From assembly GCF_010548525.1 (NCBI RefSeq), contig NZ_JAAGMG010000627.1:1-64000 (forward strand): a stretch of DNA of 64,000 bases. Direction: 5' to 3'. This document shows, piece by piece, positions 1 to 64,000 of the stretch (positions are counted from its first letter, which is position 1; each line of letters begins with the position of its first letter). Under the pieces are notes generated by a model. That model had not been told where the DNA came from. It ran no database searches and worked only from the letters and a program-made list of their open reading frames with translations. The translations under genes were made by a program, and so were the position numbers. The DNA is from Streptomyces sp. SID14478 (GTDB taxonomy: Bacteria > Actinomycetota > Actinomycetes > Streptomycetales > Streptomycetaceae).

Positions 1-308
1 CTCTTGCCGCGTTTCTTGCCGAACACGCTCCACCAGCGGTTGTCGCGGCAGATCCGCCACGCGGTCCGGTCGGCCATGCCAGATCCCATGGCGCGGGCCT
101 CGTCGGCCAGGAACCGGTAGCCGAACTCAGGGTCCTCGCGGTGGGCGTCGAACAGAGCGTTAGCCCGGGCGGCCTGTGCGAACTCGGCGTCGGTAACCGG
201 CCGTTCAAGCCATCGGTAGTAGGGCTGTCTGGCGAGCTTCAGGACCCGGCACGTCACCGTGACGGGCACCCCGCCTGCGGCCAGCTCTTTCACGAGCGGG
301 TAGATCAT
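1..308 (-). mobile_element. IS3 family transposase OrfB, N-terminal part (runs off the left edge)
   Basis: The reading frame starts with ATG at 308 and is open to base 1. Translation gives MIYPLVKELAAGG, a VTCRVLKLARQPYYRWLERP stretch, a FGYRFLADEAR motif and a DNRWWSVFGKKRGK stretch, the standard N-terminal HTH_21 region of IS3-family OrfB integrases. The catalytic DDE core lies outside the window. The ATG overlaps the TGA of OrfA (ATGA), as usual for IS3 elements, where OrfAB forms by frameshifting. Whether the copy is functional cannot be judged, but its OrfA is truncated, so it is probably a remnant. Confidence 0.85.
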
Positions 309-532
309 TTTCCCGGCAGGTTCGCCTGGGACAGGTAGGCAGCGGCCCGGCGCAGGACCTCGTTCTCCTGCTCCAGCAGCTTGATCCGCCGACGTGCTTC
401 GCGGAGTTCCGTACTCTCCTGGCTGGTCGTTCCGGGCCTGGTCCCGTCGTCGATATCCGCGCGGCGCATCCACTTCCACAGCGTCATCGCGTGGACGCCG
501 AAATCGGCGGCCACCTGCTCGACGGGTCTGAT
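305..532 (-). pseudogene. IS3 family transposase OrfA, 5'-truncated
   Basis: The frame reads RPVEQVAADFGVHAMTLWKW followed by a charged heptad segment ending RRIKLLEQENEVLRRAAAYL, i.e. the HTH_8 helix-turn-helix and the leucine-zipper that joins OrfA to OrfB in IS3 elements. An intact OrfA is about 95-100 residues; here the first ~25 are missing and upstream DNA has no similarity to the family. The first in-frame start gives a 69-residue protein. The 5' end was probably lost by recombination near 535. Confidence 0.75.
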
Positions 533-538
533 GCACGA

Positions 539-867
539 TCGGGTGACATCTTGACCTGACCCTGTCCCGGGTTCCTGAACGACCTCGCGAACATCGGACT
601 GGCCCCACTCGCCGGAGCTCTGCAGAACACCGGAACGTCGTAGCGCAGGGCATCACCACCCCTTACAACTCCAAGGTCAACAAAGGCCGCTTCACCGACG
701 TCAAGCTTCAGAAACGGATCATGGCCGGGCGTGCTGGCGCCCCGCTCCCCCGCCACCGCGTCGTCCTGGTGACCCACATTCGCCGACGCTCTGCGAACCG
801 GTCGGTCATCTCACCGAGATGATCTCCGCCTACGAAAATCTTGTCAGAGCCACCTAGAACGTGTCCG
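539..867. other. No intact gene; coding-like scar
   Basis: No complete gene is visible. On the plus strand there is a coding-like fragment that includes TPYNSKVNKGRF at about 659-694, and a second one, LTEMISAYENLVRAT, stopping at 857. Their composition is protein-like but I do not recognise the family. They look like debris between two insertion sequences. Confidence 0.4.
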
Positions 868-1075
868 ATGGGTCGTGTGACGCTGCCGCTGGGGCTCGTT
901 CCGTGGGTCATGGGGCGGGGAGATCTTTCGGATGAAGAGTGGGCCCTGTTGGAGCCGCACTTGCCAAGGAATCGTGGGCGGGGTGGACGCTGGCAATGCC
1001 ACCGTCGTGTGATCAACGGGATCCTGTTCCGGCAGCAGACCGGCCTTCCCTGGCGGGACCTTCCTTCCTGGACAA
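868..1075 (+). pseudogene. IS5 family transposase N-terminal fragment
   Basis: The frame contains DLSDEEWALLEPHLP, then RRVINGILFRQQTGLPWRDLP, the conserved DUF4096 N-terminus of IS5-family transposases of the kind common in Streptomyces. Homology stops after about 1075, where the frame turns to unrelated residues; the DDE catalytic domain is absent. A 15-base sequence at 1197-1211 that recurs as a candidate IS end near 27.56 kb lies just downstream. Confidence 0.7.
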
Positions 1076-1196
1076 GGAGCGAGGTCGGGTCAGCGCCCAC
1101 TACTTCGTGGTCACCAACCCAGTTCTGCAGTGGCTCTGCTGGCCCACAGAATCACTCGCCCGCCTCATCGAGAGCCGAGGTTAAACGACAAGCTAA

Positions 1197-1211
1197 GACG
1201 ATGTCTCGATT
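1197..1211. repeat. Short repeat shared with a candidate IS end
   Basis: GACGATGTCTCGATT is found here on the plus strand and, reverse-complemented, at 27554-27568 beside an IS5 transposase. An 11-base version (GACGATGTCTC) is at 26230-26240. It may be a solo terminal inverted repeat left by a lost insertion sequence. Confidence 0.35.
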
Positions 1212-1334
1212 CACAGGCGGCGGCCTACTGCTGGCTGTGGTTAGTGTCGTTTTCGCGCTCGGAGTAGCCGATTAAGCGCTCTCGGTTCGCGATAGGGGCC
1301 CGACCATAACTTGGGGCCCCCGTCTCGACCATCG

Positions 1335-1472
1335 TCAGTCTTTGTTCTTCCTCCGTTTCTGATCCCGGAAAAACGCCCAGACGGCGACGGCAACAACTAC
1401 GACGAAAATGAGTGCCGTGGCCAAGGGGCTTCCTTTGACTCCTGTACCCATCACCAGGAGGGTGATCGTCAT
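1335..1472 (-). CDS. Tiny single-pass membrane protein (45 aa), paired with an Rhs tip; candidate immunity protein
   Basis: ATG at 1472 is preceded by AAAAGGGGACAG, a good ribosome site. The 45-residue product starts MTITLLVMGTGVKGSP, has one strongly hydrophobic helix at residues 17-35 (ATALIFVVVVAVAVWAFF) and ends with a basic tail, RDQKRRKNKD. There is no signal cleavage site, so a single transmembrane helix with a cytoplasmic basic tail is expected. It begins 12 nt after the stop of the Rhs-tip remnant at 1485-1640. The same pairing recurs five more times in the window. A role as immunity protein to the tip is inferred from gene order only. Confidence 0.65.
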   Translation of the reverse strand: MTITLLVMGTGVKGSPLATALIFVVVVAVAVWAFFRDQKRRKNKD

Positions 1473-1484
1473 TCTGTCCCCTTT

Positions 1485-1640
1485 TCAGAGCCAGAGACTG
1501 CTGATTACCGCGCCTGCAGTCAAGGCGATGCCAGCCGTAATAGACCTCGAAGCGACACCGAGCGCCGTCCCAGCCTTCGACAGCCCCTCTCCCCAACCGT
1601 CGATCCTGGAAAAGAATTCTGTCCGAGCCCGACCCCTCAC
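1485..1640 (-). pseudogene. Orphan Rhs C-terminal tip remnant
   Basis: This frame ends with a Gly/Ala-rich hydrophobic segment (GLSKAGTALGVASRS, then TAGIALTAGAVISSLWL) and stops with TGA at 1485-1487, 12 nt ahead of a tiny membrane-protein gene. The YD-repeat core is missing, so the call rests on position, composition and likeness to the tips at 1818 and 9398. The GTG at 1640 is the most upstream in-frame start and has no ribosome site, suggesting an untranslated remnant. Confidence 0.5.
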
Positions 1641-1672
1641 GCCAGGGGGAACCGGCAAGTCCGTTCGGCGTT

Positions 1673-1780
1673 CTACTTCTTTATCATCTTGATCCTTTTT
1701 TCGTACCTGGACCAGGAGAATGCACTGATCACCACAACCAGGGTGAGCATTATTGCTCCTGTAGGCCAGAAACCATTCAC
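1673..1780 (-). CDS. Tiny single-pass membrane protein (35 aa), paired with an Rhs tip; candidate immunity protein
   Basis: GTG at 1780 follows GGAAGGAGTGCC, one of the best ribosome sites in the region. The product begins (M)NGFWPTGAIMLTLVVVISAF and ends SWSRYEKRIKMIKK: one transmembrane helix at residues ~8-22 and a strongly basic tail, the same layout as the neighbouring tiny proteins at 1335, 2293 and 9259. It starts 37 nt after the end of the Rhs-tip remnant at 1818-2080. At 35 residues it is much smaller than known Rhs immunity proteins. Confidence 0.6.
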   Translation of the reverse strand: MNGFWPTGAIMLTLVVVISAFSWSRYEKRIKMIKK

Positions 1781-1817
1781 GGCACTCCTTCCGATTTGCG
1801 GACGATTACGTCCAGTC

Positions 1818-2080
1818 TCAATCACCGATCGCCGCACCACCGGCACAAACGGCTTGGTAGCCAATGTCAGTAATTTTTGCTGCCGTGCACCCAACTTCGG
1901 CGGCTGCCATTGTAGTTCCAACTCCTCCGCCAGCTGCGCTAAGAATGCCCGTAGCCGCAATCTGTCCGGGAGAATCGCCCTCGGGTCCATGGGGTTGATG
2001 GGGGCGCCGACTGCGTAGGCGTAGAGGTTGGATTCCTTGCCGGAGGGGTCGGGCTGGGCGAAGCGGTCGAGTTGGCGGCC
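1818..2080 (-). pseudogene. Orphan Rhs C-terminal end with frameshift
   Basis: The first part encodes the end of an Rhs core: GRQLDRFAQPDPSGKES, NLYAYAVGAPINPMDP. At about 1986 one base appears to be missing after the DP codons. The next frame continues with EGDSPGQIAATGILSAAGGG and ends CAGGAAIGD with TGA at 1818-1820. Upstream the frame is blocked by two consecutive TAG codons at the recombination edge. The core end matches that of the intact Rhs at 2465-5764, so this is a displaced tip. The 35-aa membrane protein gene follows it. Confidence 0.7.
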
Positions 2081-2168
2081 CTACTAACGGCTCCATCTAT
2101 CTGTACGAGGCGAGGTGTAGGTATGACACGGCGCGATCGTGCCGCTCGGCGATAACTGGCGAGCAAAC

Positions 2169-2230
2169 GCCGTGAAGCCCCTCGCAGGTGAGTGGTCTGG
2201 TGAGCACTCGTCCGCGAGGAGCTTCACGGC
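2169..2230. repeat. Long imperfect inverted repeat
   Basis: Arms 2169-2185 and 2214-2230 (17 bp, one mismatch) enclose 28 nt that contain a further 5-bp stem. It lies downstream of the Rhs operon (63 nt past the 48-aa gene) and could be a transcription terminator or the remains of an insertion-sequence end. Confidence 0.45.
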
Positions 2231-2292
2231 ATTGCACTACTGGCCCAGCGCTATTGTCGCGCGCCGGAGCAAGTCAGAGGAGGCTCTATGAG

Positions 2293-2439
2293 TCAGCGCC
2301 TCCGCTTACGCGTCGAACGCCCATAAATGATCATCGCGATGACGACTGCTATCGCCACCAGGAAAATGATCAACCCCGCGTTCCCGTCGGGCATGAGCCG
2401 TCCGCTATTCGCGAGCGGAATCTGTCCGAACTGCTTCAT
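2293..2439 (-). CDS. Tiny single-pass membrane protein (48 aa) downstream of the intact Rhs gene; candidate immunity protein
   Basis: ATG at 2439 is preceded by GAGGAGAGCT, a clear ribosome site, 25 nt after the Rhs stop codon. The product begins MKQFGQIPLANSGRLMPDG, has one helix at residues 21-39 (GLIIFLVAIAVVIAMIIYG) and ends RSTRKRRR. In WapA/Rhs systems the gene directly after the toxin tip encodes immunity. That would make this the cognate partner of the 99-residue tip, but the inference is positional only and a 48-residue membrane immunity protein would be unusual. Confidence 0.7.
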   Translation of the reverse strand: MKQFGQIPLANSGRLMPDGNAGLIIFLVAIAVVIAMIIYGRSTRKRRR

Positions 2440-2464
2440 AGCTCTCCTCTGCTGCGCACTACGC

Positions 2465-5400
2465 CTACGACCAGGCGTCAGTTGCAGAACTCTCGACTTC
2501 GTTACCAATGTACTCAGCCCCTGTGAAGCAGGCTGCGCCTACAACAAAGGCGCCTGCTCCCATGGTCGGAGCACCCGCAAGCGCAGCCCCTGCAACGCAG
2601 GCGTCTTCAGCCATGAAAGAAACGGCCTCACCAGCCGCAATGGCCGCAACCTGGCCCCAGTCACCATCCTGGGCGGCAACAGCCGCCTTCCCGAGGGAAT
2701 AGATTCCCGTGACCTTCCCGGCACCATCCAACATTCCCTTCATCGCGCCCTCAACGGACCAATTTCCGCTCGGGTCGATGCGGTTGACGGGGTCTCCAGC
2801 CGCGTAGGAGTACAGGTTGCTTTCCTTGCCGGAGGGGTCGGGCTGGGAGAAGCGGCCGAGTTGGGGGTCGTAGTAGCGAGCGCCCATCTTGTAGAGGCCG
2901 GACGGGTCCAGATAGGTGCCGGTATAGCGGTAGGGCTGGTTCGTACCGCTGGTGGTGCGGGCTTCGCCGTAGGGGCCATAGCTGTAGGTCGCCGTGCGCT
3001 TGCCGCTCGCGTCGACCAGGCCGATGACGCTGCCCTGGACATCGGTGAGGTAGTACTGGCTCGCCCCGCCGCTCGTCATGGCTGTCAGCGTGCCCGAGGC
3101 TTCCCGGACGAAACCGGTCGTGCCCTCACGGGTCATGCCGGTCGCGGCATTGGTGAAGGTCGAACTGCCCCGAGTGAGTCGGTCGTTGTTGTCGACGCCG
3201 GCGTAGCCGTACGTGGAGGCCGTCCCGGAAGCCGTCAGCGCGGACAGCTGGGCGTACGGCGTCCACTGGCCGCCCGAGCGGGTGCCGGTGGGCGAAGCGG
3301 CGGAGGTCTCGTTGCCGTCGCCGTCGTAGGTGAAACCGGTGTTGCCGCCCAGCGAGGTGAGTTCGTTCGCGTTGTTGTACTCGCGGGCGGACTGGGTGTC
3401 GGCGCACGCGGGGAGGCTGGTGCCGGTGGAGCGGCCGGTCATGTTGCCGGCCTTGTCGTAGCAGTAGGCCCAACCCGCGGTCGTGGCACTGTCCTTGGTC
3501 TCCACGGCCTTGGTCAGGCGGCCCTTGGAGTCGTAGGTGTAGGCGGTGGCGGCGCCGTCGACGGTGCGCTTGTTGATCTTGTCGGAGTCCTTGCCGGACT
3601 TGTTGTAGTCGTAGGAGATCGTGGACAGAACGGTGGAGCCGTTCTTGACCTCGATCTTCTGGGCGCGGCTGGACTTGTCGTAGTCCGTCTTCTGCACCGT
3701 GCCGCCCGGGTACGTGGTGGTGGTGCGGTCGCCGTTCTTGTCATAGTCGTAGGTGGTCTTGGCGCCGCCGGGCTGGGTGAGGGTGGTGAGTTGGTTGGCG
3801 TCGTTGTAGTCGTAGGTGAGGGTGCCGCCCGCGTCGGTGGCGGTCTTGACGTTGCCGGCCGCGTCGTAGGTCACCGAGCTCGCGCCGCCCGCCGGCAGGC
3901 TGCGGGTGCGCTCGCGGCTCTGCTCGTCATAGGTGTACGTGCTCGTGCCGGTGGGCGAGGTGCGGGTCTTGATGTTGCCGTCGGCGTCGTAGACGAACGT
4001 CGTGGTCTTGCCGTCGCTGGTCTGCGTCTTGAGGCGGTCGCGCTTGTCGTAGGTGTAGACCGTCTTGATGCCGCGGCCGTCGGTAACGGTGTCGGTACGG
4101 CCCAGGGCGTCGTAGGTGTAGGTGATGTCCTCCTGCGCGGAGGGGCGGTCGACCTTGGCCAGATTGCCCTTGGGGTCGTAGGTGAACGACGTCTTGTTGC
4201 CCTCGGGGTCGGTGGCCGCACAGCGCTGGCCGGGCAGGCCTTCGCAGTCCATGGCGCCGGACTTCGGGTTGTAGTCGTAGGTCCACTTCGCGCCGTCGGA
4301 ACCGGAGGTGGTGTCGGTCTGCGACATCATGTTGCCGGAAGTGTCGTAGCCGTTGGTGACCTTGTCACCGCTCGCGGAGGTCAGCGTCTCGGGGTAATGG
4401 CCGCCGGACTTCTGGGTCCAGGCCGCGGTCGACTGCGCCCCGGTGGGCTGGGTGGCGGTCTTGGGGTTGAAGGAGTCGTCGTAGTCGAACTTGACGGTGT
4501 TGCCCGCGGTGGAGCCTGTGCCCATGCCGTCGACAGCGCTGGTGACGTTGTTGTCCGGCCCCCACGACTTGGAGCGCTCGCGGCCGAGAGGATCGGTGGT
4601 CTTCTTCAGGCGCCAGCGGGCGTCGACCGTCTTCTCGGTGTTCTTGCCCCGCGGGTCGGTGACACGGACCACGCCTTCGCCCTCGCTGCCGGGCTGCGGC
4701 AGGATGTAGCGGAAGGCCGTGGTGGCGCCGGTGCCGGCGGTCTTGTCGACGACCCGGGTGATCGACGCGAGAAGGTTGGTGTTCCAGGTGAACCGCGTCT
4801 CGCGGCCCTCCGGCGTGGTCACCTTCGTCATCCGGTGCGAGGTGTCGTACTCGAAGGCCGTGGTCTTGCCGTCGGTGTCGGTGAACGTCTTGAGGTCGTT
4901 GCCCGACCACGTGTACGACGCGTAGCGGCCGGTGTTGTCGGTGACCTTGGTGATCTGCTTGCCGTCATTCCCGAAGTTCAGAGTGCGGCCCGACGCGGAA
5001 GTGATCTTCGAGGTGAACGCGCCGGAGTAGCTGATCGTGGTGGCGTTGCCGTTCTTGTCCTCGACCTTGCTCACGCGCGCGTCACCGGTCGTGCCCGAGC
5101 GGGTGAAGGTCGTCTTCTGCCCGTTCTTGCGCGAGGTCAGCGTGAACGACTTCTTGTCCGAGGACTGCGTGAGGTCCTGCTTGTAGCCGGGGGCCGGGGT
5201 GAACTTGGAGCCGTCGCGCTCGAACACGGCGATCGTGCCGGACGGACCCTGCACATAGACCGACGTGGGGTTCGGCTCGTGGATCAGGTAGTCGCTGCCG
5301 GTGGTCGCCTTCCAGCTGGTGTTCAGCCCGTTGTAGGCGAGACCGAAGGACAGGCCGGGGCCGGCGTCGGCGATGTCGAAGGCGTTCGCGGAGACCAGCA

Positions 5401-5764
5401 GGTTCCCGTTGCCGTAGTTGACCTGCGCGCCGACCGAGTCCGACAGCGGCGCCGCGAAGAACTCCGACCAGGGGACCTGGCCGGTGCCCAACCCCTGGAA
5501 CGTGGACTGGAGGATGCCTTCCTGGACCAGCTTGCGGTCCTTGCCCGGAATCCCGATCGGGGTACTCTTCGGGGCCTTGGTCTGTCCCACGGGCGACGCG
5601 GTGAGCCGGGGCGAGGCGGGTCGGTCGGCGGCGGGCGCGGCCGACGCCTGGGCCGGGATCAGGGCAGCGAGCAGCGCCGTCCCGGCTGCGGCGGCGACCA
5701 CTGCCGCGGCGGCAGAGCGTTTGCCACGTCTGGCTCGCCGGTTTTCGGGCATGACAGAGTGCAC
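2465..5764 (-). CDS. Secreted Rhs/YD-repeat protein (WapA-like polymorphic toxin candidate)
   Basis: GTG at 5764 follows AAGGAG at a good distance; the upstream in-frame ATG at 5785 has no site. The 1099-residue product has an N-terminal signal peptide (RRARRGKR then an Ala-rich helix ending AQASAAPA). An amino-terminal domain with NYGNGNLLVSANAF follows, then about 15 YD repeats (for example TYTYDALGRTDTVTDGRG), and the canonical Rhs core end GARYYDPQLGRFSQPDPSG / AAGDPVNRIDPSG near residue 1000. The remaining 99 residues are a variable tip rich in Gly and Ala with hydrophobic stretches (AAIAAGEAVSFMAEDACVAG) and no nuclease or deaminase motif that I recognise. A tiny membrane protein follows (2293-2439) and a secreted protein precedes it (5944-6513). 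Probably exported and involved in contact-dependent antagonism. Confidence 0.85.
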   Translation of the reverse strand: MHSVMPENRRARRGKRSAAAAVVAAAAGTALLAALIPAQASAAPAADRPASPRLTASPVGQTKAPKSTPIGIPGKDRKLVQEGILQSTFQGLGTGQVPWSEFFAAPLSDSVGAQVNYGNGNLLVSANAFDIADAGPGLSFGLAYNGLNTSWKATTGSDYLIHEPNPTSVYVQGPSGTIAVFERDGSKFTPAPGYKQDLTQSSDKKSFTLTSRKNGQKTTFTRSGTTGDARVSKVEDKNGNATTISYSGAFTSKITSASGRTLNFGNDGKQITKVTDNTGRYASYTWSGNDLKTFTDTDGKTTAFEYDTSHRMTKVTTPEGRETRFTWNTNLLASITRVVDKTAGTGATTAFRYILPQPGSEGEGVVRVTDPRGKNTEKTVDARWRLKKTTDPLGRERSKSWGPDNNVTSAVDGMGTGSTAGNTVKFDYDDSFNPKTATQPTGAQSTAAWTQKSGGHYPETLTSASGDKVTNGYDTSGNMMSQTDTTSGSDGAKWTYDYNPKSGAMDCEGLPGQRCAATDPEGNKTSFTYDPKGNLAKVDRPSAQEDITYTYDALGRTDTVTDGRGIKTVYTYDKRDRLKTQTSDGKTTTFVYDADGNIKTRTSPTGTSTYTYDEQSRERTRSLPAGGASSVTYDAAGNVKTATDAGGTLTYDYNDANQLTTLTQPGGAKTTYDYDKNGDRTTTTYPGGTVQKTDYDKSSRAQKIEVKNGSTVLSTISYDYNKSGKDSDKINKRTVDGAATAYTYDSKGRLTKAVETKDSATTAGWAYCYDKAGNMTGRSTGTSLPACADTQSAREYNNANELTSLGGNTGFTYDGDGNETSAASPTGTRSGGQWTPYAQLSALTASGTASTYGYAGVDNNDRLTRGSSTFTNAATGMTREGTTGFVREASGTLTAMTSGGASQYYLTDVQGSVIGLVDASGKRTATYSYGPYGEARTTSGTNQPYRYTGTYLDPSGLYKMGARYYDPQLGRFSQPDPSGKESNLYSYAAGDPVNRIDPSGNWSVEGAMKGMLDGAGKVTGIYSLGKAAVAAQDGDWGQVAAIAAGEAVSFMAEDACVAGAALAGAPTMGAGAFVVGAACFTGAEYIGNEVESSATDAWS

Positions 5765-5943
5765 GAGGAACTCTCCTTGGATCAACAGGCTTCACGGGCC
5801 ATGTGGTTGAGGAGCGGGACCCGGCGGGTGGCGGCCGGTGGGCGGCTGCCACCCGCGCACATCAGGTATGGGTCACGGCGCAGAGGGCCGCGAGGTCCCG
5901 TCGTGGAAGCCGGCGCGGGGCAGTCGCCCGCGCCGACGTCGGG

Positions 5944-6513
5944 TCAGCAGCGCTTGGACGACCTGCCGCTGTAAGCGCCCTCCTCGTCGGCGATGGTCAG
6001 TTTGCCGTCGCCGGAGGTGCAGTCGTCGACCGAGTCGGCGCCGTTGCCCCAGAACTCCTGGGACAACGAGTCATAGACGCGGCGCTCTCCTTGCAGCACC
6101 TCACGGTCGTAGTTCCAGACACCGACCTGGAGGTCGAACTTGATCTTCTTGTCCAGGAACGACTTCCACACCCACACGTAGCCGTAGTTCTGCTTGCACT
6201 TCGGCGAGTAGAACTGCTTCACCGAGGCGATCGTCTCGGTGCCCCGGTAGGCATAGGCCGTCGTGCCGATCTGGTAGGCGTCGGAGCACACGCCGGCCGC
6301 CGTCGCCGCTGCGGTGGCAGGGTTTCCGGCCTCCGAAGGAGCGCTCGAGGCCGGCGGCTTCGCGCCGGGAGCGGGGACGGGCCCCGTACCGGCGGATGCC
6401 GTGCCCGCTGCGGCCAGCGTCAGGGCGAACGCCCCCGACGCGGCGGCCGCACAGGCCAGCGTTCTCAGATTCTTCTGGGCGCGCGAAATCCGCGCACCGT
6501 TGGTGCGTCGCAT
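5944..6513 (-). CDS. Secreted protein, possibly DUF2690 (YjfA-like)
   Basis: ATG at 6513 follows GGGGGGAAG. The 189-residue product has a signal peptide (RRTNGARISRAQKNLR, an Ala-rich hydrophobic helix, then TASAGTGP). A Pro/Ala linker and a Cys-containing domain follow, including SDAYQIGTTAYAYRG, VKQFYSPKCKQNYGYVWVW and a C-terminal Cys. The YSPxCxxNYGYVW stretch resembles the DUF2690/YjfA family of secreted proteins of unknown function; this match is from memory. It is transcribed toward the Rhs gene, ending 179 nt before its start, so the two may be co-expressed. Confidence 0.7.
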   Translation of the reverse strand: MRRTNGARISRAQKNLRTLACAAAASGAFALTLAAAGTASAGTGPVPAPGAKPPASSAPSEAGNPATAAATAAGVCSDAYQIGTTAYAYRGTETIASVKQFYSPKCKQNYGYVWVWKSFLDKKIKFDLQVGVWNYDREVLQGERRVYDSLSQEFWGNGADSVDDCTSGDGKLTIADEEGAYSGRSSKRC

Positions 6514-7501
6514 CAAGACTTCCCCCCACAGGAAGACAGACCTCGCAGACCCCTGCGGTCACGAGGAGCCCACAACCTGTCACGGGACCTACACAAGCCG
6601 ATGGTTGTGCCCTCGAACATCTGCACCACACGGGCCAGAACAAGCCCCTCCGCATCACAGGTTCCAGACAGGAACGCACGTGTCACCGGCCCGCATGTCG
6701 ACGGAAGCCGGTCACAGGCCCGTCAAGTACCGGCAAAACATGACTGAAAACGATTGTTTGCGCTGCTCGAAGTGCGCGAGTGGTTATTCAACCGCGCCAT
6801 TCGAGCCAGGTGTAGACCATGCTTATGGCGCTCTTGTCCCGGTATGCTGTCCGTTTTGCCACGTCCTGGGGAGAGTTGAGGACGCAACGAAAATGGCGTC
6901 AGGCATGAGCCGCTCACCGAAACCCATTTGACAAGCGCTTTCTCTCGCGAGAGCACCGCCACCTGTTCCGTCAGCCGGTGAGCAGCCCGATGCGCAGGGC
7001 CGTGACCGTCGGTGTGTCCACGCCCGCGAAGGGCACCTGGACGTGCCACGCCAGCATGCCGAGGAGCTCCCGGTCCGCCTTGCCGGGCCCGCCGTTTCGG
7101 CGTGCGAGACCATCCGCGCGAACACTGTCCTGGTCGATCCGGGGATGTGTGGGGCTACGGATCGCGAACGTACGTAGGCGCGCAGGCAAGCTCACCCACC
7201 AACGACGTACGGCACGGGACAAGTTGGGCATGCGCAGGTGAACGGCCAGAAATCGGCGAGGCTGGTGAGGGGGTTTTGGGGCGAGTACAGGGGCGCTTTG
7301 AGACGGGGGTTTCCGTTCAGGCAACACCATGACAGCCCGTTGCAACCTGCCTACAAGAAGATTGCAAGTGTCATGCGGCATGCTCCTCAGCGCCCGGCCT
7401 CCCGGCCCGGCAAAACCCAAAGAGCCGATAGAGCATCCTGAAATACGGGACTGCCTTCCACGGCAACCTGCCTACACGAGACATAAAACATGCGGGGGGA
7501 A
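6514..7501. other. Nearly 1 kb without a recognisable gene
   Basis: No complete gene is supported. On the minus strand about 6971-7130 has coding-like composition (GKADRELLGMLAWHVQV, then a stop after RIGLLTG) and may be the end of a lost gene. A 14-base direct repeat (GCAACCTGCCTACA) is present at 7342-7355 and 7463-7476. The rest contains only short shadow frames. Confidence 0.4.
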
Positions 7502-7909
7502 ATGAAAACGCGAAATCTCATTGTCACCGGAATTCTCAGCATAGCTGCGTTGGCGCTCTCCATGGGGCCGGCGAGTGCGGGCGAGAGCGTGTCTGTGAGC
7601 GTGACGCATCCTGACTGCCCAGCACTTCTCCATGTTGCCGCGGAGGGAAGCTTCACCAACAATGGTGACCTTTTCTACGCGTACGACGTCTGCACCGATG
7701 GGCATTCTGCGGTGTTGCAGGTGGACGCATCCCCGTTCTCCACGGATCCCAATCATTATGACTGGAAGATGCAGGTCAGTTCGGGCGCAGGGGAATCGGC
7801 CTACAAGACGCACAACTACACTGAGGGTACTCGGATAGCAATTCGTTCCTGCGTCTACGAGGGGGCCACCAGACTCCGTTGCAGTGGCTGGGAATTCGGA
7901 ACCGCATAA
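7502..7909 (+). CDS. Small secreted protein of unknown function
   Basis: ATG at 7502 follows GCGGGGGGAA; the earlier in-frame ATG at 7490 lacks a site. The 135-residue product has a typical signal peptide (KTRNLIVTGILSIAALALSM, cleavage after GPASA) and a mature domain of about 107 residues with four cysteines (HPDCPALL, YDVCTDG, RSCVYEG, RLRCSGW) that could form two disulfides. I do not recognise the family. It is a monocistronic gene closed by a strong hairpin. Confidence 0.75.
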   Translation: MKTRNLIVTGILSIAALALSMGPASAGESVSVSVTHPDCPALLHVAAEGSFTNNGDLFYAYDVCTDGHSAVLQVDASPFSTDPNHYDWKMQVSSGAGESAYKTHNYTEGTRIAIRSCVYEGATRLRCSGWEFGTA

Positions 7910-7917
7910 ACGCGGCA

Positions 7918-7962
7918 GGAAACGCAGAGACCCAGGTCCATGACCTGGGTCTCTGCGTTTCC
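7918..7962 (+). terminator. Strong hairpin terminator
   Basis: Perfect 21-bp inverted repeat (7918-7938 and 7942-7962) with a CAT loop, nine bases after the stop codon of the secreted-protein gene. Confidence 0.8.
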
Positions 7963-8019
7963 CGGTAATCTCAACCTTTCACGCTCAAAGAGCTCGTAAC
8001 AGGATCTTGCTGAAACAGG

Positions 8020-8590
8020 TTGGTGGGGCGTTACCGGTGTGACGATTCGGCCGTTCGTGATGGTGTGGGTACTCGACCGTGGATCGTGGACGACGAGTTG
8101 TGGGCGCAGATCGAGCCGTTGCTTCCGCCATGGCCGGAGCGGTCGCCGGCGCCGCGGCCAGTATCGGACCGGCTCTGTCTCCAGGGCATCCACTTCGTTC
8201 TCTACAACGACATAGCCTGGCAACTCCTGCCCCTGGAGAAGGGTTTCGGCTCGGGACAGACATGCTGGCGCCGCCTGGACCGGTGGCAGCAGGCAGGGGT
8301 CTTCGACCGGCTGCACCAGCTCCTGCTCGCCAAGCTGAACGTGGCCGGCGAACTCGACTGGTCACGCGCGTGCGTGGATGGTTCACACGTCCGCACGAAA
8401 AAGGGGGACCCGACATCGGTCCGTCGCCGGTCGACCGGCGGAAGACGGGCAGCAAACATCACCTGATCTGCGACGGACGCGGCACACCGCTGAAGGTCAT
8501 CACGACCGCAGCCAACGTGAACGACGTCACCCAGACCCTTGCTCTGGTGGATGGGATCCCGCCCGTCGCCACGGCTCCAACCCGAACCGA
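8020..8590 (+). pseudogene. IS5 family transposase, frameshifted and 3'-truncated
   Basis: The first frame holds RPWIVDDELWAQIEPLLPPW and LDWSRACVDGSHVRTKKG, the N-terminal domain and first catalytic Asp region of IS5-type transposases. Near 8400 the reading frame must shift for the sequence to continue as GGPDIGPSPVDRRKTGSKHH and LICDGRGTPLKVITTAANVN. Homology ends at about 8575, where a second transposase fragment begins. Inactive. Confidence 0.8.
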
Positions 8591-8599
8591 GGCGAACTG

Positions 8600-9214
8600 C
8601 GCAAGCGCCGGATCCCGCCTGTCATCTCCCGCATTCGCCCAACTCGGCGCCGGGTTCTCGATATCGCAGGCCACCGCCTGGCGCTACGTGGACGAGGCCC
8701 TGGAGGTGCTGGTTCCTGGGCCCCGGGCCTCCACGAAGCCCTTACCGGCCTCGGTGACGGCGACCACGTCATTGTTGACGGCACGCTGATCCCCACCGAC
8801 CGCGTCCGCGCCGATCAGCCGTACTGCTCACAGAAGAACAAGAAGCACGGCATGAACGTGTAGGTCATCCCCCGCCCGGACGGCACACCGTTGCGGTTCT
8901 CCCGCGCGACACCCGGCCGCACACACGACCTGGCCTCCGCCCGCGCCCACGGCATCGTCCAGGCCTGCCTGACCAGGCAGATCCTCGTCCTCGCGGACCG
9001 CGCCTACAAGAGCGCCGGCGCCACCTTCCGCACACCGTACTACCACCACAGCGAACAGCCCGAGCACTACCAGCAGTTCAACCGTGACCACGCCCGACTC
9101 CGAGCTCCCGGCGAACGGGCCTTCGCCCAACTCAAGTCCTGGCGCATCATGCGCAGAGCACGCTCCTCCCCCGCCGCATCAGCCGCACCGCCCAAGCCAT
9201 CCACACGCTCCTGA
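8600..9214 (+). pseudogene. Second IS5-type (DDE_Tnp_4) transposase, broken
   Basis: Starts in mid-gene with the helix-turn-helix FSISQATAWRYVDEALEVL, then needs a frameshift near 8720 to read GDHVIVDGTLIPTDRVRADQ and KNKKHGMNV. An in-frame TAG at 8862-8864 follows, then RPDGTPLRFSRATPGRTHDL, LTRQILVLADRAYKSAGATF and GERAFAQLKSWRIMRRAR. The catalytic residues are therefore split over at least three segments. It is fused directly to the preceding fragment, so one element probably landed in or recombined with the other. Confidence 0.8.
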
Positions 9215-9258
9215 CATGCGACTACTCAGGATGAAAGAGGTTCAGTCAGAATGTCTCT

Positions 9259-9384
9259 CTACTTCTTTTCACGCTTGAGGCGCCAGTAGAGCAGGGCGAA
9301 CGCCACCACCATGACTATCGCTCCGAGGATGACGGTGGCTGCTGTGTTGTCCCCGATCCCAATGCCCACTACTGCTAGGTCCAC
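9259..9384 (-). CDS. Tiny single-pass membrane protein (41 aa), paired with an Rhs tip; candidate immunity protein
   Basis: GTG at 9384 follows AAAGGTGAAAGCAA. The product starts (M)DLAVVGIGIGDNT, has one helix at residues ~14-34 (AATVILGAIVMVVAFALLYW) and ends RLKREKK, the same topology and basic tail as the tiny proteins at 1335, 1673 and 2293. It begins 13 nt after a stop (9398-9400) that closes a coding-like frame ending GAGITGGWL, downstream of the displaced Rhs tip. The function is inferred from this repeated context only. Confidence 0.65.
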   Translation of the reverse strand: MDLAVVGIGIGDNTAATVILGAIVMVVAFALLYWRLKREKK

Positions 9385-9397
9385 TTGCTTTCACCTT

Positions 9398-9770
9398 TCA
9401 GAGCCATCCGCCCGTTATTCCTGCACCGTCGAAGTAACCCAATGCGGTGTACTCGAGGTCAACCCCCAGGTCTGTTTTCCCCCTATACCAGCCAGCTTTG
9501 TCGCGGCTCCGACGCCACCCGTCCCTAGTTCCAGGAGTCCGACCGCTGCGGTTTCCCCTGCAGAATTCCCGATGCGATGGAACCCGCAACACTCAAGCCA
9601 GTGCCCACTGCGGCCGCTCCGATTGCCGCGGGCACCGATACCGAGGCCAGGGCGACAAGTCCGACTACGGTCCCTGCCAGGCCGAGGCCTTCGCCCGGTG
9701 AGAGTAGTCCGCTGAGGTCGGCGCGGTTAACGGGGTCCCCGGCGGCGTAGGCGTAGAGGTTTACGGTCAT
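9398..9770 (-). pseudogene. Orphan Rhs C-terminal tip with frameshifts
   Basis: From 9770 the frame reads NLYAYAAGDPVNRADLSG, the exact end of an Rhs core, then a hydrophobic Gly/Ala tip (GEGLGLAGTVVGLVALASVS, AVGTGLSVAGSIASGI) and stops at 9525. Coding-like sequence continues in other frames to a stop at 9398-9400 (TDLGVDLEYTALGYFDGAG, ITGGWL), just before the 41-aa membrane protein gene. At least one frameshift has therefore probably occurred. Nothing of the Rhs core upstream of NLYAYA remains, as expected for a recombined tip cassette. Confidence 0.65.
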
Positions 9771-10052
9771 CCAACCGCTTACGCCCCCGCAATGAGGCGG
9801 GAGGCGGGCAGCAGCGGCCGGGCGAACTCCCCTCTGTATCGGACAGTTCATGACGACGTATCACCTGATCATGGTCCACCACGCAAGATCAGCATTTGAC
9901 CCCACCCCCTAGGGGTGAGTGCGACCGAAGGCGTACAGCTAAATGCCGTGAAGAATGACGATATCCGGATTTAGGAGCGAAAGAATGTGAGTACGAAGAG
10001 ATCGACGTCCCCGCGTGACAGTAGACGGGGACGCATGTGAACAGGAGAGAAC

Positions 10053-10505
10053 ATGCGTGGCGTTTTGATTGGCGTCCTGGGGGCCGTGGCAGTGGTCGGA
10101 GTCGCGGCGGCGGTCGCCGTGCCCGCGGCCGAGCACTGGTATGACGGGCGCCATGAGCAGACGTCCACCTACGCCTCGGGCAAGGAGGCGAAGGAGCAGC
10201 GGGAGAGTGTTCCCCGGTGGCTCCCGGACGACGCCACGTCGGTGACCTACGCGATGAGGACCACCGGAGGCGAACGCATCCTCAAAGCGACGCTTGGCGA
10301 GAGCCGCCTGCCCGCGCAGTGTCAGCCGCTCGGCGGCAGGACCGCCCCGCCGCCCGAGATCAGCGCCTCATGGTTCCCCGCGGACGCCGACGATACCGCG
10401 AAGGGACGCTGTGGCTCCTACTACGTCTCGCTGGACAGCAACACCTTGTATGCCTGGCAGACGAACAAGGACTGGGTGGCAAAGAACCACGGGACGGAGG
10501 AGTAG
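10053..10505 (+). CDS. Membrane-anchored or secreted protein of unknown function
   Basis: ATG at 10053 follows CAGGAGAGAAC. The 150-residue product begins MRGVLIGVLGAVAVVGVAAA, an uncleaved anchor or signal helix over residues 3-26. A soluble domain follows with ESVPRWLPDDATSVTYAMRT, two cysteines (AQCQPLGG and GRCGSYYV) and a C-terminal YAWQTNKDWVAKN. The family resembles small actinobacterial exported proteins without known role. The next gene starts 82 nt downstream on the same strand. Confidence 0.75.
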   Translation: MRGVLIGVLGAVAVVGVAAAVAVPAAEHWYDGRHEQTSTYASGKEAKEQRESVPRWLPDDATSVTYAMRTTGGERILKATLGESRLPAQCQPLGGRTAPPPEISASWFPADADDTAKGRCGSYYVSLDSNTLYAWQTNKDWVAKNHGTEE

Positions 10506-10587
10506 TCCCCGTCTGCGCTGCCGCTCCCGCCCCACCGGTCCCGCCCCGCGTTGACACTCGCGCGGCCCACGCCCCCTGAGGTTCTCC

Positions 10588-11598
10588 GTGCTCGCATTCG
10601 CTCCGCCGGCCGTTCTTCTGCTCTGGTTCTGCTGGGGCGTCCGCCAGGACCGCCGCCAGTTCCGCAACGCCGTGCTGCTCGGCCTGACCGTGCTGAGCCT
10701 CTCGCTCGCTCTGCTCACTCAGGTGGACCGCCTGCCGCACCGGCTGGCCGTGCCGGTGTACTCGCTGGTCTTCCTCGTGCCGGTACTCGCCGTCATCGTT
10801 CTCGGCGGCTTCCTCGTCGCCAACGGTCTCACCATGGTCCGCAAAGAGGGCCGCAGACCGGCGAACCTTCTCTCAGGGCTGGCCGGGACCGGCATCTTCG
10901 CCGTCCTCATTCTGGTGATGACGGCCGACTACGTGGGCGACTCGAAGGGCTACCGGGCTTTCATCCTGGCCGTCGTGTTCGTCACGGGTTACCTCGCGTT
11001 CCTCTTCCTGTGCTTCCTCGGATACGCCTTCCTGTACGGGCGTATCCGGGTACGGGGCGACGTGGACTTCGTAGTGATGCTGGGTTCGGGGCTCATCGGC
11101 GGTGAGCGCGTGCCGCCGCTGCTCGCCTCCCGGCTGCGGGCCGGGCTGACGATCCACGCACAGCAGGCGGCGCGGGGCGCGAAGCCTCCGGTGCTGCTGG
11201 TCTCCGGCGGCCAGGGACCGGACGAACAGCTCCCGGAGGCCCGGGCGATGGGCCGTTGGCTGATCGACCAGGGAGCTGACCCCGCACTCGTCCTCGAGGA
11301 GCCGCGGTCCCGTACGACATCGCAGAACCTGCGCTTCAGCCGCGCGATGATGGAGGAGGCCGACGAACGGTACGTGTGCGTCGTAGTCACCAACAACTTC
11401 CATGCGTTCCGCGCGGCCATGACCGCCCGCCGGGAGGGGGTGCGCGGACAGGTCCTGGGATCTCCCACCGCTTCCTATTTCTGGCCCAGCGCCACGATCC
11501 GGGAGTTCGTCGCCGTGTTCTGGGAGCACCGCAGGACAAACGCCGTCCTGTGTGTACTGCTGGTGGCCCTCGCCGTGGTGCTGGGAATGGGCCTATAA
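10588..11598 (+). CDS. YdcF/SanA-like DUF218 membrane protein
   Basis: GTG at 10588 with a weak GAGG upstream. The 336-residue product has four to five transmembrane helices in residues 1-150, then a DUF218 domain: DFVVMLGSGLIGGERVPPLL, PPVLLVSGGQGPDEQLPEAR, LEEPRSRTTSQNLRFS and CVVVTNNFHAFRAA, and a final helix (LCVLLVALAVVLGMGL). The GSG, SGGQG, E..S..T..N and T..H motifs are typical of the family, which is linked to cell-envelope functions such as vancomycin sensitivity (SanA). Length and motif set are complete. Confidence 0.85.
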   Translation: MLAFAPPAVLLLWFCWGVRQDRRQFRNAVLLGLTVLSLSLALLTQVDRLPHRLAVPVYSLVFLVPVLAVIVLGGFLVANGLTMVRKEGRRPANLLSGLAGTGIFAVLILVMTADYVGDSKGYRAFILAVVFVTGYLAFLFLCFLGYAFLYGRIRVRGDVDFVVMLGSGLIGGERVPPLLASRLRAGLTIHAQQAARGAKPPVLLVSGGQGPDEQLPEARAMGRWLIDQGADPALVLEEPRSRTTSQNLRFSRAMMEEADERYVCVVVTNNFHAFRAAMTARREGVRGQVLGSPTASYFWPSATIREFVAVFWEHRRTNAVLCVLLVALAVVLGMGL

Positions 11599-12073
11599 GT
11601 CCCGGCGCATCGGTGCGCGTTCAGGTCGATACCGGACGGCGCCGACCCGACCCCGGCGCACCGGTGAGAGTTCGAGCTCGGGACCGGCCGGCTCGGACCC
11701 GCTGCCTGTCACCGGGACAGCGGGACACCACACCGAACGGACCACACGAAACCACCCCGGGCATGTGGACCGTCAGCCACCCGTCCGCGAACGCCGCGAA
11801 CGACCGGCCGACATACGAGGCCCGGCGCAATCACGGCGGGGAAAGGCGCCTACAGGCCGGAACACGATGTCGGCCACTCCCCCGGCATGGCCGTTCACCA
11901 TCCAGAGCTCGTTCCCCTCGGTGCCCGGACACCGGTGCAGGGCGTCGCCATGCCGGGTCACCGCGAAGAGAGCGTCGTCGCGCCGCGAAGCCGACGTCGC
12001 CCCAGCAGCAGGCCGGGTACCGGCCCGTTAGCACCGACGTCAATCACTCGGTACCGGCGCTGGCGCCCACCAG
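11599..12073. other. No gene recognised
   Basis: The stretch has only overlapping shadow frames of uniform high GC. No ribosome site with a plausible frame, no hairpin of note. Confidence 0.4.
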
Positions 12074-12262
12074 CACACGGGCCGTCTCTCCGGCCTCGGC
12101 CACCAGGTCGTCGTCGGCACCCGCGACCCCGAGGCCACCCTGGCCCGCACCGAGCCCGACATGATGGGCACCGAACCCTTCGCCGCCTTCCACGCCGCCC
12201 ACCCCGAGCTGACACTGGCTCCCTTCACCGAAGCCGACGGTGCAGCCAAGGACGTGTTCTAA
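12074..12262 (+). pseudogene. Fragment of an NAD(P)-binding F420-type oxidoreductase
   Basis: The frame reads HTGRLSGLGHQVVVGTRDPE, ATLARTEPDMMGTEPFAAFH and PELTLAPFTEADGAAKDVF, then TAA. This is the end of the first and the second strand of a Rossmann fold as in NADPH-dependent F420 reductases and related enzymes; the glycine loop upstream is lost and the protein ends about 70 residues in. The stop overlaps the stop of the convergent MFS gene by 4 bp, so the 3' part was probably replaced when that gene arrived. Confidence 0.6.
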
Positions 12263-13479
12263 CCATCGCGTCCAGGCAGGAGTCGCCCGCCGAGTAGCAC
12301 CGTGCAGGCCCCGACGGTCAGCAACCCGCCAGCAAGGAAGGTGCCACGCACGCCGGCGAGCGGCAGGACCAGTCCCCCGACCGCGGCGCCCACCGCGATG
12401 CCGGCGTTGTAAGCGCCGGAGTTCGCCGCAAGCGCCATATCGGTGCGGCCCGGCGCGCAATGCAGCATCTCGTTCTGGGTGGTCATGAACACCGGCCCGA
12501 GTGCACCGCCCATCAGCGCCAGGAACACCACCGCCGCCACCGGATGGGTGCCTGCCGCGTACAGGCCGAGCATGCCCACCGCCTGTGTGGCCACGGCAGT
12601 GGTCAGCGCGGACTGCGCGAAGCGGTCCAGCACCGCCCCGGTGATGCTCACCCCGGCCAGACAGGCAACACCGAAAACCACGAACAGGGCGCTGACCGCG
12701 CTCGAGGAGAACCCGCTCACGTCGCCCAGGAACTTCACGATGTAGGTATATCCCGCGAACGCCCCAGTCGCGGACAGGGTTCCTGCCGCCAGCACGATCC
12801 CGAACCTGCGGGTGTCGGGACTGGTTCCGTAGGCGGCGGGCTCTTCTTCCGGGCGTGAGCTCGGCAGCAGAACGGCGATCGTCACGAGGGAGATGAGCCC
12901 CAGAGCCGCCAGCATGGCGACTGGCACCTTCCAGTTGCTCTGCTGGCCAAGCCAGGTACCAGCGGGAACACCGAGCACGAGGGCGAGCGAACCGGCAACG
13001 GACAGCGCCCCGACTACACGTCCGCGGACCGCACGCACGAACAGGCCCACCGCGACAGGGCCCATCACAGCCCAGAACAGCGCCTGAGCGAGCGCGGTCA
13101 GCAGCCGCGCCACAAGGAGCAGCCAATAGGAGGTGGCCGACGCCGCAACGAGGCTGGACACCACCAGCGCGGCCAGTAGCCCCGTGAGCACATGGCGTCG
13201 GGGCACGGCCCGCACGGCGTGGGCCAGCGGCAAAGACGCCACTGCCACCGTCACGCCATAACCGGTGACCAAGAGACCGACCGCTGACACGGACACTCGC
13301 AGGCTTTCGGAGATGAGCTCCAGAAGGCCGACCGGCAGATTCTCCGCAGTGTTGAAGGTGAACGCAGCCAGCATCAGCGCTACGAGCACTGCCAACCTGT
13401 GCCATGGAGCCGGTCGCGGCGTGACCCTTCGGTCTCGTCCTGAGCTCGTCCGTTGAGCCTGTTCCGTGGCACCGTCCAT
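12259..13479 (-). CDS. MFS transporter, DHA1 family (AraJ/CmlR-like)
   Basis: ATG at 13479 follows GAGGTGCATTT. The 406-residue product has twelve predicted helices, the first being LAVLVALMLAAFTFNTAENL. The family motif-A region is degenerate (ASLPLAHAVRAVPRRHVLTG); AGSLALVLGVPAGTWLGQQ matches antiporter motif C. The sequence type (TAENLPVGLLELIS) fits drug or metabolite exporters such as AraJ and Cmx/CmlR. It stands alone, with no linked regulator. Substrate unknown. Confidence 0.85.
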   Translation of the reverse strand: MDGATEQAQRTSSGRDRRVTPRPAPWHRLAVLVALMLAAFTFNTAENLPVGLLELISESLRVSVSAVGLLVTGYGVTVAVASLPLAHAVRAVPRRHVLTGLLAALVVSSLVAASATSYWLLLVARLLTALAQALFWAVMGPVAVGLFVRAVRGRVVGALSVAGSLALVLGVPAGTWLGQQSNWKVPVAMLAALGLISLVTIAVLLPSSRPEEEPAAYGTSPDTRRFGIVLAAGTLSATGAFAGYTYIVKFLGDVSGFSSSAVSALFVVFGVACLAGVSITGAVLDRFAQSALTTAVATQAVGMLGLYAAGTHPVAAVVFLALMGGALGPVFMTTQNEMLHCAPGRTDMALAANSGAYNAGIAVGAAVGGLVLPLAGVRGTFLAGGLLTVGACTVLLGGRLLPGRDG

Positions 13480-14051
13480 AAATGCACCTCACCGGGCTCA
13501 CATGTCCCGCCGCAACCGAATTTTTCTGTCATGTGGGGACGCTCAAATGATCGAGCGTTGGCTTCGAAGCCGCCCACTCCTGGGTTCGAAACTGCCCCAC
13601 TCAAGAACGCCAACAAGCTGGAGAAGAAAGGGAACAGTGCACGGTCGGAATAACCCCCTCCCGCCAGTAGTGGCCGCTCTGCACAGCGGCTGCCGCCCCG
13701 ACCCTCAGCCGGACAGCGCCAGCAAGAGGATCGCGGCCCTGCGCGAGTCTGGTCCTGGCCGTACCGGGCGACGGCCAGTGGGCCTATTCCTCGGCTGCGG
13801 CCCGCCGTGTCTGTGCGGTGTCGGTCCGCTTGCTGCAGCTGGCGGACCCACTCCCGCGAGATGCCGATGGCCTCGGCGGTCGCCGGGCCGTCTGACGTTC
13901 CAGCTGCCGTATGCCATGCCCGAGGAGCGACATCCGCGCTCTCCAGCTCGACAGTTACGCCACCGCGAACCGACTACGGTCCTGGCGAAAGCAGTTGAGC
14001 CGCCACGAACGAACCTGGGCCCGTAGCCGCGCTCCTGCCGCCCAATGTGGT
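13480..14051. other. No gene recognised
   Basis: Only shadow frames. A minus-strand segment near 13850-13900 (AIGISREWVRQLQQ) resembles a helix-turn-helix end and may be debris of a regulator or recombinase, but no frame around it holds together. Confidence 0.35.
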
Positions 14052-15014
14052 CTACCGGTCCAGGACTGCGTGGACCTTCGTCTCTGTCCGGTTTCGCCGT
14101 GCGGCCCGGTACTGCTGGATCAGTGTCTTCATAATGGCTGGCAGGGACACATCGGCGCCTCCGTCCACCAGGTTGCCACCCGCCTGCTGCACTGCGTCCA
14201 GCTTGAGATGCTGCATACGGCACAGCGCCGCGACAAAGGGGCGCGTCGCAGGGGCGACGAGCTGGGGAAGCTGGTCGGCCACGCGCAGCTGATCCTGTGC
14301 CAGGGCGGTCTGCTCCTGCACGAGCGCGGCCAGCGAGCGTCGTACATCGGCCGTGGGCTGGACGATGCCGTTCACGGTCAGCTGATGCCGGTCGAGGTCC
14401 TGCTGGGGGATGCCGACGACGCCGCCGGCCGCATCCTCTGCGAGATCGTCGAGCCAGTCCAAGCGCTGCATCGACTCGATGAGTGCTCGGCATCGGGCTT
14501 CGAATGCGGACTGATCGGCGTGTGCACCGGCAGGAGCGACGAAGCCGGCCATGAGCATGAAGGCGGGCAGCGAGTAACCCGTGACGTACTCCTGCAGCTC
14601 CTTTTCGGTGCGGAACCCCGCGTAGTCGACGTCCAAGTGCGCGCCGTCGAGGAAGGCCTCAACTCGCGGTCGCAGGCCGGGATGGCGAGCGACGGTGTCG
14701 GCGAGCGTCCGGAGGGTGGCGTCGGTGCCGGCCACCGGCTCGTCGAGCGCAGCACGGGTGGCGTCTGCCCATTGCGCCAGCGCGGTCTTGCGGTCGGCGA
14801 CCGCCCCGGTGTCGATGAGATTGTCGGTGGCGTGCATGAAGGCTACGGCGGCGATGACCTGTGGATGCAGAGCGGGCGCCAGCAGGAGCCGTACCGCCAG
14901 GTATTCCTTCTTCGCGAAGGACCTCACGAGATCGCGCTGACGGGAGTAGTCCGCGGCCAGGTCGGCGCGCCTGATTCCGGCAGTGCGCAGCGTCTTCTTC
15001 CAGGTGGGCATCAC
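14052..15014 (-). CDS. Squalene/phytoene synthase family protein
   Basis: The frame begins with adjacent GTG (15014) and ATG (15011) after TAGGA. The 320-residue product shows the two Asp-rich motifs of head-to-head prenyl synthases: DNLID (residues 64-68) and DWLDDLAED (D190 and D194), plus TGYSLPAFMLMAGF. The family joins two prenyl diphosphates to phytoene, squalene or a dehydrosqualene. No other carotenoid or hopanoid gene lies within the window, so the product cannot be told. The first Asp motif has an Asn-Leu interior that is less acidic than usual (DDIVD in many homologues). Confidence 0.85.
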   Translation of the reverse strand: MMPTWKKTLRTAGIRRADLAADYSRQRDLVRSFAKKEYLAVRLLLAPALHPQVIAAVAFMHATDNLIDTGAVADRKTALAQWADATRAALDEPVAGTDATLRTLADTVARHPGLRPRVEAFLDGAHLDVDYAGFRTEKELQEYVTGYSLPAFMLMAGFVAPAGAHADQSAFEARCRALIESMQRLDWLDDLAEDAAGGVVGIPQQDLDRHQLTVNGIVQPTADVRRSLAALVQEQTALAQDQLRVADQLPQLVAPATRPFVAALCRMQHLKLDAVQQAGGNLVDGGADVSLPAIMKTLIQQYRAARRNRTETKVHAVLDR

Positions 15015-15202
15015 AAAATCCTAGGAGGTGCGACGGGTTGTGCGGGCTGCCAGCGGGCGGACGGTGCGCGACCTGCGGCCCCGAACAGGCACGCGTGGAC
15101 GCACAGCTCTTCAAGGCGGGAGGTCCAGGCACAAGCCTGCCTAAAGGGTGTTGTACACGGCTGTGTTCGGGCAGGTCGGAGCCGGTTGGCGCGGTCCTCT
15201 GG

Positions 15203-15880
15203 TCATGCTGCGAGGGCGTGGTTGTGCGTCTGGGCGACCGCCTGGACAGCGTGGTGGAAGCCGTTGCCGTGTTGCCGGCAGTCGCGGAGGTTCTTGTAGT
15301 TCTTCAGCCGACCGATCACATGCTCCACCCGCGCGCGGACCGTGCGGTGGGCGTCGTTGTCGGCCTCTTCGCCTGGCATCAGCTCGCGTCGGGGGCGTTT
15401 GCGATGTGGGGTGACCATGCCGCAGTTCAGGTAGGCGCCGTCGGCCAGCACGGTCACTCCCTGGCAGTGCGCGGCAGGCCCGGACGCCCGCCAGGCGTGC
15501 GCGTGCGCGGTGGTGCCCGGGAGCGGCTGGGCGGCGGCGATCACGAGGCGGGTATCGGCATCCACGATGACCTGCACATTCGCCGAGAACCGGTAGTTGC
15601 GTGAGGACGAGCTGACCTTGCGGTCACGGACGGGTACCAGGGCGCAGTCCACGATCCACAGCCGGTCCGCCGCATCGGCCGGCCGCGTCACCGGCCTCCA
15701 ACGCGAGCAGCGGGCCCAGCCTCTGGATAACCCGGCACACCGTCGAGGACGAGATCCCGAACAGCGGGCCGAGCTGCCGCATGGTCAGGTTCGTGCGGTA
15801 GTACACGGCCCCAGCCATACAACGGAGATGCCCACATCGCGACCTTGTCCAATGCCCTTTAGCAAATTCGGCTGACGTGC
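15203..15880 (-). pseudogene. IS5-type (DDE_Tnp_4) transposase, truncated and frameshifted
   Basis: One frame (to about 15690) gives YRTNLTMRQLGPLFGISSST, the HTH. Another (15691-15203) gives DRLWIVDCALVPVRDRKVSS, NVQVIVDADTRLVIAAAQPL, VLADGAYLNCGMVTPHRKRP and RARVEHVIGRLKNYKNLRDC, the DDE domain. The two halves are joined by a frameshift near 15690 and the usual N-terminal ~60 residues are absent. Inactive. Confidence 0.8.
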
Positions 15881-15892
15881 AGTATGACAACT

Positions 15893-16108
15893 TTACGCAC
15901 CCCTGTCGTCCTTCTCTCCGACAACAGTAGAAGGGAACAAGAATCCCAGTACACCACCCATGAGCAGTCCGGCCATTGCAAAGAGAGGAAGACTCGAAGC
16001 TTCCACCCTCATTACAAGACCCGCAATGAGGGCACCCAGCGAGTTAAATATCGCTCCGATAATGCTGGCATTTCGCCGCCGCCGAACCGTCTCTCGCCTC
16101 TGGGGCAT
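15893..16108 (-). CDS. Small two-pass membrane protein (71 aa), possibly paired with an Rhs tip
   Basis: ATG at 16108 follows GAGAGGAGTTTC. The product has a basic N-terminus (PQRRETVRRRRN), two hydrophobic helices (SIIGAIFNSLGALIAGLVM, residues ~15-33, and LPLFAMAGLLMGGVLGFLF, ~40-58) and an acidic end. It starts 40 nt after a stop (16149-16151) that closes a short tip-like frame. It is larger than the other tiny membrane genes here but sits in the same place relative to Rhs debris. No family recognised. Confidence 0.65.
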   Translation of the reverse strand: MPQRRETVRRRRNASIIGAIFNSLGALIAGLVMRVEASSLPLFAMAGLLMGGVLGFLFPSTVVGEKDDRGA

Positions 16109-16148
16109 GAAACTCCTCTCACGCTATTCAGCCGACCTATTCCCGAGG

Positions 16149-16220
16149 TCACCCGAAGAGACTCTTGACGGCCTTTCCGGACTCGCCACTTAAGCCGAGA
16201 TCAACCGGGAGGTAGCGTCC
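16149..16220 (-). pseudogene. Possible short Rhs-tip remnant
   Basis: A 23-codon frame, GRYLPVDLGLSGESGKAVKS then LFG and TGA, ends 40 nt before the 71-aa membrane protein gene. PVDLGLSG recalls the end of an Rhs core (PVNRIDPSG). The evidence is thin and rests on the arrangement seen for the other five tips. Confidence 0.3.
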
Positions 16221-16278
16221 TCACCCACTCACGCACAGGCCTCGACCAGTTGGGCATGCGCTGATGGTGCCGTGTCTT

Positions 16279-16315
16279 GTTGAGGCCGCACCGCTGAAAG
16301 CGGTGCGGCCTCAAC
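16279..16315 (-). terminator. Strong hairpin terminator
   Basis: Perfect 17-bp arms (16279-16295, 16299-16315) with a GAA loop, 69 nt downstream of the 52-aa membrane protein gene on the minus strand. Confidence 0.75.
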
Positions 16316-16383
16316 GGGTGAGCGTGGGTGCTGCCGTGCCGCGACGTAGGCACCGTGAACGGCCGATTGCCCCCCTGACCTGC

Positions 16384-16542
16384 CTACGGAGACCTGTCTA
16401 CGCGCAACAAGCCCCCAAGCAGGAGCAACGCTCCAATACTGCTGACAACGGTGTAGGTAACGTCGCCGTCAACTATCGAGAATCCTAGGAGCAGAAGGAA
16501 GATGCACATCGCTGCCAGCATGACCCATGCTCGAGAATTCAC
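16384..16542 (-). CDS. Tiny two-pass membrane protein (52 aa) translationally coupled to an Rhs tip; candidate immunity protein
   Basis: GTG at 16542 overlaps the TAG stop of the Rhs tip by one base (TAGTG), a classic coupling arrangement; AAAAGGAT lies upstream inside the tip codons. The product starts (M)NSRAWVMLAAMCIFLLLLGF, has a second helix (YTVVSSIGALLLLGGLL, residues ~30-46) and ends RVDRSP. Coupling to the tip is the best evidence in the window that tip and tiny membrane protein form one functional unit. Confidence 0.7.
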   Translation of the reverse strand: MNSRAWVMLAAMCIFLLLLGFSIVDGDVTYTVVSSIGALLLLGGLLRVDRSP

Positions 16543-17119
16543 TAGAAAATCCTTTTTACGAGGCTGTATCCGCTGTTCGGGCCGCAGTCTATGAACTCGT
16601 CGGATGCGGCACCGGTTTTCACCCAGTGAGGGCACTCGTCATTCACGTTCGCGAGGGCGAATCTCCCACCGATCGTAACGAAAGTGGCTGCCGCCCCTCC
16701 CCCGCTTGCGGCTGCTCCGCCGACAGCCTCTACGGCCATTCCTACTGCTTTCACGCTCTTGTTGAGCAGCTCGGTGGGGTCAATGCGGTTGACGGGGTCG
16801 CCTGCGGCGTAAAGGTAGGGGTTTTGTTCCTGGCCGGAGGGGTCGGGATGGGTAAAGCGGCCGATGCTGGGGTCGTAGTAGCGGGCCGCGTAGTGGGAGA
16901 GGCCGCTGGGGCCGTGGAAGCCGCCGGCGAACTGGTAGGGCTGGGTGACCTGTTCGCTGGTCGTAGCGCGGGTGACGCCGCGGGGACTGTAGGCGTACGT
17001 GGTGACCTTCGCACCGGTCTCGTCGGTGCCGCCGATGACGGAGCCGAACGCGTCGGTGGGTAGTAGTACGCCTTCCCGCTGCGGGTCATGGGATTCAGTG
17101 TGCCCCCGGGCTCGCGCAC
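16542..17119 (-). pseudogene. Displaced Rhs C-terminal end with frameshift
   Basis: From 17119 the frame reads REPGGTLNPMTRSGKAYYY, then needs a shift near 17058 to continue TDAFGSVIGGTDETGAKVTT, GLSHYAARYYDPSIGRFTHP, DPSGQEQNPYLYAAGDPVNR and IDP. The 77-residue tip follows: LLNKSVKAVGMAVEAVGGAA, a Gly/Ala stretch, then a Cys-containing end NDECPHWVKTGAASDEFIDC. This is the longest core remnant of the displaced ends (about 100 residues). It lacks a start and is cut at 17119 beside the divergent toxin-antitoxin genes. Confidence 0.8.
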
Positions 17120-17165
17120 AAATCCCAGCTATGCACTGGTACCGGGATATAGCTAGAGTGCTGGC

Positions 17166-17429
17166 ATGGGTAAGCAGACGAACATCCGCCTGGACGAGGC
17201 CGTCAAAGCAGCGGCCGAGGACCGGGCGAAGCGCCGCGGCCTTAGCCTGCAGGGGTACGTGGCCGACCTGATCGAGGCCGACGTGAACCAGTCGCGTGCG
17301 GCCTTCATGGCCGGCGCCGCGTCCTTCCTGGCGGCGTACACGGACGCGTTCGAGGCGGAAGTCGGCGAGGACCGCTACCCCGCTCTCCCCGGCAACGCCG
17401 CGGAGAGGGCCCCGAGGGACGCCGCGTGA
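17166..17429 (+). CDS. Antitoxin with ribbon-helix-helix N-terminus
   Basis: ATG at 17166. The 87-residue product starts MGKQTNIRLDEAVKAAAEDR, then AKRRGLSLQGYVADLIEADV: a short beta strand and two helices as in ribbon-helix-helix DNA-binding antitoxins. The C-terminal half (from residue 45) would bind the toxin. Its TGA overlaps the GTG of the next gene by 4 bases, the usual layout for toxin-antitoxin operons, in which the antitoxin also represses its own promoter. Confidence 0.8.
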   Translation: MGKQTNIRLDEAVKAAAEDRAKRRGLSLQGYVADLIEADVNQSRAAFMAGAASFLAAYTDAFEAEVGEDRYPALPGNAAERAPRDAA

Positions 17430-17791
17430 ATCTCCGTATCGACCTTGCGTGGATCCTGGCAGTGGCGCAGCAGATTCCGGGGGATCCCCAAGTCGTCGAC
17501 TACGGGGTCCCCGTCGCCGCGGAAGCACGTCATCGGGCGGAGATCCTCGACCAAGAGGTCTACCCCGAACCCCATCACAAGGCCGCGGCGCTGCTGTGCG
17601 AGCTGGCAAGAAACCCGAGCCTGCAGATGAGGAACCTGCTGTTCGCAGCCACGGTGACCGCGGCCTATCTCTCGGCGTGCGGGCTTCCGGTAAGCCCCGG
17701 CCTGGACACCGTTCTCCCGCTGGCCCGCGCCGCCCGGAACGGGCTCCCCGTGCGCGAGGTCGCCGCTCAGATCAAGACCTGGACCAGCTGA
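17426..17791 (+). CDS. Fic/Doc-family toxin component
   Basis: GTG at 17426 overlaps the antitoxin stop (GTGA). The 121-residue product MNLRIDLAWILAVAQQIPGD, then GVPVAAEARHRAEILDQEVY, KAAALLCELARNP and LLFAATVTAAYLSACGLPV matches a short Streptomyces family annotated as toxin component of Fic/Doc-type toxin-antitoxin systems. The classical Fic motif HxFxxGNGR is absent; LQMRNLLFAATVTAAYL occupies the equivalent helix, so catalysis by the normal AMP- or phosphotransfer route is doubtful. Placement next to a broken Rhs end suggests arrival by transfer. Confidence 0.75.
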   Translation: MNLRIDLAWILAVAQQIPGDPQVVDYGVPVAAEARHRAEILDQEVYPEPHHKAAALLCELARNPSLQMRNLLFAATVTAAYLSACGLPVSPGLDTVLPLARAARNGLPVREVAAQIKTWTS

Positions 17792-17936
17792 TCCTCGCGT
17801 GTTGATTTGCGCTGAGCAGGCGAACACAACGCACTCGGCTACCACGACAAGACAGCCACCCCCCGCTTACCGAAGCCGCAGGAACCTGGAGCCGATAGGC
17901 CCCTGACGACCACTCACGGTGACGTCAGGATTGACC

Positions 17937-18194
17937 TCAATGAGTCCAGTTGTGGAAACGCGCCCGCTTGGTACCGCACGCGCCGGCGGCCAGGGCCCTG
18001 TCGTAAGCCCGCTGCACGGCGGCGTCGGTTTCGGCCTTCGGCGTATTCATGGGGATGTAGACCCCGGAGTAGACAACGCACGACGAGTCGTAGACCGGCC
18101 ACAGCGACCACGATCCGAACGCGACGACGGCGGCGATCACTGTAAGCACGGCTGTGACTCGGCGGCGCGGCGTGGAGAAAAGACGTGTTATCAC
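17937..18194 (-). CDS. Small membrane-anchored protein of unknown function
   Basis: GTG at 18194; no strong ribosome site. The 85-residue product MITRLFSTPRRRVTAVLTVI has one helix (residues 13-33), then an extracytoplasmic part with two cysteines (SSCVVYSGVYIPMNTP and AAGACGTKRARFHNW). Codon use and two-cysteine exported domain support a real gene. No family recognised. Confidence 0.55.
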   Translation of the reverse strand: MITRLFSTPRRRVTAVLTVIAAVVAFGSWSLWPVYDSSCVVYSGVYIPMNTPKAETDAAVQRAYDRALAAGACGTKRARFHNWTH

Positions 18195-18569
18195 CGGTGG
18201 ATGGTACGGAACGGCGTGAAGGCAGCGGATGACCAGGGCCGTCCCTCACGGTGCCACCTGAACCCGTAGACACCTGCGACTGCGCCTGGGACCAGTGCGC
18301 GGCAAGCGGCTGGCGTGTACCGCTGGTGAGGCGCTGGATTTCCTGACCGCGCCCTGGCGCCGGCGAGCACGCGCGTTCCCGTGATCATCCCATCCTCACG
18401 GGTTGGCCATCGTGCCTACACGGGAAAGCTCCGCAGGGGAGCCGTTCGCGTAGACGAACTCGCCCTTCTCCCTGCCGGCCTGCCGTCCGCGAGAGGGCAC
18501 CGCCTCGAGCCCGGTGACTCAGCGCCGTAGCGGACTTTTCCCCATATACCGGCGCTCTGGGGCGCGAGG

Positions 18570-19487
18570 CTACCGGCGGGCGGCGGTGGGCGCGACACCG
18601 GTCAGGTCCGCGCTCGCCTGCCACAGTCGTTGCGCTGTTTCGGTGTCCGTCAGCTGAGTCCACAGACGCTCGCGGTGCGGTCGGCCACGCAGGCCGAAGA
18701 CGCGCGGCCCCCACAGCTCACCGCCGGCGATCCGTGGGTCGAGCACGGCCCGGACCGCGGGCCGGGCGCCGGCGTGCTTGCCCTGGAGCACGAGGCCGAC
18801 GGGCGCCATGCGCAGCGCCGTCCCGGCCTTCCGTACGTGGACGGGTGGTCGCGACGGGGTGAGTGACTCCAGCGCACCGCCGGGGTGGACGACGACGCTC
18901 GACACCGTACTGCCCGCGGCACGCAGCCGCCGGTCGAGTTCCAGGCCGAAGTACATCTGAGCCAGCTTTGACCGGGCGTAGGTGCGCTTGGCCTGGTAAT
19001 CCGTGCGGGACTGCAGATCGTCCAGATCCAGGCGCTCTGATTTGGCAGCGAAGCTGCCGACCGTCACGATGCGAGCGTCCTGCGCGGCCTCCAGCAGCGG
19101 CATCAGCCAATAGGTCAGCGCGAAGTGCCCGAGGTGGTTGGTGCCGAAGTGCATCTCGTTGCCGTCGCCTGTCCGCTTGGGCTCCGTTCCCTCGAGGAAG
19201 ACACCGGCATTGTGAACCACCGCGTCAAGGCGCCCCACCTCCAAAGAATCCACCGTCGCCTGCAACGAGCCCAGATCAGCGAGGTCCAAGCCCACTGACC
19301 TCACCCGCGCCCCCGGCACCCGCGCGCGGATCGCGGCCATGGCAGCGTCGGCCCGCGGCGCACTCCGGCTGCCGAGCACCACTGTGGCGCCGGTACCGGC
19401 CAGCTGCTCGGCGGTGAAATACCCGATGCCCGCATTGCCACCCGTGACCAGATACACGCGGTCGGTGGCGCAGACGGTCTGAGGCAT
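18570..19487 (-). CDS. Short-chain dehydrogenase/reductase
   Basis: ATG at 19487 follows GGGAGC at 9 nt; longer in-frame extensions upstream lack sites. The 305-residue product has the NAD(P) motif TGGNAGIG (residues 15-22), a DLADL motif, NAG (HNAGVFLEG), an NHLGHFALTYWL helix and catalytic YARSK. It resembles retinol dehydrogenase/WW-oxidoreductase-like SDRs rather than FabG. An Arg after the second strand (LGSRS) suggests NADP. Substrate unknown; the gene stands alone. Confidence 0.85.
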   Translation of the reverse strand: MPQTVCATDRVYLVTGGNAGIGYFTAEQLAGTGATVVLGSRSAPRADAAMAAIRARVPGARVRSVGLDLADLGSLQATVDSLEVGRLDAVVHNAGVFLEGTEPKRTGDGNEMHFGTNHLGHFALTYWLMPLLEAAQDARIVTVGSFAAKSERLDLDDLQSRTDYQAKRTYARSKLAQMYFGLELDRRLRAAGSTVSSVVVHPGGALESLTPSRPPVHVRKAGTALRMAPVGLVLQGKHAGARPAVRAVLDPRIAGGELWGPRVFGLRGRPHRERLWTQLTDTETAQRLWQASADLTGVAPTAARR

Positions 19488-19810
19488 GACGAAGCTCCCG
19501 TGAGGCGTGACAGCGGCTGTTCGGCCGAACAACCCAGCGTCCACGATGCCGCCAGCCGCCGACACGCCGCCGACATCCGGCCGACAACGGCGAGCGCACC
19601 CAAAGCCGACCGCAGGCAGCACCACGGAGTGGGTTGGCGTTGACGGTCTGGTCTGGTCCCACTTTTCCGGCTTCAGGTGGCTCCATGTCGTCGTGTCTGG
19701 GGGTCTGCCTTCCGACTGGCCGCGGCCCCGGCTTCCGGTCTCGCGTGGCCCCAGCCAACGAGGGGTCAGCAACATCCTTCACGGCTCATCACGAGTCACA
19801 CCAGGTCAGG
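19488..19810. other. Intergenic, no gene recognised
   Basis: The SDR frame extends open into this stretch without family similarity or a ribosome site; nothing else is visible. Confidence 0.4.
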
Positions 19811-20269
19811 TCATGACTGACCGTGGTGGTACTCCTCGGAAGGCATCGAGTCCCATTCGGAATTCGCGCCGTCGCGCGTGACCATGAACAACGGGCGCGA
19901 TCGCAGGACCTGTCCGACGCGTTGCCCGCGTATGACGACCCCGGGATCATCCGGTCCTGCATAGCCCTCGGGCGTGTAGCGAAAGTGACCGTCCACTGCC
20001 TCGGCGTGCGCGACTTCGTCACTCTCCAGTTCCGACAGGTCCCTTCCGACCAGCGGGAATCCGTCGTGTCCGACCTGGGGACCGTGGACGGCGTCGGCTG
20101 CGATGCAGAACAGCCCCGCGGCTTGGCTCACGTATGCCGTAACGGCAGGCAGTGAAGAGGCCACCCCGCGGTGATGAACCTCGATCTTCCACGTAGGCGA
20201 GAAGATCGCGTGGACGCGCGGGCAATCGCTGACCTTCGTCTGGCCGACAACCTGAAACGCCTCGACCAC
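19811..20269 (-). CDS. Hypothetical protein
   Basis: GTG at 20269 is the first start after the stop of the upstream lipoprotein gene in the same frame; GACGAG lies close upstream. The 152-residue product (VVEAFQVVGQTKVSDCPRVH, QAAGLFCIAADAVHGPQVGH, ending SMPSEEYHHGQS) has strongly biased third positions as expected for real Streptomyces coding sequence and no signal peptide. I do not recognise the family. A hairpin (20286-20314) separates it from the lipoprotein gene, so it is probably transcribed separately or by readthrough. Confidence 0.5.
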   Translation of the reverse strand: MVEAFQVVGQTKVSDCPRVHAIFSPTWKIEVHHRGVASSLPAVTAYVSQAAGLFCIAADAVHGPQVGHDGFPLVGRDLSELESDEVAHAEAVDGHFRYTPEGYAGPDDPGVVIRGQRVGQVLRSRPLFMVTRDGANSEWDSMPSEEYHHGQS

Positions 20270-20285
20270 CTCGTCGACATACGAA

Positions 20286-20314
20286 GGCCCGGCCGCGCCG
20301 TCCGCGACCGGGCC
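20286..20314 (-). terminator. GC-rich hairpin
   Basis: Arms GGCCCGG and CCGGGCC with an inner CGCG stem, 16 nt beyond the lipoprotein stop codon. Confidence 0.55.
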
Positions 20315-20329
20315 CGTAGCGTGCGGCGA

Positions 20330-20851
20330 TCAGCGTTGCTTCGCGATCGCCTTCTTCAGCGCGACGACCAGCTCGACGCGTCGCTCCTTGCTCGTCATTT
20401 TCTGGTCCCGCGCCGTCCACGCGAGCGCGAACCTGTCGACCTGCCGCCAGTCACCGTTCGCCTTCATGGCGTCGACCCAGTGGGCGGCGGCCTTCGGCGT
20501 CTTGTATTCGTAGATCGACACCGTGTCCGTGGTGATGAGCTGCGAGCAGTCGTTGGTGCTCGCCTTCTTGCCCGCGGCCTTGTTGGAGCAGGAGGTCGTG
20601 TTGTCGGCTGGATTGCCGAGTGTGGTCACGCCGGTTGCATCGGCGAGTTCGACGGAAGCCTGCTTGGCTGTGAGCCCCGCGATCTGCGGCGGTGTGCTGG
20701 ACACCTTTGCGGTTCCCATCTCAACGCTGGGCTGCGGAGAGACCGGCGTGGCATTCTGCTTGGGCTTGCTCTCACTGCCGCTGTCGGCCGTGCAGGCGGT
20801 GAGTGCGAGTGCCGCGGCGGCGAGCAGGGCAGCGGCGATGCGGTGGTTCAT
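20330..20851 (-). CDS. Lipoprotein of unknown function
   Basis: ATG at 20851 follows GGGGGG. The 173-residue product has a lipoprotein signal (MNHRIAAALLAAAALALTAC) with lipobox LTAC and Cys20, a Ser/Pro-rich linker, and a domain containing SCSNKAAGKKASTNDCSQLI and IYEYKTPKAAAHWVDAMKAN. The two central cysteines could form a disulfide. The C-terminus is basic (ELVVALKKAIAKQR). It would be anchored on the outer face of the membrane; role unknown. Confidence 0.8.
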   Translation of the reverse strand: MNHRIAAALLAAAALALTACTADSGSESKPKQNATPVSPQPSVEMGTAKVSSTPPQIAGLTAKQASVELADATGVTTLGNPADNTTSCSNKAAGKKASTNDCSQLITTDTVSIYEYKTPKAAAHWVDAMKANGDWRQVDRFALAWTARDQKMTSKERRVELVVALKKAIAKQR

Positions 20852-21148
20852 GGTCCCCCCCCACGGGTGATGTGCTGACGGCGCATCATCTCTGAATGGT
20901 GGGGTGGATGGGTGCTCCTGTGGCTGACCTGTGACAGTCGCTGTTCCTGGGCACGCCAAATCTGCGGCCAGTGCGCATGATCATCATCAAGAAGTCGGCG
21001 CCTGATGAATCTCTGCTTCTCCGGCAGAGGATGGACCAGCCAGGCATAGCCCCCCCCCTCGGGCGTGGTGCGCTTGCGTAGCCCTACTCACGCTGCGCCC
21101 CTGCCTCGGGACCTGTTGCGCCCTACGCCGACGGGTGGGCAGAGATGA

Positions 21149-21243
21149 TCACTCAAACTTCAGTGGCAATCGGTCAAGGTCCGATGACAGAGGACAGTGT
21201 CCTGTGACAGCGAACCTCGAGTCTGCCATCGAAGTTTGAGTGA
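21149..21243. repeat. MITE-like element, 95 bp with 13-bp perfect terminal inverted repeats
   Basis: TCACTCAAACTTC at 21149-21161 and its exact complement at 21231-21243. The similarity continues imperfectly inward (AGTGGCA versus GATGGCA). Inside, an AGGACAgTGTCCT palindrome is centred at about 21197. No coding frame. The right end is 6 bp from the stop of the next gene. No convincing target duplication was seen. Confidence 0.55.
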
Positions 21244-21248
21244 CTGCG

Positions 21249-21653
21249 TCAGCCCGTTCGGCAAGATCGGGCAGCCTCTGTCCGAGCCAGTTCGGCGTCG
21301 TACCGGGTGGCCTCGAAGTGAAAGTCGCGCGGCGGGGTCTCGTCGCGCGGAGCCTTCCAGTCCGCCCAGGACACGGTGCCTACCGTTCGTTGCACGACGG
21401 CAGTGAGACCGCCGCAACAGCCAGCCGTACATTCGGGTTCACCGAAGAACAGGCGCCGCGCCTGGCCCGTGGCACGCAGAGGGCTGGGGAGGCCGGCAGG
21501 GAACGCGTCCTCGACCAAGGGCCCGCGGCCGCCGTCGCCAACGACTCCGTTCACGGCGCCATGCACCACGTCCTCCCCGTTGACCCAGAACCGCACCTGT
21601 GCGGCAAATCGCGGACCCGCGGGCAGCACTCTGATCTCAAGGCGATCGAACAT
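21249..21653 (-). CDS. Conserved hypothetical protein, perhaps shortened at the C-terminus
   Basis: ATG at 21653 follows TAGGGTGG. The 134-residue product starts MFDRLEIRVLPAGPRFAAQV and has a central TAGCCGGLTAVVQRTVGTVS / WADWKAP segment and RDFHFEATRYDAELARTE near the end. The CCGGL...V.W.DW...FHFDA layout is one I associate with a group of Streptomyces proteins of unknown function that continue further after AELAR. Here the stop falls 6 bp from the MITE-like repeat, so the tail may have been cut by it. Confidence 0.6.
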   Translation of the reverse strand: MFDRLEIRVLPAGPRFAAQVRFWVNGEDVVHGAVNGVVGDGGRGPLVEDAFPAGLPSPLRATGQARRLFFGEPECTAGCCGGLTAVVQRTVGTVSWADWKAPRDETPPRDFHFEATRYDAELARTEAARSCRTG

Positions 21654-21846
21654 CGATCCACCCTACGGTCAATCGCCGGTGGCACGACTCGGCAGTCATC
21701 GGACTTCGATGGCACGCACTCACAGTTCACTGTCACAGGACAGACAGGGCTCACTCCGTCGGCTGTTAGCGCGCCACCTTGCTTCCCTAATCGAACGCGT
21801 GGTCTATCTAAAAAGAGACCTGACCACAACAACAGAGGTGGGAGCC

Positions 21847-22089
21847 ATGGCCCGCACGCAACACTGGAAACCCGCCGCCGTCCGGCAAGCAGCAATCGAG
21901 CGCGCGCACCGCACCTGGATGATCGAGCAAGGCGACGAACCCACCGTCAGGGACCTCACCGAGTCAGTCGGCGTCGACCCCTCCACAATCAGTCTTCAGC
22001 TGAAGCGCATGCGCGCCCGCGGCCTCGAACTGCCCACGCGCGGCTACCGGCCGGGGCGCCGCTGCCCATACTTCGGCGAAGAGCTATGA
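21847..22089 (+). CDS. Small helix-turn-helix DNA-binding protein
   Basis: ATG at 21847 follows AGGTGGGAGCC. The 80-residue product MARTQHWKPAAVRQAAIERA, RDLTESVGVDPSTISLQLKR, MRARGLELPTRGYRPGRRCP is a winged-helix/HTH fold of the LexA/MarR-like type (SVGVDPSTISLQLKRM as recognition helix). It overlaps the next gene by ATGA and probably regulates locally. Such small regulators are common on integrated plasmids and phage-like elements. Confidence 0.7.
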   Translation: MARTQHWKPAAVRQAAIERAHRTWMIEQGDEPTVRDLTESVGVDPSTISLQLKRMRARGLELPTRGYRPGRRCPYFGEEL

Positions 22090-22322
22090 CCACACTCTCC
22101 GGCCGCTACCACGTCGCCCTGAGCATCGACCGGAAACCGGTCCTCGAAGGGTGGTGGAACGACGCCGACACTGCCGACGGGAAGTTCGACAAGCCGCACA
22201 AGGACCACGAGGACAACGCCGGAGCCCACCTCCTCCTCACCGGGTGGGGCAGCGACCGCGAATGGCCACTCCGAGAGTGGCCTACTCCTCCACCTGCGGG
22301 CGACGGCGCACTGTCCACCTGA
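22086..22322 (+). CDS. Small hypothetical protein coupled to the HTH gene
   Basis: ATG at 22086 overlaps the previous stop (ATGA). The 78-residue product MTTLSGRYHVALSIDRKPVL, EGWWNDADTADGKFDKPHKD, then LLLTGWGSDREWPLREWP is acidic and Trp-rich with no membrane segment. I do not recognise it. The coupling suggests that it works with the HTH protein. Confidence 0.55.
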   Translation: MTTLSGRYHVALSIDRKPVLEGWWNDADTADGKFDKPHKDHEDNAGAHLLLTGWGSDREWPLREWPTPPPAGDGALST

Positions 22323-22414
22323 GCCTCTTCTCGACGTCTTACCGGTTCAAGTCCAGCTCCCGCGCATGCTGGTGACGCGAATCGGTAGAACGATGGCTTC
22401 CGGGCTCTGCCTGG

Positions 22415-24427
22415 TCACAGCAGGCCGGGTTGCTGCCATTCGGTGCCGAGGACGTGATGGTCGAGGAAGTTGAGGCAGGTCTCGTACCACAGGCGCGCGT
22501 GGTTCGGCTTCAGGATCCAGTGGTTCTCGTCCGGGAAGTAGAGGTACTTCGCGGGGACTTCGTGCCGCTGCAGTTCCTGGAAGAGGGTGGCGCCCTGCCC
22601 GACGGGCACGCGATAGTCCTTGGCGCCGTGGATGACCAGCATCGGGGTGCGGATCTTGGCGGCGTCCAGGTGCGGGGAGTCGGCCTCGTAGCGCTCGGGG
22701 CGGGTCAACGGGTCACCGAAGATCCGCTGGAAGTACCAGGGCACATCGGTGTCGCCCTGAAACATCCGCAGGTCCCACAGTCCCGCATGGCTAATGATGG
22801 CCTTGAACCGGTCCGTGCTGGTGGCGACCCGGTTCGCCATGTATCCGCCGTACGAGCCGCCGGCGAGGGCCATGCGTGAGGCATCGATGTCGTGGCGGGC
22901 CTCGGTCACATCAGTCAGCGCGATCACATCCGTGTACGGGCGTCCGCCCCACTGCCCCCAGCCGCGCCGGTGGTTGATCTGCCCGTAGCCGGTCGACAGG
23001 GCTGGATCCGGCAGCAACACCGCATAGCCGCGGGCGGCGAAGGGCCACGGATTCCACCGCCAGGTCCATCCGTTCCAGCTGGACTGCGGTCCGCCGTGGA
23101 CCGCGACGAGCAGCGGAGCGGGCTGCTCGGCGGTCGCGCCTTCGGGCAGTACGAGCCAACCGCGCAGCGGGAATCCGTCGTCCGCCTCCGTGTGCACCTC
23201 GGTGAGTGTGCCGGGCAGCTGGCCGACACTACCCGGGGCCGGCAGCCCGGCCGGCGTCTGGTCGGCGACGTTGGCGTCGATCCGGACGGGTGTCGGCGGC
23301 GCGTCGACCGCGTGGCGCAGGGCGTAGAGCGTCCGCCCATCGGGGGCCACGGTCAGCGAGCTGTACGCGCCGGAAGCGGTCAGGCGGGTGACGCTGCCGT
23401 CCGGGTCGCGCCGGAAGACAGGCGCGTGCCCCTGCTCATCGGACGTGAAGAACAGTGTGTCGTCCAGCGGTGAACAGACGACGCTACCGGGCCAGTTGTC
23501 GTATCCGGGCAGTAGGTCCCGCATCGCGCCGTCGGCCAGATTGATGCGGACGAGAGTCGCTTCCCAGGGGTCGTTGTACGTGGGATAGCGCATCCGGCTG
23601 CACACGATGGCCGAGCCGTCGTGTGTGAACCGCGGCCCCTCGTAGAGGTGCTCCTGATCGCCGACGACGTGGATCTCCTCCCCGCTCACCGCGTCGGCCA
23701 CCACCACGGAGGTGCGGTGCTCGTCCGGGACCCGGCCGGGCACGAACCGGCGGTATGCCACCCGTGTGCCGTCCGGCGACAGGGCCGCGTCCCCCGGGTC
23801 CTCGAGTCCGATCCCCTGCCCGCCGGCGTGGACTGGCTCCGCGTTGGCACCGGCACGGACGAATGTGTGCGGCTCCGCCGGGCCGAGGTCGCGGTCCCAT
23901 GCACGGGTCGGCCCGGTCTCATACAGGATTGCGGTGACCTTGGCGTCCTTTCGCGCCGCGCGCAGCTTGCCGTGCTCCTCGGCGTTGGCGGCACCCGGAA
24001 GCAACTCCGCGGTGTGGCACAGCGCGCCGGAGTCACGGGCGACGGTGACCCCGGCGATTCCGCCGGGATGCCGGGCCACGACGACGGCCTCCCCGCGCGG
24101 CGGCAGCGCCCACAGAGCGGCACCCTCGTCTTCCTCGCCGTCACCGTCCGCCGGGCGGCTGGACAGGAAGTACAGCGTCCCGTCCGGACCGAACACCGGC
24201 CCGGACTCACCCTTGTCGGACCGGGTCAGCCGCAGCGCGTCGCGCTCCCCGGCCGGGTCTATCTCCCACAGTCCGGACACGAATCGCGTCCCGTCCCCGG
24301 ACAGCGACTGCACGGCGGCTACGAGGCGAGTGCCATCGACGGACAGTGCAAGGGAGTTGACACGCGGGCAGGCGACGAAAGCGGACAGGTCACGGAAGGC
24401 GGTCGGGCCACCTGAGGACTCAATCAT
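22415..24427 (-). CDS. S9 family (prolyl oligopeptidase-like) serine peptidase
   Basis: ATG at 24427 begins the family-like region; the longer frame to 24913 has no similarity. The 670-residue product has an N-terminal beta-propeller (TolB/WD40-like repeats such as LSPDGTRVAYRR and VAPDGRTLYALR) and a C-terminal alpha/beta-hydrolase domain. The nucleophile is in GGSYGGYM (Ser ~525), the acid in HGAKDYRVP (Asp ~604) and the base in DENHW (His ~636), with an oxyanion segment VHGGPQSSW. No signal peptide, so it is a cytoplasmic aminopeptidase or oligopeptidase. Confidence 0.9.
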   Translation of the reverse strand: MIESSGGPTAFRDLSAFVACPRVNSLALSVDGTRLVAAVQSLSGDGTRFVSGLWEIDPAGERDALRLTRSDKGESGPVFGPDGTLYFLSSRPADGDGEEDEGAALWALPPRGEAVVVARHPGGIAGVTVARDSGALCHTAELLPGAANAEEHGKLRAARKDAKVTAILYETGPTRAWDRDLGPAEPHTFVRAGANAEPVHAGGQGIGLEDPGDAALSPDGTRVAYRRFVPGRVPDEHRTSVVVADAVSGEEIHVVGDQEHLYEGPRFTHDGSAIVCSRMRYPTYNDPWEATLVRINLADGAMRDLLPGYDNWPGSVVCSPLDDTLFFTSDEQGHAPVFRRDPDGSVTRLTASGAYSSLTVAPDGRTLYALRHAVDAPPTPVRIDANVADQTPAGLPAPGSVGQLPGTLTEVHTEADDGFPLRGWLVLPEGATAEQPAPLLVAVHGGPQSSWNGWTWRWNPWPFAARGYAVLLPDPALSTGYGQINHRRGWGQWGGRPYTDVIALTDVTEARHDIDASRMALAGGSYGGYMANRVATSTDRFKAIISHAGLWDLRMFQGDTDVPWYFQRIFGDPLTRPERYEADSPHLDAAKIRTPMLVIHGAKDYRVPVGQGATLFQELQRHEVPAKYLYFPDENHWILKPNHARLWYETCLNFLDHHVLGTEWQQPGLL

Positions 24428-24836
24428 GGAGGCGATTGTCACCCGTGCACAATGCGGACGGCCAGGGAGCATGTCGTGGGGCGCCCGTCCGTCAGCAGCC
24501 CTTCCTCCATGACCGACCGCACATACACGCATGTAACGCCCGTTCGTTCTCGCCATTACCGAGACGCTAAGGTCCCGCGCACGGCCAGCCCGGTGATCGA
24601 CGACGTCTTTGCCGCCCTGGACGAGCAGACTGAGCGATTTCAGAGTGGCCACTGATCGGGCGACGGGGCGGTGTGGGTTCGGAGTGCGCAACGGACCGGG
24701 CTTCCGCGCCGTTGAGGGAGGTGTTCGACGTCTCAACTCAGCAACACAGAAGCCTTGTTGGTTCCAAATCCTGCCGTACTCGACCTGTCTCACGCCCTGA
24801 TCGAGTGGGTCACGATACTCAGCTCGTTCTTTAACC
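24428..24836. other. Intergenic; no supported gene
   Basis: A plus-strand frame from 24509 (MTDRTYTHVTPVRSRHYRDA, ending 24655) has a coding-like end, VIDDVFAALDEQTERFQSGH, reminiscent of the tail region of some transposases, but it lacks a ribosome site. Nothing else was seen. Confidence 0.35.
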
Positions 24837-25292
24837 TCAGTCCGAGTGTGACTTCCGCGTTGTGGCTTCGTGAGCATCGAGTTCTTCTGGGGTTCCGATG
24901 AATACCGGGCCACAGCGTGCTGGAAGGTGTTTGACCACCATGGCGATGGCCTCCTGCACTGTGGCCGCCGGGCCCACCGTCTCAGTGCGGAGAGGGCCGG
25001 AGACCCAATAGGTGCCTTCGGCCGCGGGCTGGATATAGGGAACGTCCCAGGTCCACGGGAATGCCGTGCAGCGACTGAAGTGCAGCTCGCTCATCCCCGT
25101 CCAGGGGAACAACTGCCGCAGGTGCGGCTCCGCGTAGGCCGCTTCAAGGAGTTCGGCGCGTACGCGCCCGTCGTCCCGCACGGCCTGCCAGCCAGCTTCC
25201 ACGACGGCGTTGCCCGATGAATTCCAGTTCACTGCCCCATCATGCCTGCCGGACTCGAACGGTGTCCCGAACTGAGCCACTCTCCTGGACAT
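24837..25292 (-). CDS. DUF6193 family protein, probably N-terminally truncated
   Basis: The frame from 25292 encodes 151 residues. From residue ~32 it reads EAGWQAVRDDGRVRAELLEA, AYAEPHLRQLFPWTGMSELH and FSRCTAFPWTWDVPYIQPAA, the signature of the DUF6193 family found near Streptomyces natural-product genes. The first ~30 residues do not resemble the family and no ribosome site precedes the start, so the gene may be a remnant. The adjacent transposase debris (25368-25740) supports disruption. Confidence 0.6.
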   Translation of the reverse strand: MSRRVAQFGTPFESGRHDGAVNWNSSGNAVVEAGWQAVRDDGRVRAELLEAAYAEPHLRQLFPWTGMSELHFSRCTAFPWTWDVPYIQPAAEGTYWVSGPLRTETVGPAATVQEAIAMVVKHLPARCGPVFIGTPEELDAHEATTRKSHSD

Positions 25293-25367
25293 TCACCGGA
25301 CAGATGGGCGGCCCCCGCATGAGGATGCGTTCCGTCACTGAATCGCACTCACACGAAGGCCGCAGGG

Positions 25368-25740
25368 GTGAGTCTGCTGCACTACGACGCACGGCACGAC
25401 GCACTCGACTTCACGTCCCACTTTCGGGAGGACTTCTACGCATGCCTGCCCCGGCGCGATGACGCCTTGTTCGAGCTGTGCGACGCGATGCTCTGCGAGG
25501 ACGGCCCGGTGGCCTCGCCGGTCGATCTGACGCTGGTGGCCGAACACCGGCGTGGGCACGGCGCGTTGTACGACGCGCTCAACCACGGTCGCAGCGACGT
25601 GGACAGGCTGCGCAAGGCGCTGGCGATGCTGCCGCAGCCCAAAGCCGCCGACGGGCGCCTGGTCCTGGCGGTCGATGTCTCGCCGTGGCTACGTCCGGAC
25701 GCACCGACCGGCCCGGACCGCCTGTTCTGCCACGTGACGC
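25368..25740 (+). pseudogene. IS701-type transposase, N-terminal fragment
   Basis: The frame reads LPRRDDALFELCDAMLCEDG, YDALNHGRSDVDRLRKALAM, GRLVLAVDVSPWLRPDAP and DRLFCHV, matching the start of the common Streptomyces IS701-family transposase including the VDVSPWLRP strand. Homology ends at about 25737 against the ANTAR gene's terminator. The catalytic domain is missing. Confidence 0.75.
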
Positions 25741-25758
25741 CTGCCGGAACGTGGTTCT

Positions 25759-25798
25759 GGCAGGCAGCTGACGGTATTTCAGCCGTCAGCTGCCTGCC
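25759..25798 (-). terminator. Terminator hairpin overlapping a coding end
   Basis: Perfect 16-bp arms (25759-25774 and 25783-25798) with an 8-nt loop. The upstream arm contains the last codons of the ANTAR gene (WQAADG). Confidence 0.7.
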
Positions 25799-26174
25799 AG
25801 GCGTTGCGTTGGGCGTGCTGGGTGCGGGCCTGTTCCAAGGCGGTTTCCAGTGCTTGGCGGATGGCAGGCGACAGCGTGCCGCTCCCGGGCCAGCGGACCA
25901 CCTGCTCGGCGACCGTGCGCAGCTTGATGTTGAGGTTCTGCGACACGGTGCGCAGGACGGGGAAGCCTTCCTCGGGGTGCAGTGCCCCCAGGGCGATGAC
26001 GACACCGATGGCCTGGTCGACTATCTCGTGCGAGGTCAGCGCGTTGGTGAGCTGGTCGACCTGCCGTGCAAGGTCGTGCGGAGCGGGCGGACCGGCTTCC
26101 CTGTCCGGGGAGTTGACGGGGTCTTGATCTTCCATACGACGCATCATCGCAAGCATCACGTAGACAGTTGCCAC
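25779..26174 (-). CDS. ANTAR domain protein (RNA-binding antiterminator type)
   Basis: The 131-residue frame has several possible starts (GTG 26174, internal ATGs); none has a clear ribosome site, and MEDQDPVNSPDREAG about 13 residues in may be the true start. The ANTAR three-helix domain is seen as LTNALTSHEIVDQAIGVVIA, LGALHPEEGFPVLRTVSQNL and NIKLRTVAEQVVRW. Such proteins bind two-hairpin leader RNA and prevent termination. There is no GAF or receiver domain here, so it is a stand-alone effector. It lies between transposase debris and the Imm1/IS5 element. Confidence 0.75.
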   Translation of the reverse strand: MATVYVMLAMMRRMEDQDPVNSPDREAGPPAPHDLARQVDQLTNALTSHEIVDQAIGVVIALGALHPEEGFPVLRTVSQNLNIKLRTVAEQVVRWPGSGTLSPAIRQALETALEQARTQHAQRNAWQAADG

Positions 26175-26260
26175 CGGGCAACTGTCAGCACACTGGCCGC
26201 TCTGCGGAAGAGTTCCGTTCGCCGGTCACGACGATGTCTCAGTTGGCGATCGAGCCCTGC

Positions 26261-26689
26261 CTACAACTCGTACCAATCGCCTAGTTCGCCACACGTGCCT
26301 GTCTGGGCGAAGTCGTGAACAATGCTCCAGGCTCGATCGACGAACAGTGCGAAGTCTCCGGTGAACGCGTGCAGTTCGTCCATGATCAGCACTTCGACCT
26401 CAGCGTCCGCTGCCGCGGGGTCATCGCCTACGCGAAGAGACACTCCGCCAGAGTTGTCGAAGAGGTGGAGGACAGCGCGGTCTGCTTTGAAGCCCAGAGC
26501 CAGGTAGGGGAGATCGCCATCTGGCCGCCGGATCTCAAGGTAGCCCTGGTCGAAGCCAGTACGGAGGGCCTTGATATGAGCCTCAAGGTCCTGGACAGTC
26601 GAGTGCCGTTCGAGCCCTGAGAACCAGCCGGTCTCCAGGGCCGTCGCCGCCCACACCACGCTCACTCCTGCTCCTCCCGTCCGCGTCAC
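26261..26689 (-). CDS. Imm1-like immunity protein (orphan)
   Basis: The 142-residue product MTRTGGAGVSVVWAATALET begins with a short start region, then DLEAHIKALRTGFDQGYLEI, a beta-rich section (PYLALGFKADRAVLHLFDNS) and a C-terminal helix with AWSIVHDFAQTGTCGELGDW. The last part fits the Imm1 pattern of a helix followed by F..TG.P...W. Imm1 proteins neutralise polymorphic toxins, including deaminases. No cognate toxin is adjacent, so it is an orphan downstream of a transposase. The similarity is moderate. Confidence 0.5.
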   Translation of the reverse strand: MTRTGGAGVSVVWAATALETGWFSGLERHSTVQDLEAHIKALRTGFDQGYLEIRRPDGDLPYLALGFKADRAVLHLFDNSGGVSLRVGDDPAAADAEVEVLIMDELHAFTGDFALFVDRAWSIVHDFAQTGTCGELGDWYEL

Positions 26690-26716
26690 GCTACCTGGCC
26701 CTCCTCCCTGCCGCTT

Positions 26717-27531
26717 TCACGGATGTCCGCCCTGTACACACCGGCGGTAGCAGATGAGGGCGCTGGCCAAGCCAGCGAAGGCGAGGAAGTGTTCAGCCTT
26801 GCGCTCGTAGCGACGATGCAGTCGGCGGCAGCCGTTCAGCCAGGACATTGTGCGCTCAACCACCCAGCGGTGCCGCCCCAAACGAGCCGACGACTCGACG
26901 CCGCGGCGAGCGATACGTGGCACGATCTGTCGGCGCCGCAGCCAGTTGCGCAGGTGGTCGAAGTCGTACCCCTTGTCTGCATGCAGCTTGGTGGGTCGGC
27001 GGCGCCTGGGGCCGCGCCGAGAGCGGACGGGTGGGATGCCTCGCATCAGCAGCCCAAGGGCCTGACTGTCGTGGAGGTTGGCGCCGGAGATGCCGATGGA
27101 GAGAGGCAGCCCGTTACGGTCACAGATGACGTGAATCTTTGACCCGAGCTTGCCTCGATCGGTCGGATTCGGTCCGGTCAAAGGCCCCCTTTGACCGCCC
27201 GGACACTGACCGAGTCGATCGCGCACCGTGACCAGTCCAACTCCCCGCTTGCGCCGAGTCGATCCAGCACCACGCGGTGAAGCTTGGCCCAAACCCGGGC
27301 GGCCGACCAGTCGGTGAAGCGCCGGTGCACGGTCTGCCAGGAGGCTCGGAAGACCGGTGGAAGCTGCCGCCAGGCGCAGCCCGACGTGGCGACAAAGATG
27401 ACCGCAGCGAGTACCGCACGGTCATCACACCTTCGACGGCCCCCGCCCTGCACACGCACCGGCGGCTCCGGCGCCACATTCTGAAAGATCTCCCACAGTC
27501 CGTCCGGCACAAGACGCTCGACTATCCCCAT
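26717..27531 (-). CDS. IS5 family transposase made by -1 frameshift
   Basis: The first frame (27531-27178) gives VPDGLWEIFQNVAPE, AVLAAVIFVATSGCAWRQLP and GELDWSRCAIDSVSVRAVKG; the second continues LTGPNPTDRGKLGSKIHVIC, LHADKGYDFDHLRNWLRR and RHRWVVERTMSWLNGCRRLH, covering the full DDE domain. At the junction the codons GTC AAA GGG GGC give a slippery A/G run; a -1 shift joins the frames, as is known for the IS427 group. No other damage is visible, so this is the only potentially active transposase in the window. Confidence 0.8.
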
Positions 27532-27773
27532 GCCCCGTCAACGAACTACAGCCAATCGAGACATCGTCCACATCGGAACGGGGGTCAACCGCGGGGGTGA
27601 TTTCGCCTCACGTGTGCGAGCGTGCATGTATGCGCATATGTCGAACTCGCCATGGTTATCGGGGTGTTAACAGGATTCATGAGCCGGTGGGGAGCGCGGG
27701 CGGGCCGGAGCCGGGGCGCTCTCGCTCCCGGAAGCCGCGCAGCGGCCAGAACGCCTACCGGCTCCGTCAGGGG

Positions 27774-28340
27774 TCAGCTGCCGATCCCCCAGCTCTGGCG
27801 ACGCCGCTGCTCGGCGTTCCAGTCCCCGGCTCCGGACAGGCTGACGCAGTCGTCGCTGATCGCGGCATTGTCCGAACGAAGCGTGAGGCACAGCTGGTTG
27901 CCACGGTCGTCACGCTCGACCCCGACGATCCGGTAGCTTCCGTCGGCCTGGCGTTCCACGTCCCATCCAGCGTTGTCGGCCTGGTCTGCCGAGCACTTCA
28001 GGGGCCAGTTGGTGAACACGGAAGCGCACCGGCCGTTCTGGTGCCCTCTGATCTTGAGGCTGTCAGGTTCCCACAGGGAGGTGACCTTGCTGATGTCCCA
28101 CCAGGCCGCCAGACCCGCCTCTGCACAGGGCCGCGTCCTCAACATCCCGGGGCTGGACGGCTCGGTCAGGCACTCGCCGTTGAATTCGTTCTTGATGGTG
28201 TGAGTCCCTGCGACCGTTACGTCCGGCCCTTTCCCAGCGATGCCGGCGGCAGGGGCGGAGGCGCCGGCCACGCCCGCGCCGACGAGGACGAGGACTGCGG
28301 CGCCGACGAGTGCTCCGGCGGTGGGATGGGTGCGGACCAT
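27774..28340 (-). CDS. Secreted beta-trefoil (ricin-type lectin-like) protein
   Basis: ATG at 28340 follows AAGGAG. The 188-residue product has a signal peptide (MVRTHPTAGALVGAAVLVLV, GAGVAGASAPAAG) and a single compact domain with NEFNGECLTEPSSPGM, GHQNGRCASVFTN and DDRGNQLCLTLRS. Cysteine-containing repeats of about 45 residues with C.....GQ-like ends (RRQSWGIGS) fit a three-lobed beta-trefoil. It may bind carbohydrate or a partner outside the cell. Confidence 0.65.
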   Translation of the reverse strand: MVRTHPTAGALVGAAVLVLVGAGVAGASAPAAGIAGKGPDVTVAGTHTIKNEFNGECLTEPSSPGMLRTRPCAEAGLAAWWDISKVTSLWEPDSLKIRGHQNGRCASVFTNWPLKCSADQADNAGWDVERQADGSYRIVGVERDDRGNQLCLTLRSDNAAISDDCVSLSGAGDWNAEQRRRQSWGIGS

Positions 28341-29324
28341 GGGCGGGCTCCTTCGCTGAGGGGTGATGTGCCCGTACGGACACATGGCAGCCGTTCCCCT
28401 CCGCATCGGCGGCCACCATGGCTGGCCAAAGGACCACACGATCGGCCGGGCCTGTCTCCGCGATGCCGGGGACATCCACGGGGGGACGCCGAGTGGTTCA
28501 AGTACGGACACGAGCAGGACGCGACGCTCGGTGCACGACGGACACGACACCGGGGTAAGGCAGGCCCACCAACGCGCGCAAAGGTCATCAGCGGCGGCTT
28601 CAGTCGCAGCAACCAGACCCCGTACTCATGCACCGACGAGACACCTCTCGTGGCAGGCCCGACCAGGGAAACAGCCACCGAATCGCCCTGGAACCCGTCC
28701 GGTGAGCCAGTCATCGGGCGGCGAGTTCCAGGAGCTGGGGTTACGGGCACTATTCGGTGCGCAGGCACCGTGCGCCGGTCTCTGGATCTCAGTACCGCCG
28801 ATCTGACGCGGCGGCCGATTCACCCCGTCCGGTGATCTCGCGAGCGGGACTTCCGGACGCGGGTACCTCACCCAGATGCACACTCACGGCCTCGCAACCG
28901 TCCTGGCTTCGTCTTCAGGATTGCCCTGCTGCTCATCATCGTGGGCATCCTCGTCGTCCTGGGCCTACGGCCATGTTCTTCACCGGCCGGCGCCGCGCTG
29001 CACGCCGCAAACACCCCAGCACCCCCGCTGCAGGGAGTCCCACCGGTGCCGTGCGCGAATAGGCGCAGCGCGGGACGGGATGGCAGACCCCCGACGACGA
29101 TCCGGAACAAGGCCACCCCCATCGCTGACTCATCGGCGCCCTCGTGAGGTGTGCAGCCGTCGCGGCCGGGCACGGGAGGGCAGCCGGCCCGGCCGGGTGT
29201 GGTCGGCCAGCTGGGGGCGAGCGGTCCTTGTCCTGTTCAAGCACCGCGACCGTTCGCCCTCTTTGAACTGGCTTCGCCGGCCCTGCGGTTGCCGATCTCC
29301 GCGGGTGGGGCTATCCGGTATCCC
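28341..29324. other. Nearly 1 kb with no intact gene
   Basis: A plus-strand frame near 28900-28975 encodes one hydrophobic helix (RIALLLIIVGILVVLGL), which breaks off into another frame ending GRRRAARRKHPSTPAAG. It may be a decayed small membrane protein. The remainder shows only shadow frames. Confidence 0.35.
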
Positions 29325-29672
29325 ATGATCAGCGAACCGCGTCTCGTCGCCGCCCCGGTGTCTTTGGTGTCCGAGGTGAGCGAACTCCTCGCCTACGGAC
29401 TCACCAAGAACTGCCCGGCCTCCCGCGAACTGCACACCACGCTGCACACCCTCCGCAGCGACTACCGCGGGAGTCCTGCCGTGCCGCTGCCTGCGGAACT
29501 GCTGCCCCGCCTCCAGCGGACCCTGCTCGAACTGTGTATCAGCGCGGGCACGGACTTCCCGCCCGGCGAGAAGATCGTCCGCTTCACCCGTGCCGCCGAC
29601 CAGATCCGCATCCTCACCCACCCGCACTCCGACACGGGCACGCCAGACCACTCCCCCACCGAAACGGCGTAA
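29325..29672 (+). CDS. Hypothetical protein
   Basis: ATG at 29325, 115 residues: MISEPRLVAAPVSLVSEVSE, LLAYGLTKNCPASRELHTTL, then LRSDYRGSPAVPLPAELLPR and LLELCISAGTDFPPGEK. Codon bias is that of a true gene, but the ribosome site is weak (GGTGGGG about 15 nt upstream), so the start could be elsewhere. All-alpha character, no signal or membrane segment; family not recognised. Confidence 0.5.
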   Translation: MISEPRLVAAPVSLVSEVSELLAYGLTKNCPASRELHTTLHTLRSDYRGSPAVPLPAELLPRLQRTLLELCISAGTDFPPGEKIVRFTRAADQIRILTHPHSDTGTPDHSPTETA

Positions 29673-30660
29673 CCCGAAGAGCGCGGAAAAACTGCTGACG
29701 GGGCCAGGCCTGCCGTCCCGGAGCCGCCAGCTCGGAACGTACTCCGGCCCGCCCAGTCCGGCGAACTCTGTCGAGGCCCTCAGGCGGCGAGCAGCCCGGG
29801 CCAACGCTGTGAGAGCAGCGGACGCATGTGCCCAGCGGGGTCGAAGACCGCGAGGGCCCAGCAGCACCTGCCACGTCACTCGAGCCGAGGTGGTCCCCGG
29901 GGACGGCCGGGGACCACCTCGCTTCACCGGAGGCGGTTGGGGCGGGGGAGCCTTGACGAAACCTCCGGCGAACCAGCCAGTTACCGCATGTGCGGAACGG
30001 CGATACAGAAGGTAGCCGACATCTTGCGGCGCCGTCGCCAGACTACGGGCGGCATGGCTGGAAACGATCTACACCTCTGTACCCGGGAGAGGACTGTTCA
30101 GGGTGCCCTGCATCCCACCTGGGATGCCTGCTTACATGCTCAGCTGGCCGCCTACGCGACCGCGGCGCCGGACCAGGCCGCGGCATGAAGACTGTCCTGC
30201 CAAGAAGAGATCGCACCCCAGATGACATCCTCGTTCTTGCCTCTGGTGACCGGATCCTTGCTGACACGGAACAGTTGAAGGTCGTTGTCACGGTTGCACG
30301 GCCGCAGGACCTGCGTGCGCCGCTCGATGGCGCCGTCCCGGACCTGTGCGCATTTGTCGGTCCTTCCTCCCCCGCTGAACTCTCCGCTGCGTTCCACGGG
30401 CGTGGAAGCTCTGCGGTGCGGTCGCGATGGTGGAGCGGCGACGTGGAGCGCCTTCACGTGAAGTCCACATCCTCGGCATGACCTTCGCACAGGCCCCAGA
30501 TGGGCGCTGTGCCTGCGGTCGGAAGCGGCATGGTCCCGCCCTGGACGCCAGGCTGCGGGCGCTGGTTGCCAGGCGGCGGCAACGTGCGCGATGGTTGCCT
30601 GAAGGAAATGATTTCTCGAGGTTGTGAGGTGAGGGATTCGCTCAGCGGGTCCTGTAATTT
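29673..30660. other. Almost 1 kb without a recognisable gene
   Basis: Only shadow frames, apart from the hairpin at 29886-29921. The signalling operon that follows begins directly after a TAA at 30655-30657 and lacks a visible promoter or ribosome site. Confidence 0.4.
29886..29921. terminator. Strong hairpin, probable bidirectional terminator
   Basis: Perfect 15-bp arms (29886-29900, 29907-29921) with loop GGACGG, 214 nt downstream of the hypothetical gene at 29325. Confidence 0.6.
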
Positions 30661-32319
30661 TTGGTCTCCACCCAAGCGCAGACCGCCGCCCATACGGAGC
30701 CGGACTTCCCCTGGGCCCGCGCCCCGTACCCCGTGCTGGTCGCTGACGCCGCCGGCGTCCTGCTCCAGCGTAATGACGCTGCGGGGCTACTGCTTCCCGC
30801 CGCCGTTCCCGGCGCCCGCCTCGCGGACGTGGCACCGGACTGGCTGACCGCAGCCCACCACGCGATGCACCACAGCCCCGTCCGCAAGCCCGGCCCGGAC
30901 GCGGTGCGGCCCCTGTCGGGGGAAGTGGACGGGCGCCGTTTCGAGGCGCATCCCAGTACCCGGGACGACGGCACCGTCGCCTGGTGGCTCGTCGACGACA
31001 CCGACCACCAGCTCACCCGTGACGCACTGCACATGGAGCGTGAGCGGACCGCGTTCCTCGTGAAGTCCTCCAGCCGGCTGCTCTCCTCCCTCAATCTGGG
31101 CCGCTGCATGGACGTCACCGCGCAGATGGCTGCCGAGAACCTGGCGGATGCGGCCCTGGCGATCTCCCCGGCCCGCTCCGGCAGGCTGCCGGTGGTGACC
31201 TGCCTGCGCGGTGGTGCGCCCACCACGGCGCACGAGGCAGTGAACCCGGATGACGTGCCCGGACTGACCGAGGCGCTGCGCGGCTTTCCCCCGGTGCCCT
31301 CGCGCTGGCTCGACCCTGCCTCCGCCTCGAAATGGATGATCCCTGAGGGGTTCGGGCCGGTCGGCTCGATAGTGATCACTCCGTTGCCCGGGCACGGTGT
31401 CCCGGCCGGCGCCCTTGTGCTGCTGCGCAAGGCGGGCAGTGCAGCGTTCACCGACGAGGAGGAAGTCTTCGCGCGTCTCTTCGCCGCCCGGGCCGGTGCC
31501 GCGTTGTCCGCGGCCCGCCTGTACGCGGAGCAGACAGCCATCACGGAAGTCCTGATGCGTGAGCTGCTGCCGCCCACCCTGCACCAGATCTCCGGGGTGG
31601 ACTTCGCCGGCAGCTACCGTCCCTCTCAAAACCATGAACGCATCGGCGGCGACTTCTACGACGTGTACCCCGCCGTCACCGAAGGGGAAGCCTCCCTGGT
31701 CACTCTGGGGGACGTGTGCGGAAAGGGTCTGGAAGCCGCTGTCCTCACCGGCAAGATCCGGAACACCCTGCACGCGCTGCTGCCGATGGCGGACGACCAC
31801 CAGCGAATGCTCACACTGCTGAACACCTCCCTGGTGAACTCCCACCACACACGGTTCGCCACGCTGGTCCTGGCCTCCGCCGTCCGCCGCGGCAGCAGCG
31901 TCGAGGTCCGCCTCACCAGCGCGGGCCATCCAAAGCCACTGATCATCCGCGCCGACGGCACCGTGGAGGAAGCCGACACCCGCGGCACCCTGGTCGGGGC
32001 CCTGCCCGATGTCCCGGCCCGCTCCACCACGATCACCCTCGCTCCCGGCGAGTCCTGCGTCCTGTACACCGACGGCATCACCGAGGCACAGGGCGGGCCG
32101 ATGGGTGACACCCAGTTCGGCGAGGCCCGCCTGCAGCGCGCCCTCGCCGGGTGCGCCGGGATGCCATCGGAGGGCATCGTGGAGCACGTCCAGATGCTCG
32201 CCTCGCAATGGGTCGGCGCCCGCCCCCACGACGACATGGCCGCCGTCGCGATCAGCGCACCGCGCACCCACCACCTCAGCGCCGTGAACGGCCGTACCCG
32301 GGGCAGGTTCACCACATGA
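30661..32319 (+). CDS. PAS/GAF-containing SpoIIE-type PP2C phosphatase
   Basis: The frame opens with TTG at 30661, right after an in-frame TAA; no ribosome site is seen, so the true start may be lost or the gene 5'-truncated. The 552-residue product has a PAS-like segment (APYPVLVADAAGVLLQRNDA, ~20-60), a GAF-like region (~130-285) and a PP2C domain (~310-545) with GGDFYDV (~329), GDVCGKGLEAAVL (~350), TSAGHPKPL and PHDDMAAVAI. Such phosphatases dephosphorylate STAS anti-anti-sigma proteins to release sigma factors. The STAS target is probably the third gene of this operon. It overlaps the next gene by ATGA. Confidence 0.85.
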   Translation: MVSTQAQTAAHTEPDFPWARAPYPVLVADAAGVLLQRNDAAGLLLPAAVPGARLADVAPDWLTAAHHAMHHSPVRKPGPDAVRPLSGEVDGRRFEAHPSTRDDGTVAWWLVDDTDHQLTRDALHMERERTAFLVKSSSRLLSSLNLGRCMDVTAQMAAENLADAALAISPARSGRLPVVTCLRGGAPTTAHEAVNPDDVPGLTEALRGFPPVPSRWLDPASASKWMIPEGFGPVGSIVITPLPGHGVPAGALVLLRKAGSAAFTDEEEVFARLFAARAGAALSAARLYAEQTAITEVLMRELLPPTLHQISGVDFAGSYRPSQNHERIGGDFYDVYPAVTEGEASLVTLGDVCGKGLEAAVLTGKIRNTLHALLPMADDHQRMLTLLNTSLVNSHHTRFATLVLASAVRRGSSVEVRLTSAGHPKPLIIRADGTVEEADTRGTLVGALPDVPARSTTITLAPGESCVLYTDGITEAQGGPMGDTQFGEARLQRALAGCAGMPSEGIVEHVQMLASQWVGARPHDDMAAVAISAPRTHHLSAVNGRTRGRFTT

Positions 32320-33410
32320 GCACGCAGATACCGGCCCGCACCACCGACACCGACCACCTCCTGGACCTGGCCGGACAGCTGTGGGCCGCCGTGGCCGCCG
32401 CAAACGAGTACGCCGCCACCGACGTCGTCCTGCGCGCCCTGGACGACGGTGTCGATCCCGAGTCCGTCCTGCTGGACGTGATCGCACACGTCCAGGGCAA
32501 GGTCGGCCAGGAGTGGGCCGCGAACCGCATCAGCGTCGCCCAGGAACACGCGGCAACCGCGATCAACGAGCGCGTCGTCGGCGCGCTGAGCCTGCACCCC
32601 GCCGCCCGCACCCCCGTGTCACGGGGCCGCATCACCGTTGCGTGCGTGGACGGGGAATGGCACGCCCTGCCCGCCCGGCTGGTGGCCGAGGTCCTCAAGC
32701 TGCGCGGCTGGCAGGTCGACTACCTCGGGGCCCAAGTTCCCGCCCCGCACCTCATCTCCCACCTGCACGCCACCCACGCCGACGCGGTCGCCCTGTCCAG
32801 CTCGATCGCGACCCGCCTGCCGACCGCGCACGCGGCGATCACCGCCTGCCAGGCCGTCGGCGTACCCGTCCTGGTCGGCGGCGCTGCCTTCGGACCCGAC
32901 GGCCAGTACGCGAAACTCCTCGGCGCCCAGGCCTGGGCCCCCGACGCCCGCGCCGCCGCCGACCGGCTCGCTGAGGGACCGCTGCCAACCCCCGGGATCG
33001 ACCACCAGCAGATGGACGACCTGCCGCACCTGGGCGACCAGGAATACACCCTGGTCGCCCGCAACAGCGACAGCCTGGTGCGCACCGTCTTCCAGGCCCT
33101 CCAGGACGCCTTCCCGGCCATGCGCACCTACGACGACATGCAACGCGAGCGCACCGCGGAAGACCTCGCACACATCGTGGAATTCCTCGCCACCGCCCTC
33201 TATCTCGGCGACGAGAGCCTGTTCACCTGGTTCCTCACCTGGACCGCGGACATCCTCGTCGCCCGCGGGGTGCCCGCGCGGTCCCTGCCGCCGGCCCTGA
33301 ATCTGTTCGCCCGCGAACTCAGAGACTTCCCCCGGGCCACCCACATGCTGCAACGCGGCATCGAAGCCCTCACCACCACCGCATCCGCCGACGCCGGAAA
33401 GCCCGCATGA
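32316..33410 (+). CDS. Cobalamin B12-binding domain protein
   Basis: ATG at 32316 overlaps the phosphatase stop. The 364-residue product has a helical domain (residues 1-95, VLLDVIAHVQGKVGQEWAAN and AQEHAATAINERVVGAL). A B12-binding Rossmann-like fold (~100-230) follows, with DGEWHALPARLVAEVLKLRG, a central HADAVALSSSIATRLP and VPVLVGGAAFG, and then a C-terminal helical domain. The His of EWHALP sits where DxHxxG provides the cobalt ligand in other B12 proteins, although the motif is altered. With phosphatase and STAS neighbours it may be a light or B12 sensor feeding partner switching. Confidence 0.8.
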   Translation: MSTQIPARTTDTDHLLDLAGQLWAAVAAANEYAATDVVLRALDDGVDPESVLLDVIAHVQGKVGQEWAANRISVAQEHAATAINERVVGALSLHPAARTPVSRGRITVACVDGEWHALPARLVAEVLKLRGWQVDYLGAQVPAPHLISHLHATHADAVALSSSIATRLPTAHAAITACQAVGVPVLVGGAAFGPDGQYAKLLGAQAWAPDARAAADRLAEGPLPTPGIDHQQMDDLPHLGDQEYTLVARNSDSLVRTVFQALQDAFPAMRTYDDMQRERTAEDLAHIVEFLATALYLGDESLFTWFLTWTADILVARGVPARSLPPALNLFARELRDFPRATHMLQRGIEALTTTASADAGKPA

Positions 33411-33838
33411 CCACGCTGCCTCCCACCCTGCGCCTGACCCTCGTCGACACCGAGGACAGACTCCGCATCGAGATGTCCGGCGACCTCGACTACGACCACG
33501 CCGAGCTCCTTTTGGGTGAGGTCACCGATCAGCTCGCCGCCCGGCCGCATCTGACGGACCTGCACCTGCACTGCGCCGGGGTCGGCGCCGTCGACTCCAT
33601 GGGGCTGTCCGTCCTGCTGATGATCGCGCGAAGAGCCGGCGAAGCGGGCGTGCGCCTGCACCTGGAAGACCGGTCCGCACGCCTGGACCGGCTCCTGACC
33701 ACCACCGGTACCCTCGACTACCTCACGGCAACGGCCCCCACCACCACCGCCGCGAACCCGCACCACACCACCCCGCCTCCCGCTGCCAGCAGCAAGGCAA
33801 GCGCGGCCCGCCCCACACGGCCCGACGGCACGACCTGA
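33407..33838 (+). CDS. STAS domain anti-anti-sigma factor
   Basis: ATG at 33407 overlaps the B12 gene (ATGA). The 143-residue product has a STAS fold with LRIEMSGDLDYDHAELLLGE and the phosphorylation site GVGAVDSMGLSVLLMIARRA (Ser64 after Asp63), then a Pro/Thr/Ala-rich tail of ~35 residues. The conserved serine is the expected substrate of the operon's PP2C phosphatase and of an HATPase kinase that is not encoded in this operon. Confidence 0.85.
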   Translation: MTTLPPTLRLTLVDTEDRLRIEMSGDLDYDHAELLLGEVTDQLAARPHLTDLHLHCAGVGAVDSMGLSVLLMIARRAGEAGVRLHLEDRSARLDRLLTTTGTLDYLTATAPTTTAANPHHTTPPPAASSKASAARPTRPDGTT

Positions 33839-33889
33839 GGCACTGCCCGGGACCCACCCCCGGGCACAAGCACCACCGACCGGGGAGCC

Positions 33890-34393
33890 ATGCCCACGCC
33901 AGACGCCACCCCCAGCAACGTCACCGCCGCAGCCATCCACTCCGCCAGCCACATCACCGAACTCCTCGACGTGATGTGGGAACGCGCCCGGGACGCCACC
34001 GCACACACCACCACCCCTGTCTCCACCTCCCAGCTGCGGCTGATGCACGTCGTGGACCGCCAGGACAGCATCCGGATGCGCGCGGTCTGCCGCCTGCTGG
34101 CATCCTCACCACCCAACGTCAGCCGCATGTGCGACCGCCTCCAGGCCATCGGCTTCCTGGAACGTCTGCCCTGCCCCGACAGCGGCCGCGAGATCACCCT
34201 GCGCCTCAGCCCGCCCGGCAAACAGCACCTTCAAAACATCCGCAAGCAGCGTGAAACCATGCTCCACCACGCCATCGACCACCTCCCCCTGGCCGACCGC
34301 CGCGCACTGGCCCAGGGACTCGCCGGACTCGCCGCCCAGCTCACCGCGGACCCCGGCAAAGAACCCAGCAGACCCACCCCCACCGTCGCTTGA
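33890..34393 (+). CDS. MarR family transcriptional regulator
   Basis: ATG at 33890 follows GGGGAGCC, 51 nt after the STAS gene. The 167-residue product has a winged-helix core with STSQLRLMHVVDRQDSIRMR, AVCRLLASSPPNVSRMCDRL, QAIGFLERLPCPDSGREITL and RLSPPGKQHLQ: recognition helix SPPNVSRMCDRL and the wing with the DSGR turn typical of MarR. It may regulate this operon or act on remote targets. Confidence 0.85.
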   Translation: MPTPDATPSNVTAAAIHSASHITELLDVMWERARDATAHTTTPVSTSQLRLMHVVDRQDSIRMRAVCRLLASSPPNVSRMCDRLQAIGFLERLPCPDSGREITLRLSPPGKQHLQNIRKQRETMLHHAIDHLPLADRRALAQGLAGLAAQLTADPGKEPSRPTPTVA

Positions 34394-35028
34394 GGGTTCC
34401 TTCAGCCGCTTATCGGGACCGCTCCGAGGTCGACGCCACCTGTGACGTAGCGCGAAGGGGCAGCGGGAGCGGGACATCCTCCAGAAGATCCGGGAGCTGG
34501 CCGAGCGTTGCGCGGAAACCACGAGCCTGGAACTCCACCTCCAGGGCGACTAAGCGTTACCCATAGCCACTGACCAAGAGCGAGATTCTCATGATGTGGC
34601 TGGAGTGAGCCTCGCGTCGGAGCCGTCCCTGAGAGGTCCGTTCATTGGGCTGAGCCCGCGCTGCTTGGGCAAGTGGGTGGCTGCTGCGCGGCGTAAGACG
34701 GCTGCCGCACTCACACGCGGGCGGCCCTGGAAACTCCCGCTGGAGGACCGGATTTCGCTGGTCGCGGCCTAATCGCCCGCAGCCGTCGCCCCCCTCTCTC
34801 AGTGACAGACGCCGTTCTACTCGGCCGGGATCCCCTGGCCTGAGGGGGCGATCCCACGGTGGCGTGATCGCCGTGACGTGGGGGGGGCAGGAACTTCCGC
34901 TGCTCCCGTTGACCGATGACGTGGCCGGACCTGAGGCACCCACCGTCACCATTCCCGCAGAGGTGGTGACAACTACAGGCGACGGGAGCGTCTTCAGACA
35001 CGGCAGCCTGCTGCCTACGCGGGTTCGA
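34394..35028. other. Gene-free region with transposase scar
   Basis: A coding-like end (RDILQKIRELAERC, stop at 34552-34554) of an unknown gene and an IS5 fragment (34650-34772) are seen; the rest has no supported frame. Confidence 0.4.
34650..34772 (+). pseudogene. IS5-type transposase N-terminal scar
   Basis: LSPRCLGKWVAAARRKTAAA, LTRGRPWKLPLEDRISLVAA then TAA. GRPWKLPLEDR(I/V)LLVAA is the start of the same transposase type that is broken at 15203-15880. About 40 residues remain. Confidence 0.55.
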
Positions 35029-35709
35029 TCAGCCGACCCCGGTGGTCTTGGTCTCGATGACCGCGCGCAGGGACGCGGAGGTGCGGTCGATATGCCGGAC
35101 CAGAAGCTCGACCGCCACGCGGGCGTCCCTGGCGAGAGCCGCGTCCAGCAGCTCCTGGTGTTCGCGGGCCACATCCCGGTCGTAGTCGTGCCCCACGGGG
35201 ACCGACCATCGCCGGTAGATGGTCGCGGCGTCCCTCAGGGCCATGGCGACCGCCAGGAGCCGGTCGTTGCCGCAGCCGTCGAGCAGCGACTGGTGGAACT
35301 GCTCGTGCACGGCGAACCACTCCGCGCTCAGGCTGCCGTCGGGCAAGGCGACGGGAGTGTTGGCCAGTTGGTGGTGGGCAGCGACGGCGGCCGCCTCCCA
35401 CTTGATGTCCCCGCGCTCGATGGACAGGCGCAGGACCATGGACTCGATCTCCGCGCGGGCCTCGGTGAGTTCGTCCAGGTGCTGGAGCGAGAGGGCGACG
35501 ACGCTGAAGCCCTGTTGCGGGGCGGACACCACGAGGCCCTGTTCGGACAGGCGGGTCAGCGCTTCTCGGATGACCGACTGGCTGACTTCGAAGCGCCGCG
35601 AGAGCTCGACCAGCCGGAGACGCTGCCCCGGGCTCAATGTGCCCTGGAAGATCTCTTCCCGGATCTGTGCGTGTACCGCGGCCGCGCGCGTCGTTTTTAC
35701 TCCCGCCAT
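35029..35709 (-). CDS. GntR/FCD-family transcriptional regulator
   Basis: ATG at 35709 (an upstream TTG at 35718 is possible). The 226-residue product has a GntR winged helix (residues ~5-70: VHAQIREEIFQGTLSPGQRL, RRFEVSQSVIREALTRLSEQ, GLVVSAPQQGFSVV) and an all-helical FCD ligand domain (~80-215) with metal-site residues in VHEQFHQSLLDGCGND and VAREHQELLDAALAR. It is divergent to the catabolic operon, separated by 125 bp of AT-rich DNA, and is the likely repressor that responds to a pathway acid. Confidence 0.85.
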   Translation of the reverse strand: MAGVKTTRAAAVHAQIREEIFQGTLSPGQRLRLVELSRRFEVSQSVIREALTRLSEQGLVVSAPQQGFSVVALSLQHLDELTEARAEIESMVLRLSIERGDIKWEAAAVAAHHQLANTPVALPDGSLSAEWFAVHEQFHQSLLDGCGNDRLLAVAMALRDAATIYRRWSVPVGHDYDRDVAREHQELLDAALARDARVAVELLVRHIDRTSASLRAVIETKTTGVG

Positions 35710-35745
35710 GGTCGACAACTCTAACAGTAAAGCGCCAGGTCGACA

Positions 35746-35759
35746 GATTATCGTTAATC
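35746..35759. promoter_or_regulatory. Candidate operator for the GntR regulator
   Basis: GATTA-tcgt-TAATC, an AT-rich inverted repeat in the divergent promoter region between the regulator and the catabolic operon. Its position and symmetry fit a GntR site; binding is inferred. Confidence 0.45.
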
Positions 35760-35834
35760 TATTGCGTTAGAGAGAATCTCTGTGAACACTGGGTTTCGTA
35801 AGCAGTCGACGAGGACGAGACCGCAGGAGTGCAC

Positions 35835-36698
35835 ATGCGCATGGCGAACATCGACGGTCGGTTGTCTGTGCGCCTACCCGGCGGCTTTCGGGATGTCGCC
35901 GACGCGAGCGGTGGCCGGTTCGGCCCCGACCCGCAGCAGGCATTCGCCGACTGGGACGCCTTCCTCACCTGGGCGAAGGAGCACGCTGACAGCGGGCAGC
36001 CGGGCTCCGCTCGCCACCTCACCCCCGACGCAAGCACTGTGTGGGGTCCCCCTGTCCCCCGCCCTGCCCAGATCTTCGCCATCGGGCTCAACTACCGAGA
36101 CCACGTCGCCGAGTCCGGGTTGACCATCCCGGAGGAACCGGCCGTCTTCACCAAGTTCGTGACCTCGCTCACCGGTCACGAACAGAAGGTGAGCCTGCCC
36201 GAGGGACTGGTCGACTGGGAGGTCGAACTCGTCGTCGCCATCGGGCGCCACTGCCGTCTCGCCACCCGCGAGAACGCCTGGTCCCACGTCGCCGGAGTCA
36301 CCGTGGGCCAGGACCTGTCCGAGCGACGGCTCCAGCTCACGGGACCCGCACCCCAGTTCTCCCTGGGCAAGTCGTACCCGGGCTTCGCGCCACTGGGCCC
36401 CGAGCTGGTCACCGTCGACGAGCTCGCAGACCCGGACGACCTGGAGATCGGCTGCGCCCTCGAAGGCGACGAGGTGCTCCAGAAGGGCCGCACGTCCAGC
36501 ATGATCTTCGACGTCCCGGAGCTGATCGTCCGTCTTTCGGCGGTCTGCCCACTGCTACCCGGCGACCTCATCTTCACCGGCACGCCTGCCGGTGTCGGCG
36601 GGGCCCGTGATCCGCAGAAGTTCCTCGCTCCCGGGGACGTCCTCGTCAGCTGGATCGAAGGAGTCGGCGAACTCCGCAACCCCCTGCACCGCGCCTGA
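35835..36698 (+). CDS. Fumarylacetoacetate hydrolase family protein
   Basis: ATG at 35835 after AGGAG (35825-35829); ATG at 35841 is also possible. The 287-residue product has FAIGLNYRDHVAESG (residues 82-95), metal ligands in DWEVELVVAIG (Glu129, Glu131), GVTVGQDLSERRLQ and DLIFTGTPAGVGG near 250. These are the catalytic motifs of FAH/HpcE-type enzymes, which hydrolyse or isomerise/decarboxylate ring-cleavage products in aromatic catabolism. First gene of the operon; the ring-cleavage enzyme follows. Confidence 0.85.
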   Translation: MRMANIDGRLSVRLPGGFRDVADASGGRFGPDPQQAFADWDAFLTWAKEHADSGQPGSARHLTPDASTVWGPPVPRPAQIFAIGLNYRDHVAESGLTIPEEPAVFTKFVTSLTGHEQKVSLPEGLVDWEVELVVAIGRHCRLATRENAWSHVAGVTVGQDLSERRLQLTGPAPQFSLGKSYPGFAPLGPELVTVDELADPDDLEIGCALEGDEVLQKGRTSSMIFDVPELIVRLSAVCPLLPGDLIFTGTPAGVGGARDPQKFLAPGDVLVSWIEGVGELRNPLHRA

Positions 36699-36751
36699 AC
36701 GACCGCATCCACCCCTGCGAGAAGCCGTCCCTCCAAAGAGAGCCGACCGCC

Positions 36752-37750
36752 ATGCCACTGCACCGCCTGACCCAGATCGTCATGGGCGTACCCAACGTCG
36801 AGCAGACCGCCGCCTACTACCAGGACTTCGGCCTGACCCCGAGTGGAGGGCCGCTGGATACGGGAGCTCCGGACAGCGGTCCGGTCGACGCCCCCGCTGC
36901 CACGACGCACAAAAATGGTCAGCGCTTCCGCACAGTGGACGGCGGTGAGCAGCTGCGCATCGTGCGGACACCGCGACGACGCCTGGTCGAGCTCGGTGTG
37001 GGCGTGGACGATCCCGACGACCTCAACCGCGTGACGGCTTCGCTGGCCCTGCTCGGCGTCGCGGCCGACCGCACGCCGTCCGCCGTCGCGGCCGTCGACC
37101 CCGGTACCGAGGTACGGGTCCGCGTCGAGCTCTCTCCGCGTTACCAGCAGACGGCCACGCCCCTGCCTGCGTACAACGCCCCCGGCATCAACACCCGCCT
37201 CCAGGAGCGCGCCGCGGGCATCCTGCGCGAAGCTCCGGTCCAGCCCCGCAAGTTGGGGCACGTCGTGCTCGGCTCCACCGACCAGGAGTTCTCCCAGCGG
37301 TTCTTCCAGGAGGGGATCGGCTTCAAGGTGAGCGACACCGTCAAGGGCCTGGCCGCTTTCATGCGCTGCTCAAGCGACCACCACAACGTGCTGGTGCAGC
37401 AGGCGCCGGTCCCCTACCTCCACCACACGTCCTGGCAGGTCGACGACGTCGACGAGGTGGGCCGCGGTGCGACGGCGATGCTGCAGGCCGACCCGGACCG
37501 GCACACCTGGGGGCTGGGCCGCCACTTCATCGGCTCCAACTTCTTCTGGTACCTCAAGGACCCGGCCGGCACGTTCTCCGAGTACTACTCCGACCTGGAC
37601 TGCATCGTCGACGACGCGCTGTGGACGCCGGGCCAGTGGGAGGGTGCCAAGTCGCTCTGGGCCTGGGGCCCGCCGCCTCCACCGTCCTTCCTCGCCCCCG
37701 AGGATCTCGCGGACCTCATGACCGGCGCCCACAGCGGCCCGACGAAGTAG
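36752..37750 (+). CDS. VOC superfamily extradiol ring-cleavage dioxygenase-like protein
   Basis: ATG at 36752 after AAAGAG. The 332-residue product has two VOC modules. The second carries the 2-His-1-Glu metal site of type I extradiol dioxygenases: His170 (KLGHVVLGS), His225 (YLHHTSWQVDD) and Glu277 (GTFSEYYSD), with RHFIGSNFFWYLKDPAG before the Glu. The first (QIVMGVPNVEQTAAYYQDFG) is the non-metal half. It would open a catechol-type ring by meta cleavage. Confidence 0.85.
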   Translation: MPLHRLTQIVMGVPNVEQTAAYYQDFGLTPSGGPLDTGAPDSGPVDAPAATTHKNGQRFRTVDGGEQLRIVRTPRRRLVELGVGVDDPDDLNRVTASLALLGVAADRTPSAVAAVDPGTEVRVRVELSPRYQQTATPLPAYNAPGINTRLQERAAGILREAPVQPRKLGHVVLGSTDQEFSQRFFQEGIGFKVSDTVKGLAAFMRCSSDHHNVLVQQAPVPYLHHTSWQVDDVDEVGRGATAMLQADPDRHTWGLGRHFIGSNFFWYLKDPAGTFSEYYSDLDCIVDDALWTPGQWEGAKSLWAWGPPPPPSFLAPEDLADLMTGAHSGPTK

Positions 37751-37761
37751 GAGCCCGCGAC

Positions 37762-39396
37762 ATGCCTGTTCACGAGGACCGCACCACGGACAGCGACGTC
37801 CTGGTGATCGGAGCCGGCCCGGTCGGGCTGACGTGTGCGACCTTCCTGGCCCGCGACGGCTGGAAGGTGACTGTTCTCGAACGGTGGCCCTCCCCCTATC
37901 CCCGGCCGCGCGCCGTGCACTTCGACGACGAGGTCGCCCGCCTGCTCGCTGGGACCGGACTCGGCCCACGGCTCGGTGACCTCACGGAGGCGGCCGACAC
38001 CTACGAATGGCGCAACGCCGGCGGTGAGACGCTTCTGCGCTTCGACTGGTCGGGGCTCGGGCCCTCCGGCTGGCCCACCGCGTCGATGATGTACCAGCCG
38101 GACCTCGAACGGGCACTCGTCGATGCGGCGGAGGCCACCGGAGCCGTCACCGTTCTGCGCGGCCACGAGGCCGTCCAGCTCGTCGAGAACCCCGACGCGG
38201 TGCGGGTCACCACCCGGGACACACAGGGCCGTGAACATGGCTTCACCGCCGCGTGGATCGTCGGAGCCGACGGAGCGAACAGTTTCGTCCGCACCCACAT
38301 GCCGACCGAGATGCTCGACCTGGGCTTCTTCTACGACTGGCTGATCGTCGATGTGCGCCCGCACGATCACGAGCGCATATGGAACCCCGTCAACCTGCAG
38401 ATCTGCGACCCGGCCCGGCCCACCACCGCCGTCTCCGGCGGGCCGGGGCGCAGACGGTGGGAGTTCATGCGCATGCCGGGAGAAACGGTGGAAGGGCTCA
38501 ACACCGAGGCCACCGCCTGGCAGCTGCTGGCGTCCTGGGGCCTCTCCCCCGACAACTGCACCCTGGAGCGGCACGCCGTCTACACCTTCCAGGCACAGTG
38601 GGCCGACATCTGGCGCGCCGGCCGCCTGGTGCTCGCTGGTGACGCCGCCCACCTGATGCCGCCTTTCGCCGGTCAGGGCATGTGCTCCGGAATCCGGGAC
38701 GCCGCCAACCTCGCCTGGAAGCTGCACCTCGTCCTCACGGGCGAGGCAGACCCCGCGGTCCTGGACACCTACGGCAGCGAGCGCGGCGCCCACGTCCAGC
38801 ACGCCATCGGCATGTCCGTCGAACTCGGCAAGGTCATCTGCGTCACCGACCCCGACACCGCGGCCGGCCGGGACGCCTTCATGACCGGACAGGGCGCGGA
38901 TCCGGAACGGATCCTGCCCCCGCTGCCTCCGGCGATGCTCCTCGAAGGCGTCATCTCCGCCGAGCCGGACCGGTCGGCCGGGAAACTCAGTCCACAGGCA
39001 CGTGTCCGCCACCGCGACCGCACCGGGCTCCTGGACGAAGTCGTCGGGCACGGCTTCGTGGTGGCATCCACCAGCGACCCGCGCGCTGTTCTGCCTCGCG
39101 AGCAGGTCGCTTTCCTCGACCGGGTCGGCGCACGCCTGCTGCACCTCGTGCCGACAGGCGGCACGGCCGACCCCGAGACGGCCGCCTTCGACGTCGACGA
39201 CGCCTATCTGCCGCACCTTCAGGCAGCGGGCCACACCGGCGTGGTGATCCGGCCCGATCACTACCTCTTCGGCGCCGCACGGAACCCGCAGGAACTGACC
39301 GCCCTCGTCGCTGAACTGGAGGGGCAGCTCGCCTCCCCCCAACGGTCCTCGGCACCCGTAAGTCCCACCTCCGAAGTCCCGGCAGGAAACGCATGA
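37762..39396 (+). CDS. FAD-dependent aromatic monooxygenase (MhpA-like)
   Basis: ATG at 37762 after GGAG, 11 nt past the VOC gene. The 544-residue product has the FAD motif DVLVIGAGPVGLTCATFLAR (residues 12-31), the DG motif VGADGANSFVR (168-178) and GDAAHLMPPFAGQGMCSG (293-310). A C-terminal thioredoxin-like domain follows. These belong to the PHBH-like 3-(3-hydroxyphenyl)propionate hydroxylase group, which adds an ortho hydroxyl to a phenolic ring ahead of extradiol cleavage. Uses NAD(P)H and O2. Overlaps the next gene (ATGA). Confidence 0.9.
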   Translation: MPVHEDRTTDSDVLVIGAGPVGLTCATFLARDGWKVTVLERWPSPYPRPRAVHFDDEVARLLAGTGLGPRLGDLTEAADTYEWRNAGGETLLRFDWSGLGPSGWPTASMMYQPDLERALVDAAEATGAVTVLRGHEAVQLVENPDAVRVTTRDTQGREHGFTAAWIVGADGANSFVRTHMPTEMLDLGFFYDWLIVDVRPHDHERIWNPVNLQICDPARPTTAVSGGPGRRRWEFMRMPGETVEGLNTEATAWQLLASWGLSPDNCTLERHAVYTFQAQWADIWRAGRLVLAGDAAHLMPPFAGQGMCSGIRDAANLAWKLHLVLTGEADPAVLDTYGSERGAHVQHAIGMSVELGKVICVTDPDTAAGRDAFMTGQGADPERILPPLPPAMLLEGVISAEPDRSAGKLSPQARVRHRDRTGLLDEVVGHGFVVASTSDPRAVLPREQVAFLDRVGARLLHLVPTGGTADPETAAFDVDDAYLPHLQAAGHTGVVIRPDHYLFGAARNPQELTALVAELEGQLASPQRSSAPVSPTSEVPAGNA

Positions 39397-41369
39397 ACAC
39401 GCTCGACGCCACGGCGCCCGCAGCTCCGATCTGGACACCCGACCCGGGCACAGCCGCGCGGACGCGCATCGCCCGCTTCACCGAATTCGTGGCCGCCCGC
39501 ACGGGCAGCACCCACGGCGACTACCGCTCGCTCTGGAAATGGTCCGTCGAGGACCTCGCCGGATTCTGGTCGGCAGTGTGGGACTTCTTCGACATCCGCT
39601 CCAGCCACCCGTACGACAGCGTCCTCGACGACGAGCCCATGCCGGCCACCCGGTGGTTCTCGGGTGCACGGCTCAACTACGCCGAGCACGCACTGCGCAC
39701 CGGCGGGCCGCAGACCGCGGTCATCGCGGTGGCCGAGGACGGCACCACCAGTGACGTCAGTCGGGACGAACTCCGCCGCCAAGTGGGGTCGCTGGCCGCA
39801 TGGATGCGCCGCAACGGTGTCGTGCCGGGCGACCGGGTCGCCGGCTACCTTCCCCACACCGTGCACGCCGTCGTCGCGTTCCTGGCGGCGGCCAGCATCG
39901 GCGCCGTCTGGTCCGCCTGCGGACAGGACTACGGAGCCGAAGCCGCGGCAGCCCGCTTCGCACAACTCGAACCGGTCGTCCTGTTCGCCGCCGACGGCTA
40001 CGAGTGGAACGGCAAGCAGCACGACCGCCGCCCCGAGACCGGCCGGCTCCGTGAGGCCCTGCCCACCGTCCGGCACACCGTCCGCATCCCGTGCCTCTCC
40101 CTGCCGACAGCCCCCGACCCGTACGCCGTCGACTGGACGGACGTCACCGCCGGCCAGGACGAGCCCGTCTTCGAGCAACTGCCCTTCGACGCACCGCTGT
40201 GGGTGCTGTTCTCCTCGGGCACCACCGGCACGCCCAAAGGGATCGTGCACGGGCACGGCGGCGTCCTCCTGGACCACCACAAACTGCTGGGCCTGCACCT
40301 CGACCTGCGGCCCGAAGACCGGTTCCTCTGGTACACCACCACGAACTGGATGATGTGGAACATGGTGGTGTCCGGCCTGCTCGTGGGCGCGACCCTCGTG
40401 CTCTACGACGGCAGTCCCGCCTTCCCCGGACCGGACCGGCTGTGGGCACTGGCGGCGCAACACCGTGTCACGGCCCTGGGAATGAGCCCCGGCTACCTTC
40501 TGGGCTCGGCCAAGGCGGGCCTCGAACCCGGCCGTGACCACGACCTGTCCGCCCTGCGGGTGCTCGGCTCCACCGGCGCCCCACTGCCCGCCCGGCCCTA
40601 CGGGTGGGTGCACGAGCACGTGGGATCCCACGTGCAGGTCGCCTCCACCAGCGGCGGCACCGACATCGTCAGCGGATTCGCGGGCGGTGCGCCCAACACC
40701 CCTGTGTGGGCTGGGGAGATCTCCGCCCCTTTGTTGGGCGTCGCACTCGAATCGTGGGACTCGGCAGGGCGGCCCGTCGTCGACCAGGTGGGCGAACTGG
40801 TCGTCACGCGGCCCATGCCCTCGATGCCTCTGTACTTCTGGAACGATCCGGACGGATCGCGCTACCGCGAGGCGTACTTCAGCGTCTTTCCTGGCGTATG
40901 GCGGCACGGGGACTGGATGACCCTGACCTCCCGCGGCAGCGTCATCGTGTCCGGGCGCTCCGACTCCACCCTCAACCGCCAGGGAGTCCGGCTCGGCAGC
41001 GCGGACGTCTACGCCGTCGTCGACAGCCTGCCGGGCATCCGCGAGAGCCTCGTCATCGGCGCGGAACTGGCCGACGGCGGTTACTGGATGCCCCTGTTCG
41101 TCGTGATGGAACCGGGCCACGAACTCACCAATGCCGTACGCGACCGCATCGACGCCGCCCTGCGCACCCACGCCTCACCCCGGCACGTACCCGACACGAT
41201 CCTCGCCGTACCCGCCGTACCCCACACCCGCACCGGAAAGAAGCTGGAGGTGCCCGTCAAGCGCCTCCTGCAAGGAGATTCGCTCGACCAGGTGGCCGAC
41301 CCCGGGGCGGTCGACGACTTCGGGGCCCTCACCTACTTCACCCGCTTCCGCGACCGGCGCACCGAATAA
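39393..41369 (+). CDS. Acetoacetate-CoA ligase-like acyl-CoA synthetase
   Basis: ATG at 39393 overlaps the hydroxylase stop. The 658-residue product has the acetoacetyl-CoA synthetase N-terminus (WKWSVEDLAGFWSAVWDFFD, RWFSGARLNYAEHAL), the AMP-binding P-loop LFSSGTTGTPKGIVHGHGG (~270-288), TTNWMMWNMVVSGLLVGATL and the C-terminal hinge and lysine region (HTRTGKKLEVPVKRLLQG). It forms acyl-CoA with ATP and CoA. In this operon it may activate acetoacetate from the FAH step, or the aromatic substrate itself. Confidence 0.85.
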   Translation: MNTLDATAPAAPIWTPDPGTAARTRIARFTEFVAARTGSTHGDYRSLWKWSVEDLAGFWSAVWDFFDIRSSHPYDSVLDDEPMPATRWFSGARLNYAEHALRTGGPQTAVIAVAEDGTTSDVSRDELRRQVGSLAAWMRRNGVVPGDRVAGYLPHTVHAVVAFLAAASIGAVWSACGQDYGAEAAAARFAQLEPVVLFAADGYEWNGKQHDRRPETGRLREALPTVRHTVRIPCLSLPTAPDPYAVDWTDVTAGQDEPVFEQLPFDAPLWVLFSSGTTGTPKGIVHGHGGVLLDHHKLLGLHLDLRPEDRFLWYTTTNWMMWNMVVSGLLVGATLVLYDGSPAFPGPDRLWALAAQHRVTALGMSPGYLLGSAKAGLEPGRDHDLSALRVLGSTGAPLPARPYGWVHEHVGSHVQVASTSGGTDIVSGFAGGAPNTPVWAGEISAPLLGVALESWDSAGRPVVDQVGELVVTRPMPSMPLYFWNDPDGSRYREAYFSVFPGVWRHGDWMTLTSRGSVIVSGRSDSTLNRQGVRLGSADVYAVVDSLPGIRESLVIGAELADGGYWMPLFVVMEPGHELTNAVRDRIDAALRTHASPRHVPDTILAVPAVPHTRTGKKLEVPVKRLLQGDSLDQVADPGAVDDFGALTYFTRFRDRRTE

Positions 41370-41527
41370 CCGAATAGGGGACGTCAGCCACGGTACGACG
41401 CACCCGCCCGGCGACACCGGCCCCCTACCCATCCACTGCATGCCAGACCCGCGCCGACCCTACGGACAGCCCTCCCGTCAACGGAGTAAGCACAAATAGA
41501 TAAGTTTCAAGGAAAAGAGGTACTTGC

Positions 41528-42508
41528 ATGCCGACACCTCCGTTCGTCGATGTGCACGCACACTTCGTCACCGACCGGTACGTCGAGGAGGCCAGAGCCG
41601 CAGGCCACCTCCACCCGGACGGCATGCCGGGCTGGCCGGACTGGAGTCCTGCCGGCCACCTCGCCATGATGGACAGGGCAGGGATCGGCAAGGCCATGCT
41701 CTCCGTCTCCTCGCCCGGCACGCATTTCGGCCAGGACACGGCCGCCCGCTCCCTGACCCGGCATGTGAACGAATACGCGGCCCGCCTCCGCGCACAACAC
41801 CCCGACCGCTTCGGCCACTTCGCCTCCCTGCCTCTGCCCGACGTACAGGGCTCGGTGGCGGAAGCCGGCCACGCGCTCGACGTCCTCGGCGCGCACGGCC
41901 TCGCCGTGGAGACCAACTCGCACGGAATCTACCTGGGCAACGAGAAGTTCGAACCGCTGTGGGAGGAGCTGGACCGGCACGGGGCCGTCGTGTTCGTCCA
42001 CCCGACCTCTCCACCCGGCGCGGAAGACATCTCGCTCGGGCGGCCCCGCCCGATGATGGAGTTCCTCTTCGACTCGGCACGGGCCGCCTCGGACCTCGTC
42101 CTCAACGGAGTACTGGAGCGTCGGCCCAACATCCGGTGGATCTTCACGCACGGCGGCGGGGTCCTGCCACTGCTCACGGACCGCATCCAACTGTTCGCCA
42201 CCGCCCTGGCGAAGGCACATGCGGACACGGCACCGGTACGCGACCAGCTCGCCCGCATGTGGTTCGACCTCGCCGGCACCCCCTTCCCCCGCCAGGTCCC
42301 CGCACTTGTCGACCTCGTCGGCGACCAGCATCTGCTCTACGGCAGCGACTACTGCTGGACCCCGGCCGACATGGCGATCGAGCAGGCGGCCTCGATCGAC
42401 TCGGCCGACCAGCCCGAGGCCGACACCTGGCGCGCGCTGACCTCACGCAACGCCCGCCGGCTCCTGGAGAGCCGACCGACCGCCTCCGTTCGAGGAGTCC
42501 ACCGATGA
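41528..42508 (+). CDS. Amidohydrolase-2 (ACMSD-type) family protein, possible decarboxylase
   Basis: ATG at 41528 after AGAGGTACTTGC. The 326-residue product has metal ligands DVHAHF (His10, His12), VVFVHPTSPPGAE, IFTHGGGVLPLL and LLYGSDYCWTP (Asp), the set for ACMSD/gamma-resorcylate/6-methylsalicylate decarboxylases. It would remove a carboxylate from an aromatic or muconate-type acid. Belongs to the catabolic operon after a 158-nt gap and is coupled to the next gene. Confidence 0.8.
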   Translation: MPTPPFVDVHAHFVTDRYVEEARAAGHLHPDGMPGWPDWSPAGHLAMMDRAGIGKAMLSVSSPGTHFGQDTAARSLTRHVNEYAARLRAQHPDRFGHFASLPLPDVQGSVAEAGHALDVLGAHGLAVETNSHGIYLGNEKFEPLWEELDRHGAVVFVHPTSPPGAEDISLGRPRPMMEFLFDSARAASDLVLNGVLERRPNIRWIFTHGGGVLPLLTDRIQLFATALAKAHADTAPVRDQLARMWFDLAGTPFPRQVPALVDLVGDQHLLYGSDYCWTPADMAIEQAASIDSADQPEADTWRALTSRNARRLLESRPTASVRGVHR

Positions 42509-43929
42509 CCACCGATGCCGCGCCCCTCCATGGCCGCCTGCTGCTGAAGTCGGCGACGGTGGTCAACACCCGGGACGGGACCCGTACCCCCGACACCGAC
42601 GTACTGATCGGCGACGGCCGCATCCTCCAGGGCGGCCGCGGCATCGAAGAAGCGACCGCAGCCACGGTCGACGCGTCCGGAACGTACGTCGTTCCGGGCT
42701 ACGCGGACATGCACGCACACGCACTCGACCACCACGCCGACGGCCTGCGACTGATGCTGGCACACGGCGTGACCGGCTTCCGGCAGATGGCCGGCTCCCT
42801 CGACAAGCTCCGTGACCGCGCGGCAGGAAATCTCCGCCTTCCGACGGACTCCCCGGCCCTGCTCGCGCTGCCAGGACCACTCCTGCAACCCATGAACAGC
42901 GCCACCAGCGCCCAGGCCGTCGCCACCGTGCGCGAGCAGTACGAAGCCGGGGCCGACTTCATCAAGGTCGGCATGGTCACCCGTGAGGTCTTCTTCGACG
43001 CCCAGGCCGAAGCGACCAGCCTCGGCCTGCCCATCGTCGGCCACCTGCCCCCCGGCATCGACGTGGCCGAGGTGTCCCGGCTGGGCATGAAGTCCATCGA
43101 ACACCTGGGCCCAGGCGCCGCTCTGGTCTCCTGCTGCTCGCCCCAACAGGACCGACTCCGGGAAGCCTCCGCCCGGTCGGCGCCGGCACTTCCGCACATC
43201 AGACTCCCCTTCATGGACAGAATCGCCAAGAGGGTCCTGGCGAAGCTCGTCGTCAATCCCGTGAACCTCAACAAGCCCGCCCAGATCGCGATCCTGGACC
43301 AGGCCCTGGGCACCTACGACGAGGACCTGGCCCGTACCCTCGCCGGCCACTTCGTTGCCGACCGCACCTGGCAGGTGCCGACGCTGATCCGGCTCAAGAC
43401 CCAACACCTCTGCGACGAACCGGCGTTCGACTCTGATCCCGACCTGCGCTACATCTCCCCGAGGGCGCTCAAGTCGTGGCGAGCCGCAGCCGCGAAATTC
43501 GCCAGGTTCTCACCCGCCGAGCGCGCGACGTTCCACGCTGCGTACGCCAACCAACTGGCCCTCACCAAACTGTTCGACGACGCCAGAGTGCCGATGCTCG
43601 CCGGCAGTGACTGCTCGGGAGCGGCCTGGCTCGTACCCGGTGCGTCCCTGCACCACGAATTCGACGAACTCGCCAGGGCGGGCCTCAGTCCCCTGCGCAT
43701 CCTGCAGATGGCCACCTTGCGCCCGGCGGAATTCCTCGGCGCCACCGACACGAGCGGAACGGTCGAACCCGGCAAGAACGCGGACCTCGTCCTGCTCGCC
43801 GCCGACCCTCTCGCAAACAGCGACAACCTTCACAGCATCCAAGGAGTGATCCGGTCCGGTCGGTACTACAGCACCGCCGACCTGAATCGGCTCAAGGAAG
43901 ATATTGCCGCCCGCCGAAGCGTCAGCTGA
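42505..43929 (+). CDS. Amidohydrolase (imidazolonepropionase-like)
   Basis: ATG at 42505 overlaps the previous stop (ATGA). The 474-residue product has the composite beta-sandwich (LLLKSATVVNTRDGTRTPDT, VLIGDGRI), HxH motif ADMHAHALDHH (His70, His72), LPIVGHLPPG, MKSIEHLGPG and LAGSDCSGAAW, and a C-terminal metal-sandwich strand GTVEPGKNADLVLLAADPL. A cyclic amidase or prolidase-like hydrolase. Last gene of the operon; suggests an amide- or lactam-linked aromatic as substrate source. Confidence 0.85.
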   Translation: MTTDAAPLHGRLLLKSATVVNTRDGTRTPDTDVLIGDGRILQGGRGIEEATAATVDASGTYVVPGYADMHAHALDHHADGLRLMLAHGVTGFRQMAGSLDKLRDRAAGNLRLPTDSPALLALPGPLLQPMNSATSAQAVATVREQYEAGADFIKVGMVTREVFFDAQAEATSLGLPIVGHLPPGIDVAEVSRLGMKSIEHLGPGAALVSCCSPQQDRLREASARSAPALPHIRLPFMDRIAKRVLAKLVVNPVNLNKPAQIAILDQALGTYDEDLARTLAGHFVADRTWQVPTLIRLKTQHLCDEPAFDSDPDLRYISPRALKSWRAAAAKFARFSPAERATFHAAYANQLALTKLFDDARVPMLAGSDCSGAAWLVPGASLHHEFDELARAGLSPLRILQMATLRPAEFLGATDTSGTVEPGKNADLVLLAADPLANSDNLHSIQGVIRSGRYYSTADLNRLKEDIAARRSVS

Positions 43930-44661
43930 CACCGTCTTCACCGACGCGGAGATTATGACCATCAGCGAGACCCCCGCGGCCTGCATAACGCGGCCGCGAT
44001 CGCCAAAACTTCACCTCGGCTGAACGCGCTGGTCTTCGGATCCGCGGCCTCCATCGGCTGCGCTATGACACCCACCGCTCCACTGTTCGCCCAGGCGCAG
44101 CAGGTCACCGGCGCGCGGGCAGCAGGCATCGCAGCACCCCACGCTCGATCAGGCGGAACTTGCCCTGGGCCGGCAGATCTTTGACGCCGGCGTGGCTGCC
44201 GAAACGGCGTGACCGTGCTGAACGGCCAGAAACTCGGCCGCCCCACCTTCGACCACGCCCACCGCCTGCTGCGACAGTCCAAACACTCAGACGTCCTCGC
44301 CAACGAACGCCGTACACCCATAGCCGGACCAACCGCATCGACCGGCTGGTCTGCCTGTCCATCCAGACGGTGGCCGTCCCCGTCATCACCACCATGCGCT
44401 AGACGATGCGCCCGCAAGAACAGGGCCCATGCCCCGGACCGGACGGTCAACCGAACGAGCCACACGCGGTGGTGGGTTGATCGCGATCAGCGGAGGACCC
44501 GGCCGACGCGGCAAAGAGGCATCACGATCACTGCTCAGGCCTCGCAGGATGACGCCGTCGGTGGTCTCGGCGAGTGTTCCCATCCGGGCGAGTGGCCTGC
44601 CTTGCACCCCAATAGTTCACGGATCTCGCCCCCAGCAGAGGGCCCAACACGGACAACATGG
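43930..44661. other. Gene-free region
   Basis: Only short shadow frames were found. Nothing with a ribosome site or family motif. Confidence 0.4.
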
Positions 44662-44689
44662 TGCCCCCTCCGGCCGATCGGAGGGGGCA
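44662..44689 (-). terminator. Hairpin terminator
   Basis: Perfect 11-bp arms (44662-44672, 44679-44689), loop GCCGAT, 13 nt past the stop of the secreted-protein gene. Confidence 0.75.
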
Positions 44690-44702
44690 GCTTCACGGGG
44701 CC

Positions 44703-45245
44703 CTACAACGCGACGAAGGTGTGGACGCTGTTCAGCTCCGACACAGTGCCCTGGCCGAGGGTGCACTTGGTGATGTCGAGAGACGGCGCGGTCATGACTT
44801 CAATGAAGTTGTGCCCGGCAAGAACGCCCTCCGTGATCTTGCCCGAGAACGTGTTCTGGAACAGAGCGCCGACGACTTCCGACACTCTCTGAGCAGTGAC
44901 CTTGCTGGTCTTGCCGTTGTTCCACTTGATCGTCCAGGACACCGTTCCCGTCGACAGCAGCTGCAGACAGGAACGATTCGTCACGTTGCTGTCCTTGTGG
45001 GTGCCGCTCGTGATGCCCGCAGCAGCACCGGTGCCCACACAGGCCGAGTACTTCTGGTCGATGGTCCGCGTCGTGTCCGATGCGGTCTGAGTGATCGGCG
45101 GGTTGTACGTGGTCTTCGAGGTGCCGGCCAGACAGTTCAGGGTGTCGAGAGCGGCCGTGCCTGCCGTGGCAGGCGCAGCGGAAAGCCCTGCGGCGCAGGT
45201 GGCGAGCAGGGTGGATGCGGCGATCAGGGAGCCGATTCGGTTCAC
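44703..45245 (-). CDS. Secreted protein of unknown function
   Basis: GTG at 45245 follows GGAGGTACCTTCC. The 180-residue product has a signal peptide ((M)NRIGSLIAASTLLATCAAG, LSAAPATAG) and a mature domain with DTLNCLAGTSKTTYNPPITQ, YSACVGTGAAAGITSGTHKD, NRSCLQLLSTGTVSWTIKWN and a final CTLGQGTVSE. Four cysteines suggest two disulfides; beta-rich. Resembles small exported actinobacterial proteins of unknown role. Confidence 0.8.
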   Translation of the reverse strand: MNRIGSLIAASTLLATCAAGLSAAPATAGTAALDTLNCLAGTSKTTYNPPITQTASDTTRTIDQKYSACVGTGAAAGITSGTHKDSNVTNRSCLQLLSTGTVSWTIKWNNGKTSKVTAQRVSEVVGALFQNTFSGKITEGVLAGHNFIEVMTAPSLDITKCTLGQGTVSELNSVHTFVAL

Positions 45246-45975
45246 GGAAGGTACCTCCGAGCGAGTGCGACGATGCCGAACTCCTTTGTCCCGCAGAGGC
45301 AAGACGACGTACCGGGATACGGCCGATGTTCCCTCGTTCGGCTGATGACTCTTGCCTCCCGCCTCCCGCGAACATCACGACCCGTTTACGGGCGGGGTGT
45401 GCAAGAGCTTTGCGGGTGCTTGAGCACTCGGTGGGATGCGCACGTTCGGTCTGAGCTGCATCCGGCAACGCCGGCCGGCGAACGATTTCCCTCCCAACTG
45501 CGGCGGCCCCAAGGAGGGCCCCGGGTGAACGCCTCGACTCGCGACGCTCATGCAACGGAGTCCTGATCCTGCCGAACGTCCCGGCCGCCGAGCGCCATCG
45601 AGGAGGCCGCTCGCGGTCAGGGTCTGGGAGCGCGAACGGCCTCCGGTCGGCAAGGGCAAGGGGGAGCGTCCCGACCCAAATGAGTTGCCATGCCTTGGCA
45701 GTTGCCTTGCGGAGCCGATGTTCGTTACGAGCCCGGGCATGCCGTCACGGCAGAGGTGCCCGGTCGGCATGCTGCCCTTGGAGCACTCGCCGGGGTTGGC
45801 GATGTACAAGCCGGGGTCGCCGGAACGCTTTGTCGACCTCCCGTGGCGGCCAGGCAAGGAATGCACGGGCCTTGCGCTGTCCCCGCGACGCCCGCCCATC
45901 CCCCAGGAGACCCGTCGGCCCTCGCTGTTCGTCCAGGCGCCGCTCCTCGTGCCGGGCGAAGCGGCTGATGCGCCC
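45246..45975. other. Gene-free region of about 730 bp
   Basis: Long overlapping frames on both strands have no family similarity, ribosome site or signal. No strong hairpins. Confidence 0.4.
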
Positions 45976-46440
45976 TCAGGCCGCCACGGCGACGTCGGCG
46001 GCGTGCAGGTGGCGGGAGTTGACAGTGAGGTCGGCCTTGCCGAACAGCAGGGCGTAGCCGGCGGGTAGTTGGGCCAGGATGCGATCCAGGAGCTGCGGTG
46101 GCAGGGTGCGGGCCAGGGAGACGAGGACGGATCCGACGTCCCAGCGTGTCGTGGCGTAGGGCGCGTCGGTGGATGCGGCGAGGTTCTTGACGAACGCGTG
46201 CGCGGTCACGCTGGTGCCGCTGGGCGCCGCCTGCGCGAGACACCGCGCGGCTTCGGTGGGCAACTGGCGGCCCACTTCGGCGCGTTCAGCGCCGGTGAGT
46301 TGTTCGCCCAGGGCGGCCAGCACGGTGACGGCGACGCGCTCGGCCTGCTCCAGGGTGGCATAGGCACCCTGATAGCGGATCTGCTCCAACAGGTTCGTGT
46401 AGGCGTCGGAGGGGGCGTGCACGGGGACGGGTCCTTTCAC
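45976..46440 (-). CDS. DUF2267 domain protein
   Basis: ATG at 46440. The 154-residue product contains AYTNLLEQIRYQGAYATLEQ, AERVAVTVLAALGEQLTGAE and AEVGRQLPTEAARCLAQAA, the helical DUF2267 domain (often near stress genes and Hsp20 in actinobacteria), then GSVLVSLARTLPPQLLDRIL. Function unknown. It follows hsp20 on the same strand after 75 nt, so co-transcription is likely. Confidence 0.8.
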   Translation of the reverse strand: MKGPVPVHAPSDAYTNLLEQIRYQGAYATLEQAERVAVTVLAALGEQLTGAERAEVGRQLPTEAARCLAQAAPSGTSVTAHAFVKNLAASTDAPYATTRWDVGSVLVSLARTLPPQLLDRILAQLPAGYALLFGKADLTVNSRHLHAADVAVAA

Positions 46441-46515
46441 ACGTCGGTCGAGTGGCCGAGGCCCGGCCCGCCGGGGGCGGGACGGGACTCGGCCGTAGAT
46501 CTGCAGGGGTGCGGG

Positions 46516-46959
46516 TCAGACGGACAGCTGCTTGGTGTCGCTACGGGCGCCGGGAGTGATGCTGATCCTGCGCGGCTTGGCGCGTTCGGCGATCGGGATG
46601 CGCAGGGTCAGGACACCCGCGTCGAAGGTGGCGTCGATGCGCTCGGTGTCGAGCGTGTCGGCCAGCATCACCTGCCGGGAGAAGACTCCCACAGGCCGCT
46701 CGGAGAGTTCCATCTGCGTGTTCTCGCCGACGAGGACGGGACGGCGTTCCGCCTTGACGGTGAGCATGTTGCGCTCGACGTCGATGTCGATGGCTTCCGG
46801 TGTGATCCCGGGCAGGTCGAGACAGATGACGTAGTCGTCGCCGTCCCGGTAGGCGTCCATCGGCATCTGAGTGGGCTTGGTCCATGTCCCGGCCGGTCCG
46901 GCCAGGAGCTGCTGGGTGAGGCGGTCGATCTCACGGAAGGGGTCGGTACGCATCAGCAT
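46516..46959 (-). CDS. Hsp20/alpha-crystallin small heat-shock protein (HSP18-like)
   Basis: ATG at 46959 follows GGAGG at the right distance. The 147-residue product MLMRTDPFREIDRLTQQLLA has the alpha-crystallin domain with DDYVICLDLPGITPEAIDID, VERNMLTVKAERRP, SRQVMLADTLDTERIDATFD and GVLTLRIPIAERAKPRRISI. The final IxI-type motif is part of ISITPG. It is an ATP-independent chaperone that holds unfolding proteins. It is divergent to its probable regulator across two inverted repeats at 47026-47072. Confidence 0.9.
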   Translation of the reverse strand: MLMRTDPFREIDRLTQQLLAGPAGTWTKPTQMPMDAYRDGDDYVICLDLPGITPEAIDIDVERNMLTVKAERRPVLVGENTQMELSERPVGVFSRQVMLADTLDTERIDATFDAGVLTLRIPIAERAKPRRISITPGARSDTKQLSV

Positions 46960-47025
46960 CTCGCTACACCTCCAGGGTTCGGGGCATTCCTGCCGCGTGC
47001 TCTGCACGTGCCACAGGTTGTATCA

Positions 47026-47044
47026 TGTCATCGGAACGATGACA
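47026..47044. promoter_or_regulatory. Operator copy 1 (TGTCATC-N5-GATGACA)
   Basis: TGTCATC-ggaac-GATGACA, a perfect 7-bp inverted repeat in the hsp20/regulator divergent promoter region. It recurs 27 bp away with the same spacer length. Confidence 0.65.
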
Positions 47045-47051
47045 ACAAAGG

Positions 47052-47072
47052 ATGTCATCAAAGCGATGACAT
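47052..47072. promoter_or_regulatory. Operator copy 2 (ATGTCATC-N5-GATGACAT)
   Basis: Perfect 8-bp arms with spacer aaagc. It ends 3 nt before the regulator's ribosome site (GGAGG, 47076-47080), a position suited to autorepression. Confidence 0.65.
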
Positions 47073-47084
47073 GCAGGAGGCGAC

Positions 47085-47732
47085 GTGTCCCAGACCCCTG
47101 AGCCCGGCGGCCCTCAAGCCGCCCCCGAATCATTCTTCGCCGCGTACGCCGCTTTGCAGGACATGACCAGCACCGCAGCGGCCGCCCACCACCCGGCAGC
47201 CACCGAGGCCGGACCCCAGGTCAACGCGGCGCTGGACGCACTCGTCCTGCTGCGCGAACTACGGGGACAGATCGCAGGCTGGGAAGCGTCCCTGATCGGC
47301 ACCGCCCGCCAGGCGGGAGCCAGCTGGGACAGCCTCGCCCGGCCTCTGGGCGTCAACAGCCGCCAGGCCGCAGAGCGCCGCTACCTGAGACTGCTGCCCG
47401 GCGCGGCGGGCACTACCGGCGACCAACGCGCCCAGGCCGTTCGCGACGAACGCGCCGAACAACGCACTCTCGACACCTGGGCCCGGGCCCATGCCGGGGA
47501 TCTGCGTCAGCTCGCCGGCAGGATCACCGCCCTCGCCGCTCTCCCGTCGGCAGCACAGCCGGCACTCGACCGCCTTCGCCAAGCCCTCACCCACGACGAC
47601 GCCGCCCGGCTCCTGGCCCCGCTCACCGATGTACACGTCCACCTGCCCGCAGGCACCGCGCTGACCCGAGAAGTCCGCACCACTCTCCAGCAAGTCGACG
47701 AACGGACTGCCGCCGGCAAAAAGCCCCACTGA
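47085..47732 (+). CDS. HSP18-type transcriptional regulator
   Basis: GTG at 47085 after GGAGGCGAC. The 215-residue product is mostly helical; ALDALVLLRELRGQIAGWEA, SLIGTARQAGASWDSLARPL and GVNSRQAAERRYLRLLPG contain an HTH (ASWDSLARPLGVNSRQAAERRYL) of the kind found in Streptomyces HSP18 regulators. Located divergently to hsp20 with paired operators between, it is probably the repressor of both genes. Confidence 0.7.
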   Translation: MSQTPEPGGPQAAPESFFAAYAALQDMTSTAAAAHHPAATEAGPQVNAALDALVLLRELRGQIAGWEASLIGTARQAGASWDSLARPLGVNSRQAAERRYLRLLPGAAGTTGDQRAQAVRDERAEQRTLDTWARAHAGDLRQLAGRITALAALPSAAQPALDRLRQALTHDDAARLLAPLTDVHVHLPAGTALTREVRTTLQQVDERTAAGKKPH

Positions 47733-47905
47733 CTCTCCGGCGCACGCCGTTGACATGCCTGGCCAGTGCTTACGACGCATGAGGCCGATGGGGCCCAAAA
47801 CACGGGCAGGTACGTGCCAGCAGCCTCCCGTTGCTCCCTTCTGGATTGCGCGTCGCCGACCGTCCGGCCCCTGTGGCGATGGCCACTGAGCCGGACCAGA
47901 CACAC

Positions 47906-47940
47906 GAGGGCGGTCCCGGCCTGTGGCCGGGACCGCCCTC
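47906..47940. terminator. Bidirectional hairpin terminator
   Basis: Perfect 16-bp arms (47906-47921, 47925-47940), loop TGT, between two convergent genes. Confidence 0.8.
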
Positions 47941-47957
47941 TACTTGGTGCCCGCGTG

Positions 47958-48086
47958 TCAGTGGTTTCCGTGAGCGCTGGCAGAAGCACCACCGAAGAGC
48001 CGCGCGACTGCGCGGAACGGAAGCGTGACAACCGTGGCGATGGCTCCACCAATCGATCGCAGAACATCTGCAATGGCCTTCAGCAT
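47958..48086 (-). CDS. Tiny amphipathic peptide (42 aa)
   Basis: ATG at 48086 follows GGAGGTCCCGTC, an excellent ribosome site. The product MLKAIADVLRSIGGAIATVV, TLPFRAVARLFGGASASAHG, NH has one hydrophobic helix (residues 3-21) followed by LPFRAVARLFGGAS. Both the ribosome site and the adjacent terminator support translation. Possibly membrane-active or a membrane-associated regulator; no function known to me. Confidence 0.65.
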   Translation of the reverse strand: MLKAIADVLRSIGGAIATVVTLPFRAVARLFGGASASAHGNH

Positions 48087-48566
48087 GACGGGACCTCCAA
48101 GAACGGTTCTTGCTTTCTTTCTTGCACCACGAGCGGTGAACTCCTGCACAAGTTGCTCTCCACTCCGGTTGCCCGACGTCCCACGCTGAAAACCAAGACG
48201 TCCAGCACCGGAATCCCGAGCGGACCACTCACCCTGCCCGCCTGCCGACCGACCGACACGGAGTGTGCCGCAACCACAGGCGACGGCAGACACAGGCAGA
48301 GGGGCAAGGCATGCCCTTCGCGCTGAATGCCGGGCTGCCGGGTCGCGTCACAAGGTCGTGTCGACGCGACGCCCACACATCGAGGGGGTGCACCGCACAT
48401 CATGCGAGGCACGCCTTCGTCATGTGCGCTCGGCCTCCGTGCCGTCGAGCTGCAGGTGAGGCGTGCCCGGCGCCGCCTCGCGTCCGGGCCAAGGTGCCAT
48501 GTGTTTGAGTTCGTGGCACACAGGGCAGAGCCAGCCTTCCCAAACAAGTGTGCGAGGGTACGGGGC
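48087..48566. other. No gene recognised
   Basis: Shadow frames only. The region contains the promoters of the flanking divergent genes. Confidence 0.4.
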
Positions 48567-48935
48567 ATGACATCAGAACGCCTCGAAACCCGGATTGAGC
48601 AGCACGGAAGCATCGTGAAGGTAGCGATTTCCGGCGAAGCAGACCTGGAGAGCGTCGCAGAGATCGCAGGCGCGCTCAGCCACGCTCTGCACGATCCGCG
48701 CTCCGAAGCAACAGTGGTCGATCTGTCCGGCCTCGTCTTTGCCGACAGCATGCTCCTCAACCAGCTCCTCAAGACCCATGCCGACCATGGCGAGGCGGAG
48801 AAGCCGTTGCGGATGGCGGGCCCGCTGCAGCCCGGCGTCGGGCGGCTGCTGAAGATCACCGGTTGCGACCAGATCCTCGACGTCGCGGCTGATCTGGAAG
48901 CCGCCCTGGCCGCACTGGACTCGACGGGGAGCTGA
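48567..48935 (+). CDS. STAS domain anti-sigma factor antagonist
   Basis: ATG at 48567 after GAGGGTACGGGGC. The 122-residue product has IVKVAISGEADLESVAEIAG and the phosphorylation site VVDLSGLVFADSMLLNQLLK (Asp-Ser followed by Met), then LRMAGPLQPGVGRLLKITG. Standard SpoIIAA-type fold and length. The anti-sigma HATPase 122 nt downstream is its probable partner and kinase. Confidence 0.85.
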   Translation: MTSERLETRIEQHGSIVKVAISGEADLESVAEIAGALSHALHDPRSEATVVDLSGLVFADSMLLNQLLKTHADHGEAEKPLRMAGPLQPGVGRLLKITGCDQILDVAADLEAALAALDSTGS

Positions 48936-49056
48936 AGCACGCCGCCTGGCGCCCCGGCTCTTGTGTGCGGCTGCCGATGTCGGGCAGACGAACCGCAACA
49001 CACGCCGTGGACAAGAAAAGGATCAGCCCATAGCCACCGTAGAAAGGACGCTGGAG

Positions 49057-49461
49057 ATGGCGAGCCCTCCCGCTCACCGCACGATGACGGATCTGACCTG
49101 CCCCGAGGCTCGCAGCCACGTCAGGACCGCGCTCCAGCCTCTGCTTGAGACACTGCCGGCCCAGCAAGCCACCCTGCTGCAGCAGGACGCCTGTCTGATC
49201 GCCAGCGAACTTGTCACCAACGCCCTGCTCCACGCGGGCGGCGTCAGGGACTTCCTCGTGAGCATCCAGGGCAGCGCCCTGACCATCCATGTCAGCGACT
49301 TCAGCACCACCTTGCCCACCCACCGCGCCACAGCGCGCGCAACACCCGGCGGCCACGGCTGGCTGATCATCCAACGGCTCAGCGCCGACGTCGCCATCGA
49401 GCCGGATGCACTCGGCAAGACCATCAGCGTCACCCTCGACGCGCTCCGCGCGATCGGCTGA
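49057..49461 (+). CDS. HATPase_c anti-sigma regulatory protein (SpoIIAB/RsbW-like)
   Basis: ATG at 49057 (AAAGGA upstream). The 134-residue product has the N box ASELVTNALLHAGGV, a central SIQGSALTIHVSDFSTTLP (G1-like region) and G2 box GGHGWLIIQRLSADV. Such proteins bind a sigma factor and phosphorylate STAS antagonists. It follows the STAS gene, and a SigB/F/G-type sigma gene lies 0.9 kb away on the other strand, so a partner-switch trio is plausible. Confidence 0.85.
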   Translation: MASPPAHRTMTDLTCPEARSHVRTALQPLLETLPAQQATLLQQDACLIASELVTNALLHAGGVRDFLVSIQGSALTIHVSDFSTTLPTHRATARATPGGHGWLIIQRLSADVAIEPDALGKTISVTLDALRAIG

Positions 49462-49508
49462 ACGACCCCAGGCCGCACTCCACCTCCCCGCCCTCCTCAT
49501 TTGGGCCC

Positions 49509-49610
49509 GGCGATAGACCGCCGTCAGCGATCGGCCGCTTCGACATCACCGGCGCGCTCATCGGCCTGGCCGGGATGGCAGTCATCATGCGCGCCCCGCG
49601 CGACCACTGA
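49509..49610 (+). pseudogene. YnfA-family membrane protein, C-terminal fragment
   Basis: GDRPPSAIGRFDITGALIGL, AGMAVIMRAPRDH then TGA. This corresponds to the last transmembrane helix and the conserved M(Y)APR end of YnfA proteins. The first three helices are absent, so it is a remnant. Confidence 0.6.
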
Positions 49611-49678
49611 CTTCGACGCTGCATCACGGGAGACCGTGGGCCATCGGATCCCCCGTCGCGTGGAGGGGTGGTGCCGAG

Positions 49679-50257
49679 TCAGGCGGCGACGGCGATACCG
49701 ATACCGATCGCGATGAACAGCCAGCCGGTGGTCAGCTCCCAACAGTGGCGGATCTTCGGGCGGGCGAGCAGGGCAAGTAGCCGTGCAGCGACGACGACCA
49801 GGGCGAACCAGTAGAACAGTGCTGCCTTGGGGTTGAGGACGTTGGTGAGGAACCCTTCGCCGAATCCCGAGCGCCATCGTGCGCCGGCCGGCCGGGGCTG
49901 GTCCGATGCCGGCGACACGGCACCACAGGAGCTGTCTTTGTGCCGAGTTCCTCGGGCGGCGTGCTCCCGTGTGGCACGCCGGGCGGCGAGAGCGGCCCGC
50001 GCTCCGAGGTAGACGAGATAGGCAGCGCCCAGGAGCTTGATGGCGTCGTACACGACGGGCGAACGTGCGGCGATCACCGACAGCCCGATGGCGGCTGCGA
50101 GCATGTGCACGCACAACCCGGCCTGTGCGCCCAGCGCCGCTGCCCGTCCTTTCGACGGGTGCTCGGCGGCCGAGCGCACGACGACCAGGAAGTCCGGTCC
50201 GGGGACCACGTAGGCCACCAACATCACGCCGATGAAGCCGATGAGGTCGACGGACAT
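49679..50257 (-). CDS. LysE family translocator
   Basis: ATG at 50257. The 192-residue product has six predicted helices with the family motifs VMLVAYVVPGPDFLVVVRSA, LGAQAGLCVHMLAAAIGLSV and FGEGFLTNVLNPKAALFYWF. LysE/RhtB proteins export amino acids or related small molecules. The loop between helices 3 and 4 is longer and Ser/Arg-rich (RHKDSSCGAVSPASDQPRP). A YnfA fragment lies just downstream on the opposite strand. Confidence 0.85.
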   Translation of the reverse strand: MSVDLIGFIGVMLVAYVVPGPDFLVVVRSAAEHPSKGRAAALGAQAGLCVHMLAAAIGLSVIAARSPVVYDAIKLLGAAYLVYLGARAALAARRATREHAARGTRHKDSSCGAVSPASDQPRPAGARWRSGFGEGFLTNVLNPKAALFYWFALVVVAARLLALLARPKIRHCWELTTGWLFIAIGIGIAVAA

Positions 50258-50352
50258 CCGTTCTCCGTTCGTCGGACCATGACAGCCATCTGCCTGTCGA
50301 ACCGGCCCGTGGGCCCGCGCCGGGAGTACGGCCTCCTCAAAGCGTCATGGGA

Positions 50353-51222
50353 CTATTCCGTCGTCATCAGGCCGGCGCGCAGGTTTGCGATCACGCGGCT
50401 GATCAGGCGGGAAACGTGCATCTGCGAGCAGCCCAGCTCCTCGCCGATCTCCTGCTGGGTCTTCTCCTCGACGAAGCGCAGATGGATCAGACGGCGGTCG
50501 CGCTCGTTCAGTTCGGCGATGAGCGGGGCCAGGGAGTGGAAGTTCTCCAGGAGTTCGAAGCGGTCCTCGTCGATGCCGATGAAGTCGGCGAGCATCGTCT
50601 CGGACTCGTCCTCCGCACCGTTCACGGCGGCATCGAGCGAGACACTGTTGTAGCCGTTGGAGGCCTTCTGTGCCTCGGCGACCTCGGCCGGGTCCAGCTG
50701 CATCAACTCAGCCAGCTCGGCCGTCGAGGGCGCGCGCCCCAGCCGCGTGCGCAACTCCTCGGTGGCCTTGGACAGTTCAAGGCGTGCCTCCTGCAACCGG
50801 CGCGGCACGTGCACCGCCCACGACGTGTCACGGAAGAAGCGCTTGATCTCGCCGGTGATGTAGGGCACGGCGAACGAGGTGAACTCGACCTCGCGGCTCA
50901 GATCGAACCGGTCGATCGCCTTGATCAGGCCGATGGTGCCGACCTGGATGATGTCCTCCATGTCCTGCGGGCCACGGTGCTTGAATCGGCTGGCCGCGTA
51001 CTGCACCAGGGACAGGTTCATCTCGATCAGCACATTGCGCACGTAGCTGTACTCGTGCGTGCCTTCCTCGAGCTGTGTGAGGCGGTCGAAGAAGTGCCGG
51101 CCTATCTCGCGGGCATCCTTGGGCCGCACGGATGCCGGGTCGGCGTAGGCCTGCTCGATCAGCTGATCCTGCACGCTGTCGGCAGTGGCGTGCGCCCGGT
51201 GGTCAACTGCCGTGATGCTCAT
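50353..51222 (-). CDS. SigB/SigF/SigG-type RNA polymerase sigma factor
   Basis: ATG at 51222 after GGGGCGGGACC; the longer frame upstream lacks a site. The 289-residue product has region 2 (NLSLVQYAASRFKHRGPQDM, EDIIQVGTIGLIKAIDRFDL, FTSFAVPYITGEIKRFFRD), region 3 and region 4 (ERDRRLIHLRFVEEKTQQEI, GEELGCSQMHVSRLISRVIA). This is the stress/sporulation sigma group controlled by HATPase anti-sigma and STAS proteins, of which several are encoded nearby. An inverted repeat is at 51300-51318. Confidence 0.9.
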   Translation of the reverse strand: MSITAVDHRAHATADSVQDQLIEQAYADPASVRPKDAREIGRHFFDRLTQLEEGTHEYSYVRNVLIEMNLSLVQYAASRFKHRGPQDMEDIIQVGTIGLIKAIDRFDLSREVEFTSFAVPYITGEIKRFFRDTSWAVHVPRRLQEARLELSKATEELRTRLGRAPSTAELAELMQLDPAEVAEAQKASNGYNSVSLDAAVNGAEDESETMLADFIGIDEDRFELLENFHSLAPLIAELNERDRRLIHLRFVEEKTQQEIGEELGCSQMHVSRLISRVIANLRAGLMTTE

Positions 51223-51299
51223 GGTGGTCCCGCCCCTGTCTCTCGAAGTCCGCCTGCAGTTCTCTGCCTTCGCGCGGTTGCCCTCATCCGGCGCATTCA

Positions 51300-51318
51300 C
51301 ACACATCACAAATGTGTG
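51300..51318. promoter_or_regulatory. Inverted repeat upstream of the sigma gene
   Basis: CACACAT-cacaa-ATGTGTG, perfect 7-bp arms, 78 bp before the sigma start codon. Candidate regulator site. Confidence 0.45.
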
Positions 51319-51384
51319 ACGGCGGCCACATCCATGGCCTCGGTATGTGGCCCGTGTCGGTGAGACCTGACCGCCCATGACCGT

Positions 51385-52593
51385 CTACCGGTCGAACGGC
51401 TCGTGGGAGGTCTGGTCCAGGACTTGGCAGGCGTATTCAAGGTCGTCCACCAGGCGGATGGCCTCGGCCAGGAGGGTGCCGTACGGGCGCGTGGTGTCCA
51501 GAACGGGGGTTGCTGCCTGTCGGGCGTATTCGGTGAGGGCGTCGAGTTGTTCGCGTGCTCCCTGGGCTGCTTGCTTCAGCGCACCGGTCTGCTGTGCAAG
51601 GAAGTTCTCGTCCACGCCGCTGAGGCGTTTGGTGATCTCACAGCATGCGGCGAGGAGCTTGCCGTAGGCGATGAGGAAGCCGCCGCGGCCGGTGTCTGAT
51701 GTCTCGTCCTGCTGGGCGTAGGTGAGGCTGCGGCACAGAGCGCCGACCTGTCCGGCCACTCGTTCCAGGGAGTTGACGACGCCGCGGTATCCGGTGAAGT
51801 CGCCGTGCCGGCGGTGGGTGCGCAGGATGCGGCGCGGGTTGTAGGCCAGGGACTCGCGGGCGCGGGTGACGGCGTCTTGCGCCTGGGCGGCCAGCGGCAG
51901 CAGGTCTGCGGAGCGGCGCTGCCAGGAGGCCGTCTGATTTTCGTCGAGGCTCTGTTCTGTGAGGGCGTGTTCGATGTCCGTCAGCACGTCGCAGGTGGCG
52001 TGCGCGAGAGCACGCAGGGCCTGTTCCGCTGTGCGGTTCCGCAGTGGGGGGAAGAGCACCAGGTTGATGACGGTGCCGATGGCGCAGCCCGTGAGGACCA
52101 GTGCCACGATCTGGCCGAGCGCGGCCCACTGCTGGTGGCCCGGCACGGTGACGTAGGTGGAGAACGCGAACATGGCCGCCGTGGCGACTTGGCCGCCTTC
52201 GGTGCGCAGGGCACGCCAGCGGCCGATGATGAGGGCGAGCGCGGTGACGGTGGCGAAGGTGATGAGGTGAGGGCCGATGAGCTGGCCCAGGATCCCCTGA
52301 ACCAGTACCCCGGCAGCGACCGCGGCGACATAGCGCAGGGATTGCCACAGCGACTGGTAGACCGTCACCTGCATGATGGCGACCGCGGAGAAGGGCGCGA
52401 AGGCCGGGGACTGGGCGTGCCACAGGTCGGAGGAGACGTACCAGCACGCCGTCGCGGCCAGCGTCGACTTGCTGATCATGAGGGTGACGTGGCGCTCGTG
52501 TCCGTCCGTTCCCCAGGCGCGGCTGAGCCAGCCTCGTGCGCGGGCCCAGTGATCTGCGATCCGGCTGCGCAGCGGGGCCTGCGGCGTGTTCAT
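51385..52593 (-). CDS. FUSC/aromatic-acid-exporter family membrane protein
   Basis: ATG at 52593 follows AGGAG. The 402-residue product has about six N-terminal helices (LMISKSTLAATACWYVSSDL, FAPFSAVAIMQVTVYQSLWQ, AAGVLVQGILGQLIGPHLIT, LVLTGCAIGTVINLVLFPPL), then a long soluble helical part (residues ~200-400) with coiled-coil character. This is the ArAE/FUSC plan: an efflux protein for small organic acids or toxic compounds. It stands alone. Confidence 0.8.
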   Translation of the reverse strand: MNTPQAPLRSRIADHWARARGWLSRAWGTDGHERHVTLMISKSTLAATACWYVSSDLWHAQSPAFAPFSAVAIMQVTVYQSLWQSLRYVAAVAAGVLVQGILGQLIGPHLITFATVTALALIIGRWRALRTEGGQVATAAMFAFSTYVTVPGHQQWAALGQIVALVLTGCAIGTVINLVLFPPLRNRTAEQALRALAHATCDVLTDIEHALTEQSLDENQTASWQRRSADLLPLAAQAQDAVTRARESLAYNPRRILRTHRRHGDFTGYRGVVNSLERVAGQVGALCRSLTYAQQDETSDTGRGGFLIAYGKLLAACCEITKRLSGVDENFLAQQTGALKQAAQGAREQLDALTEYARQAATPVLDTTRPYGTLLAEAIRLVDDLEYACQVLDQTSHEPFDR

Positions 52594-53066
52594 CAAGGTC
52601 TCCTAAGCCCTGCCGCCTCTCATGCCGAGGAGCGCAGCAGTCATGTGCTGTATTGCGTGGATCCGTGAGCGGGCGGCGGAACTATCGGTCCCCTCCGGCA
52701 CCAGAACGTGGCGTCAGGGGACGCGGCTCAACAAGGCCCGGACCGCCTCGGAGCGGGGCATCAGCATCGGCGGATCCTTCTACGTACAGGTGCAAACCGC
52801 ACCCCATTGCCCCGTCTCACAGCAATTCACGCCTACGAGCCGTGTGATCGCCCGCACAAGGACGCCGGACACGCCTACTATCGTTGCCATAGGGCAAGTG
52901 TTAACCGCTGCGGCCCCAGCCGGGAGCATCAGGAGCGGACCATCTTCTGCCGTCACAGAGCATCACTGGACCCGTGAAACGCGAAACAAATTTCCGGTCT
53001 CAGTTGACGTGCTTCCAAGTTCGTATCAAGCTGTCGGAACTCAACAGGACAGCGGGAGGTAGGACG
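52594..53066. other. No gene recognised
   Basis: A plus frame (from 52622) has no similarity. The STAS frame extends open to 52974 without a site. Confidence 0.4.
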
Positions 53067-53522
53067 GTGCTCAGCGGGACGCAACAGGCCTGGACAGCGC
53101 TGTATCTGCGCGATGAGCCGCACGGCATCCGCATCGCTCCCTCGGCCCCACTCGTCGAGGCACACGACCGCGGCGAGCGGATCAGCGTGACGGTGTACGG
53201 CGACGTGGACATCGATGTCGCCCCTGCCCTCCACGACGCGCTGCAGCAGGCACTTCGCCGGTCGGCCGCGGGCTTGGATCTGGAACTGGAGCCTCTCCGG
53301 TTCTGCGACGCGGCCGGGCTCCGCGTCCTGCTCCAGGTACGAGAGTCAGCCCTCGAGTCGGGCAAGACGGTCTACATCCGCTCCGCCAGTCCACTCGTCA
53401 CGCGGCTCCTGGAAATCACCCGCACTGGCGCGCTCTTCGCGGGAACCACCCCCCACGAACCGGCGTCGAGGGAATCCGAGCATCGGCCTGCCCCTCTCCC
53501 CCGGCGTGGAGAACTCGCCTGA
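53067..53522 (+). CDS. STAS domain protein lacking the phosphorylatable serine
   Basis: GTG at 53067 after GGGAGGTAGGACG. The 151-residue product has RISVTVYGDVDIDVAPALHD and LDLELEPLRFCDAAGLRVLL, QVRESALESGKTVYIRSASP. In STAS antagonists the loop reads DSxGL; here it is CDAAGL, with Ala in place of Ser, so regulation by phosphorylation is unlikely. It may bind its anti-sigma partner constitutively or have another role. Confidence 0.8.
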   Translation: MLSGTQQAWTALYLRDEPHGIRIAPSAPLVEAHDRGERISVTVYGDVDIDVAPALHDALQQALRRSAAGLDLELEPLRFCDAAGLRVLLQVRESALESGKTVYIRSASPLVTRLLEITRTGALFAGTTPHEPASRESEHRPAPLPRRGELA

Positions 53523-54186
53523 TCCACCCTGTACTTGCTCCAGCCCCACCCGCCCGAACGACGCGGCCTGGTCGGTGCAGGATCAGGGCGCGTCGTCGCC
53601 CTTCCACGTCGCATACGTTCGGATCACCCTCCCGCGAACGGAACTGGGCCTGCCCGAAGAACTGCGAGTTCCAACGTGCACCCACCCAGCCACGCCTCCT
53701 GGATCTGGGAATGGGCCTCCGGCACGCCGACGCCTGGAGACGGCTCCCTGAACAGGGGTGACCTGCCCGCTGAGAACGATGGACTCTCAAGGTGCGGAAG
53801 GTTCACAAGGACGGGCCCGCATCATCTGAGGGTTCCCTCTCAGGGGTACAGCGCACGATAGGCGGCGGTTCGGTGACGCCATGGGCCGGCCTTTATGCAG
53901 GACCAAAGCCCTTTGCACGGACCCCGAGAAACCCTCTACCCTTTCCTGGTTGTCGACCATTTCCTACCCGAGGTGACTCCGATCCGCCAGGCCCAGTAGC
54001 CGTTCGTCTTGAGGCTCCATTCCAGCTGTCCGCCACCGCGGACCCCTGACGCATGCCTCGACGACGGCGCCCTCCAACGGCCTGGGCCCGTTGCATCCTT
54101 GACGCTTTCACCCTGTCGCGCCGCGCGCGGACAGCGGCCTGCCCAGGCCCGTCCCCCTCCCGCTGCTCGCGAACAGAAAGCACACC
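53523..54186. other. No gene recognised
   Basis: Overlapping high-GC frames only. The promoter of the DHA2 exporter gene probably lies in the last 100 bp; no repeat or clear operator was seen. Confidence 0.4.
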
Positions 54187-55617
54187 ATGTTCACCCGCAC
54201 CCCCAGCCCGGCCGTCAAAGGCCGTAGCAGTACGGTCATCTTGGCCGTGGTGCTGATCGCCGAGCTGATGAATGCGCTCGACGCCTCCATCGTCTACACC
54301 GCGCTCCCCTTGATCCAGCAGGACACCGGCGCCTCCAGCGCCGCAATGCAGTGGATCCCGGCTGCCTACGCACTCGCCTTCGCCCTCGGCCTGATCACCG
54401 GCGGACGCCTCGGCGACCTGTTCGGCCGCAAAAGCGTCTTCCTCACCGGCACCGCCATCTTCACCCTGGCCTCCCTGCTGTGCGGGATCGCTAGCGGCCC
54501 GGGCCTGCTGGTGGCGGCGCGCGCCGTGCAGGGCGCCGGCGCGGCGGTGATGGTGCCGCAGGTCCTGGCCACCCTCGCGGTCACCTTCGACGGCCCGTCC
54601 CGGGCCCGGGCCTTCGGCCTGTACGGGGTGGTCATGTCACTGGGCGGAATCCTGGGCCCCGCGCTCGGTGCCGTTCTCACCGCCGCTGATGTCGCCGGTC
54701 TGGGCTGGCAGATGATCTTCCTGATCAATCTGCCGATCGGCCTGGCCACCCTGACCCTCGGCCGGCGGTTCCTGCCCGAGTCTCGTGCTTTGCGGGCACA
54801 GCGCCTGGACTTGGCCGGCGTGGTGCTCTCCACTGCCGCGATGTTGCTGGTCACTTACCCGCTCACCGTGGGCGGCGAGCGGCACTGGCCCGCTTGGAGT
54901 CTGCTCATGCTGGCCGCGGGAGCCGTGCTGCTGGCCGTCTTCGTACTCCACCAGCGTGCCAGGACCGCCCGGGGCAGGTCGGCGCTTGTCGCCCTCGCAT
55001 TGTTCAGGAACCGGGCTTTTACCGGCGGGCTGGCCGCGCAGCTGACCTTCGGTCTGATGCTCGGCGTATTTCTGCTGACCTGGGTCCTGTTCATGCAGGA
55101 CGGTCTGGGCCTCACGCCGTGGCAGTTCGCACCGGCCAACATCGCCATCTCCGTCGGCGGCATGGCAGGCGCGACGCTCGCCTCCAGGTGGACCGTCCGC
55201 CATCAGCGACGCGTCCCTCAGGCCGGCGCCCTCCTGATCGCCCTCACCCTGACCGGCTACCGGCTGCTGATCACCAGCCAAGGCACCGAGCTGTCCTTCG
55301 TGGCCGCCGCCGCACCGATGCTCCTCATCGGAGTCGGCCTGGGCGCGATCGGTGCCCAGCTGTCCGGCCTCACCCTCGGCCAAGTCCACAACGACGATGC
55401 CGGATCCGCCGCCGGACTGTTCAACACCGCCATGCAACTGGGCACCACACTCGGCCTCGCCATGGCGTCACTCGTCTTCTTCAAGCACGCCCCCGCAGGC
55501 AGCCACGGAGCCACCGTGACCACCGCCTTCGCAGGAAGCATCTGGTACATCCTCGCCGCCCTGACGGTGATGTGGGCCCTCATGTTCACCCTGCCCAAAC
55601 CGACACGGGCCCTCTGA
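54187..55617 (+). CDS. MFS transporter, DHA2 family (EmrB/QacA-like)
   Basis: ATG at 54187. The 476-residue product has 14 predicted helices. Helix 1 contains LIAELMNALDASIVYTALPL with the DHA2 Asp-Ala-Ser-Ile-Val motif D1; the A motif is GLITGGRLGDLFGRKSVFLT and the C motif GVVMSLGGILGPALGAVLTA. Probably a proton-driven drug or metabolite exporter. It has its own terminator at 55633-55664. Confidence 0.9.
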   Translation: MFTRTPSPAVKGRSSTVILAVVLIAELMNALDASIVYTALPLIQQDTGASSAAMQWIPAAYALAFALGLITGGRLGDLFGRKSVFLTGTAIFTLASLLCGIASGPGLLVAARAVQGAGAAVMVPQVLATLAVTFDGPSRARAFGLYGVVMSLGGILGPALGAVLTAADVAGLGWQMIFLINLPIGLATLTLGRRFLPESRALRAQRLDLAGVVLSTAAMLLVTYPLTVGGERHWPAWSLLMLAAGAVLLAVFVLHQRARTARGRSALVALALFRNRAFTGGLAAQLTFGLMLGVFLLTWVLFMQDGLGLTPWQFAPANIAISVGGMAGATLASRWTVRHQRRVPQAGALLIALTLTGYRLLITSQGTELSFVAAAAPMLLIGVGLGAIGAQLSGLTLGQVHNDDAGSAAGLFNTAMQLGTTLGLAMASLVFFKHAPAGSHGATVTTAFAGSIWYILAALTVMWALMFTLPKPTRAL

Positions 55618-55632
55618 CCGACAGGCCAGGAT

Positions 55633-55664
55633 CCCTCGATGGCCGGATACCCGGCCATCGAGGG
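55633..55664 (+). terminator. Hairpin terminator
   Basis: Perfect 14-bp arms (55633-55646, 55651-55664), loop ATAC, 15 nt after the exporter stop. Confidence 0.8.
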
Positions 55665-55793
55665 GAGAAAGGCACCCACCCAGAGCTCAGCGAAGTACTG
55701 TCGTGAATAGGGTTCCGGGAGGCATCCCGCGTCACTCGGACCCGGAACTTCGCACGGCCAACGTGCCGTCGGCGCAATTCCGATGCGACGAGG

Positions 55794-56633
55794 ATGGTGA
55801 CGTTGAAGCCTTCACACAGTGGCCACGTGTCGGTCGACGGCGTGAGCCTCTATCACGAGGTGTACGGCGAACCTGGAACGTCGACGACGGTCCCCTTGCT
55901 GCTCATCCCCGGCGCGTACATGGGTACGGACTCGATGAAGCCCTGGGTGTCGGCCTTCGCGGACACACGCACCGTGATCGTCTTCGACCAGCAAGGACAT
56001 GGCCGCACGCCGGACACGTCGCGCGAGCTGACGTACCCGGCGTTCGCCGACGACGCTGCGGCACTGCTGGGCGCGTTGGCGGTCGAGCGTGCGGACGTGA
56101 TGGGCTACTCGCAAGGCGGCGGGGTCGCACTACAACTCGCACTCAGACACCCGGAGTTGGTGAACAAGCTGGTCACACTGTCGGCCGCCTACCGCAGGGA
56201 CGGCTGGTCGGCGTCGGTCGTGGACGACGTCGAGGACGCGGATCCCACGGGGTGGGCCGGCACGGCTGTCGAGAGGGCGTTCATGGCACACACTCCGGAC
56301 GCAGTAGCTTTCGATACGTATCTCCGGAAGATGAGGAAGTTCGGCAGCGATGACCAGAACATCAGTGATGCGGAGATCCGTTCGATCTCTGCGAAGACGA
56401 TGGTGATTTCCGGCGACACGGACGACGTGAGGCCAGAACACGCGCTGGCGCTGTTCCGGCTGCGTGGCGGCGGCGACACGGATACCTCAACGTCGGCGGT
56501 AGGAACTCCGGCCGCACGCCTGGTGATTCTGCCGACGACCCACGTAGGCATCTTTGCGCAGTCGGCGGTACTGGTACCGATGGTGAGCGCGTTTCTCGAC
56601 GATGAGACGCCGACGGTGCCCGACCTCTTCTAA
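55794..56633 (+). CDS. Alpha/beta hydrolase
   Basis: Start at ATG 55794 or GTG 55797 (CGACGAGG upstream). The 279-residue product has LLLIPGAYMGTDSMKPWVSA (oxyanion), VIVFDQQGHGRTPDTSR, the nucleophile in DVMGYSQGGGVALQLALRHP (Ser106), the acid in ISGDTDDVRPEH and His in ILPTTHVGIFA. Complete triad. A serine hydrolase of unknown substrate; the SDR gene follows by 87 nt and may be linked. Confidence 0.85.
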   Translation: MVTLKPSHSGHVSVDGVSLYHEVYGEPGTSTTVPLLLIPGAYMGTDSMKPWVSAFADTRTVIVFDQQGHGRTPDTSRELTYPAFADDAAALLGALAVERADVMGYSQGGGVALQLALRHPELVNKLVTLSAAYRRDGWSASVVDDVEDADPTGWAGTAVERAFMAHTPDAVAFDTYLRKMRKFGSDDQNISDAEIRSISAKTMVISGDTDDVRPEHALALFRLRGGGDTDTSTSAVGTPAARLVILPTTHVGIFAQSAVLVPMVSAFLDDETPTVPDLF

Positions 56634-56720
56634 GGTGACGTGTGCTCTCATCGTCACGCCGTGAATCGAGCCCCGAGGACGTCTGCGTCCTTCACGACGC
56701 CCGCCGGGAGGGCCGCGCTG

Positions 56721-57503
56721 ATGCGGCGTGAGGCGCCCGGGCGGGCCAGTCTGGCTGACAAGGTCGTGCTGGTCGTCGGCGCCACCTCCGGGATCGGCGC
56801 CGCGGTGGCGCGGCGCGTGGCCGCGGAGGGAGCAGCAGTCGTCGCGGCGGGGCGGCGCACCGCACTCGGCGAACACCTCGTCACCGAGATCCGTGCCGAC
56901 GACGGTGAAGCCATGTTCGTCACCTGTGACGCGACCGTGGAGGACGACGTGGCCGCTGCCGTGTAAGCCGCACGTTCCACGTACGGCCACCTCCACGGCG
57001 CGTTCAACAACGCTGGTGGAGTCCTCGCACCGGGGCCGCTCGCCCAGATCTCCGATCGCGCCTGGCACGAGGAGCTGGAGCTGAACCTGACCACCGCGTT
57101 CTACGGCCTCAAACACCAGATCCCGGCGATCGGCGCGAGCAGCGGCGGGGCCGTCGTCACCAATGCTTCGACCGCCGGCGTAGCCGCGGTACCGGGCCTG
57201 GGCCCCTACACCGCCGCCAAGCACGGGGTCGTCGGTCTGAGCAGATCCGCGGCGCTGGAGTGGGCCGACCGCGGCGTACGGGTCAACACCTTGGTGACGG
57301 GCAACGTCGACACGCCGCTGTACCGCCAACTGCTCGGCGCATCCCCGCAACAACCCATCGGCGACCTCGATGCACCCAACCCCACGGGCCGCGTCGCCAC
57401 CCCGGACGAGATCGCCGGACTCGTCGCCTTTCTGCTCAGCGATGACGCCTCCTTCATCACAGGTGCCGCGGTGCCCATCGACGGCGGGTCAACGGCCCAA
57501 TAG
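56721..57503 (+). pseudogene. Short-chain dehydrogenase gene interrupted by one in-frame stop
   Basis: ATG at 56721 after GGGAGG. The frame reads VVLVVGATSGIGAAVARRVA, ATVEDDVAAAV then TAA (56964-56966), and continues in the same frame: STYGHLHGAFNNAGGVLAPG, TNASTAGVAAVPGLGPYTAA, KHGVVGLSRSAALEWADRGV and a FabG-like end (DASFITGAAVPIDGGS). All SDR motifs are present (TGxxxGIG, NNAG, YTAAK). Only the TAA, where homologues usually have Glu or Gln, breaks it: a recent nonsense mutation, a sequencing error, or two polypeptides. Confidence 0.8.
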
Positions 57504-57608
57504 CGCCGCCCGCACCGAGCGGCTCGCGGCGCCGGCACGACGCCCCGGGGGCCGCCCTCGACGTTCAAGGCGTCACAGACGATGTCGGCTGGAGAACGTG
57601 CGAGTCCC

Positions 57609-57628
57609 CCGGCGCCACGGGGCGCCGG
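57609..57628. terminator. Hairpin between convergent genes
   Basis: CCGGCGCC-acgg-GGCGCCGG, 8-bp arms, between the SDR pseudogene and the convergent YidB-like gene. Confidence 0.55.
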
Positions 57629-57690
57629 AGGACGGTCCATTCCCGTTCCCCCGGCATCGTGACGGGCGACGGGTCAGACGGTTCGATCGT

Positions 57691-58044
57691 TCAGGCCGTG
57701 AGCTCTTCTTCGAGGGAATCGAAGAAGGCCTCGAAGGCGGCCTCGTAGTCGTCCTCGTCGTCCGTCAGTTCGCCCTGGGGGGTGACCGTGTCCACCAGGC
57801 CGGGCAGAGTCCGCGCCATCCCGGCTGTGTACTCGTCGACCGACAGGCCGGACGCCGCCGCCGCTTCCTCCAGGTCCCCCTCGTCGAGGACGGAACGCAG
57901 CTGCGTGCCGGTGGTGGGCTTGTTGGTCACGCTTGCAGTGACCCGGGAGCCGACTTCGTCGGCGAACCCCTGTTCCGCCAGGTAGACCAGGAACTCGGTC
58001 AGGTCGTCTCCCGATACCGACACCGCGGGCTGTTCCGTCGTCAT
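57691..58044 (-). CDS. YidB-like (DUF937-type) protein
   Basis: ATG at 58044 after AAGGAAGGGGG. The 117-residue product has LVYLAEQGFADEVGSRVTAS, VTNKPTTGTQLRSVLDEGDL and GMARTLPGLVDTVTPQGELT. The NKP.(S/T)G.QL and LP.LVD.LTP.G motifs are those of YidB proteins. The very acidic end (DDEDDYEAAFEAFFDSLEEE) is an addition. Function unknown. Confidence 0.65.
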   Translation of the reverse strand: MTTEQPAVSVSGDDLTEFLVYLAEQGFADEVGSRVTASVTNKPTTGTQLRSVLDEGDLEEAAAASGLSVDEYTAGMARTLPGLVDTVTPQGELTDDEDDYEAAFEAFFDSLEEELTA

Positions 58045-58368
58045 CCCCCTTCCTTCTTCCCGTTCTTCCCGGCACGAGCCGCGAGATCCTTCAGCTTGGC
58101 GTGGTGGTGATCCGCTGTTCGGCCCCGTCGAGTGGACTCATACTCGTCTTTTCCAAGAGTCCCCTGACTGGAGGCTGAGCTCGCCCGTGGAGATCCGAAC
58201 AAGCACGGTTGCGATCTGGACCTCAGGGTGGTCGGTCTTCTCCCATAGCCGCACCCGGGCGCCCGGTTGTAGCGTCGCGCGTCCGAGGACCTGCTCAGTC
58301 GTCCTCGCTCATCAGGCGCGTGTCCCGTGCCGCCGGGCCGGGGAAGAACACACATTGGCTGAACAGCT
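58045..58368. other. No gene recognised
   Basis: A minus frame entering from 58355 (KDEYESTRRGRTADHHHAKL) has some coding character, but no complete gene fits. Confidence 0.35.
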
Positions 58369-59490
58369 TCAGGCGCTCGTGTGCCTGCCGTGAGCGAACT
58401 CGTCCAGCAACAGTGCGACGGCCTTCCCCTCCGGCCCCCGCACGGTCAGGATTCGCGCCGAGAGGTCGGCGACGACAGAGCATACGGTCCGCAGCGGGTC
58501 GCCACCGACGGCCGTTCGCAGTACTCCGCCGGACGGCGCCGGTGACGTCAGGATGCGTAGGAACCACTCTGTGGACGGCTCCTGGCCGGGAACGGGAAGA
58601 GCAGCCAGCACTCTGCCTCGTGTGTGACTCTCCGTACGTGAGGTCCCGGTGCCTGACGCCGGAGTTCCGCCGTTGGGGACGGGCAGGTCAGGGGGATCGG
58701 GGAGGTGCCGCAGGTGGTTGGTGTGCCAGTGCAGCGGATGGTCTGCCCTCGCCTCGACCTCCGCGACCTGACCGGCGGCCGCCTCGACCACCCGCACGGG
58801 CCCCTGAGGTCCGCTGCCGATGGTGTGCGCATAGCCGCCCGCACTGGCATGCCGATGCAGATGGGTCACCGCTTCCTGTGGACTCGCTGCCTGCTGCATG
58901 GCCCGGGCAACGAAATGCCGGCCCGATCCCGACAGGTCCGGCCGTAAGACGGGAATGTGGTTCACGCCCCAGACGAGTCCGTGTCCGTTGACCGCGAAGG
59001 CATTCGCGGTCAACAGCCCCGGATACCACAACGCCGTGACCGGCACTTCTCCGTCAATGGCGAGTGTGACCACTCTCAGGCGGGCCACGGCGTGGGGAAA
59101 GGCGTCCTCGTTGTGCGCCAGGAATACGCCCCGGCGCCGCCAGGCAAGGGTGGAACATCCGCCGTCATCCTGCGCTCCCAAGTCCCCGCGGAGATTGAGC
59201 AGCACGAGTTCCTCTTCCGGGACGCCCGCGCCGCCCGCCATCGCGGCGAGCTCTGCCCACGGCCGGGCAAAACGGCGCCGCGTAGCGGCCGCCAACCGTG
59301 CCAGCCTCTCAGCTCCGGAACCGTCGTTCACCCACGCACGGAACTCCTCGTCGTCGGCGTCCGGTTCCGCCGCGGCCCGCGCCTCACTGCGCGTGACGTC
59401 ACCCAGGCGATGGAACACCTGGTCGCGAGAGCCTGCGACGACCAACCAGGGCAGGCCTGCCAACTCCTGCTCTTGCACATGAGCTTTCAT
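58369..59490 (-). CDS. C45-family autoproteolytic acyltransferase/hydrolase
   Basis: ATG at 59490 follows AAGGTGACGGT. The 373-residue product has the precursor layout of acyl-CoA:6-aminopenicillanic-acid acyltransferase-like enzymes: LNLRGDLGAQDDGGCSTLAW with Cys112 as the expected self-cleavage and catalytic nucleophile, FLAHNEDAFPHAVARLRVVT, WYPGLLTANAFAVNGHGLVW and GVNHIPVLRP. The Ntn-hydrolase fold would form after cleavage at Gly111-Cys112. Substrate unknown; a small-molecule amide or acyl transfer is likely. Confidence 0.8.
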   Translation of the reverse strand: MKAHVQEQELAGLPWLVVAGSRDQVFHRLGDVTRSEARAAAEPDADDEEFRAWVNDGSGAERLARLAAATRRRFARPWAELAAMAGGAGVPEEELVLLNLRGDLGAQDDGGCSTLAWRRRGVFLAHNEDAFPHAVARLRVVTLAIDGEVPVTALWYPGLLTANAFAVNGHGLVWGVNHIPVLRPDLSGSGRHFVARAMQQAASPQEAVTHLHRHASAGGYAHTIGSGPQGPVRVVEAAAGQVAEVEARADHPLHWHTNHLRHLPDPPDLPVPNGGTPASGTGTSRTESHTRGRVLAALPVPGQEPSTEWFLRILTSPAPSGGVLRTAVGGDPLRTVCSVVADLSARILTVRGPEGKAVALLLDEFAHGRHTSA

Positions 59491-60014
59491 ACCGTCACCT
59501 TCCCGCACGGCAAGATGCAAAGAACGCTCTGCCACGCCGCCTGACTCGCCTGCCCCCGCTCCCTCTTGCGGATCTCCTGAGTCTCCTGGCTCAGCAGATT
59601 GCGGGCGTAGTGCGACCGCACCGACCGAGACGGCCGGACGTTCGGCTTCTCAGCCGACCCGGTCCGATGTGAGAGAACCCTGCCTCGTCGTCTCCAGGGA
59701 CCTGGTCCAGGGCCGTATCGAGCCGGTCGCGTTCCTCCCGGCGCCGACGACCGCAGGGCCGCAGCCTGATACAGGCCACCGACGCCCTCTGCGCTTCCTG
59801 ACGGGTCCTGTCCGGCCAACTCCGCTACCGTCGCCGGACCCAACACACGCGATGATGACGTCTATCGTTGGGGCGTCAGGCAATTCTGGCCTTGGCTCCT
59901 CTGCGGCAGCGTGACGCCTACACCAGCTCGCCGCGGGTTTCGGCATCGGCACCGCTACGGCCCGATCTCGGCGGCCGTCGCATCGGTCACGCGGACATCA
60001 CAGCCCCCGCCTGA
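59491..60014. other. No gene recognised
   Basis: Only shadow frames were seen. Confidence 0.4.
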
Positions 60015-60170
60015 GCCAACGCGGTACTCGTCGCCCCACGCAGCCGGATCGACGCGCTGGCGAACGTCGCCGGCCTGATGGACGAGGACGTCCCCGTGTA
60101 CGAGATCGACAACGCGATCTGCAAGTGCGTCGTGCGGATCAACGTCGACGGACCATTGCGCCTATCGGTC
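60015..60170 (+). pseudogene. SDR gene fragment
   Basis: Frame ANAVLVAPRSRIDALANVAG, LMDEDVPVYEIDNAICKCVV, RINVDGPLRLS matches the middle of an SDR (I.LVNNAG.M......E..D..W..V..IN..G). The Rossmann start and catalytic Tyr-Lys are lacking. The frame stays open to 60395 without further similarity. Confidence 0.6.
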
Positions 60171-60499
60171 AAGCACCTTCTGGAAGTCGAGTTGTGCCGC
60201 TCAGCTCTCCAGAGGAGACGAACACGAATGTGCTCAGTACTACAAGCCTGCGATGCCGACCTGGTACAGGCCTCCGGTGAAGGGAGGCTCCGGGCATCCC
60301 GCTCCCCCGCCCCAACACGGCCTGCCAAAAGCGCTGTTCCGCCTCCTCCTATGACGACGTGCGCCTTCGAGTCCGGCCTTCCCCAACTTGAATAGCGAGG
60401 CGTGTAAGGACTAGGAATACGCCGCCTCGGTGTTTTGCCAGGATTAGCGGAAGCTACGTCGTACAGTGCCCGGGACAGCATGCGAGCGTGGAGGTCAGG
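60171..60499. other. Upstream region of the polyketide cluster
   Basis: No gene. The promoter of the type III PKS operon probably lies in 60396-60490; no clear operator was identified. Confidence 0.4.
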
Positions 60500-61600
60500 A
60501 TGAGTCGTGGACTGGATCAGAATCCGCCGACGAACGATGCCGGACCTCGTATCGCGTCGACTGAATTGGTCGTGCCTGCGCACCAGTACAAGCAGGATCG
60601 GGTCACCTCGGCGTTCGCTGCCGGTGTTCTGGCAGACCGGCCCGAGTCGGGACGGGTTTTGTCGAAAATCTCGGCCAATGCAGGGGTGGGTACACGCAAT
60701 TTGGGGCTGCGGCTGGAGGACTATCCCGCGCTGGACGGATTTACCGGCAGCAACCAGGCATGGTTGGAGTGCGCCATTGAGCTGGGGGAACAGGCGGTAA
60801 AGGGCGCACTGGACAGTGCGGGGATCGCTCCTGACGAGGTGGACGTTGTCTTCAGCACGTCGGTGACCGGCCTGACCGTTCCGTCCTTGGAAGCGCGCCT
60901 GGCTCAGCGGGTCGGCTTCCGGGAAGACGTCAAGAGGGTCCCGTTGTTCGGTCTGGGGTGCGCCGCCGGTGCCGCGGGGATCGCTCGCTTGCATGACTAT
61001 CTGCGCGCCTTTCCTCGCCAGGTCGGGGTCCTGCTCGCCGTTGAACTCTGCTCCCTGACGGTGCAGCGTGAAGACCGGTCCATGGCTGGCCTGGTGGCCG
61101 CCAGCCTCTTCGGTGACGGCGCGGCGGCAGTCGTGGCGGTCGGCGCGCAGCACGCTCTTGACGCGTCGGGGCCGGAAGTGATGTCCACGCGCAGCCGTCT
61201 GTACCCCGACAGTACGGATGTCATGGGCTGGCGTATCGGGGGTGACGGGTTCCGCATCGTCCTGTCCCCTGAGGTTCCGCAGGTGGCGGAGCGGGAGCTA
61301 CCCAAGGACGTCGTGGGTTTCCTGGCAGATCACGGCCTGGTCCCGGCCGAGGTAGAGCGGTGGGTGTGTCATCCCGGCGGTCCGAAAGTGATCGAGGCGG
61401 TCGAGCGGGCTTTCACTCTGCCGCCCGAGGCCCTCGCCCACACCCGGGAATCATTGCGCGCCTACGGCAACATGTCTTCCGTCTCCGTGCTCGACGTTCT
61501 GCGCAGAACACTGTCCTCTCCGCCGCCGGCGGGAGCCGTGGGTCTGATGACCGCGATGGGCCCCGGATTCTCCAGCGAACTCGTGCTATTGAAATGGTAG
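60500..61600 (+). CDS. Type III polyketide synthase (alkylresorcinol/phenolic lipid type)
   Basis: ATG at 60500 after GGAGGTCAGG. The 366-residue product has the catalytic triad of chalcone-synthase-like enzymes: Cys154 (LFGLGCAAGAAG), His291 (VCHPGGPKV) and Asn324 (AYGNMSSVSVL), plus the C-terminal GPGFSSELVLLKW loop. These iteratively extend an acyl starter with malonyl units. The gene order (PKS, then methyltransferase, then flavoprotein) follows srsABC of S. griseus, which makes phenolic lipids from fatty acyl starters; product length is not determined by the sequence. Confidence 0.9.
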   Translation: MSRGLDQNPPTNDAGPRIASTELVVPAHQYKQDRVTSAFAAGVLADRPESGRVLSKISANAGVGTRNLGLRLEDYPALDGFTGSNQAWLECAIELGEQAVKGALDSAGIAPDEVDVVFSTSVTGLTVPSLEARLAQRVGFREDVKRVPLFGLGCAAGAAGIARLHDYLRAFPRQVGVLLAVELCSLTVQREDRSMAGLVAASLFGDGAAAVVAVGAQHALDASGPEVMSTRSRLYPDSTDVMGWRIGGDGFRIVLSPEVPQVAERELPKDVVGFLADHGLVPAEVERWVCHPGGPKVIEAVERAFTLPPEALAHTRESLRAYGNMSSVSVLDVLRRTLSSPPPAGAVGLMTAMGPGFSSELVLLKW

Positions 61601-61685
61601 TTGGAGCGCAGAGCCCTAAGCGATCGTTGTTACTGCAGAACCGCTTTATAGAGATCACCCAGCAGTCCTGTTCTTGGAGGCACAC

Positions 61686-62006
61686 GTGGACATTCCCGCC
61701 GCAGATCTGCAGAAGCGCTTGATCCAGGTGCTGGCGCAACAGATCGCCTGCGAGCCCGATTCGCTCACCCCGGAGATGACTCTTCGTGAGCTGGAGGTGG
61801 ATTCGCTGGCGCTGATCGAGACGATCGTCATTCTTGAAGCAGAATTCGGCATCGACCTTCCGCCAGAACTCGACGGTGTCAACCTGGACACCACGCTCAG
61901 CCAGGCAGCCGAGGCCATTCGGTGCATGGCCGCCCAGGACAGCGAGAGCACTCAAGGCCCACTCGGCGTGGACAAGGTGACGACGCAACAGGTTGCAGCG
62001 TCATGA
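61686..62006 (+). CDS. Acyl carrier protein
   Basis: GTG at 61686 after GGAGG (61675-61679). The 106-residue product (M)DIPAADLQKRLIQVLAQQ, then LRELEVDSLALIETIVILEA has the phosphopantetheine attachment site DSLAL (Ser40) and a helix II with acidic residues as in fatty-acid ACPs, then a C-terminal tail of ~25 residues. Sited between a type III PKS and a KAS II-like ketosynthase, it may carry the acyl starter. Its TGA overlaps a short ATG mini-ORF (62003-62059). Confidence 0.85.
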   Translation: MDIPAADLQKRLIQVLAQQIACEPDSLTPEMTLRELEVDSLALIETIVILEAEFGIDLPPELDGVNLDTTLSQAAEAIRCMAAQDSESTQGPLGVDKVTTQQVAAS

Positions 62007-62064
62007 ACACATCGGCCGGCCCGTGCCAGTCGCCGAGCAGCGACGCCCACAGGTGGTGAGCGGT

Positions 62065-63285
62065 GTGTCCCTTACACGCGACGTTGCTGTCACAGGCGTA
62101 GGTCTGATCACCGCGCCGGGCAGCGGAGCGGACGAGTTCTGGGACGGGTTGTGCGCGGCTCGCCCGCGCGTGACCGAGGACCCCATGCTCGCGGGTCTGC
62201 CCGTCAGCCATTCGTGCCGCAGCAGCACCTTCGAGCCCGAGCTGACACTGGGCGGTCGTCTCAGCAGACGCCTGGACCGCTTCACCCAATTGGCGCTGGT
62301 CGCTGCCGACCAAGCCCTCGCCGACGCCCGGCTCGACGCGGCTCAATGGCAGGCGCCCCGGGTAGGAGTCGTCCTGGGGGTGGGCAGCAACAGCATTGAG
62401 GGGTACGGCGATCAGTTCCGCCACCTGCACGCGGGGCGGCCCAAGCATGTCTCCTCCCTGGCCCTGCCACGCAGCGTACCGAACATGGCCGCAGGTGAAG
62501 TGGCCATGCGCGTGAACGCACAAGGCCCCAATTTCGTCACCAGCAGTGCCTGCGCCTCAGGTGCCACCGCCATCGGCGTGGCCCGGGACCTGCTGCGCTC
62601 GGGCACCTGTGACGTCGTCCTCACCGGCGGAAGCGAGACGGTGCGCACCGCCATGACCGCTGCTTGCTTTGCCCAATTGGGTGTTCTGTCCGACGGTCGA
62701 CGCGGCCCCATCAGCTGTCGGCCCTTCGACCAGGACCGGACCGGGTTCGTCCTGGGCGACGGAGCCGCCGTACTTGTGTTGGAAACCCTGGAACACGCGC
62801 GGCGGCGGGACGCGCGCGTCCGGGCCAAACTGTGCGGCTACGGTGCCTCCGGCGACGCCCACCATCCCACGTCACCCCACCCCGAGGGGCGTGGTGCGGA
62901 AGCAGCCGTACGCAGCGCCCTGCTGGACGCCGGCAGTGACCCCGCTGACATCCACCACGTCAACGCGCACGGCACCGGCACGAAGGTAGGAGACCTCGTA
63001 GAAGCCTCCATGCTGGGCCGGGTGTTCGGCACCGTCCCGCCGCTCACCGCCACCAAGGCCATGACCGGCCACTGCATGGGCGCCTCGGCCGCCATCGAAG
63101 CGGCGGCCACGGTGCTGGCACTGGAGCACCAGGTGGTGCCCCCGGTCGCGAACACCAGCAGCGTCGACCCTCACATCGACGTGGACGTCGTGCTGGGCGC
63201 GCCCCGGGCCGTCCCGATGCAACGTGCCTTGACCACGTCATTCGGTTTCGGAGGGCAAAATGCCGCGCTGGTCTTCTCTGTCTGA
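62065..63285 (+). CDS. KAS II-like beta-ketoacyl synthase (FabF type)
   Basis: The best start is GTG at 62065 with AGGTGG at 62051-62056; GTG 62056 and 62053 are also in frame. The 406-residue product has the full thiolase-fold triad: Cys163 (TSSACASGATA), His302 (VNAHGTGTKVGD) and His336 (KAMTGHCMGASAA). The N-terminus (SLTRDVAVTGVGLITAPGSG) is FabF-like. It would elongate an ACP-bound acyl chain by malonyl-ACP condensation, so with the ACP it may build a starter for the type III PKS. Confidence 0.85.
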   Translation: MSLTRDVAVTGVGLITAPGSGADEFWDGLCAARPRVTEDPMLAGLPVSHSCRSSTFEPELTLGGRLSRRLDRFTQLALVAADQALADARLDAAQWQAPRVGVVLGVGSNSIEGYGDQFRHLHAGRPKHVSSLALPRSVPNMAAGEVAMRVNAQGPNFVTSSACASGATAIGVARDLLRSGTCDVVLTGGSETVRTAMTAACFAQLGVLSDGRRGPISCRPFDQDRTGFVLGDGAAVLVLETLEHARRRDARVRAKLCGYGASGDAHHPTSPHPEGRGAEAAVRSALLDAGSDPADIHHVNAHGTGTKVGDLVEASMLGRVFGTVPPLTATKAMTGHCMGASAAIEAAATVLALEHQVVPPVANTSSVDPHIDVDVVLGAPRAVPMQRALTTSFGFGGQNAALVFSV

Positions 63286-63344
63286 GCCCTCACCAGACGC
63301 ACGAGCGCGCACCAGGTTCACGATCATGCGCGGAAGGGACGACG

Positions 63345-63878
63345 ATGCACGCTGATCTGTGGGACGTGCCCGTCTGGCTCGTCCTCGTCGTAGGCGCGGT
63401 TGCCGGCGAGCGGATGCTGGAACTTGTGGTGTCGAGTCGGCACGCCCGGTGGGCCCGGGCCCACGGCGGGATCGAGTTCGGCAACCGCCATTACCCTGTC
63501 ATGGTCGCGATCCACACTGCTCTGCTCGCCGGGATGCTCCTTGAAGTCGCCCTGAGGGACCGGCCGTTCGTCCCTGCAGTGGGGCTCAGTGCCCTTGCCG
63601 TCGTCGTACTCCTGCAGGGACTTCGCTGGTGGTGCATCCGGTGCCTGGGCCCACGCTGGAACACCCGCGTCATCGTCGTTCCTGGGCTTCCTCTCGTGCG
63701 ACGCGGCCCCTACCGCTGGCTGCGCCATCCCAACTATGCCGTGGTCGTCGCGGAAGGCATCGCACTCCCCTTGGTCCACGGCGCATGGCTCACTTCACTT
63801 CTGTTCACGCTCGCCAACAGTGCCGTGCTGGCCGTGCGTCTGCGTGTGGAGAACACTGCGCTGGGCATCGCGACATGA
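63345..63878 (+). CDS. Isoprenylcysteine carboxyl methyltransferase-like protein (SrsB-like)
   Basis: ATG at 63345 after GGAAGGGACGACG. The 177-residue product has four hydrophobic helices and the ICMT motif RRGPYRWLRHPNYAVVVAEG, plus ALPLVHGAWLTSLLFTLANS and a terminal RLRVENTALG. In the srs cluster the equivalent protein O-methylates the phenolic ring. ATGA overlap with the next gene. Confidence 0.8.
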   Translation: MHADLWDVPVWLVLVVGAVAGERMLELVVSSRHARWARAHGGIEFGNRHYPVMVAIHTALLAGMLLEVALRDRPFVPAVGLSALAVVVLLQGLRWWCIRCLGPRWNTRVIVVPGLPLVRRGPYRWLRHPNYAVVVAEGIALPLVHGAWLTSLLFTLANSAVLAVRLRVENTALGIAT

Positions 63879-64000
63879 ACCGCCGCCGCTATGACGCCGA
63901 CCTCATCGTCGTGGGAGCCGGTCCGGCGGGTCTCGCCACCGCGCTGCACGCCGCCCGCGCAGGACTGGCAGTCACCCTCTTCGAACAGCGGTCGGGACCC
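63875..64000 (+). CDS. FAD-dependent oxidoreductase, N-terminus only (cut by the window edge)
   Basis: ATG at 63875 overlaps the methyltransferase stop. The visible 42 residues are MNRRRYDADLIVVGAGPAGL, ATALHAARAGLAVTLFEQRS: a GxGxxG nucleotide motif and the start of an FAD-binding Rossmann fold. In srs-type clusters this position holds the hydroxylase that oxidises the methylated resorcinol to a quinone (SrsC). Confidence 0.8.
   Translation, partial: MNRRRYDADLIVVGAGPAGLATALHAARAGLAVTLFEQRSGP

What the first reader, a model, noticed from the sequence alone, without database searches (positions are those of the whole stretch)
1335..17119. Six-fold repeated pair: hydrophobic Rhs tip plus tiny transmembrane gene
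One intact secreted Rhs gene (2465-5764) and five displaced ends each finish just before a tiny gene for a 35-71 aa membrane protein. The gaps between tip stop and tiny-gene start are 12, 37, 25, 13, 40 and -1 nt for the tips ending at 1485, 1818, 2465, 9398, 16149 (weak) and 16542. The tips share no obvious enzyme motif but are rich in Gly, Ala and aliphatic residues. Most of the tiny proteins have one helix and a basic tail (for example RDQKRRKNKD, RSTRKRRR, RLKREKK). In WapA/Rhs systems the gene after the tip encodes immunity. A set of membrane-active tips with minimal membrane immunity proteins would be a new class of polymorphic toxin. Gene order and motifs are seen; the toxin/immunity role is inferred.
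Basis: partly seen in the sequence, partly recalled or inferred. Interest (0 to 1): 0.85.

Follow-up and report, generated by a model that had tools for sequence, protein, structure and literature searches.

The report
Tiny membrane toxins with tiny antidotes
Some soil bacteria of the genus Streptomyces appear to carry a family of secreted delivery proteins whose exchangeable ends are small, probably membrane-damaging toxins, usually followed by a gene for a tiny membrane protein that probably protects the producer, and some of these ends are predicted to fold like a known virulence protein whose action is still debated.

Summary
The pattern is real and much larger than the window. The window's Rhs gene belongs to a subfamily of about 1,100-residue secreted Rhs proteins in Streptomyces. 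In the loci fetched, most variable ends are short (155 of 168 are 45-165 residues), Gly/Ala-rich and without enzyme families. A tiny transmembrane ORF with a ribosome site follows 112 of 154 ends, against 1 of 167 other gene ends, 0 of 20 large Streptomyces Rhs ends and 0 of 770 shuffled sequences. Tip type and tiny-protein type co-vary independently of the core, tiny genes show codon-level constraint, tip plus tiny gene move as one cassette, and tiny genes outlive tips, often in strings. Toxin and immunity genes behave so. In the window three pairs (2, 3, 4) have homologues of both partners; tiny 1 has a relative but its tip has none; pair 6 has only position; pair 5 is unsupported. Most tips look like glycine-zipper helices with an even cysteine number; a second class is predicted as an eight-stranded barrel closest to Rhodococcus Vap proteins. 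Nearest known system: Tse5/Tsi5. New variant of a known kind; toxicity and immunity are untested.

The parts
2465..5764 (-). Intact Rhs/YD-repeat gene with N-terminal hydrophobic export signal; core ends with DPSG-x17-DPSG, then the tip
   Evidence: RHS_repeat E 2.8e-41; Rhs_assc_core residues 936-1007; open frame of 1108 aa
2765..2839 (-). End of the core: two DPxG motifs, Asp to Asp 21 residues, the Rhs autocleavage-type motif
   Evidence: both Asp invariant in 21 of 21 aligned cores; spacing 21 in 133 of 142 cores
2468..2764 (-). Tip 3, 99 aa, Gly/Ala-rich with two Cys; predicted membrane-active toxin domain
   Evidence: aligned with 26 other tips chosen for a similar Cys pair; low-confidence three-helix model
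2293..2439 (-). Tiny 3, 48 aa, one TM helix and basic tail; predicted immunity protein
   Evidence: relatives next to homologous tips in L047, L156, L115
1818..2090 (-). Module 2: remnant of core end plus interrupted tip, related to the intact tips in L003 and L114
   Evidence: 1670-1983 matches L114 at 69% and 1980-2090 matches several core ends
1673..1780 (-). Tiny 2, 35 aa, open although its tip is broken
   Evidence: scores 0.71 and 0.43 against the partners in L114 and L003
1485..1658 (-). Module 1: tip-like frame without core and without a relative in my set
1335..1472 (-). Tiny 1, 45 aa, one TM helix and basic tail
   Evidence: 76% identical tiny gene without recognisable tip in L002/L110, the S. 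parvulus locus of L111
9398..9761 (-). Module 4: last part of a core plus a frame-broken tip; its intact version is the main tip in S. parvulus (L111) and S. massasporeus (L113)
   Evidence: block 9227-9761 matches L111 at 90%, 9246-9761 matches L113 at 93%; frames
9259..9384 (-). Tiny 4, 41 aa, open although its tip is broken
   Evidence: scores 0.92, 0.80 and 0.65 against the partners in L113, L002 and L051
16773..17063 (-). Displaced core fragment of module 6
   Evidence: 56% identity to the query core
16542..16772 (-). Tip 6, 76 aa; one marginal match (E 8.8e-4) in 391 other genomes
16384..16542 (-). Tiny 6, 52 aa, two hydrophobic segments by eye; GTG start overlaps the tip stop; no similar partner among the 127 pairs
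15893..16108 (-). Tiny 5, 71 aa membrane protein; no supported tip upstream, no relative in 391 other Streptomyces genomes

Best explanation
These are toxin/immunity cassettes of a secreted Rhs (WapA-type) family seen in Streptomyces. The Rhs protein is exported by its signal peptide; its YD-repeat shell is expected to enclose the tip and to cut it free at the DPxG/DPxG site (inferred from Rhs relatives). The freed tip, usually a small glycine-zipper helical hairpin with a cysteine pair or, in a second class, a four-cysteine beta barrel, inserts into or permeabilises the cytoplasmic membrane of neighbouring bacteria. Because it acts at the membrane from outside and is shielded before release, a tiny one- or two-helix membrane protein with a cytoplasmic basic tail is enough for protection, by binding the tip in the bilayer. 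New tip-plus-tiny cassettes recombine onto the core end; old ones are displaced, where the tip decays and the tiny gene is kept. Shown here: cassette structure, co-variation, constraint, tip decay with tiny retention, composition, topology signals. Inferred: toxicity, membrane target, cleavage, disulfides, protection.
For: Tiny TM ORF after 112 of 154 tips vs 1 of 167 control gene ends, 0 of 20 large Rhs ends, 0 of 770 shuffles; 123 of 145 tips in 133 non-redundant loci with a wider window. Co-variation: of 191 tip-similar pairs 88 have similar tiny proteins, permutation mean 2.3, maximum 11 in 1000; with core similarity 0.85-1, 1 of 524 tip-dissimilar pairs vs 19 of 39 tip-similar pairs. pN below pS in 31 of 31 disjoint tiny-gene pairs. 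Tiny genes without an intact core-linked tip in 60 of 185 places (42 with no recognisable tip, 10 with a broken one, 5 with an open tip but no core, 3 with an unrecognisable tip); 4 of 185 have an internal stop. Cassette block and tip swap between the window and S. parvulus/S. massasporeus. GxxxG spacing z 12.4; even Cys number in 139 of 143 tips. Basic C-terminal side in 40 of 48 one-segment proteins, less basic loop than ends in 65 of 72 two-segment ones. DPxG spacing 21 in 133 of 142 cores.
Against: No experiment. 10 of 148 tips have no recognisable partner, seven of them on open frames of more than 1,000 aa, and five of the ten resemble tips that have one. Two tips have larger membrane partners of 155 and 201 aa. 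Over all pairs the rank correlation of tip and tiny similarity is only 0.15, as most pairs are unrelated. The AF2 model of the window tip is of low confidence (pLDDT 59.6). Window pair 5 is unsupported, and pair 6 and tip 1 lack good relatives.
Confidence: 0.8

Rival explanations
1. Toxin and immunity as above, but the tip does not make pores by itself: it binds and jams a particular membrane protein or lipid precursor, in the manner of receptor-dependent bacteriocins, and the tiny protein shields that target.
For: Tips are short and bacteriocin-like with cysteine pairs; tip families are many (57 including 34 singletons), which a receptor requirement could explain; no pore activity has been measured.
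Against: GxxxG periodicity and the resemblance of the second class to membrane-permeabilising Vap proteins (PMC10100859, passages) fit direct membrane action.
Confidence: 0.25
2. The hydrophobic tip is an anchor or a membrane-entry segment of the Rhs protein, not a toxin, and the tiny membrane gene is a docking or secretion partner.
For: A much larger Streptomyces Rhs protein carries a similar C..C glycine hairpin in front of what reads like an intein-type (HINT) domain (L197; the HINT name is recalled), so such hairpins can be non-terminal.
Against: An anchor need not diversify into many families on similar cores, need not co-vary with a partner independently of the core, and gives no reason to keep tiny genes without recognisable tips.
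Confidence: 0.1
3. The tiny protein is the toxin (a holin-like or type I toxin-like membrane peptide) and the tip neutralises it or is irrelevant.
For: Single-helix proteins of 27-50 aa with basic tails look like holin or TisB-type peptides (recalled).
Against: Tiny genes stand without an intact core-linked tip in 60 of 185 places; 9 of 11 runs of three to five tiny genes include some without a recognisable tip, which a toxin without its antidote should not survive.
Confidence: 0.04
4. Artefact: chance hydrophobic ORFs behind gene ends in GC-rich DNA.
For: Short hydrophobic frames can occur by chance in GC-rich sequence.
Against: 1 of 167 control ends, 0 of 770 shuffles; co-variation; pN below pS in 31 of 31 pairs.
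Confidence: 0.01

Closest known systems
Tse5/Tsi5 (Pseudomonas aeruginosa T6SS Rhs effector with pore-forming C-terminus; PMC9637101 and PMC10684867, passages read)
   Same: Rhs shell with a C-terminal membrane-active domain without predicted enzyme function; paired Asp protease at the shell end; immunity is a membrane protein with two predicted TM regions
   Different: Tse5 is a T6SS cargo of a Gram-negative; here the carriers have a signal-like N-terminus, tips are mostly 55-110 aa with even cysteine counts, 48 of 120 partners have a single hydrophobic segment (down to 27 aa), and the tips fall into dozens of families
CDI ionophore toxins with CdiI (PMC11630599, passages read)
   Same: polymorphic membrane-depolarising C-terminal domains; hydrophobic immunity proteins, two-helix hairpins with both ends in the cytoplasm; specificity of cognate pairs
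   Different: delivered by CdiA with separate entry domains; CdiI are 72-100 aa; ionophore domains are predicted five-helix bundles; no cysteine pattern was noted in the passages read
Glycine-zipper LXG toxins EsxX, TelE and TspA (PMC12744356, passages; PMC10434224, abstract start in listing)
   Same: glycine-zipper C-terminal domain acting on Gram-positive membranes; membrane-integrated immunity; orphan immunity genes in islands
   Different: T7SS export with an LXG domain, no Rhs shell; EsxX also needs a cytoplasmic immunity pair
Rhodococcus equi Vap proteins (VapD 4csb, VapB 4cv7 and 7b1z, VapG 5aeo; PMC4118825 and PMC10100859, passages read)
   Same: for the beta class only: the predicted eight-stranded barrel aligns over all 96 residues with VapD, Z 11.5, rmsd 2.2; Gly-rich towards an aromatic residue at or near the C-terminus; VapA binds and permeabilises liposomes
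   Different: 8% identity, no Pfam match in 8 of 8 members; Vaps are secreted or surface virulence proteins without Rhs carrier; immunity partners are not mentioned in the passages read
WapA/Rhs toxins of Gram-positives and Tox-WTIP (PMC3482391, passages read)
   Same: secreted Rhs with exchangeable C-termini; Tox-WTIP is a two-helix pore-forming prediction linked to RHS repeats
   Different: Tox-WTIP carries RxxR and Wx[ST]IP motifs and is listed for proteobacteria; no Streptomyces family of this kind appeared in the passages seen

Membership tests
Rhs/YD-repeat polymorphic toxin, WapA type | RHS/YD repeats and Rhs-associated core domain | tested here: met
   PF05593 E 2.8e-41; TIGR03696 E 5.3e-23 at residues 936-1007
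Rhs/YD-repeat polymorphic toxin, WapA type | DPxG..DPxG cleavage motif before the tip | tested here: met
   spacing 21 in 133 of 142 cores; Leu first in 116 of 142 tips, Asn in the window gene. Cleavage itself not testable
Rhs/YD-repeat polymorphic toxin, WapA type | export signal instead of T6SS PAAR domain | tested here: met
   hydrophobic N-terminal stretch in 49 of 58 full-length frames, window included, by a crude hydropathy test, not a signal-peptide predictor; no PAAR family in the Pfam scan of the window protein
Rhs/YD-repeat polymorphic toxin, WapA type | variable tip with linked, co-varying immunity gene | tested here: met
   exceptions: 10 of 148 tips without a partner
Rhs/YD-repeat polymorphic toxin, WapA type | toxicity of tip and protection by partner | not testable with these tools
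   needs expression experiments
Tse5/Tsi5 | T6SS-delivered Rhs with PAAR-like N-terminus | tested here: not met
   no PAAR in the Pfam scan of the window Rhs protein; signal-like N-terminus
Tse5/Tsi5 | sequence relation of tips to Tse5-CT | not tested
   Tse5 sequence was not fetched
CDI ionophores | five-helix ionophore bundle and 72-100 aa two-helix immunity | tested here: inconclusive
   window tip model has three helices at pLDDT 59.6; 72 of 120 tiny proteins have two segments, 48 one
Glycine-zipper toxins (EsxX/TelE type) | GxxxG repeats | tested here: met
   G-G spacing 4: 577 vs 391 in shuffles, z 12.4; spacings 1-3 depleted
Glycine-zipper toxins (EsxX/TelE type) | LXG domain | tested here: not met
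   Pfam scan of the window Rhs protein shows only RHS_repeat above its cut-off
R. equi Vap family (beta class only) | eight-stranded barrel fold | tested here: met
   Z 10.9-11.5 to four Vap chains, next 8.2; no Foldseek E-value at or below 0.001; model pLDDT 73.5 with the other four models at 38-55, so tentative
R. equi Vap family (beta class only) | sequence profile match | tested here: inconclusive
   no Pfam match for 8 of 8 members at E up to 10; no Vap chain in the PDB profile search

The most novel reading that the evidence does not exclude
One Streptomyces Rhs subfamily is a dedicated launcher for cysteine-stapled, bacteriocin-sized membrane toxins of two unrelated folds, guarded by immunity proteins as small as 27 residues; and its beta class has the Vap fold, so the Rhodococcus Vap virulence barrel, whose mechanism is debated, would share its fold, and perhaps its membrane-permeabilising action, with an antibacterial toxin that has membrane immunity proteins.
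Probability: 0.4. Interest if true: 0.85.

Novelty: new variant of a known kind. Interest (0 to 1): 0.74.

Why it matters
Many described Rhs toxins are enzymes (recalled); here an Rhs core family seems to carry mainly membrane-type tips, with 57 sequence families, 34 of them singletons, among 127 tip/partner pairs. It offers many natural matched pairs for asking how a single transmembrane helix of 27-50 residues can block a specific membrane toxin. It suggests a short-range protein weapon for some Streptomyces, a genus best known for diffusible antibiotics. If the barrel class is truly Vap-like, it gives an antibacterial context in which the action of that fold could be tested.

Tried and rejected
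Searches that led nowhere: Pfam, NCBIfam and PADLOC for tips or tiny proteins (best matches were generic TM-helix hits, one over its cut-off, LPXTG_anchor on tiny 4); PDB sequence search with the two tip profiles; a class-wide profile search of the alpha tips, 9 of 394 genomes, 8 of them the same genus (the first look scored only 13 candidates a genome).

Considered and rejected: pair 5 as a tip/tiny pair (no core, no relative). The secreted 190-aa protein upstream of the Rhs gene as a general part of the system: found in only 11 of 57 full-length loci. Fold search with the alpha tip model: not done, since pLDDT 59.6 would make matches meaningless.

Weaknesses of my own counts: the loci were chosen by core similarity, and neighbours of one species can be related. 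The tiny ORF was chosen by hydropathy and is wrong for a few loci (for example L182, L157, L057, L097); L032 and L130 do have partners that one search missed. In one search window module 4 is labelled 'core+intact tip' although its tip is frame-broken, so 125 is slightly too high; 'no tip seen' means no tip of my set recognised, an unknown tip could be there. A first version of that count was confounded by duplicate loci and is not used. The 45 tips and the 27 were picked for a cysteine pair at similar spacing, so the invariance of the two Cys is partly built in. Some tip families are subgroups of that superfamily. The pN/pS pairs were selected for protein similarity (tip score 0.5 or more, tiny score 0.4 or more), which favours low pN; among pairs with tip score 0.7 or more, 79% of 76 pass a tiny score of 0.35 anyway. 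The four odd-cysteine tips look frame-broken by eye; that was not tested separately. The statement that this is not in print rests on nine searches of an open-access library, of which only listings and passages of six papers were seen.


Full report
What is there. The window is a 64-kb stretch of a Streptomyces genome (G000:C58; the genus is inferred from the named relatives, 79 of 80 of which are Streptomyces and one Actinacidiphila). All features of the finding are on the minus strand. The intact gene, 5764 to 2465, encodes an Rhs/YD-repeat protein with a hydrophobic N-terminal export signal, RHS repeats (E 2.8e-41) and an Rhs-associated core domain. After the conserved core end comes a 99-residue tip and then, 25 nt later, a 48-residue membrane protein. 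Displaced modules lie at 1335-2090, 9259-9761 and 15893-17063. Tips 2 and 4 are interrupted when read against intact relatives, tip 1 has no core and no similar tip in my set, the frame ending at 16149 is not a recognisable tip, and tip 6 sits on a core fragment.

How general it is. The last 158 residues of the core were searched in 392 genomes of the genus; 380 have some match, of which 79 matches in 59 genomes (my count of the listing) exceed 100 bits and form the close subfamily; many of the weaker ones listed lie in much larger frames, and the listing was cut by the tool. I fetched 30 loci with that search and 80 further stretches by place, plus 80 loci of a scan of named genomes (221 relatives found, the best 80 kept). 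In 191 sequences there were 188 distinct core ends. Leaving out 20 loci of large Rhs proteins taken as a control, 168 remained: 155 tips of 45-165 residues, 12 shorter (broken) and 1 longer. In 58 core ends with a complete frame of 900 residues or more, the part before the tip, counted from the preceding stop, is 1,006-1,111 residues in 48 and longer in 10.

Is the tiny gene more than chance? With fixed criteria (25-130 codons, start from -30 to +120, ribosome-site match of at least 4 of 6, 19-residue hydropathy of at least 2.1) 112 of the 154 tips with enough downstream sequence have one; 1 of 167 other gene ends, 0 of 20 large Rhs ends and 0 of 770 shuffled downstream sequences do. In 133 non-redundant loci with a wider window, 123 of 145 tips have at least one. 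With relaxed criteria 128 of 148 tips got a partner (only cores of at least 60 bits). Of the other 20, two have one that the script missed (L032, L130), two have a larger membrane protein (155 and 201 aa), four are broken tips with the tiny gene kept or fused (L101, L059, L013, L065), two are broken tips without one (L149, L103), and ten have none: L166, L096, L067, L168, L184, L035, L175, L033, L037 and the second core end of L052. Five of these ten are beta-class tips; seven of the ten (in their longer named copies) lie on open frames of more than 1,000 residues; five score 0.42 or more against a tip that has a partner. They are real exceptions.

Do tip and tiny gene belong together? Among 127 distinct pairs, 191 tip-similar combinations include 88 with similar tiny proteins; 1000 permutations gave a mean of 2.3 and a maximum of 11. 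Over all combinations the rank correlation is weak (0.15), since most are unrelated. The link does not come from the core: with core similarity 0.85-1, 1 of 524 tip-dissimilar combinations but 19 of 39 tip-similar ones have similar tiny proteins. The cassette can be seen directly. Window and S. parvulus (L111) Rhs genes align at 87% down to window position 2765, the last base of the core, and then stop. The displaced module 9227-9761 aligns at 90% with the main core end, tip and tiny gene of L111, and 9246-9761 at 93% with S. massasporeus L113. Thus the window holds, as a decayed extra copy, the cassette that is the main one in related species.

Is the tiny gene a real, selected gene? pN is below pS in 31 of 31 disjoint pairs (pooled 0.236 vs 0.555); for the tips in 30 of 31 (0.133 vs 0.514). 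The pairs were chosen for protein similarity, which favours this result. Homology-based searching found 185 tiny-gene places in the non-redundant loci: 125 behind a core with a tip in frame, 10 behind broken tips, 5 behind open tips without core, 3 behind unrecognisable tips and 42 with no tip of my set in sight; 4 of 185 contain a stop. Eleven runs of three to five tiny genes occur, nine of them with members lacking a recognisable tip. Retention of immunity genes as orphans and in strings is described for other polymorphic toxin systems (PMC12744356, passages; PMC9484751, abstract start in listing).

What the tips are. 143 distinct tips of 45-120 residues contain 19.9% Gly and 17.9% Ala. Gly pairs at spacing 4 are enriched (577 vs 391 expected, z 12.4) while spacings 1 to 3 are depleted, the mark of glycine-zipper helices (computed on the 128 tips not caught by the beta pattern; three beta tips and a few broken ones remained among these). 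The cysteine number is even in 139 of 143 (2 in 109, 4 in 22, 0 in 8), against about 51% expected for independent residues; the four exceptions look frame-broken by eye. Forty-five tips picked for a Cys pair 16-25 apart and a loose turn pattern, the window tip among them, align as a helix, a Gly-Asp turn, a small-residue helix with Cys, in many a Pro-Thr-x-Gly turn, and a second helix with Cys; 27 of them were used for a model. AlphaFold2 gives three helices for the window tip, at low confidence (pLDDT 59.6). Disulfides are an inference from parity and from secretion.

A second class. 18 tips (15 by pattern, 3 more by eye) have four Cys, Gly-rich sequence and an aromatic C-terminus. The model of one (L163) is an eight-stranded barrel with pLDDT 73.5; the other four models were poor. 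Foldseek gave only weak E-values (none at or below 0.001), led by R. equi Vap proteins (E 0.06; TM-score 0.71 to VapD). Structural realignment puts four Vap chains on top at Z 10.9 to 11.5 (VapD: 96 of 96 residues, rmsd 2.2, 8% identity), then a Brucella barrel at 8.2 and others below 7. No sequence profile supports it. VapD was described as a novel fold with a Gly-rich bald surface that bound detergent (PMC4118825, passages), and VapA permeabilises liposomes (PMC10100859, passages). I regard this as a strong lead, not a proof. In three tip families, one of them in the beta class, two tiny genes recur in tandem, one reading as one helix and one as two.

What the tiny proteins are. Of 120 distinct ones (from 127 pairs, leaving out partners above 85 aa and repeats; a few are wrong ORF choices), 48 have one hydrophobic segment and 72 have two. 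In one-segment proteins the C-terminal side is the more basic in 40 of 48; in two-segment ones the loop is less basic than the ends in 65 of 72; 102 of 120 end in a basic tail. By the positive-inside rule the tails lie in the cytoplasm. The smallest are 27 residues (L021, L060). CDI ionophore immunity proteins are 72-100 residues with the same hairpin topology (PMC11630599, passages).

Mechanism. The two Asp of the DPxG..DPxG motif are invariant in 21 of 21 aligned cores and 21 residues apart in 133 of 142. In Tse5 an Asp pair near the shell end cuts the toxin free after a Leu, the shell hides a membrane-active toxin, and a membrane immunity protein suffices (PMC10684867 and PMC12744356, passages). 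The same logic fits here: secretion, shielding, cleavage, insertion into a neighbour's membrane, neutralisation in the bilayer by the tiny helix. Each of these steps is inferred for the Streptomyces proteins.

Known or new. Nine searches of the open-access library listed no paper whose title or abstract start names this Streptomyces family or Vap-like Rhs tips; subscription papers were not searchable. The kind of system is known (Tse5/Tsi5); the family, its size, the cysteine parity, the one-helix partners and the barrel class are, as far as I could see, not described. Hence a new variant of a known kind.

Noticed in passing
window 5944-6516 (-): Secreted-looking protein of about 190 aa just upstream of the Rhs gene; homologues upstream in 11 of 57 full-length loci only; no Pfam or NCBIfam family above its cut-off.
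   Followed up: partly
L197 1-2730 (+): A much larger Streptomyces Rhs protein (2574-aa frame) has a similar C..C glycine hairpin not at its end but before a region that reads like an intein-type (HINT, recalled) domain; the tips may derive from, or give rise to, membrane-entry segments.
   Followed up: partly
L196 1360-1767 (-): A tip with the C..APTAG..C pattern on an Rhs gene of another family in the same class, the only match outside the genus in 394 genomes; no tiny TM gene was evident behind it by eye.
   Followed up: no
window 2762-2764 (-): The intact window gene has Asn where 116 of 142 tips start with Leu after DPxG; whether its tip is cut normally is an open question.
   Followed up: no
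L030, L167, L027, L152, L050, L057 downstream of the tips: Three tip families carry two tandem tiny genes, one reading as one helix and one as two, suggesting two-part immunity.
   Followed up: partly
L021 and L060, downstream of the tip: Candidate immunity proteins of only 27 aa, 21 of 26 compared residues identical between two genomes with pS 0.76 and pN 0.09.
   Followed up: yes
window 8014-9214 (+) and 15203-15784 (-): Frames that read like DDE transposase fragments (recalled, by eye, not searched) lie between the displaced modules; they may have scattered the modules.
   Followed up: no
L065 1038-1520 (-), and a similar frame in L097: Tip frame runs on through a lost stop into a tiny membrane protein, giving a tip-tiny fusion frame of 161 aa.
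   Followed up: no
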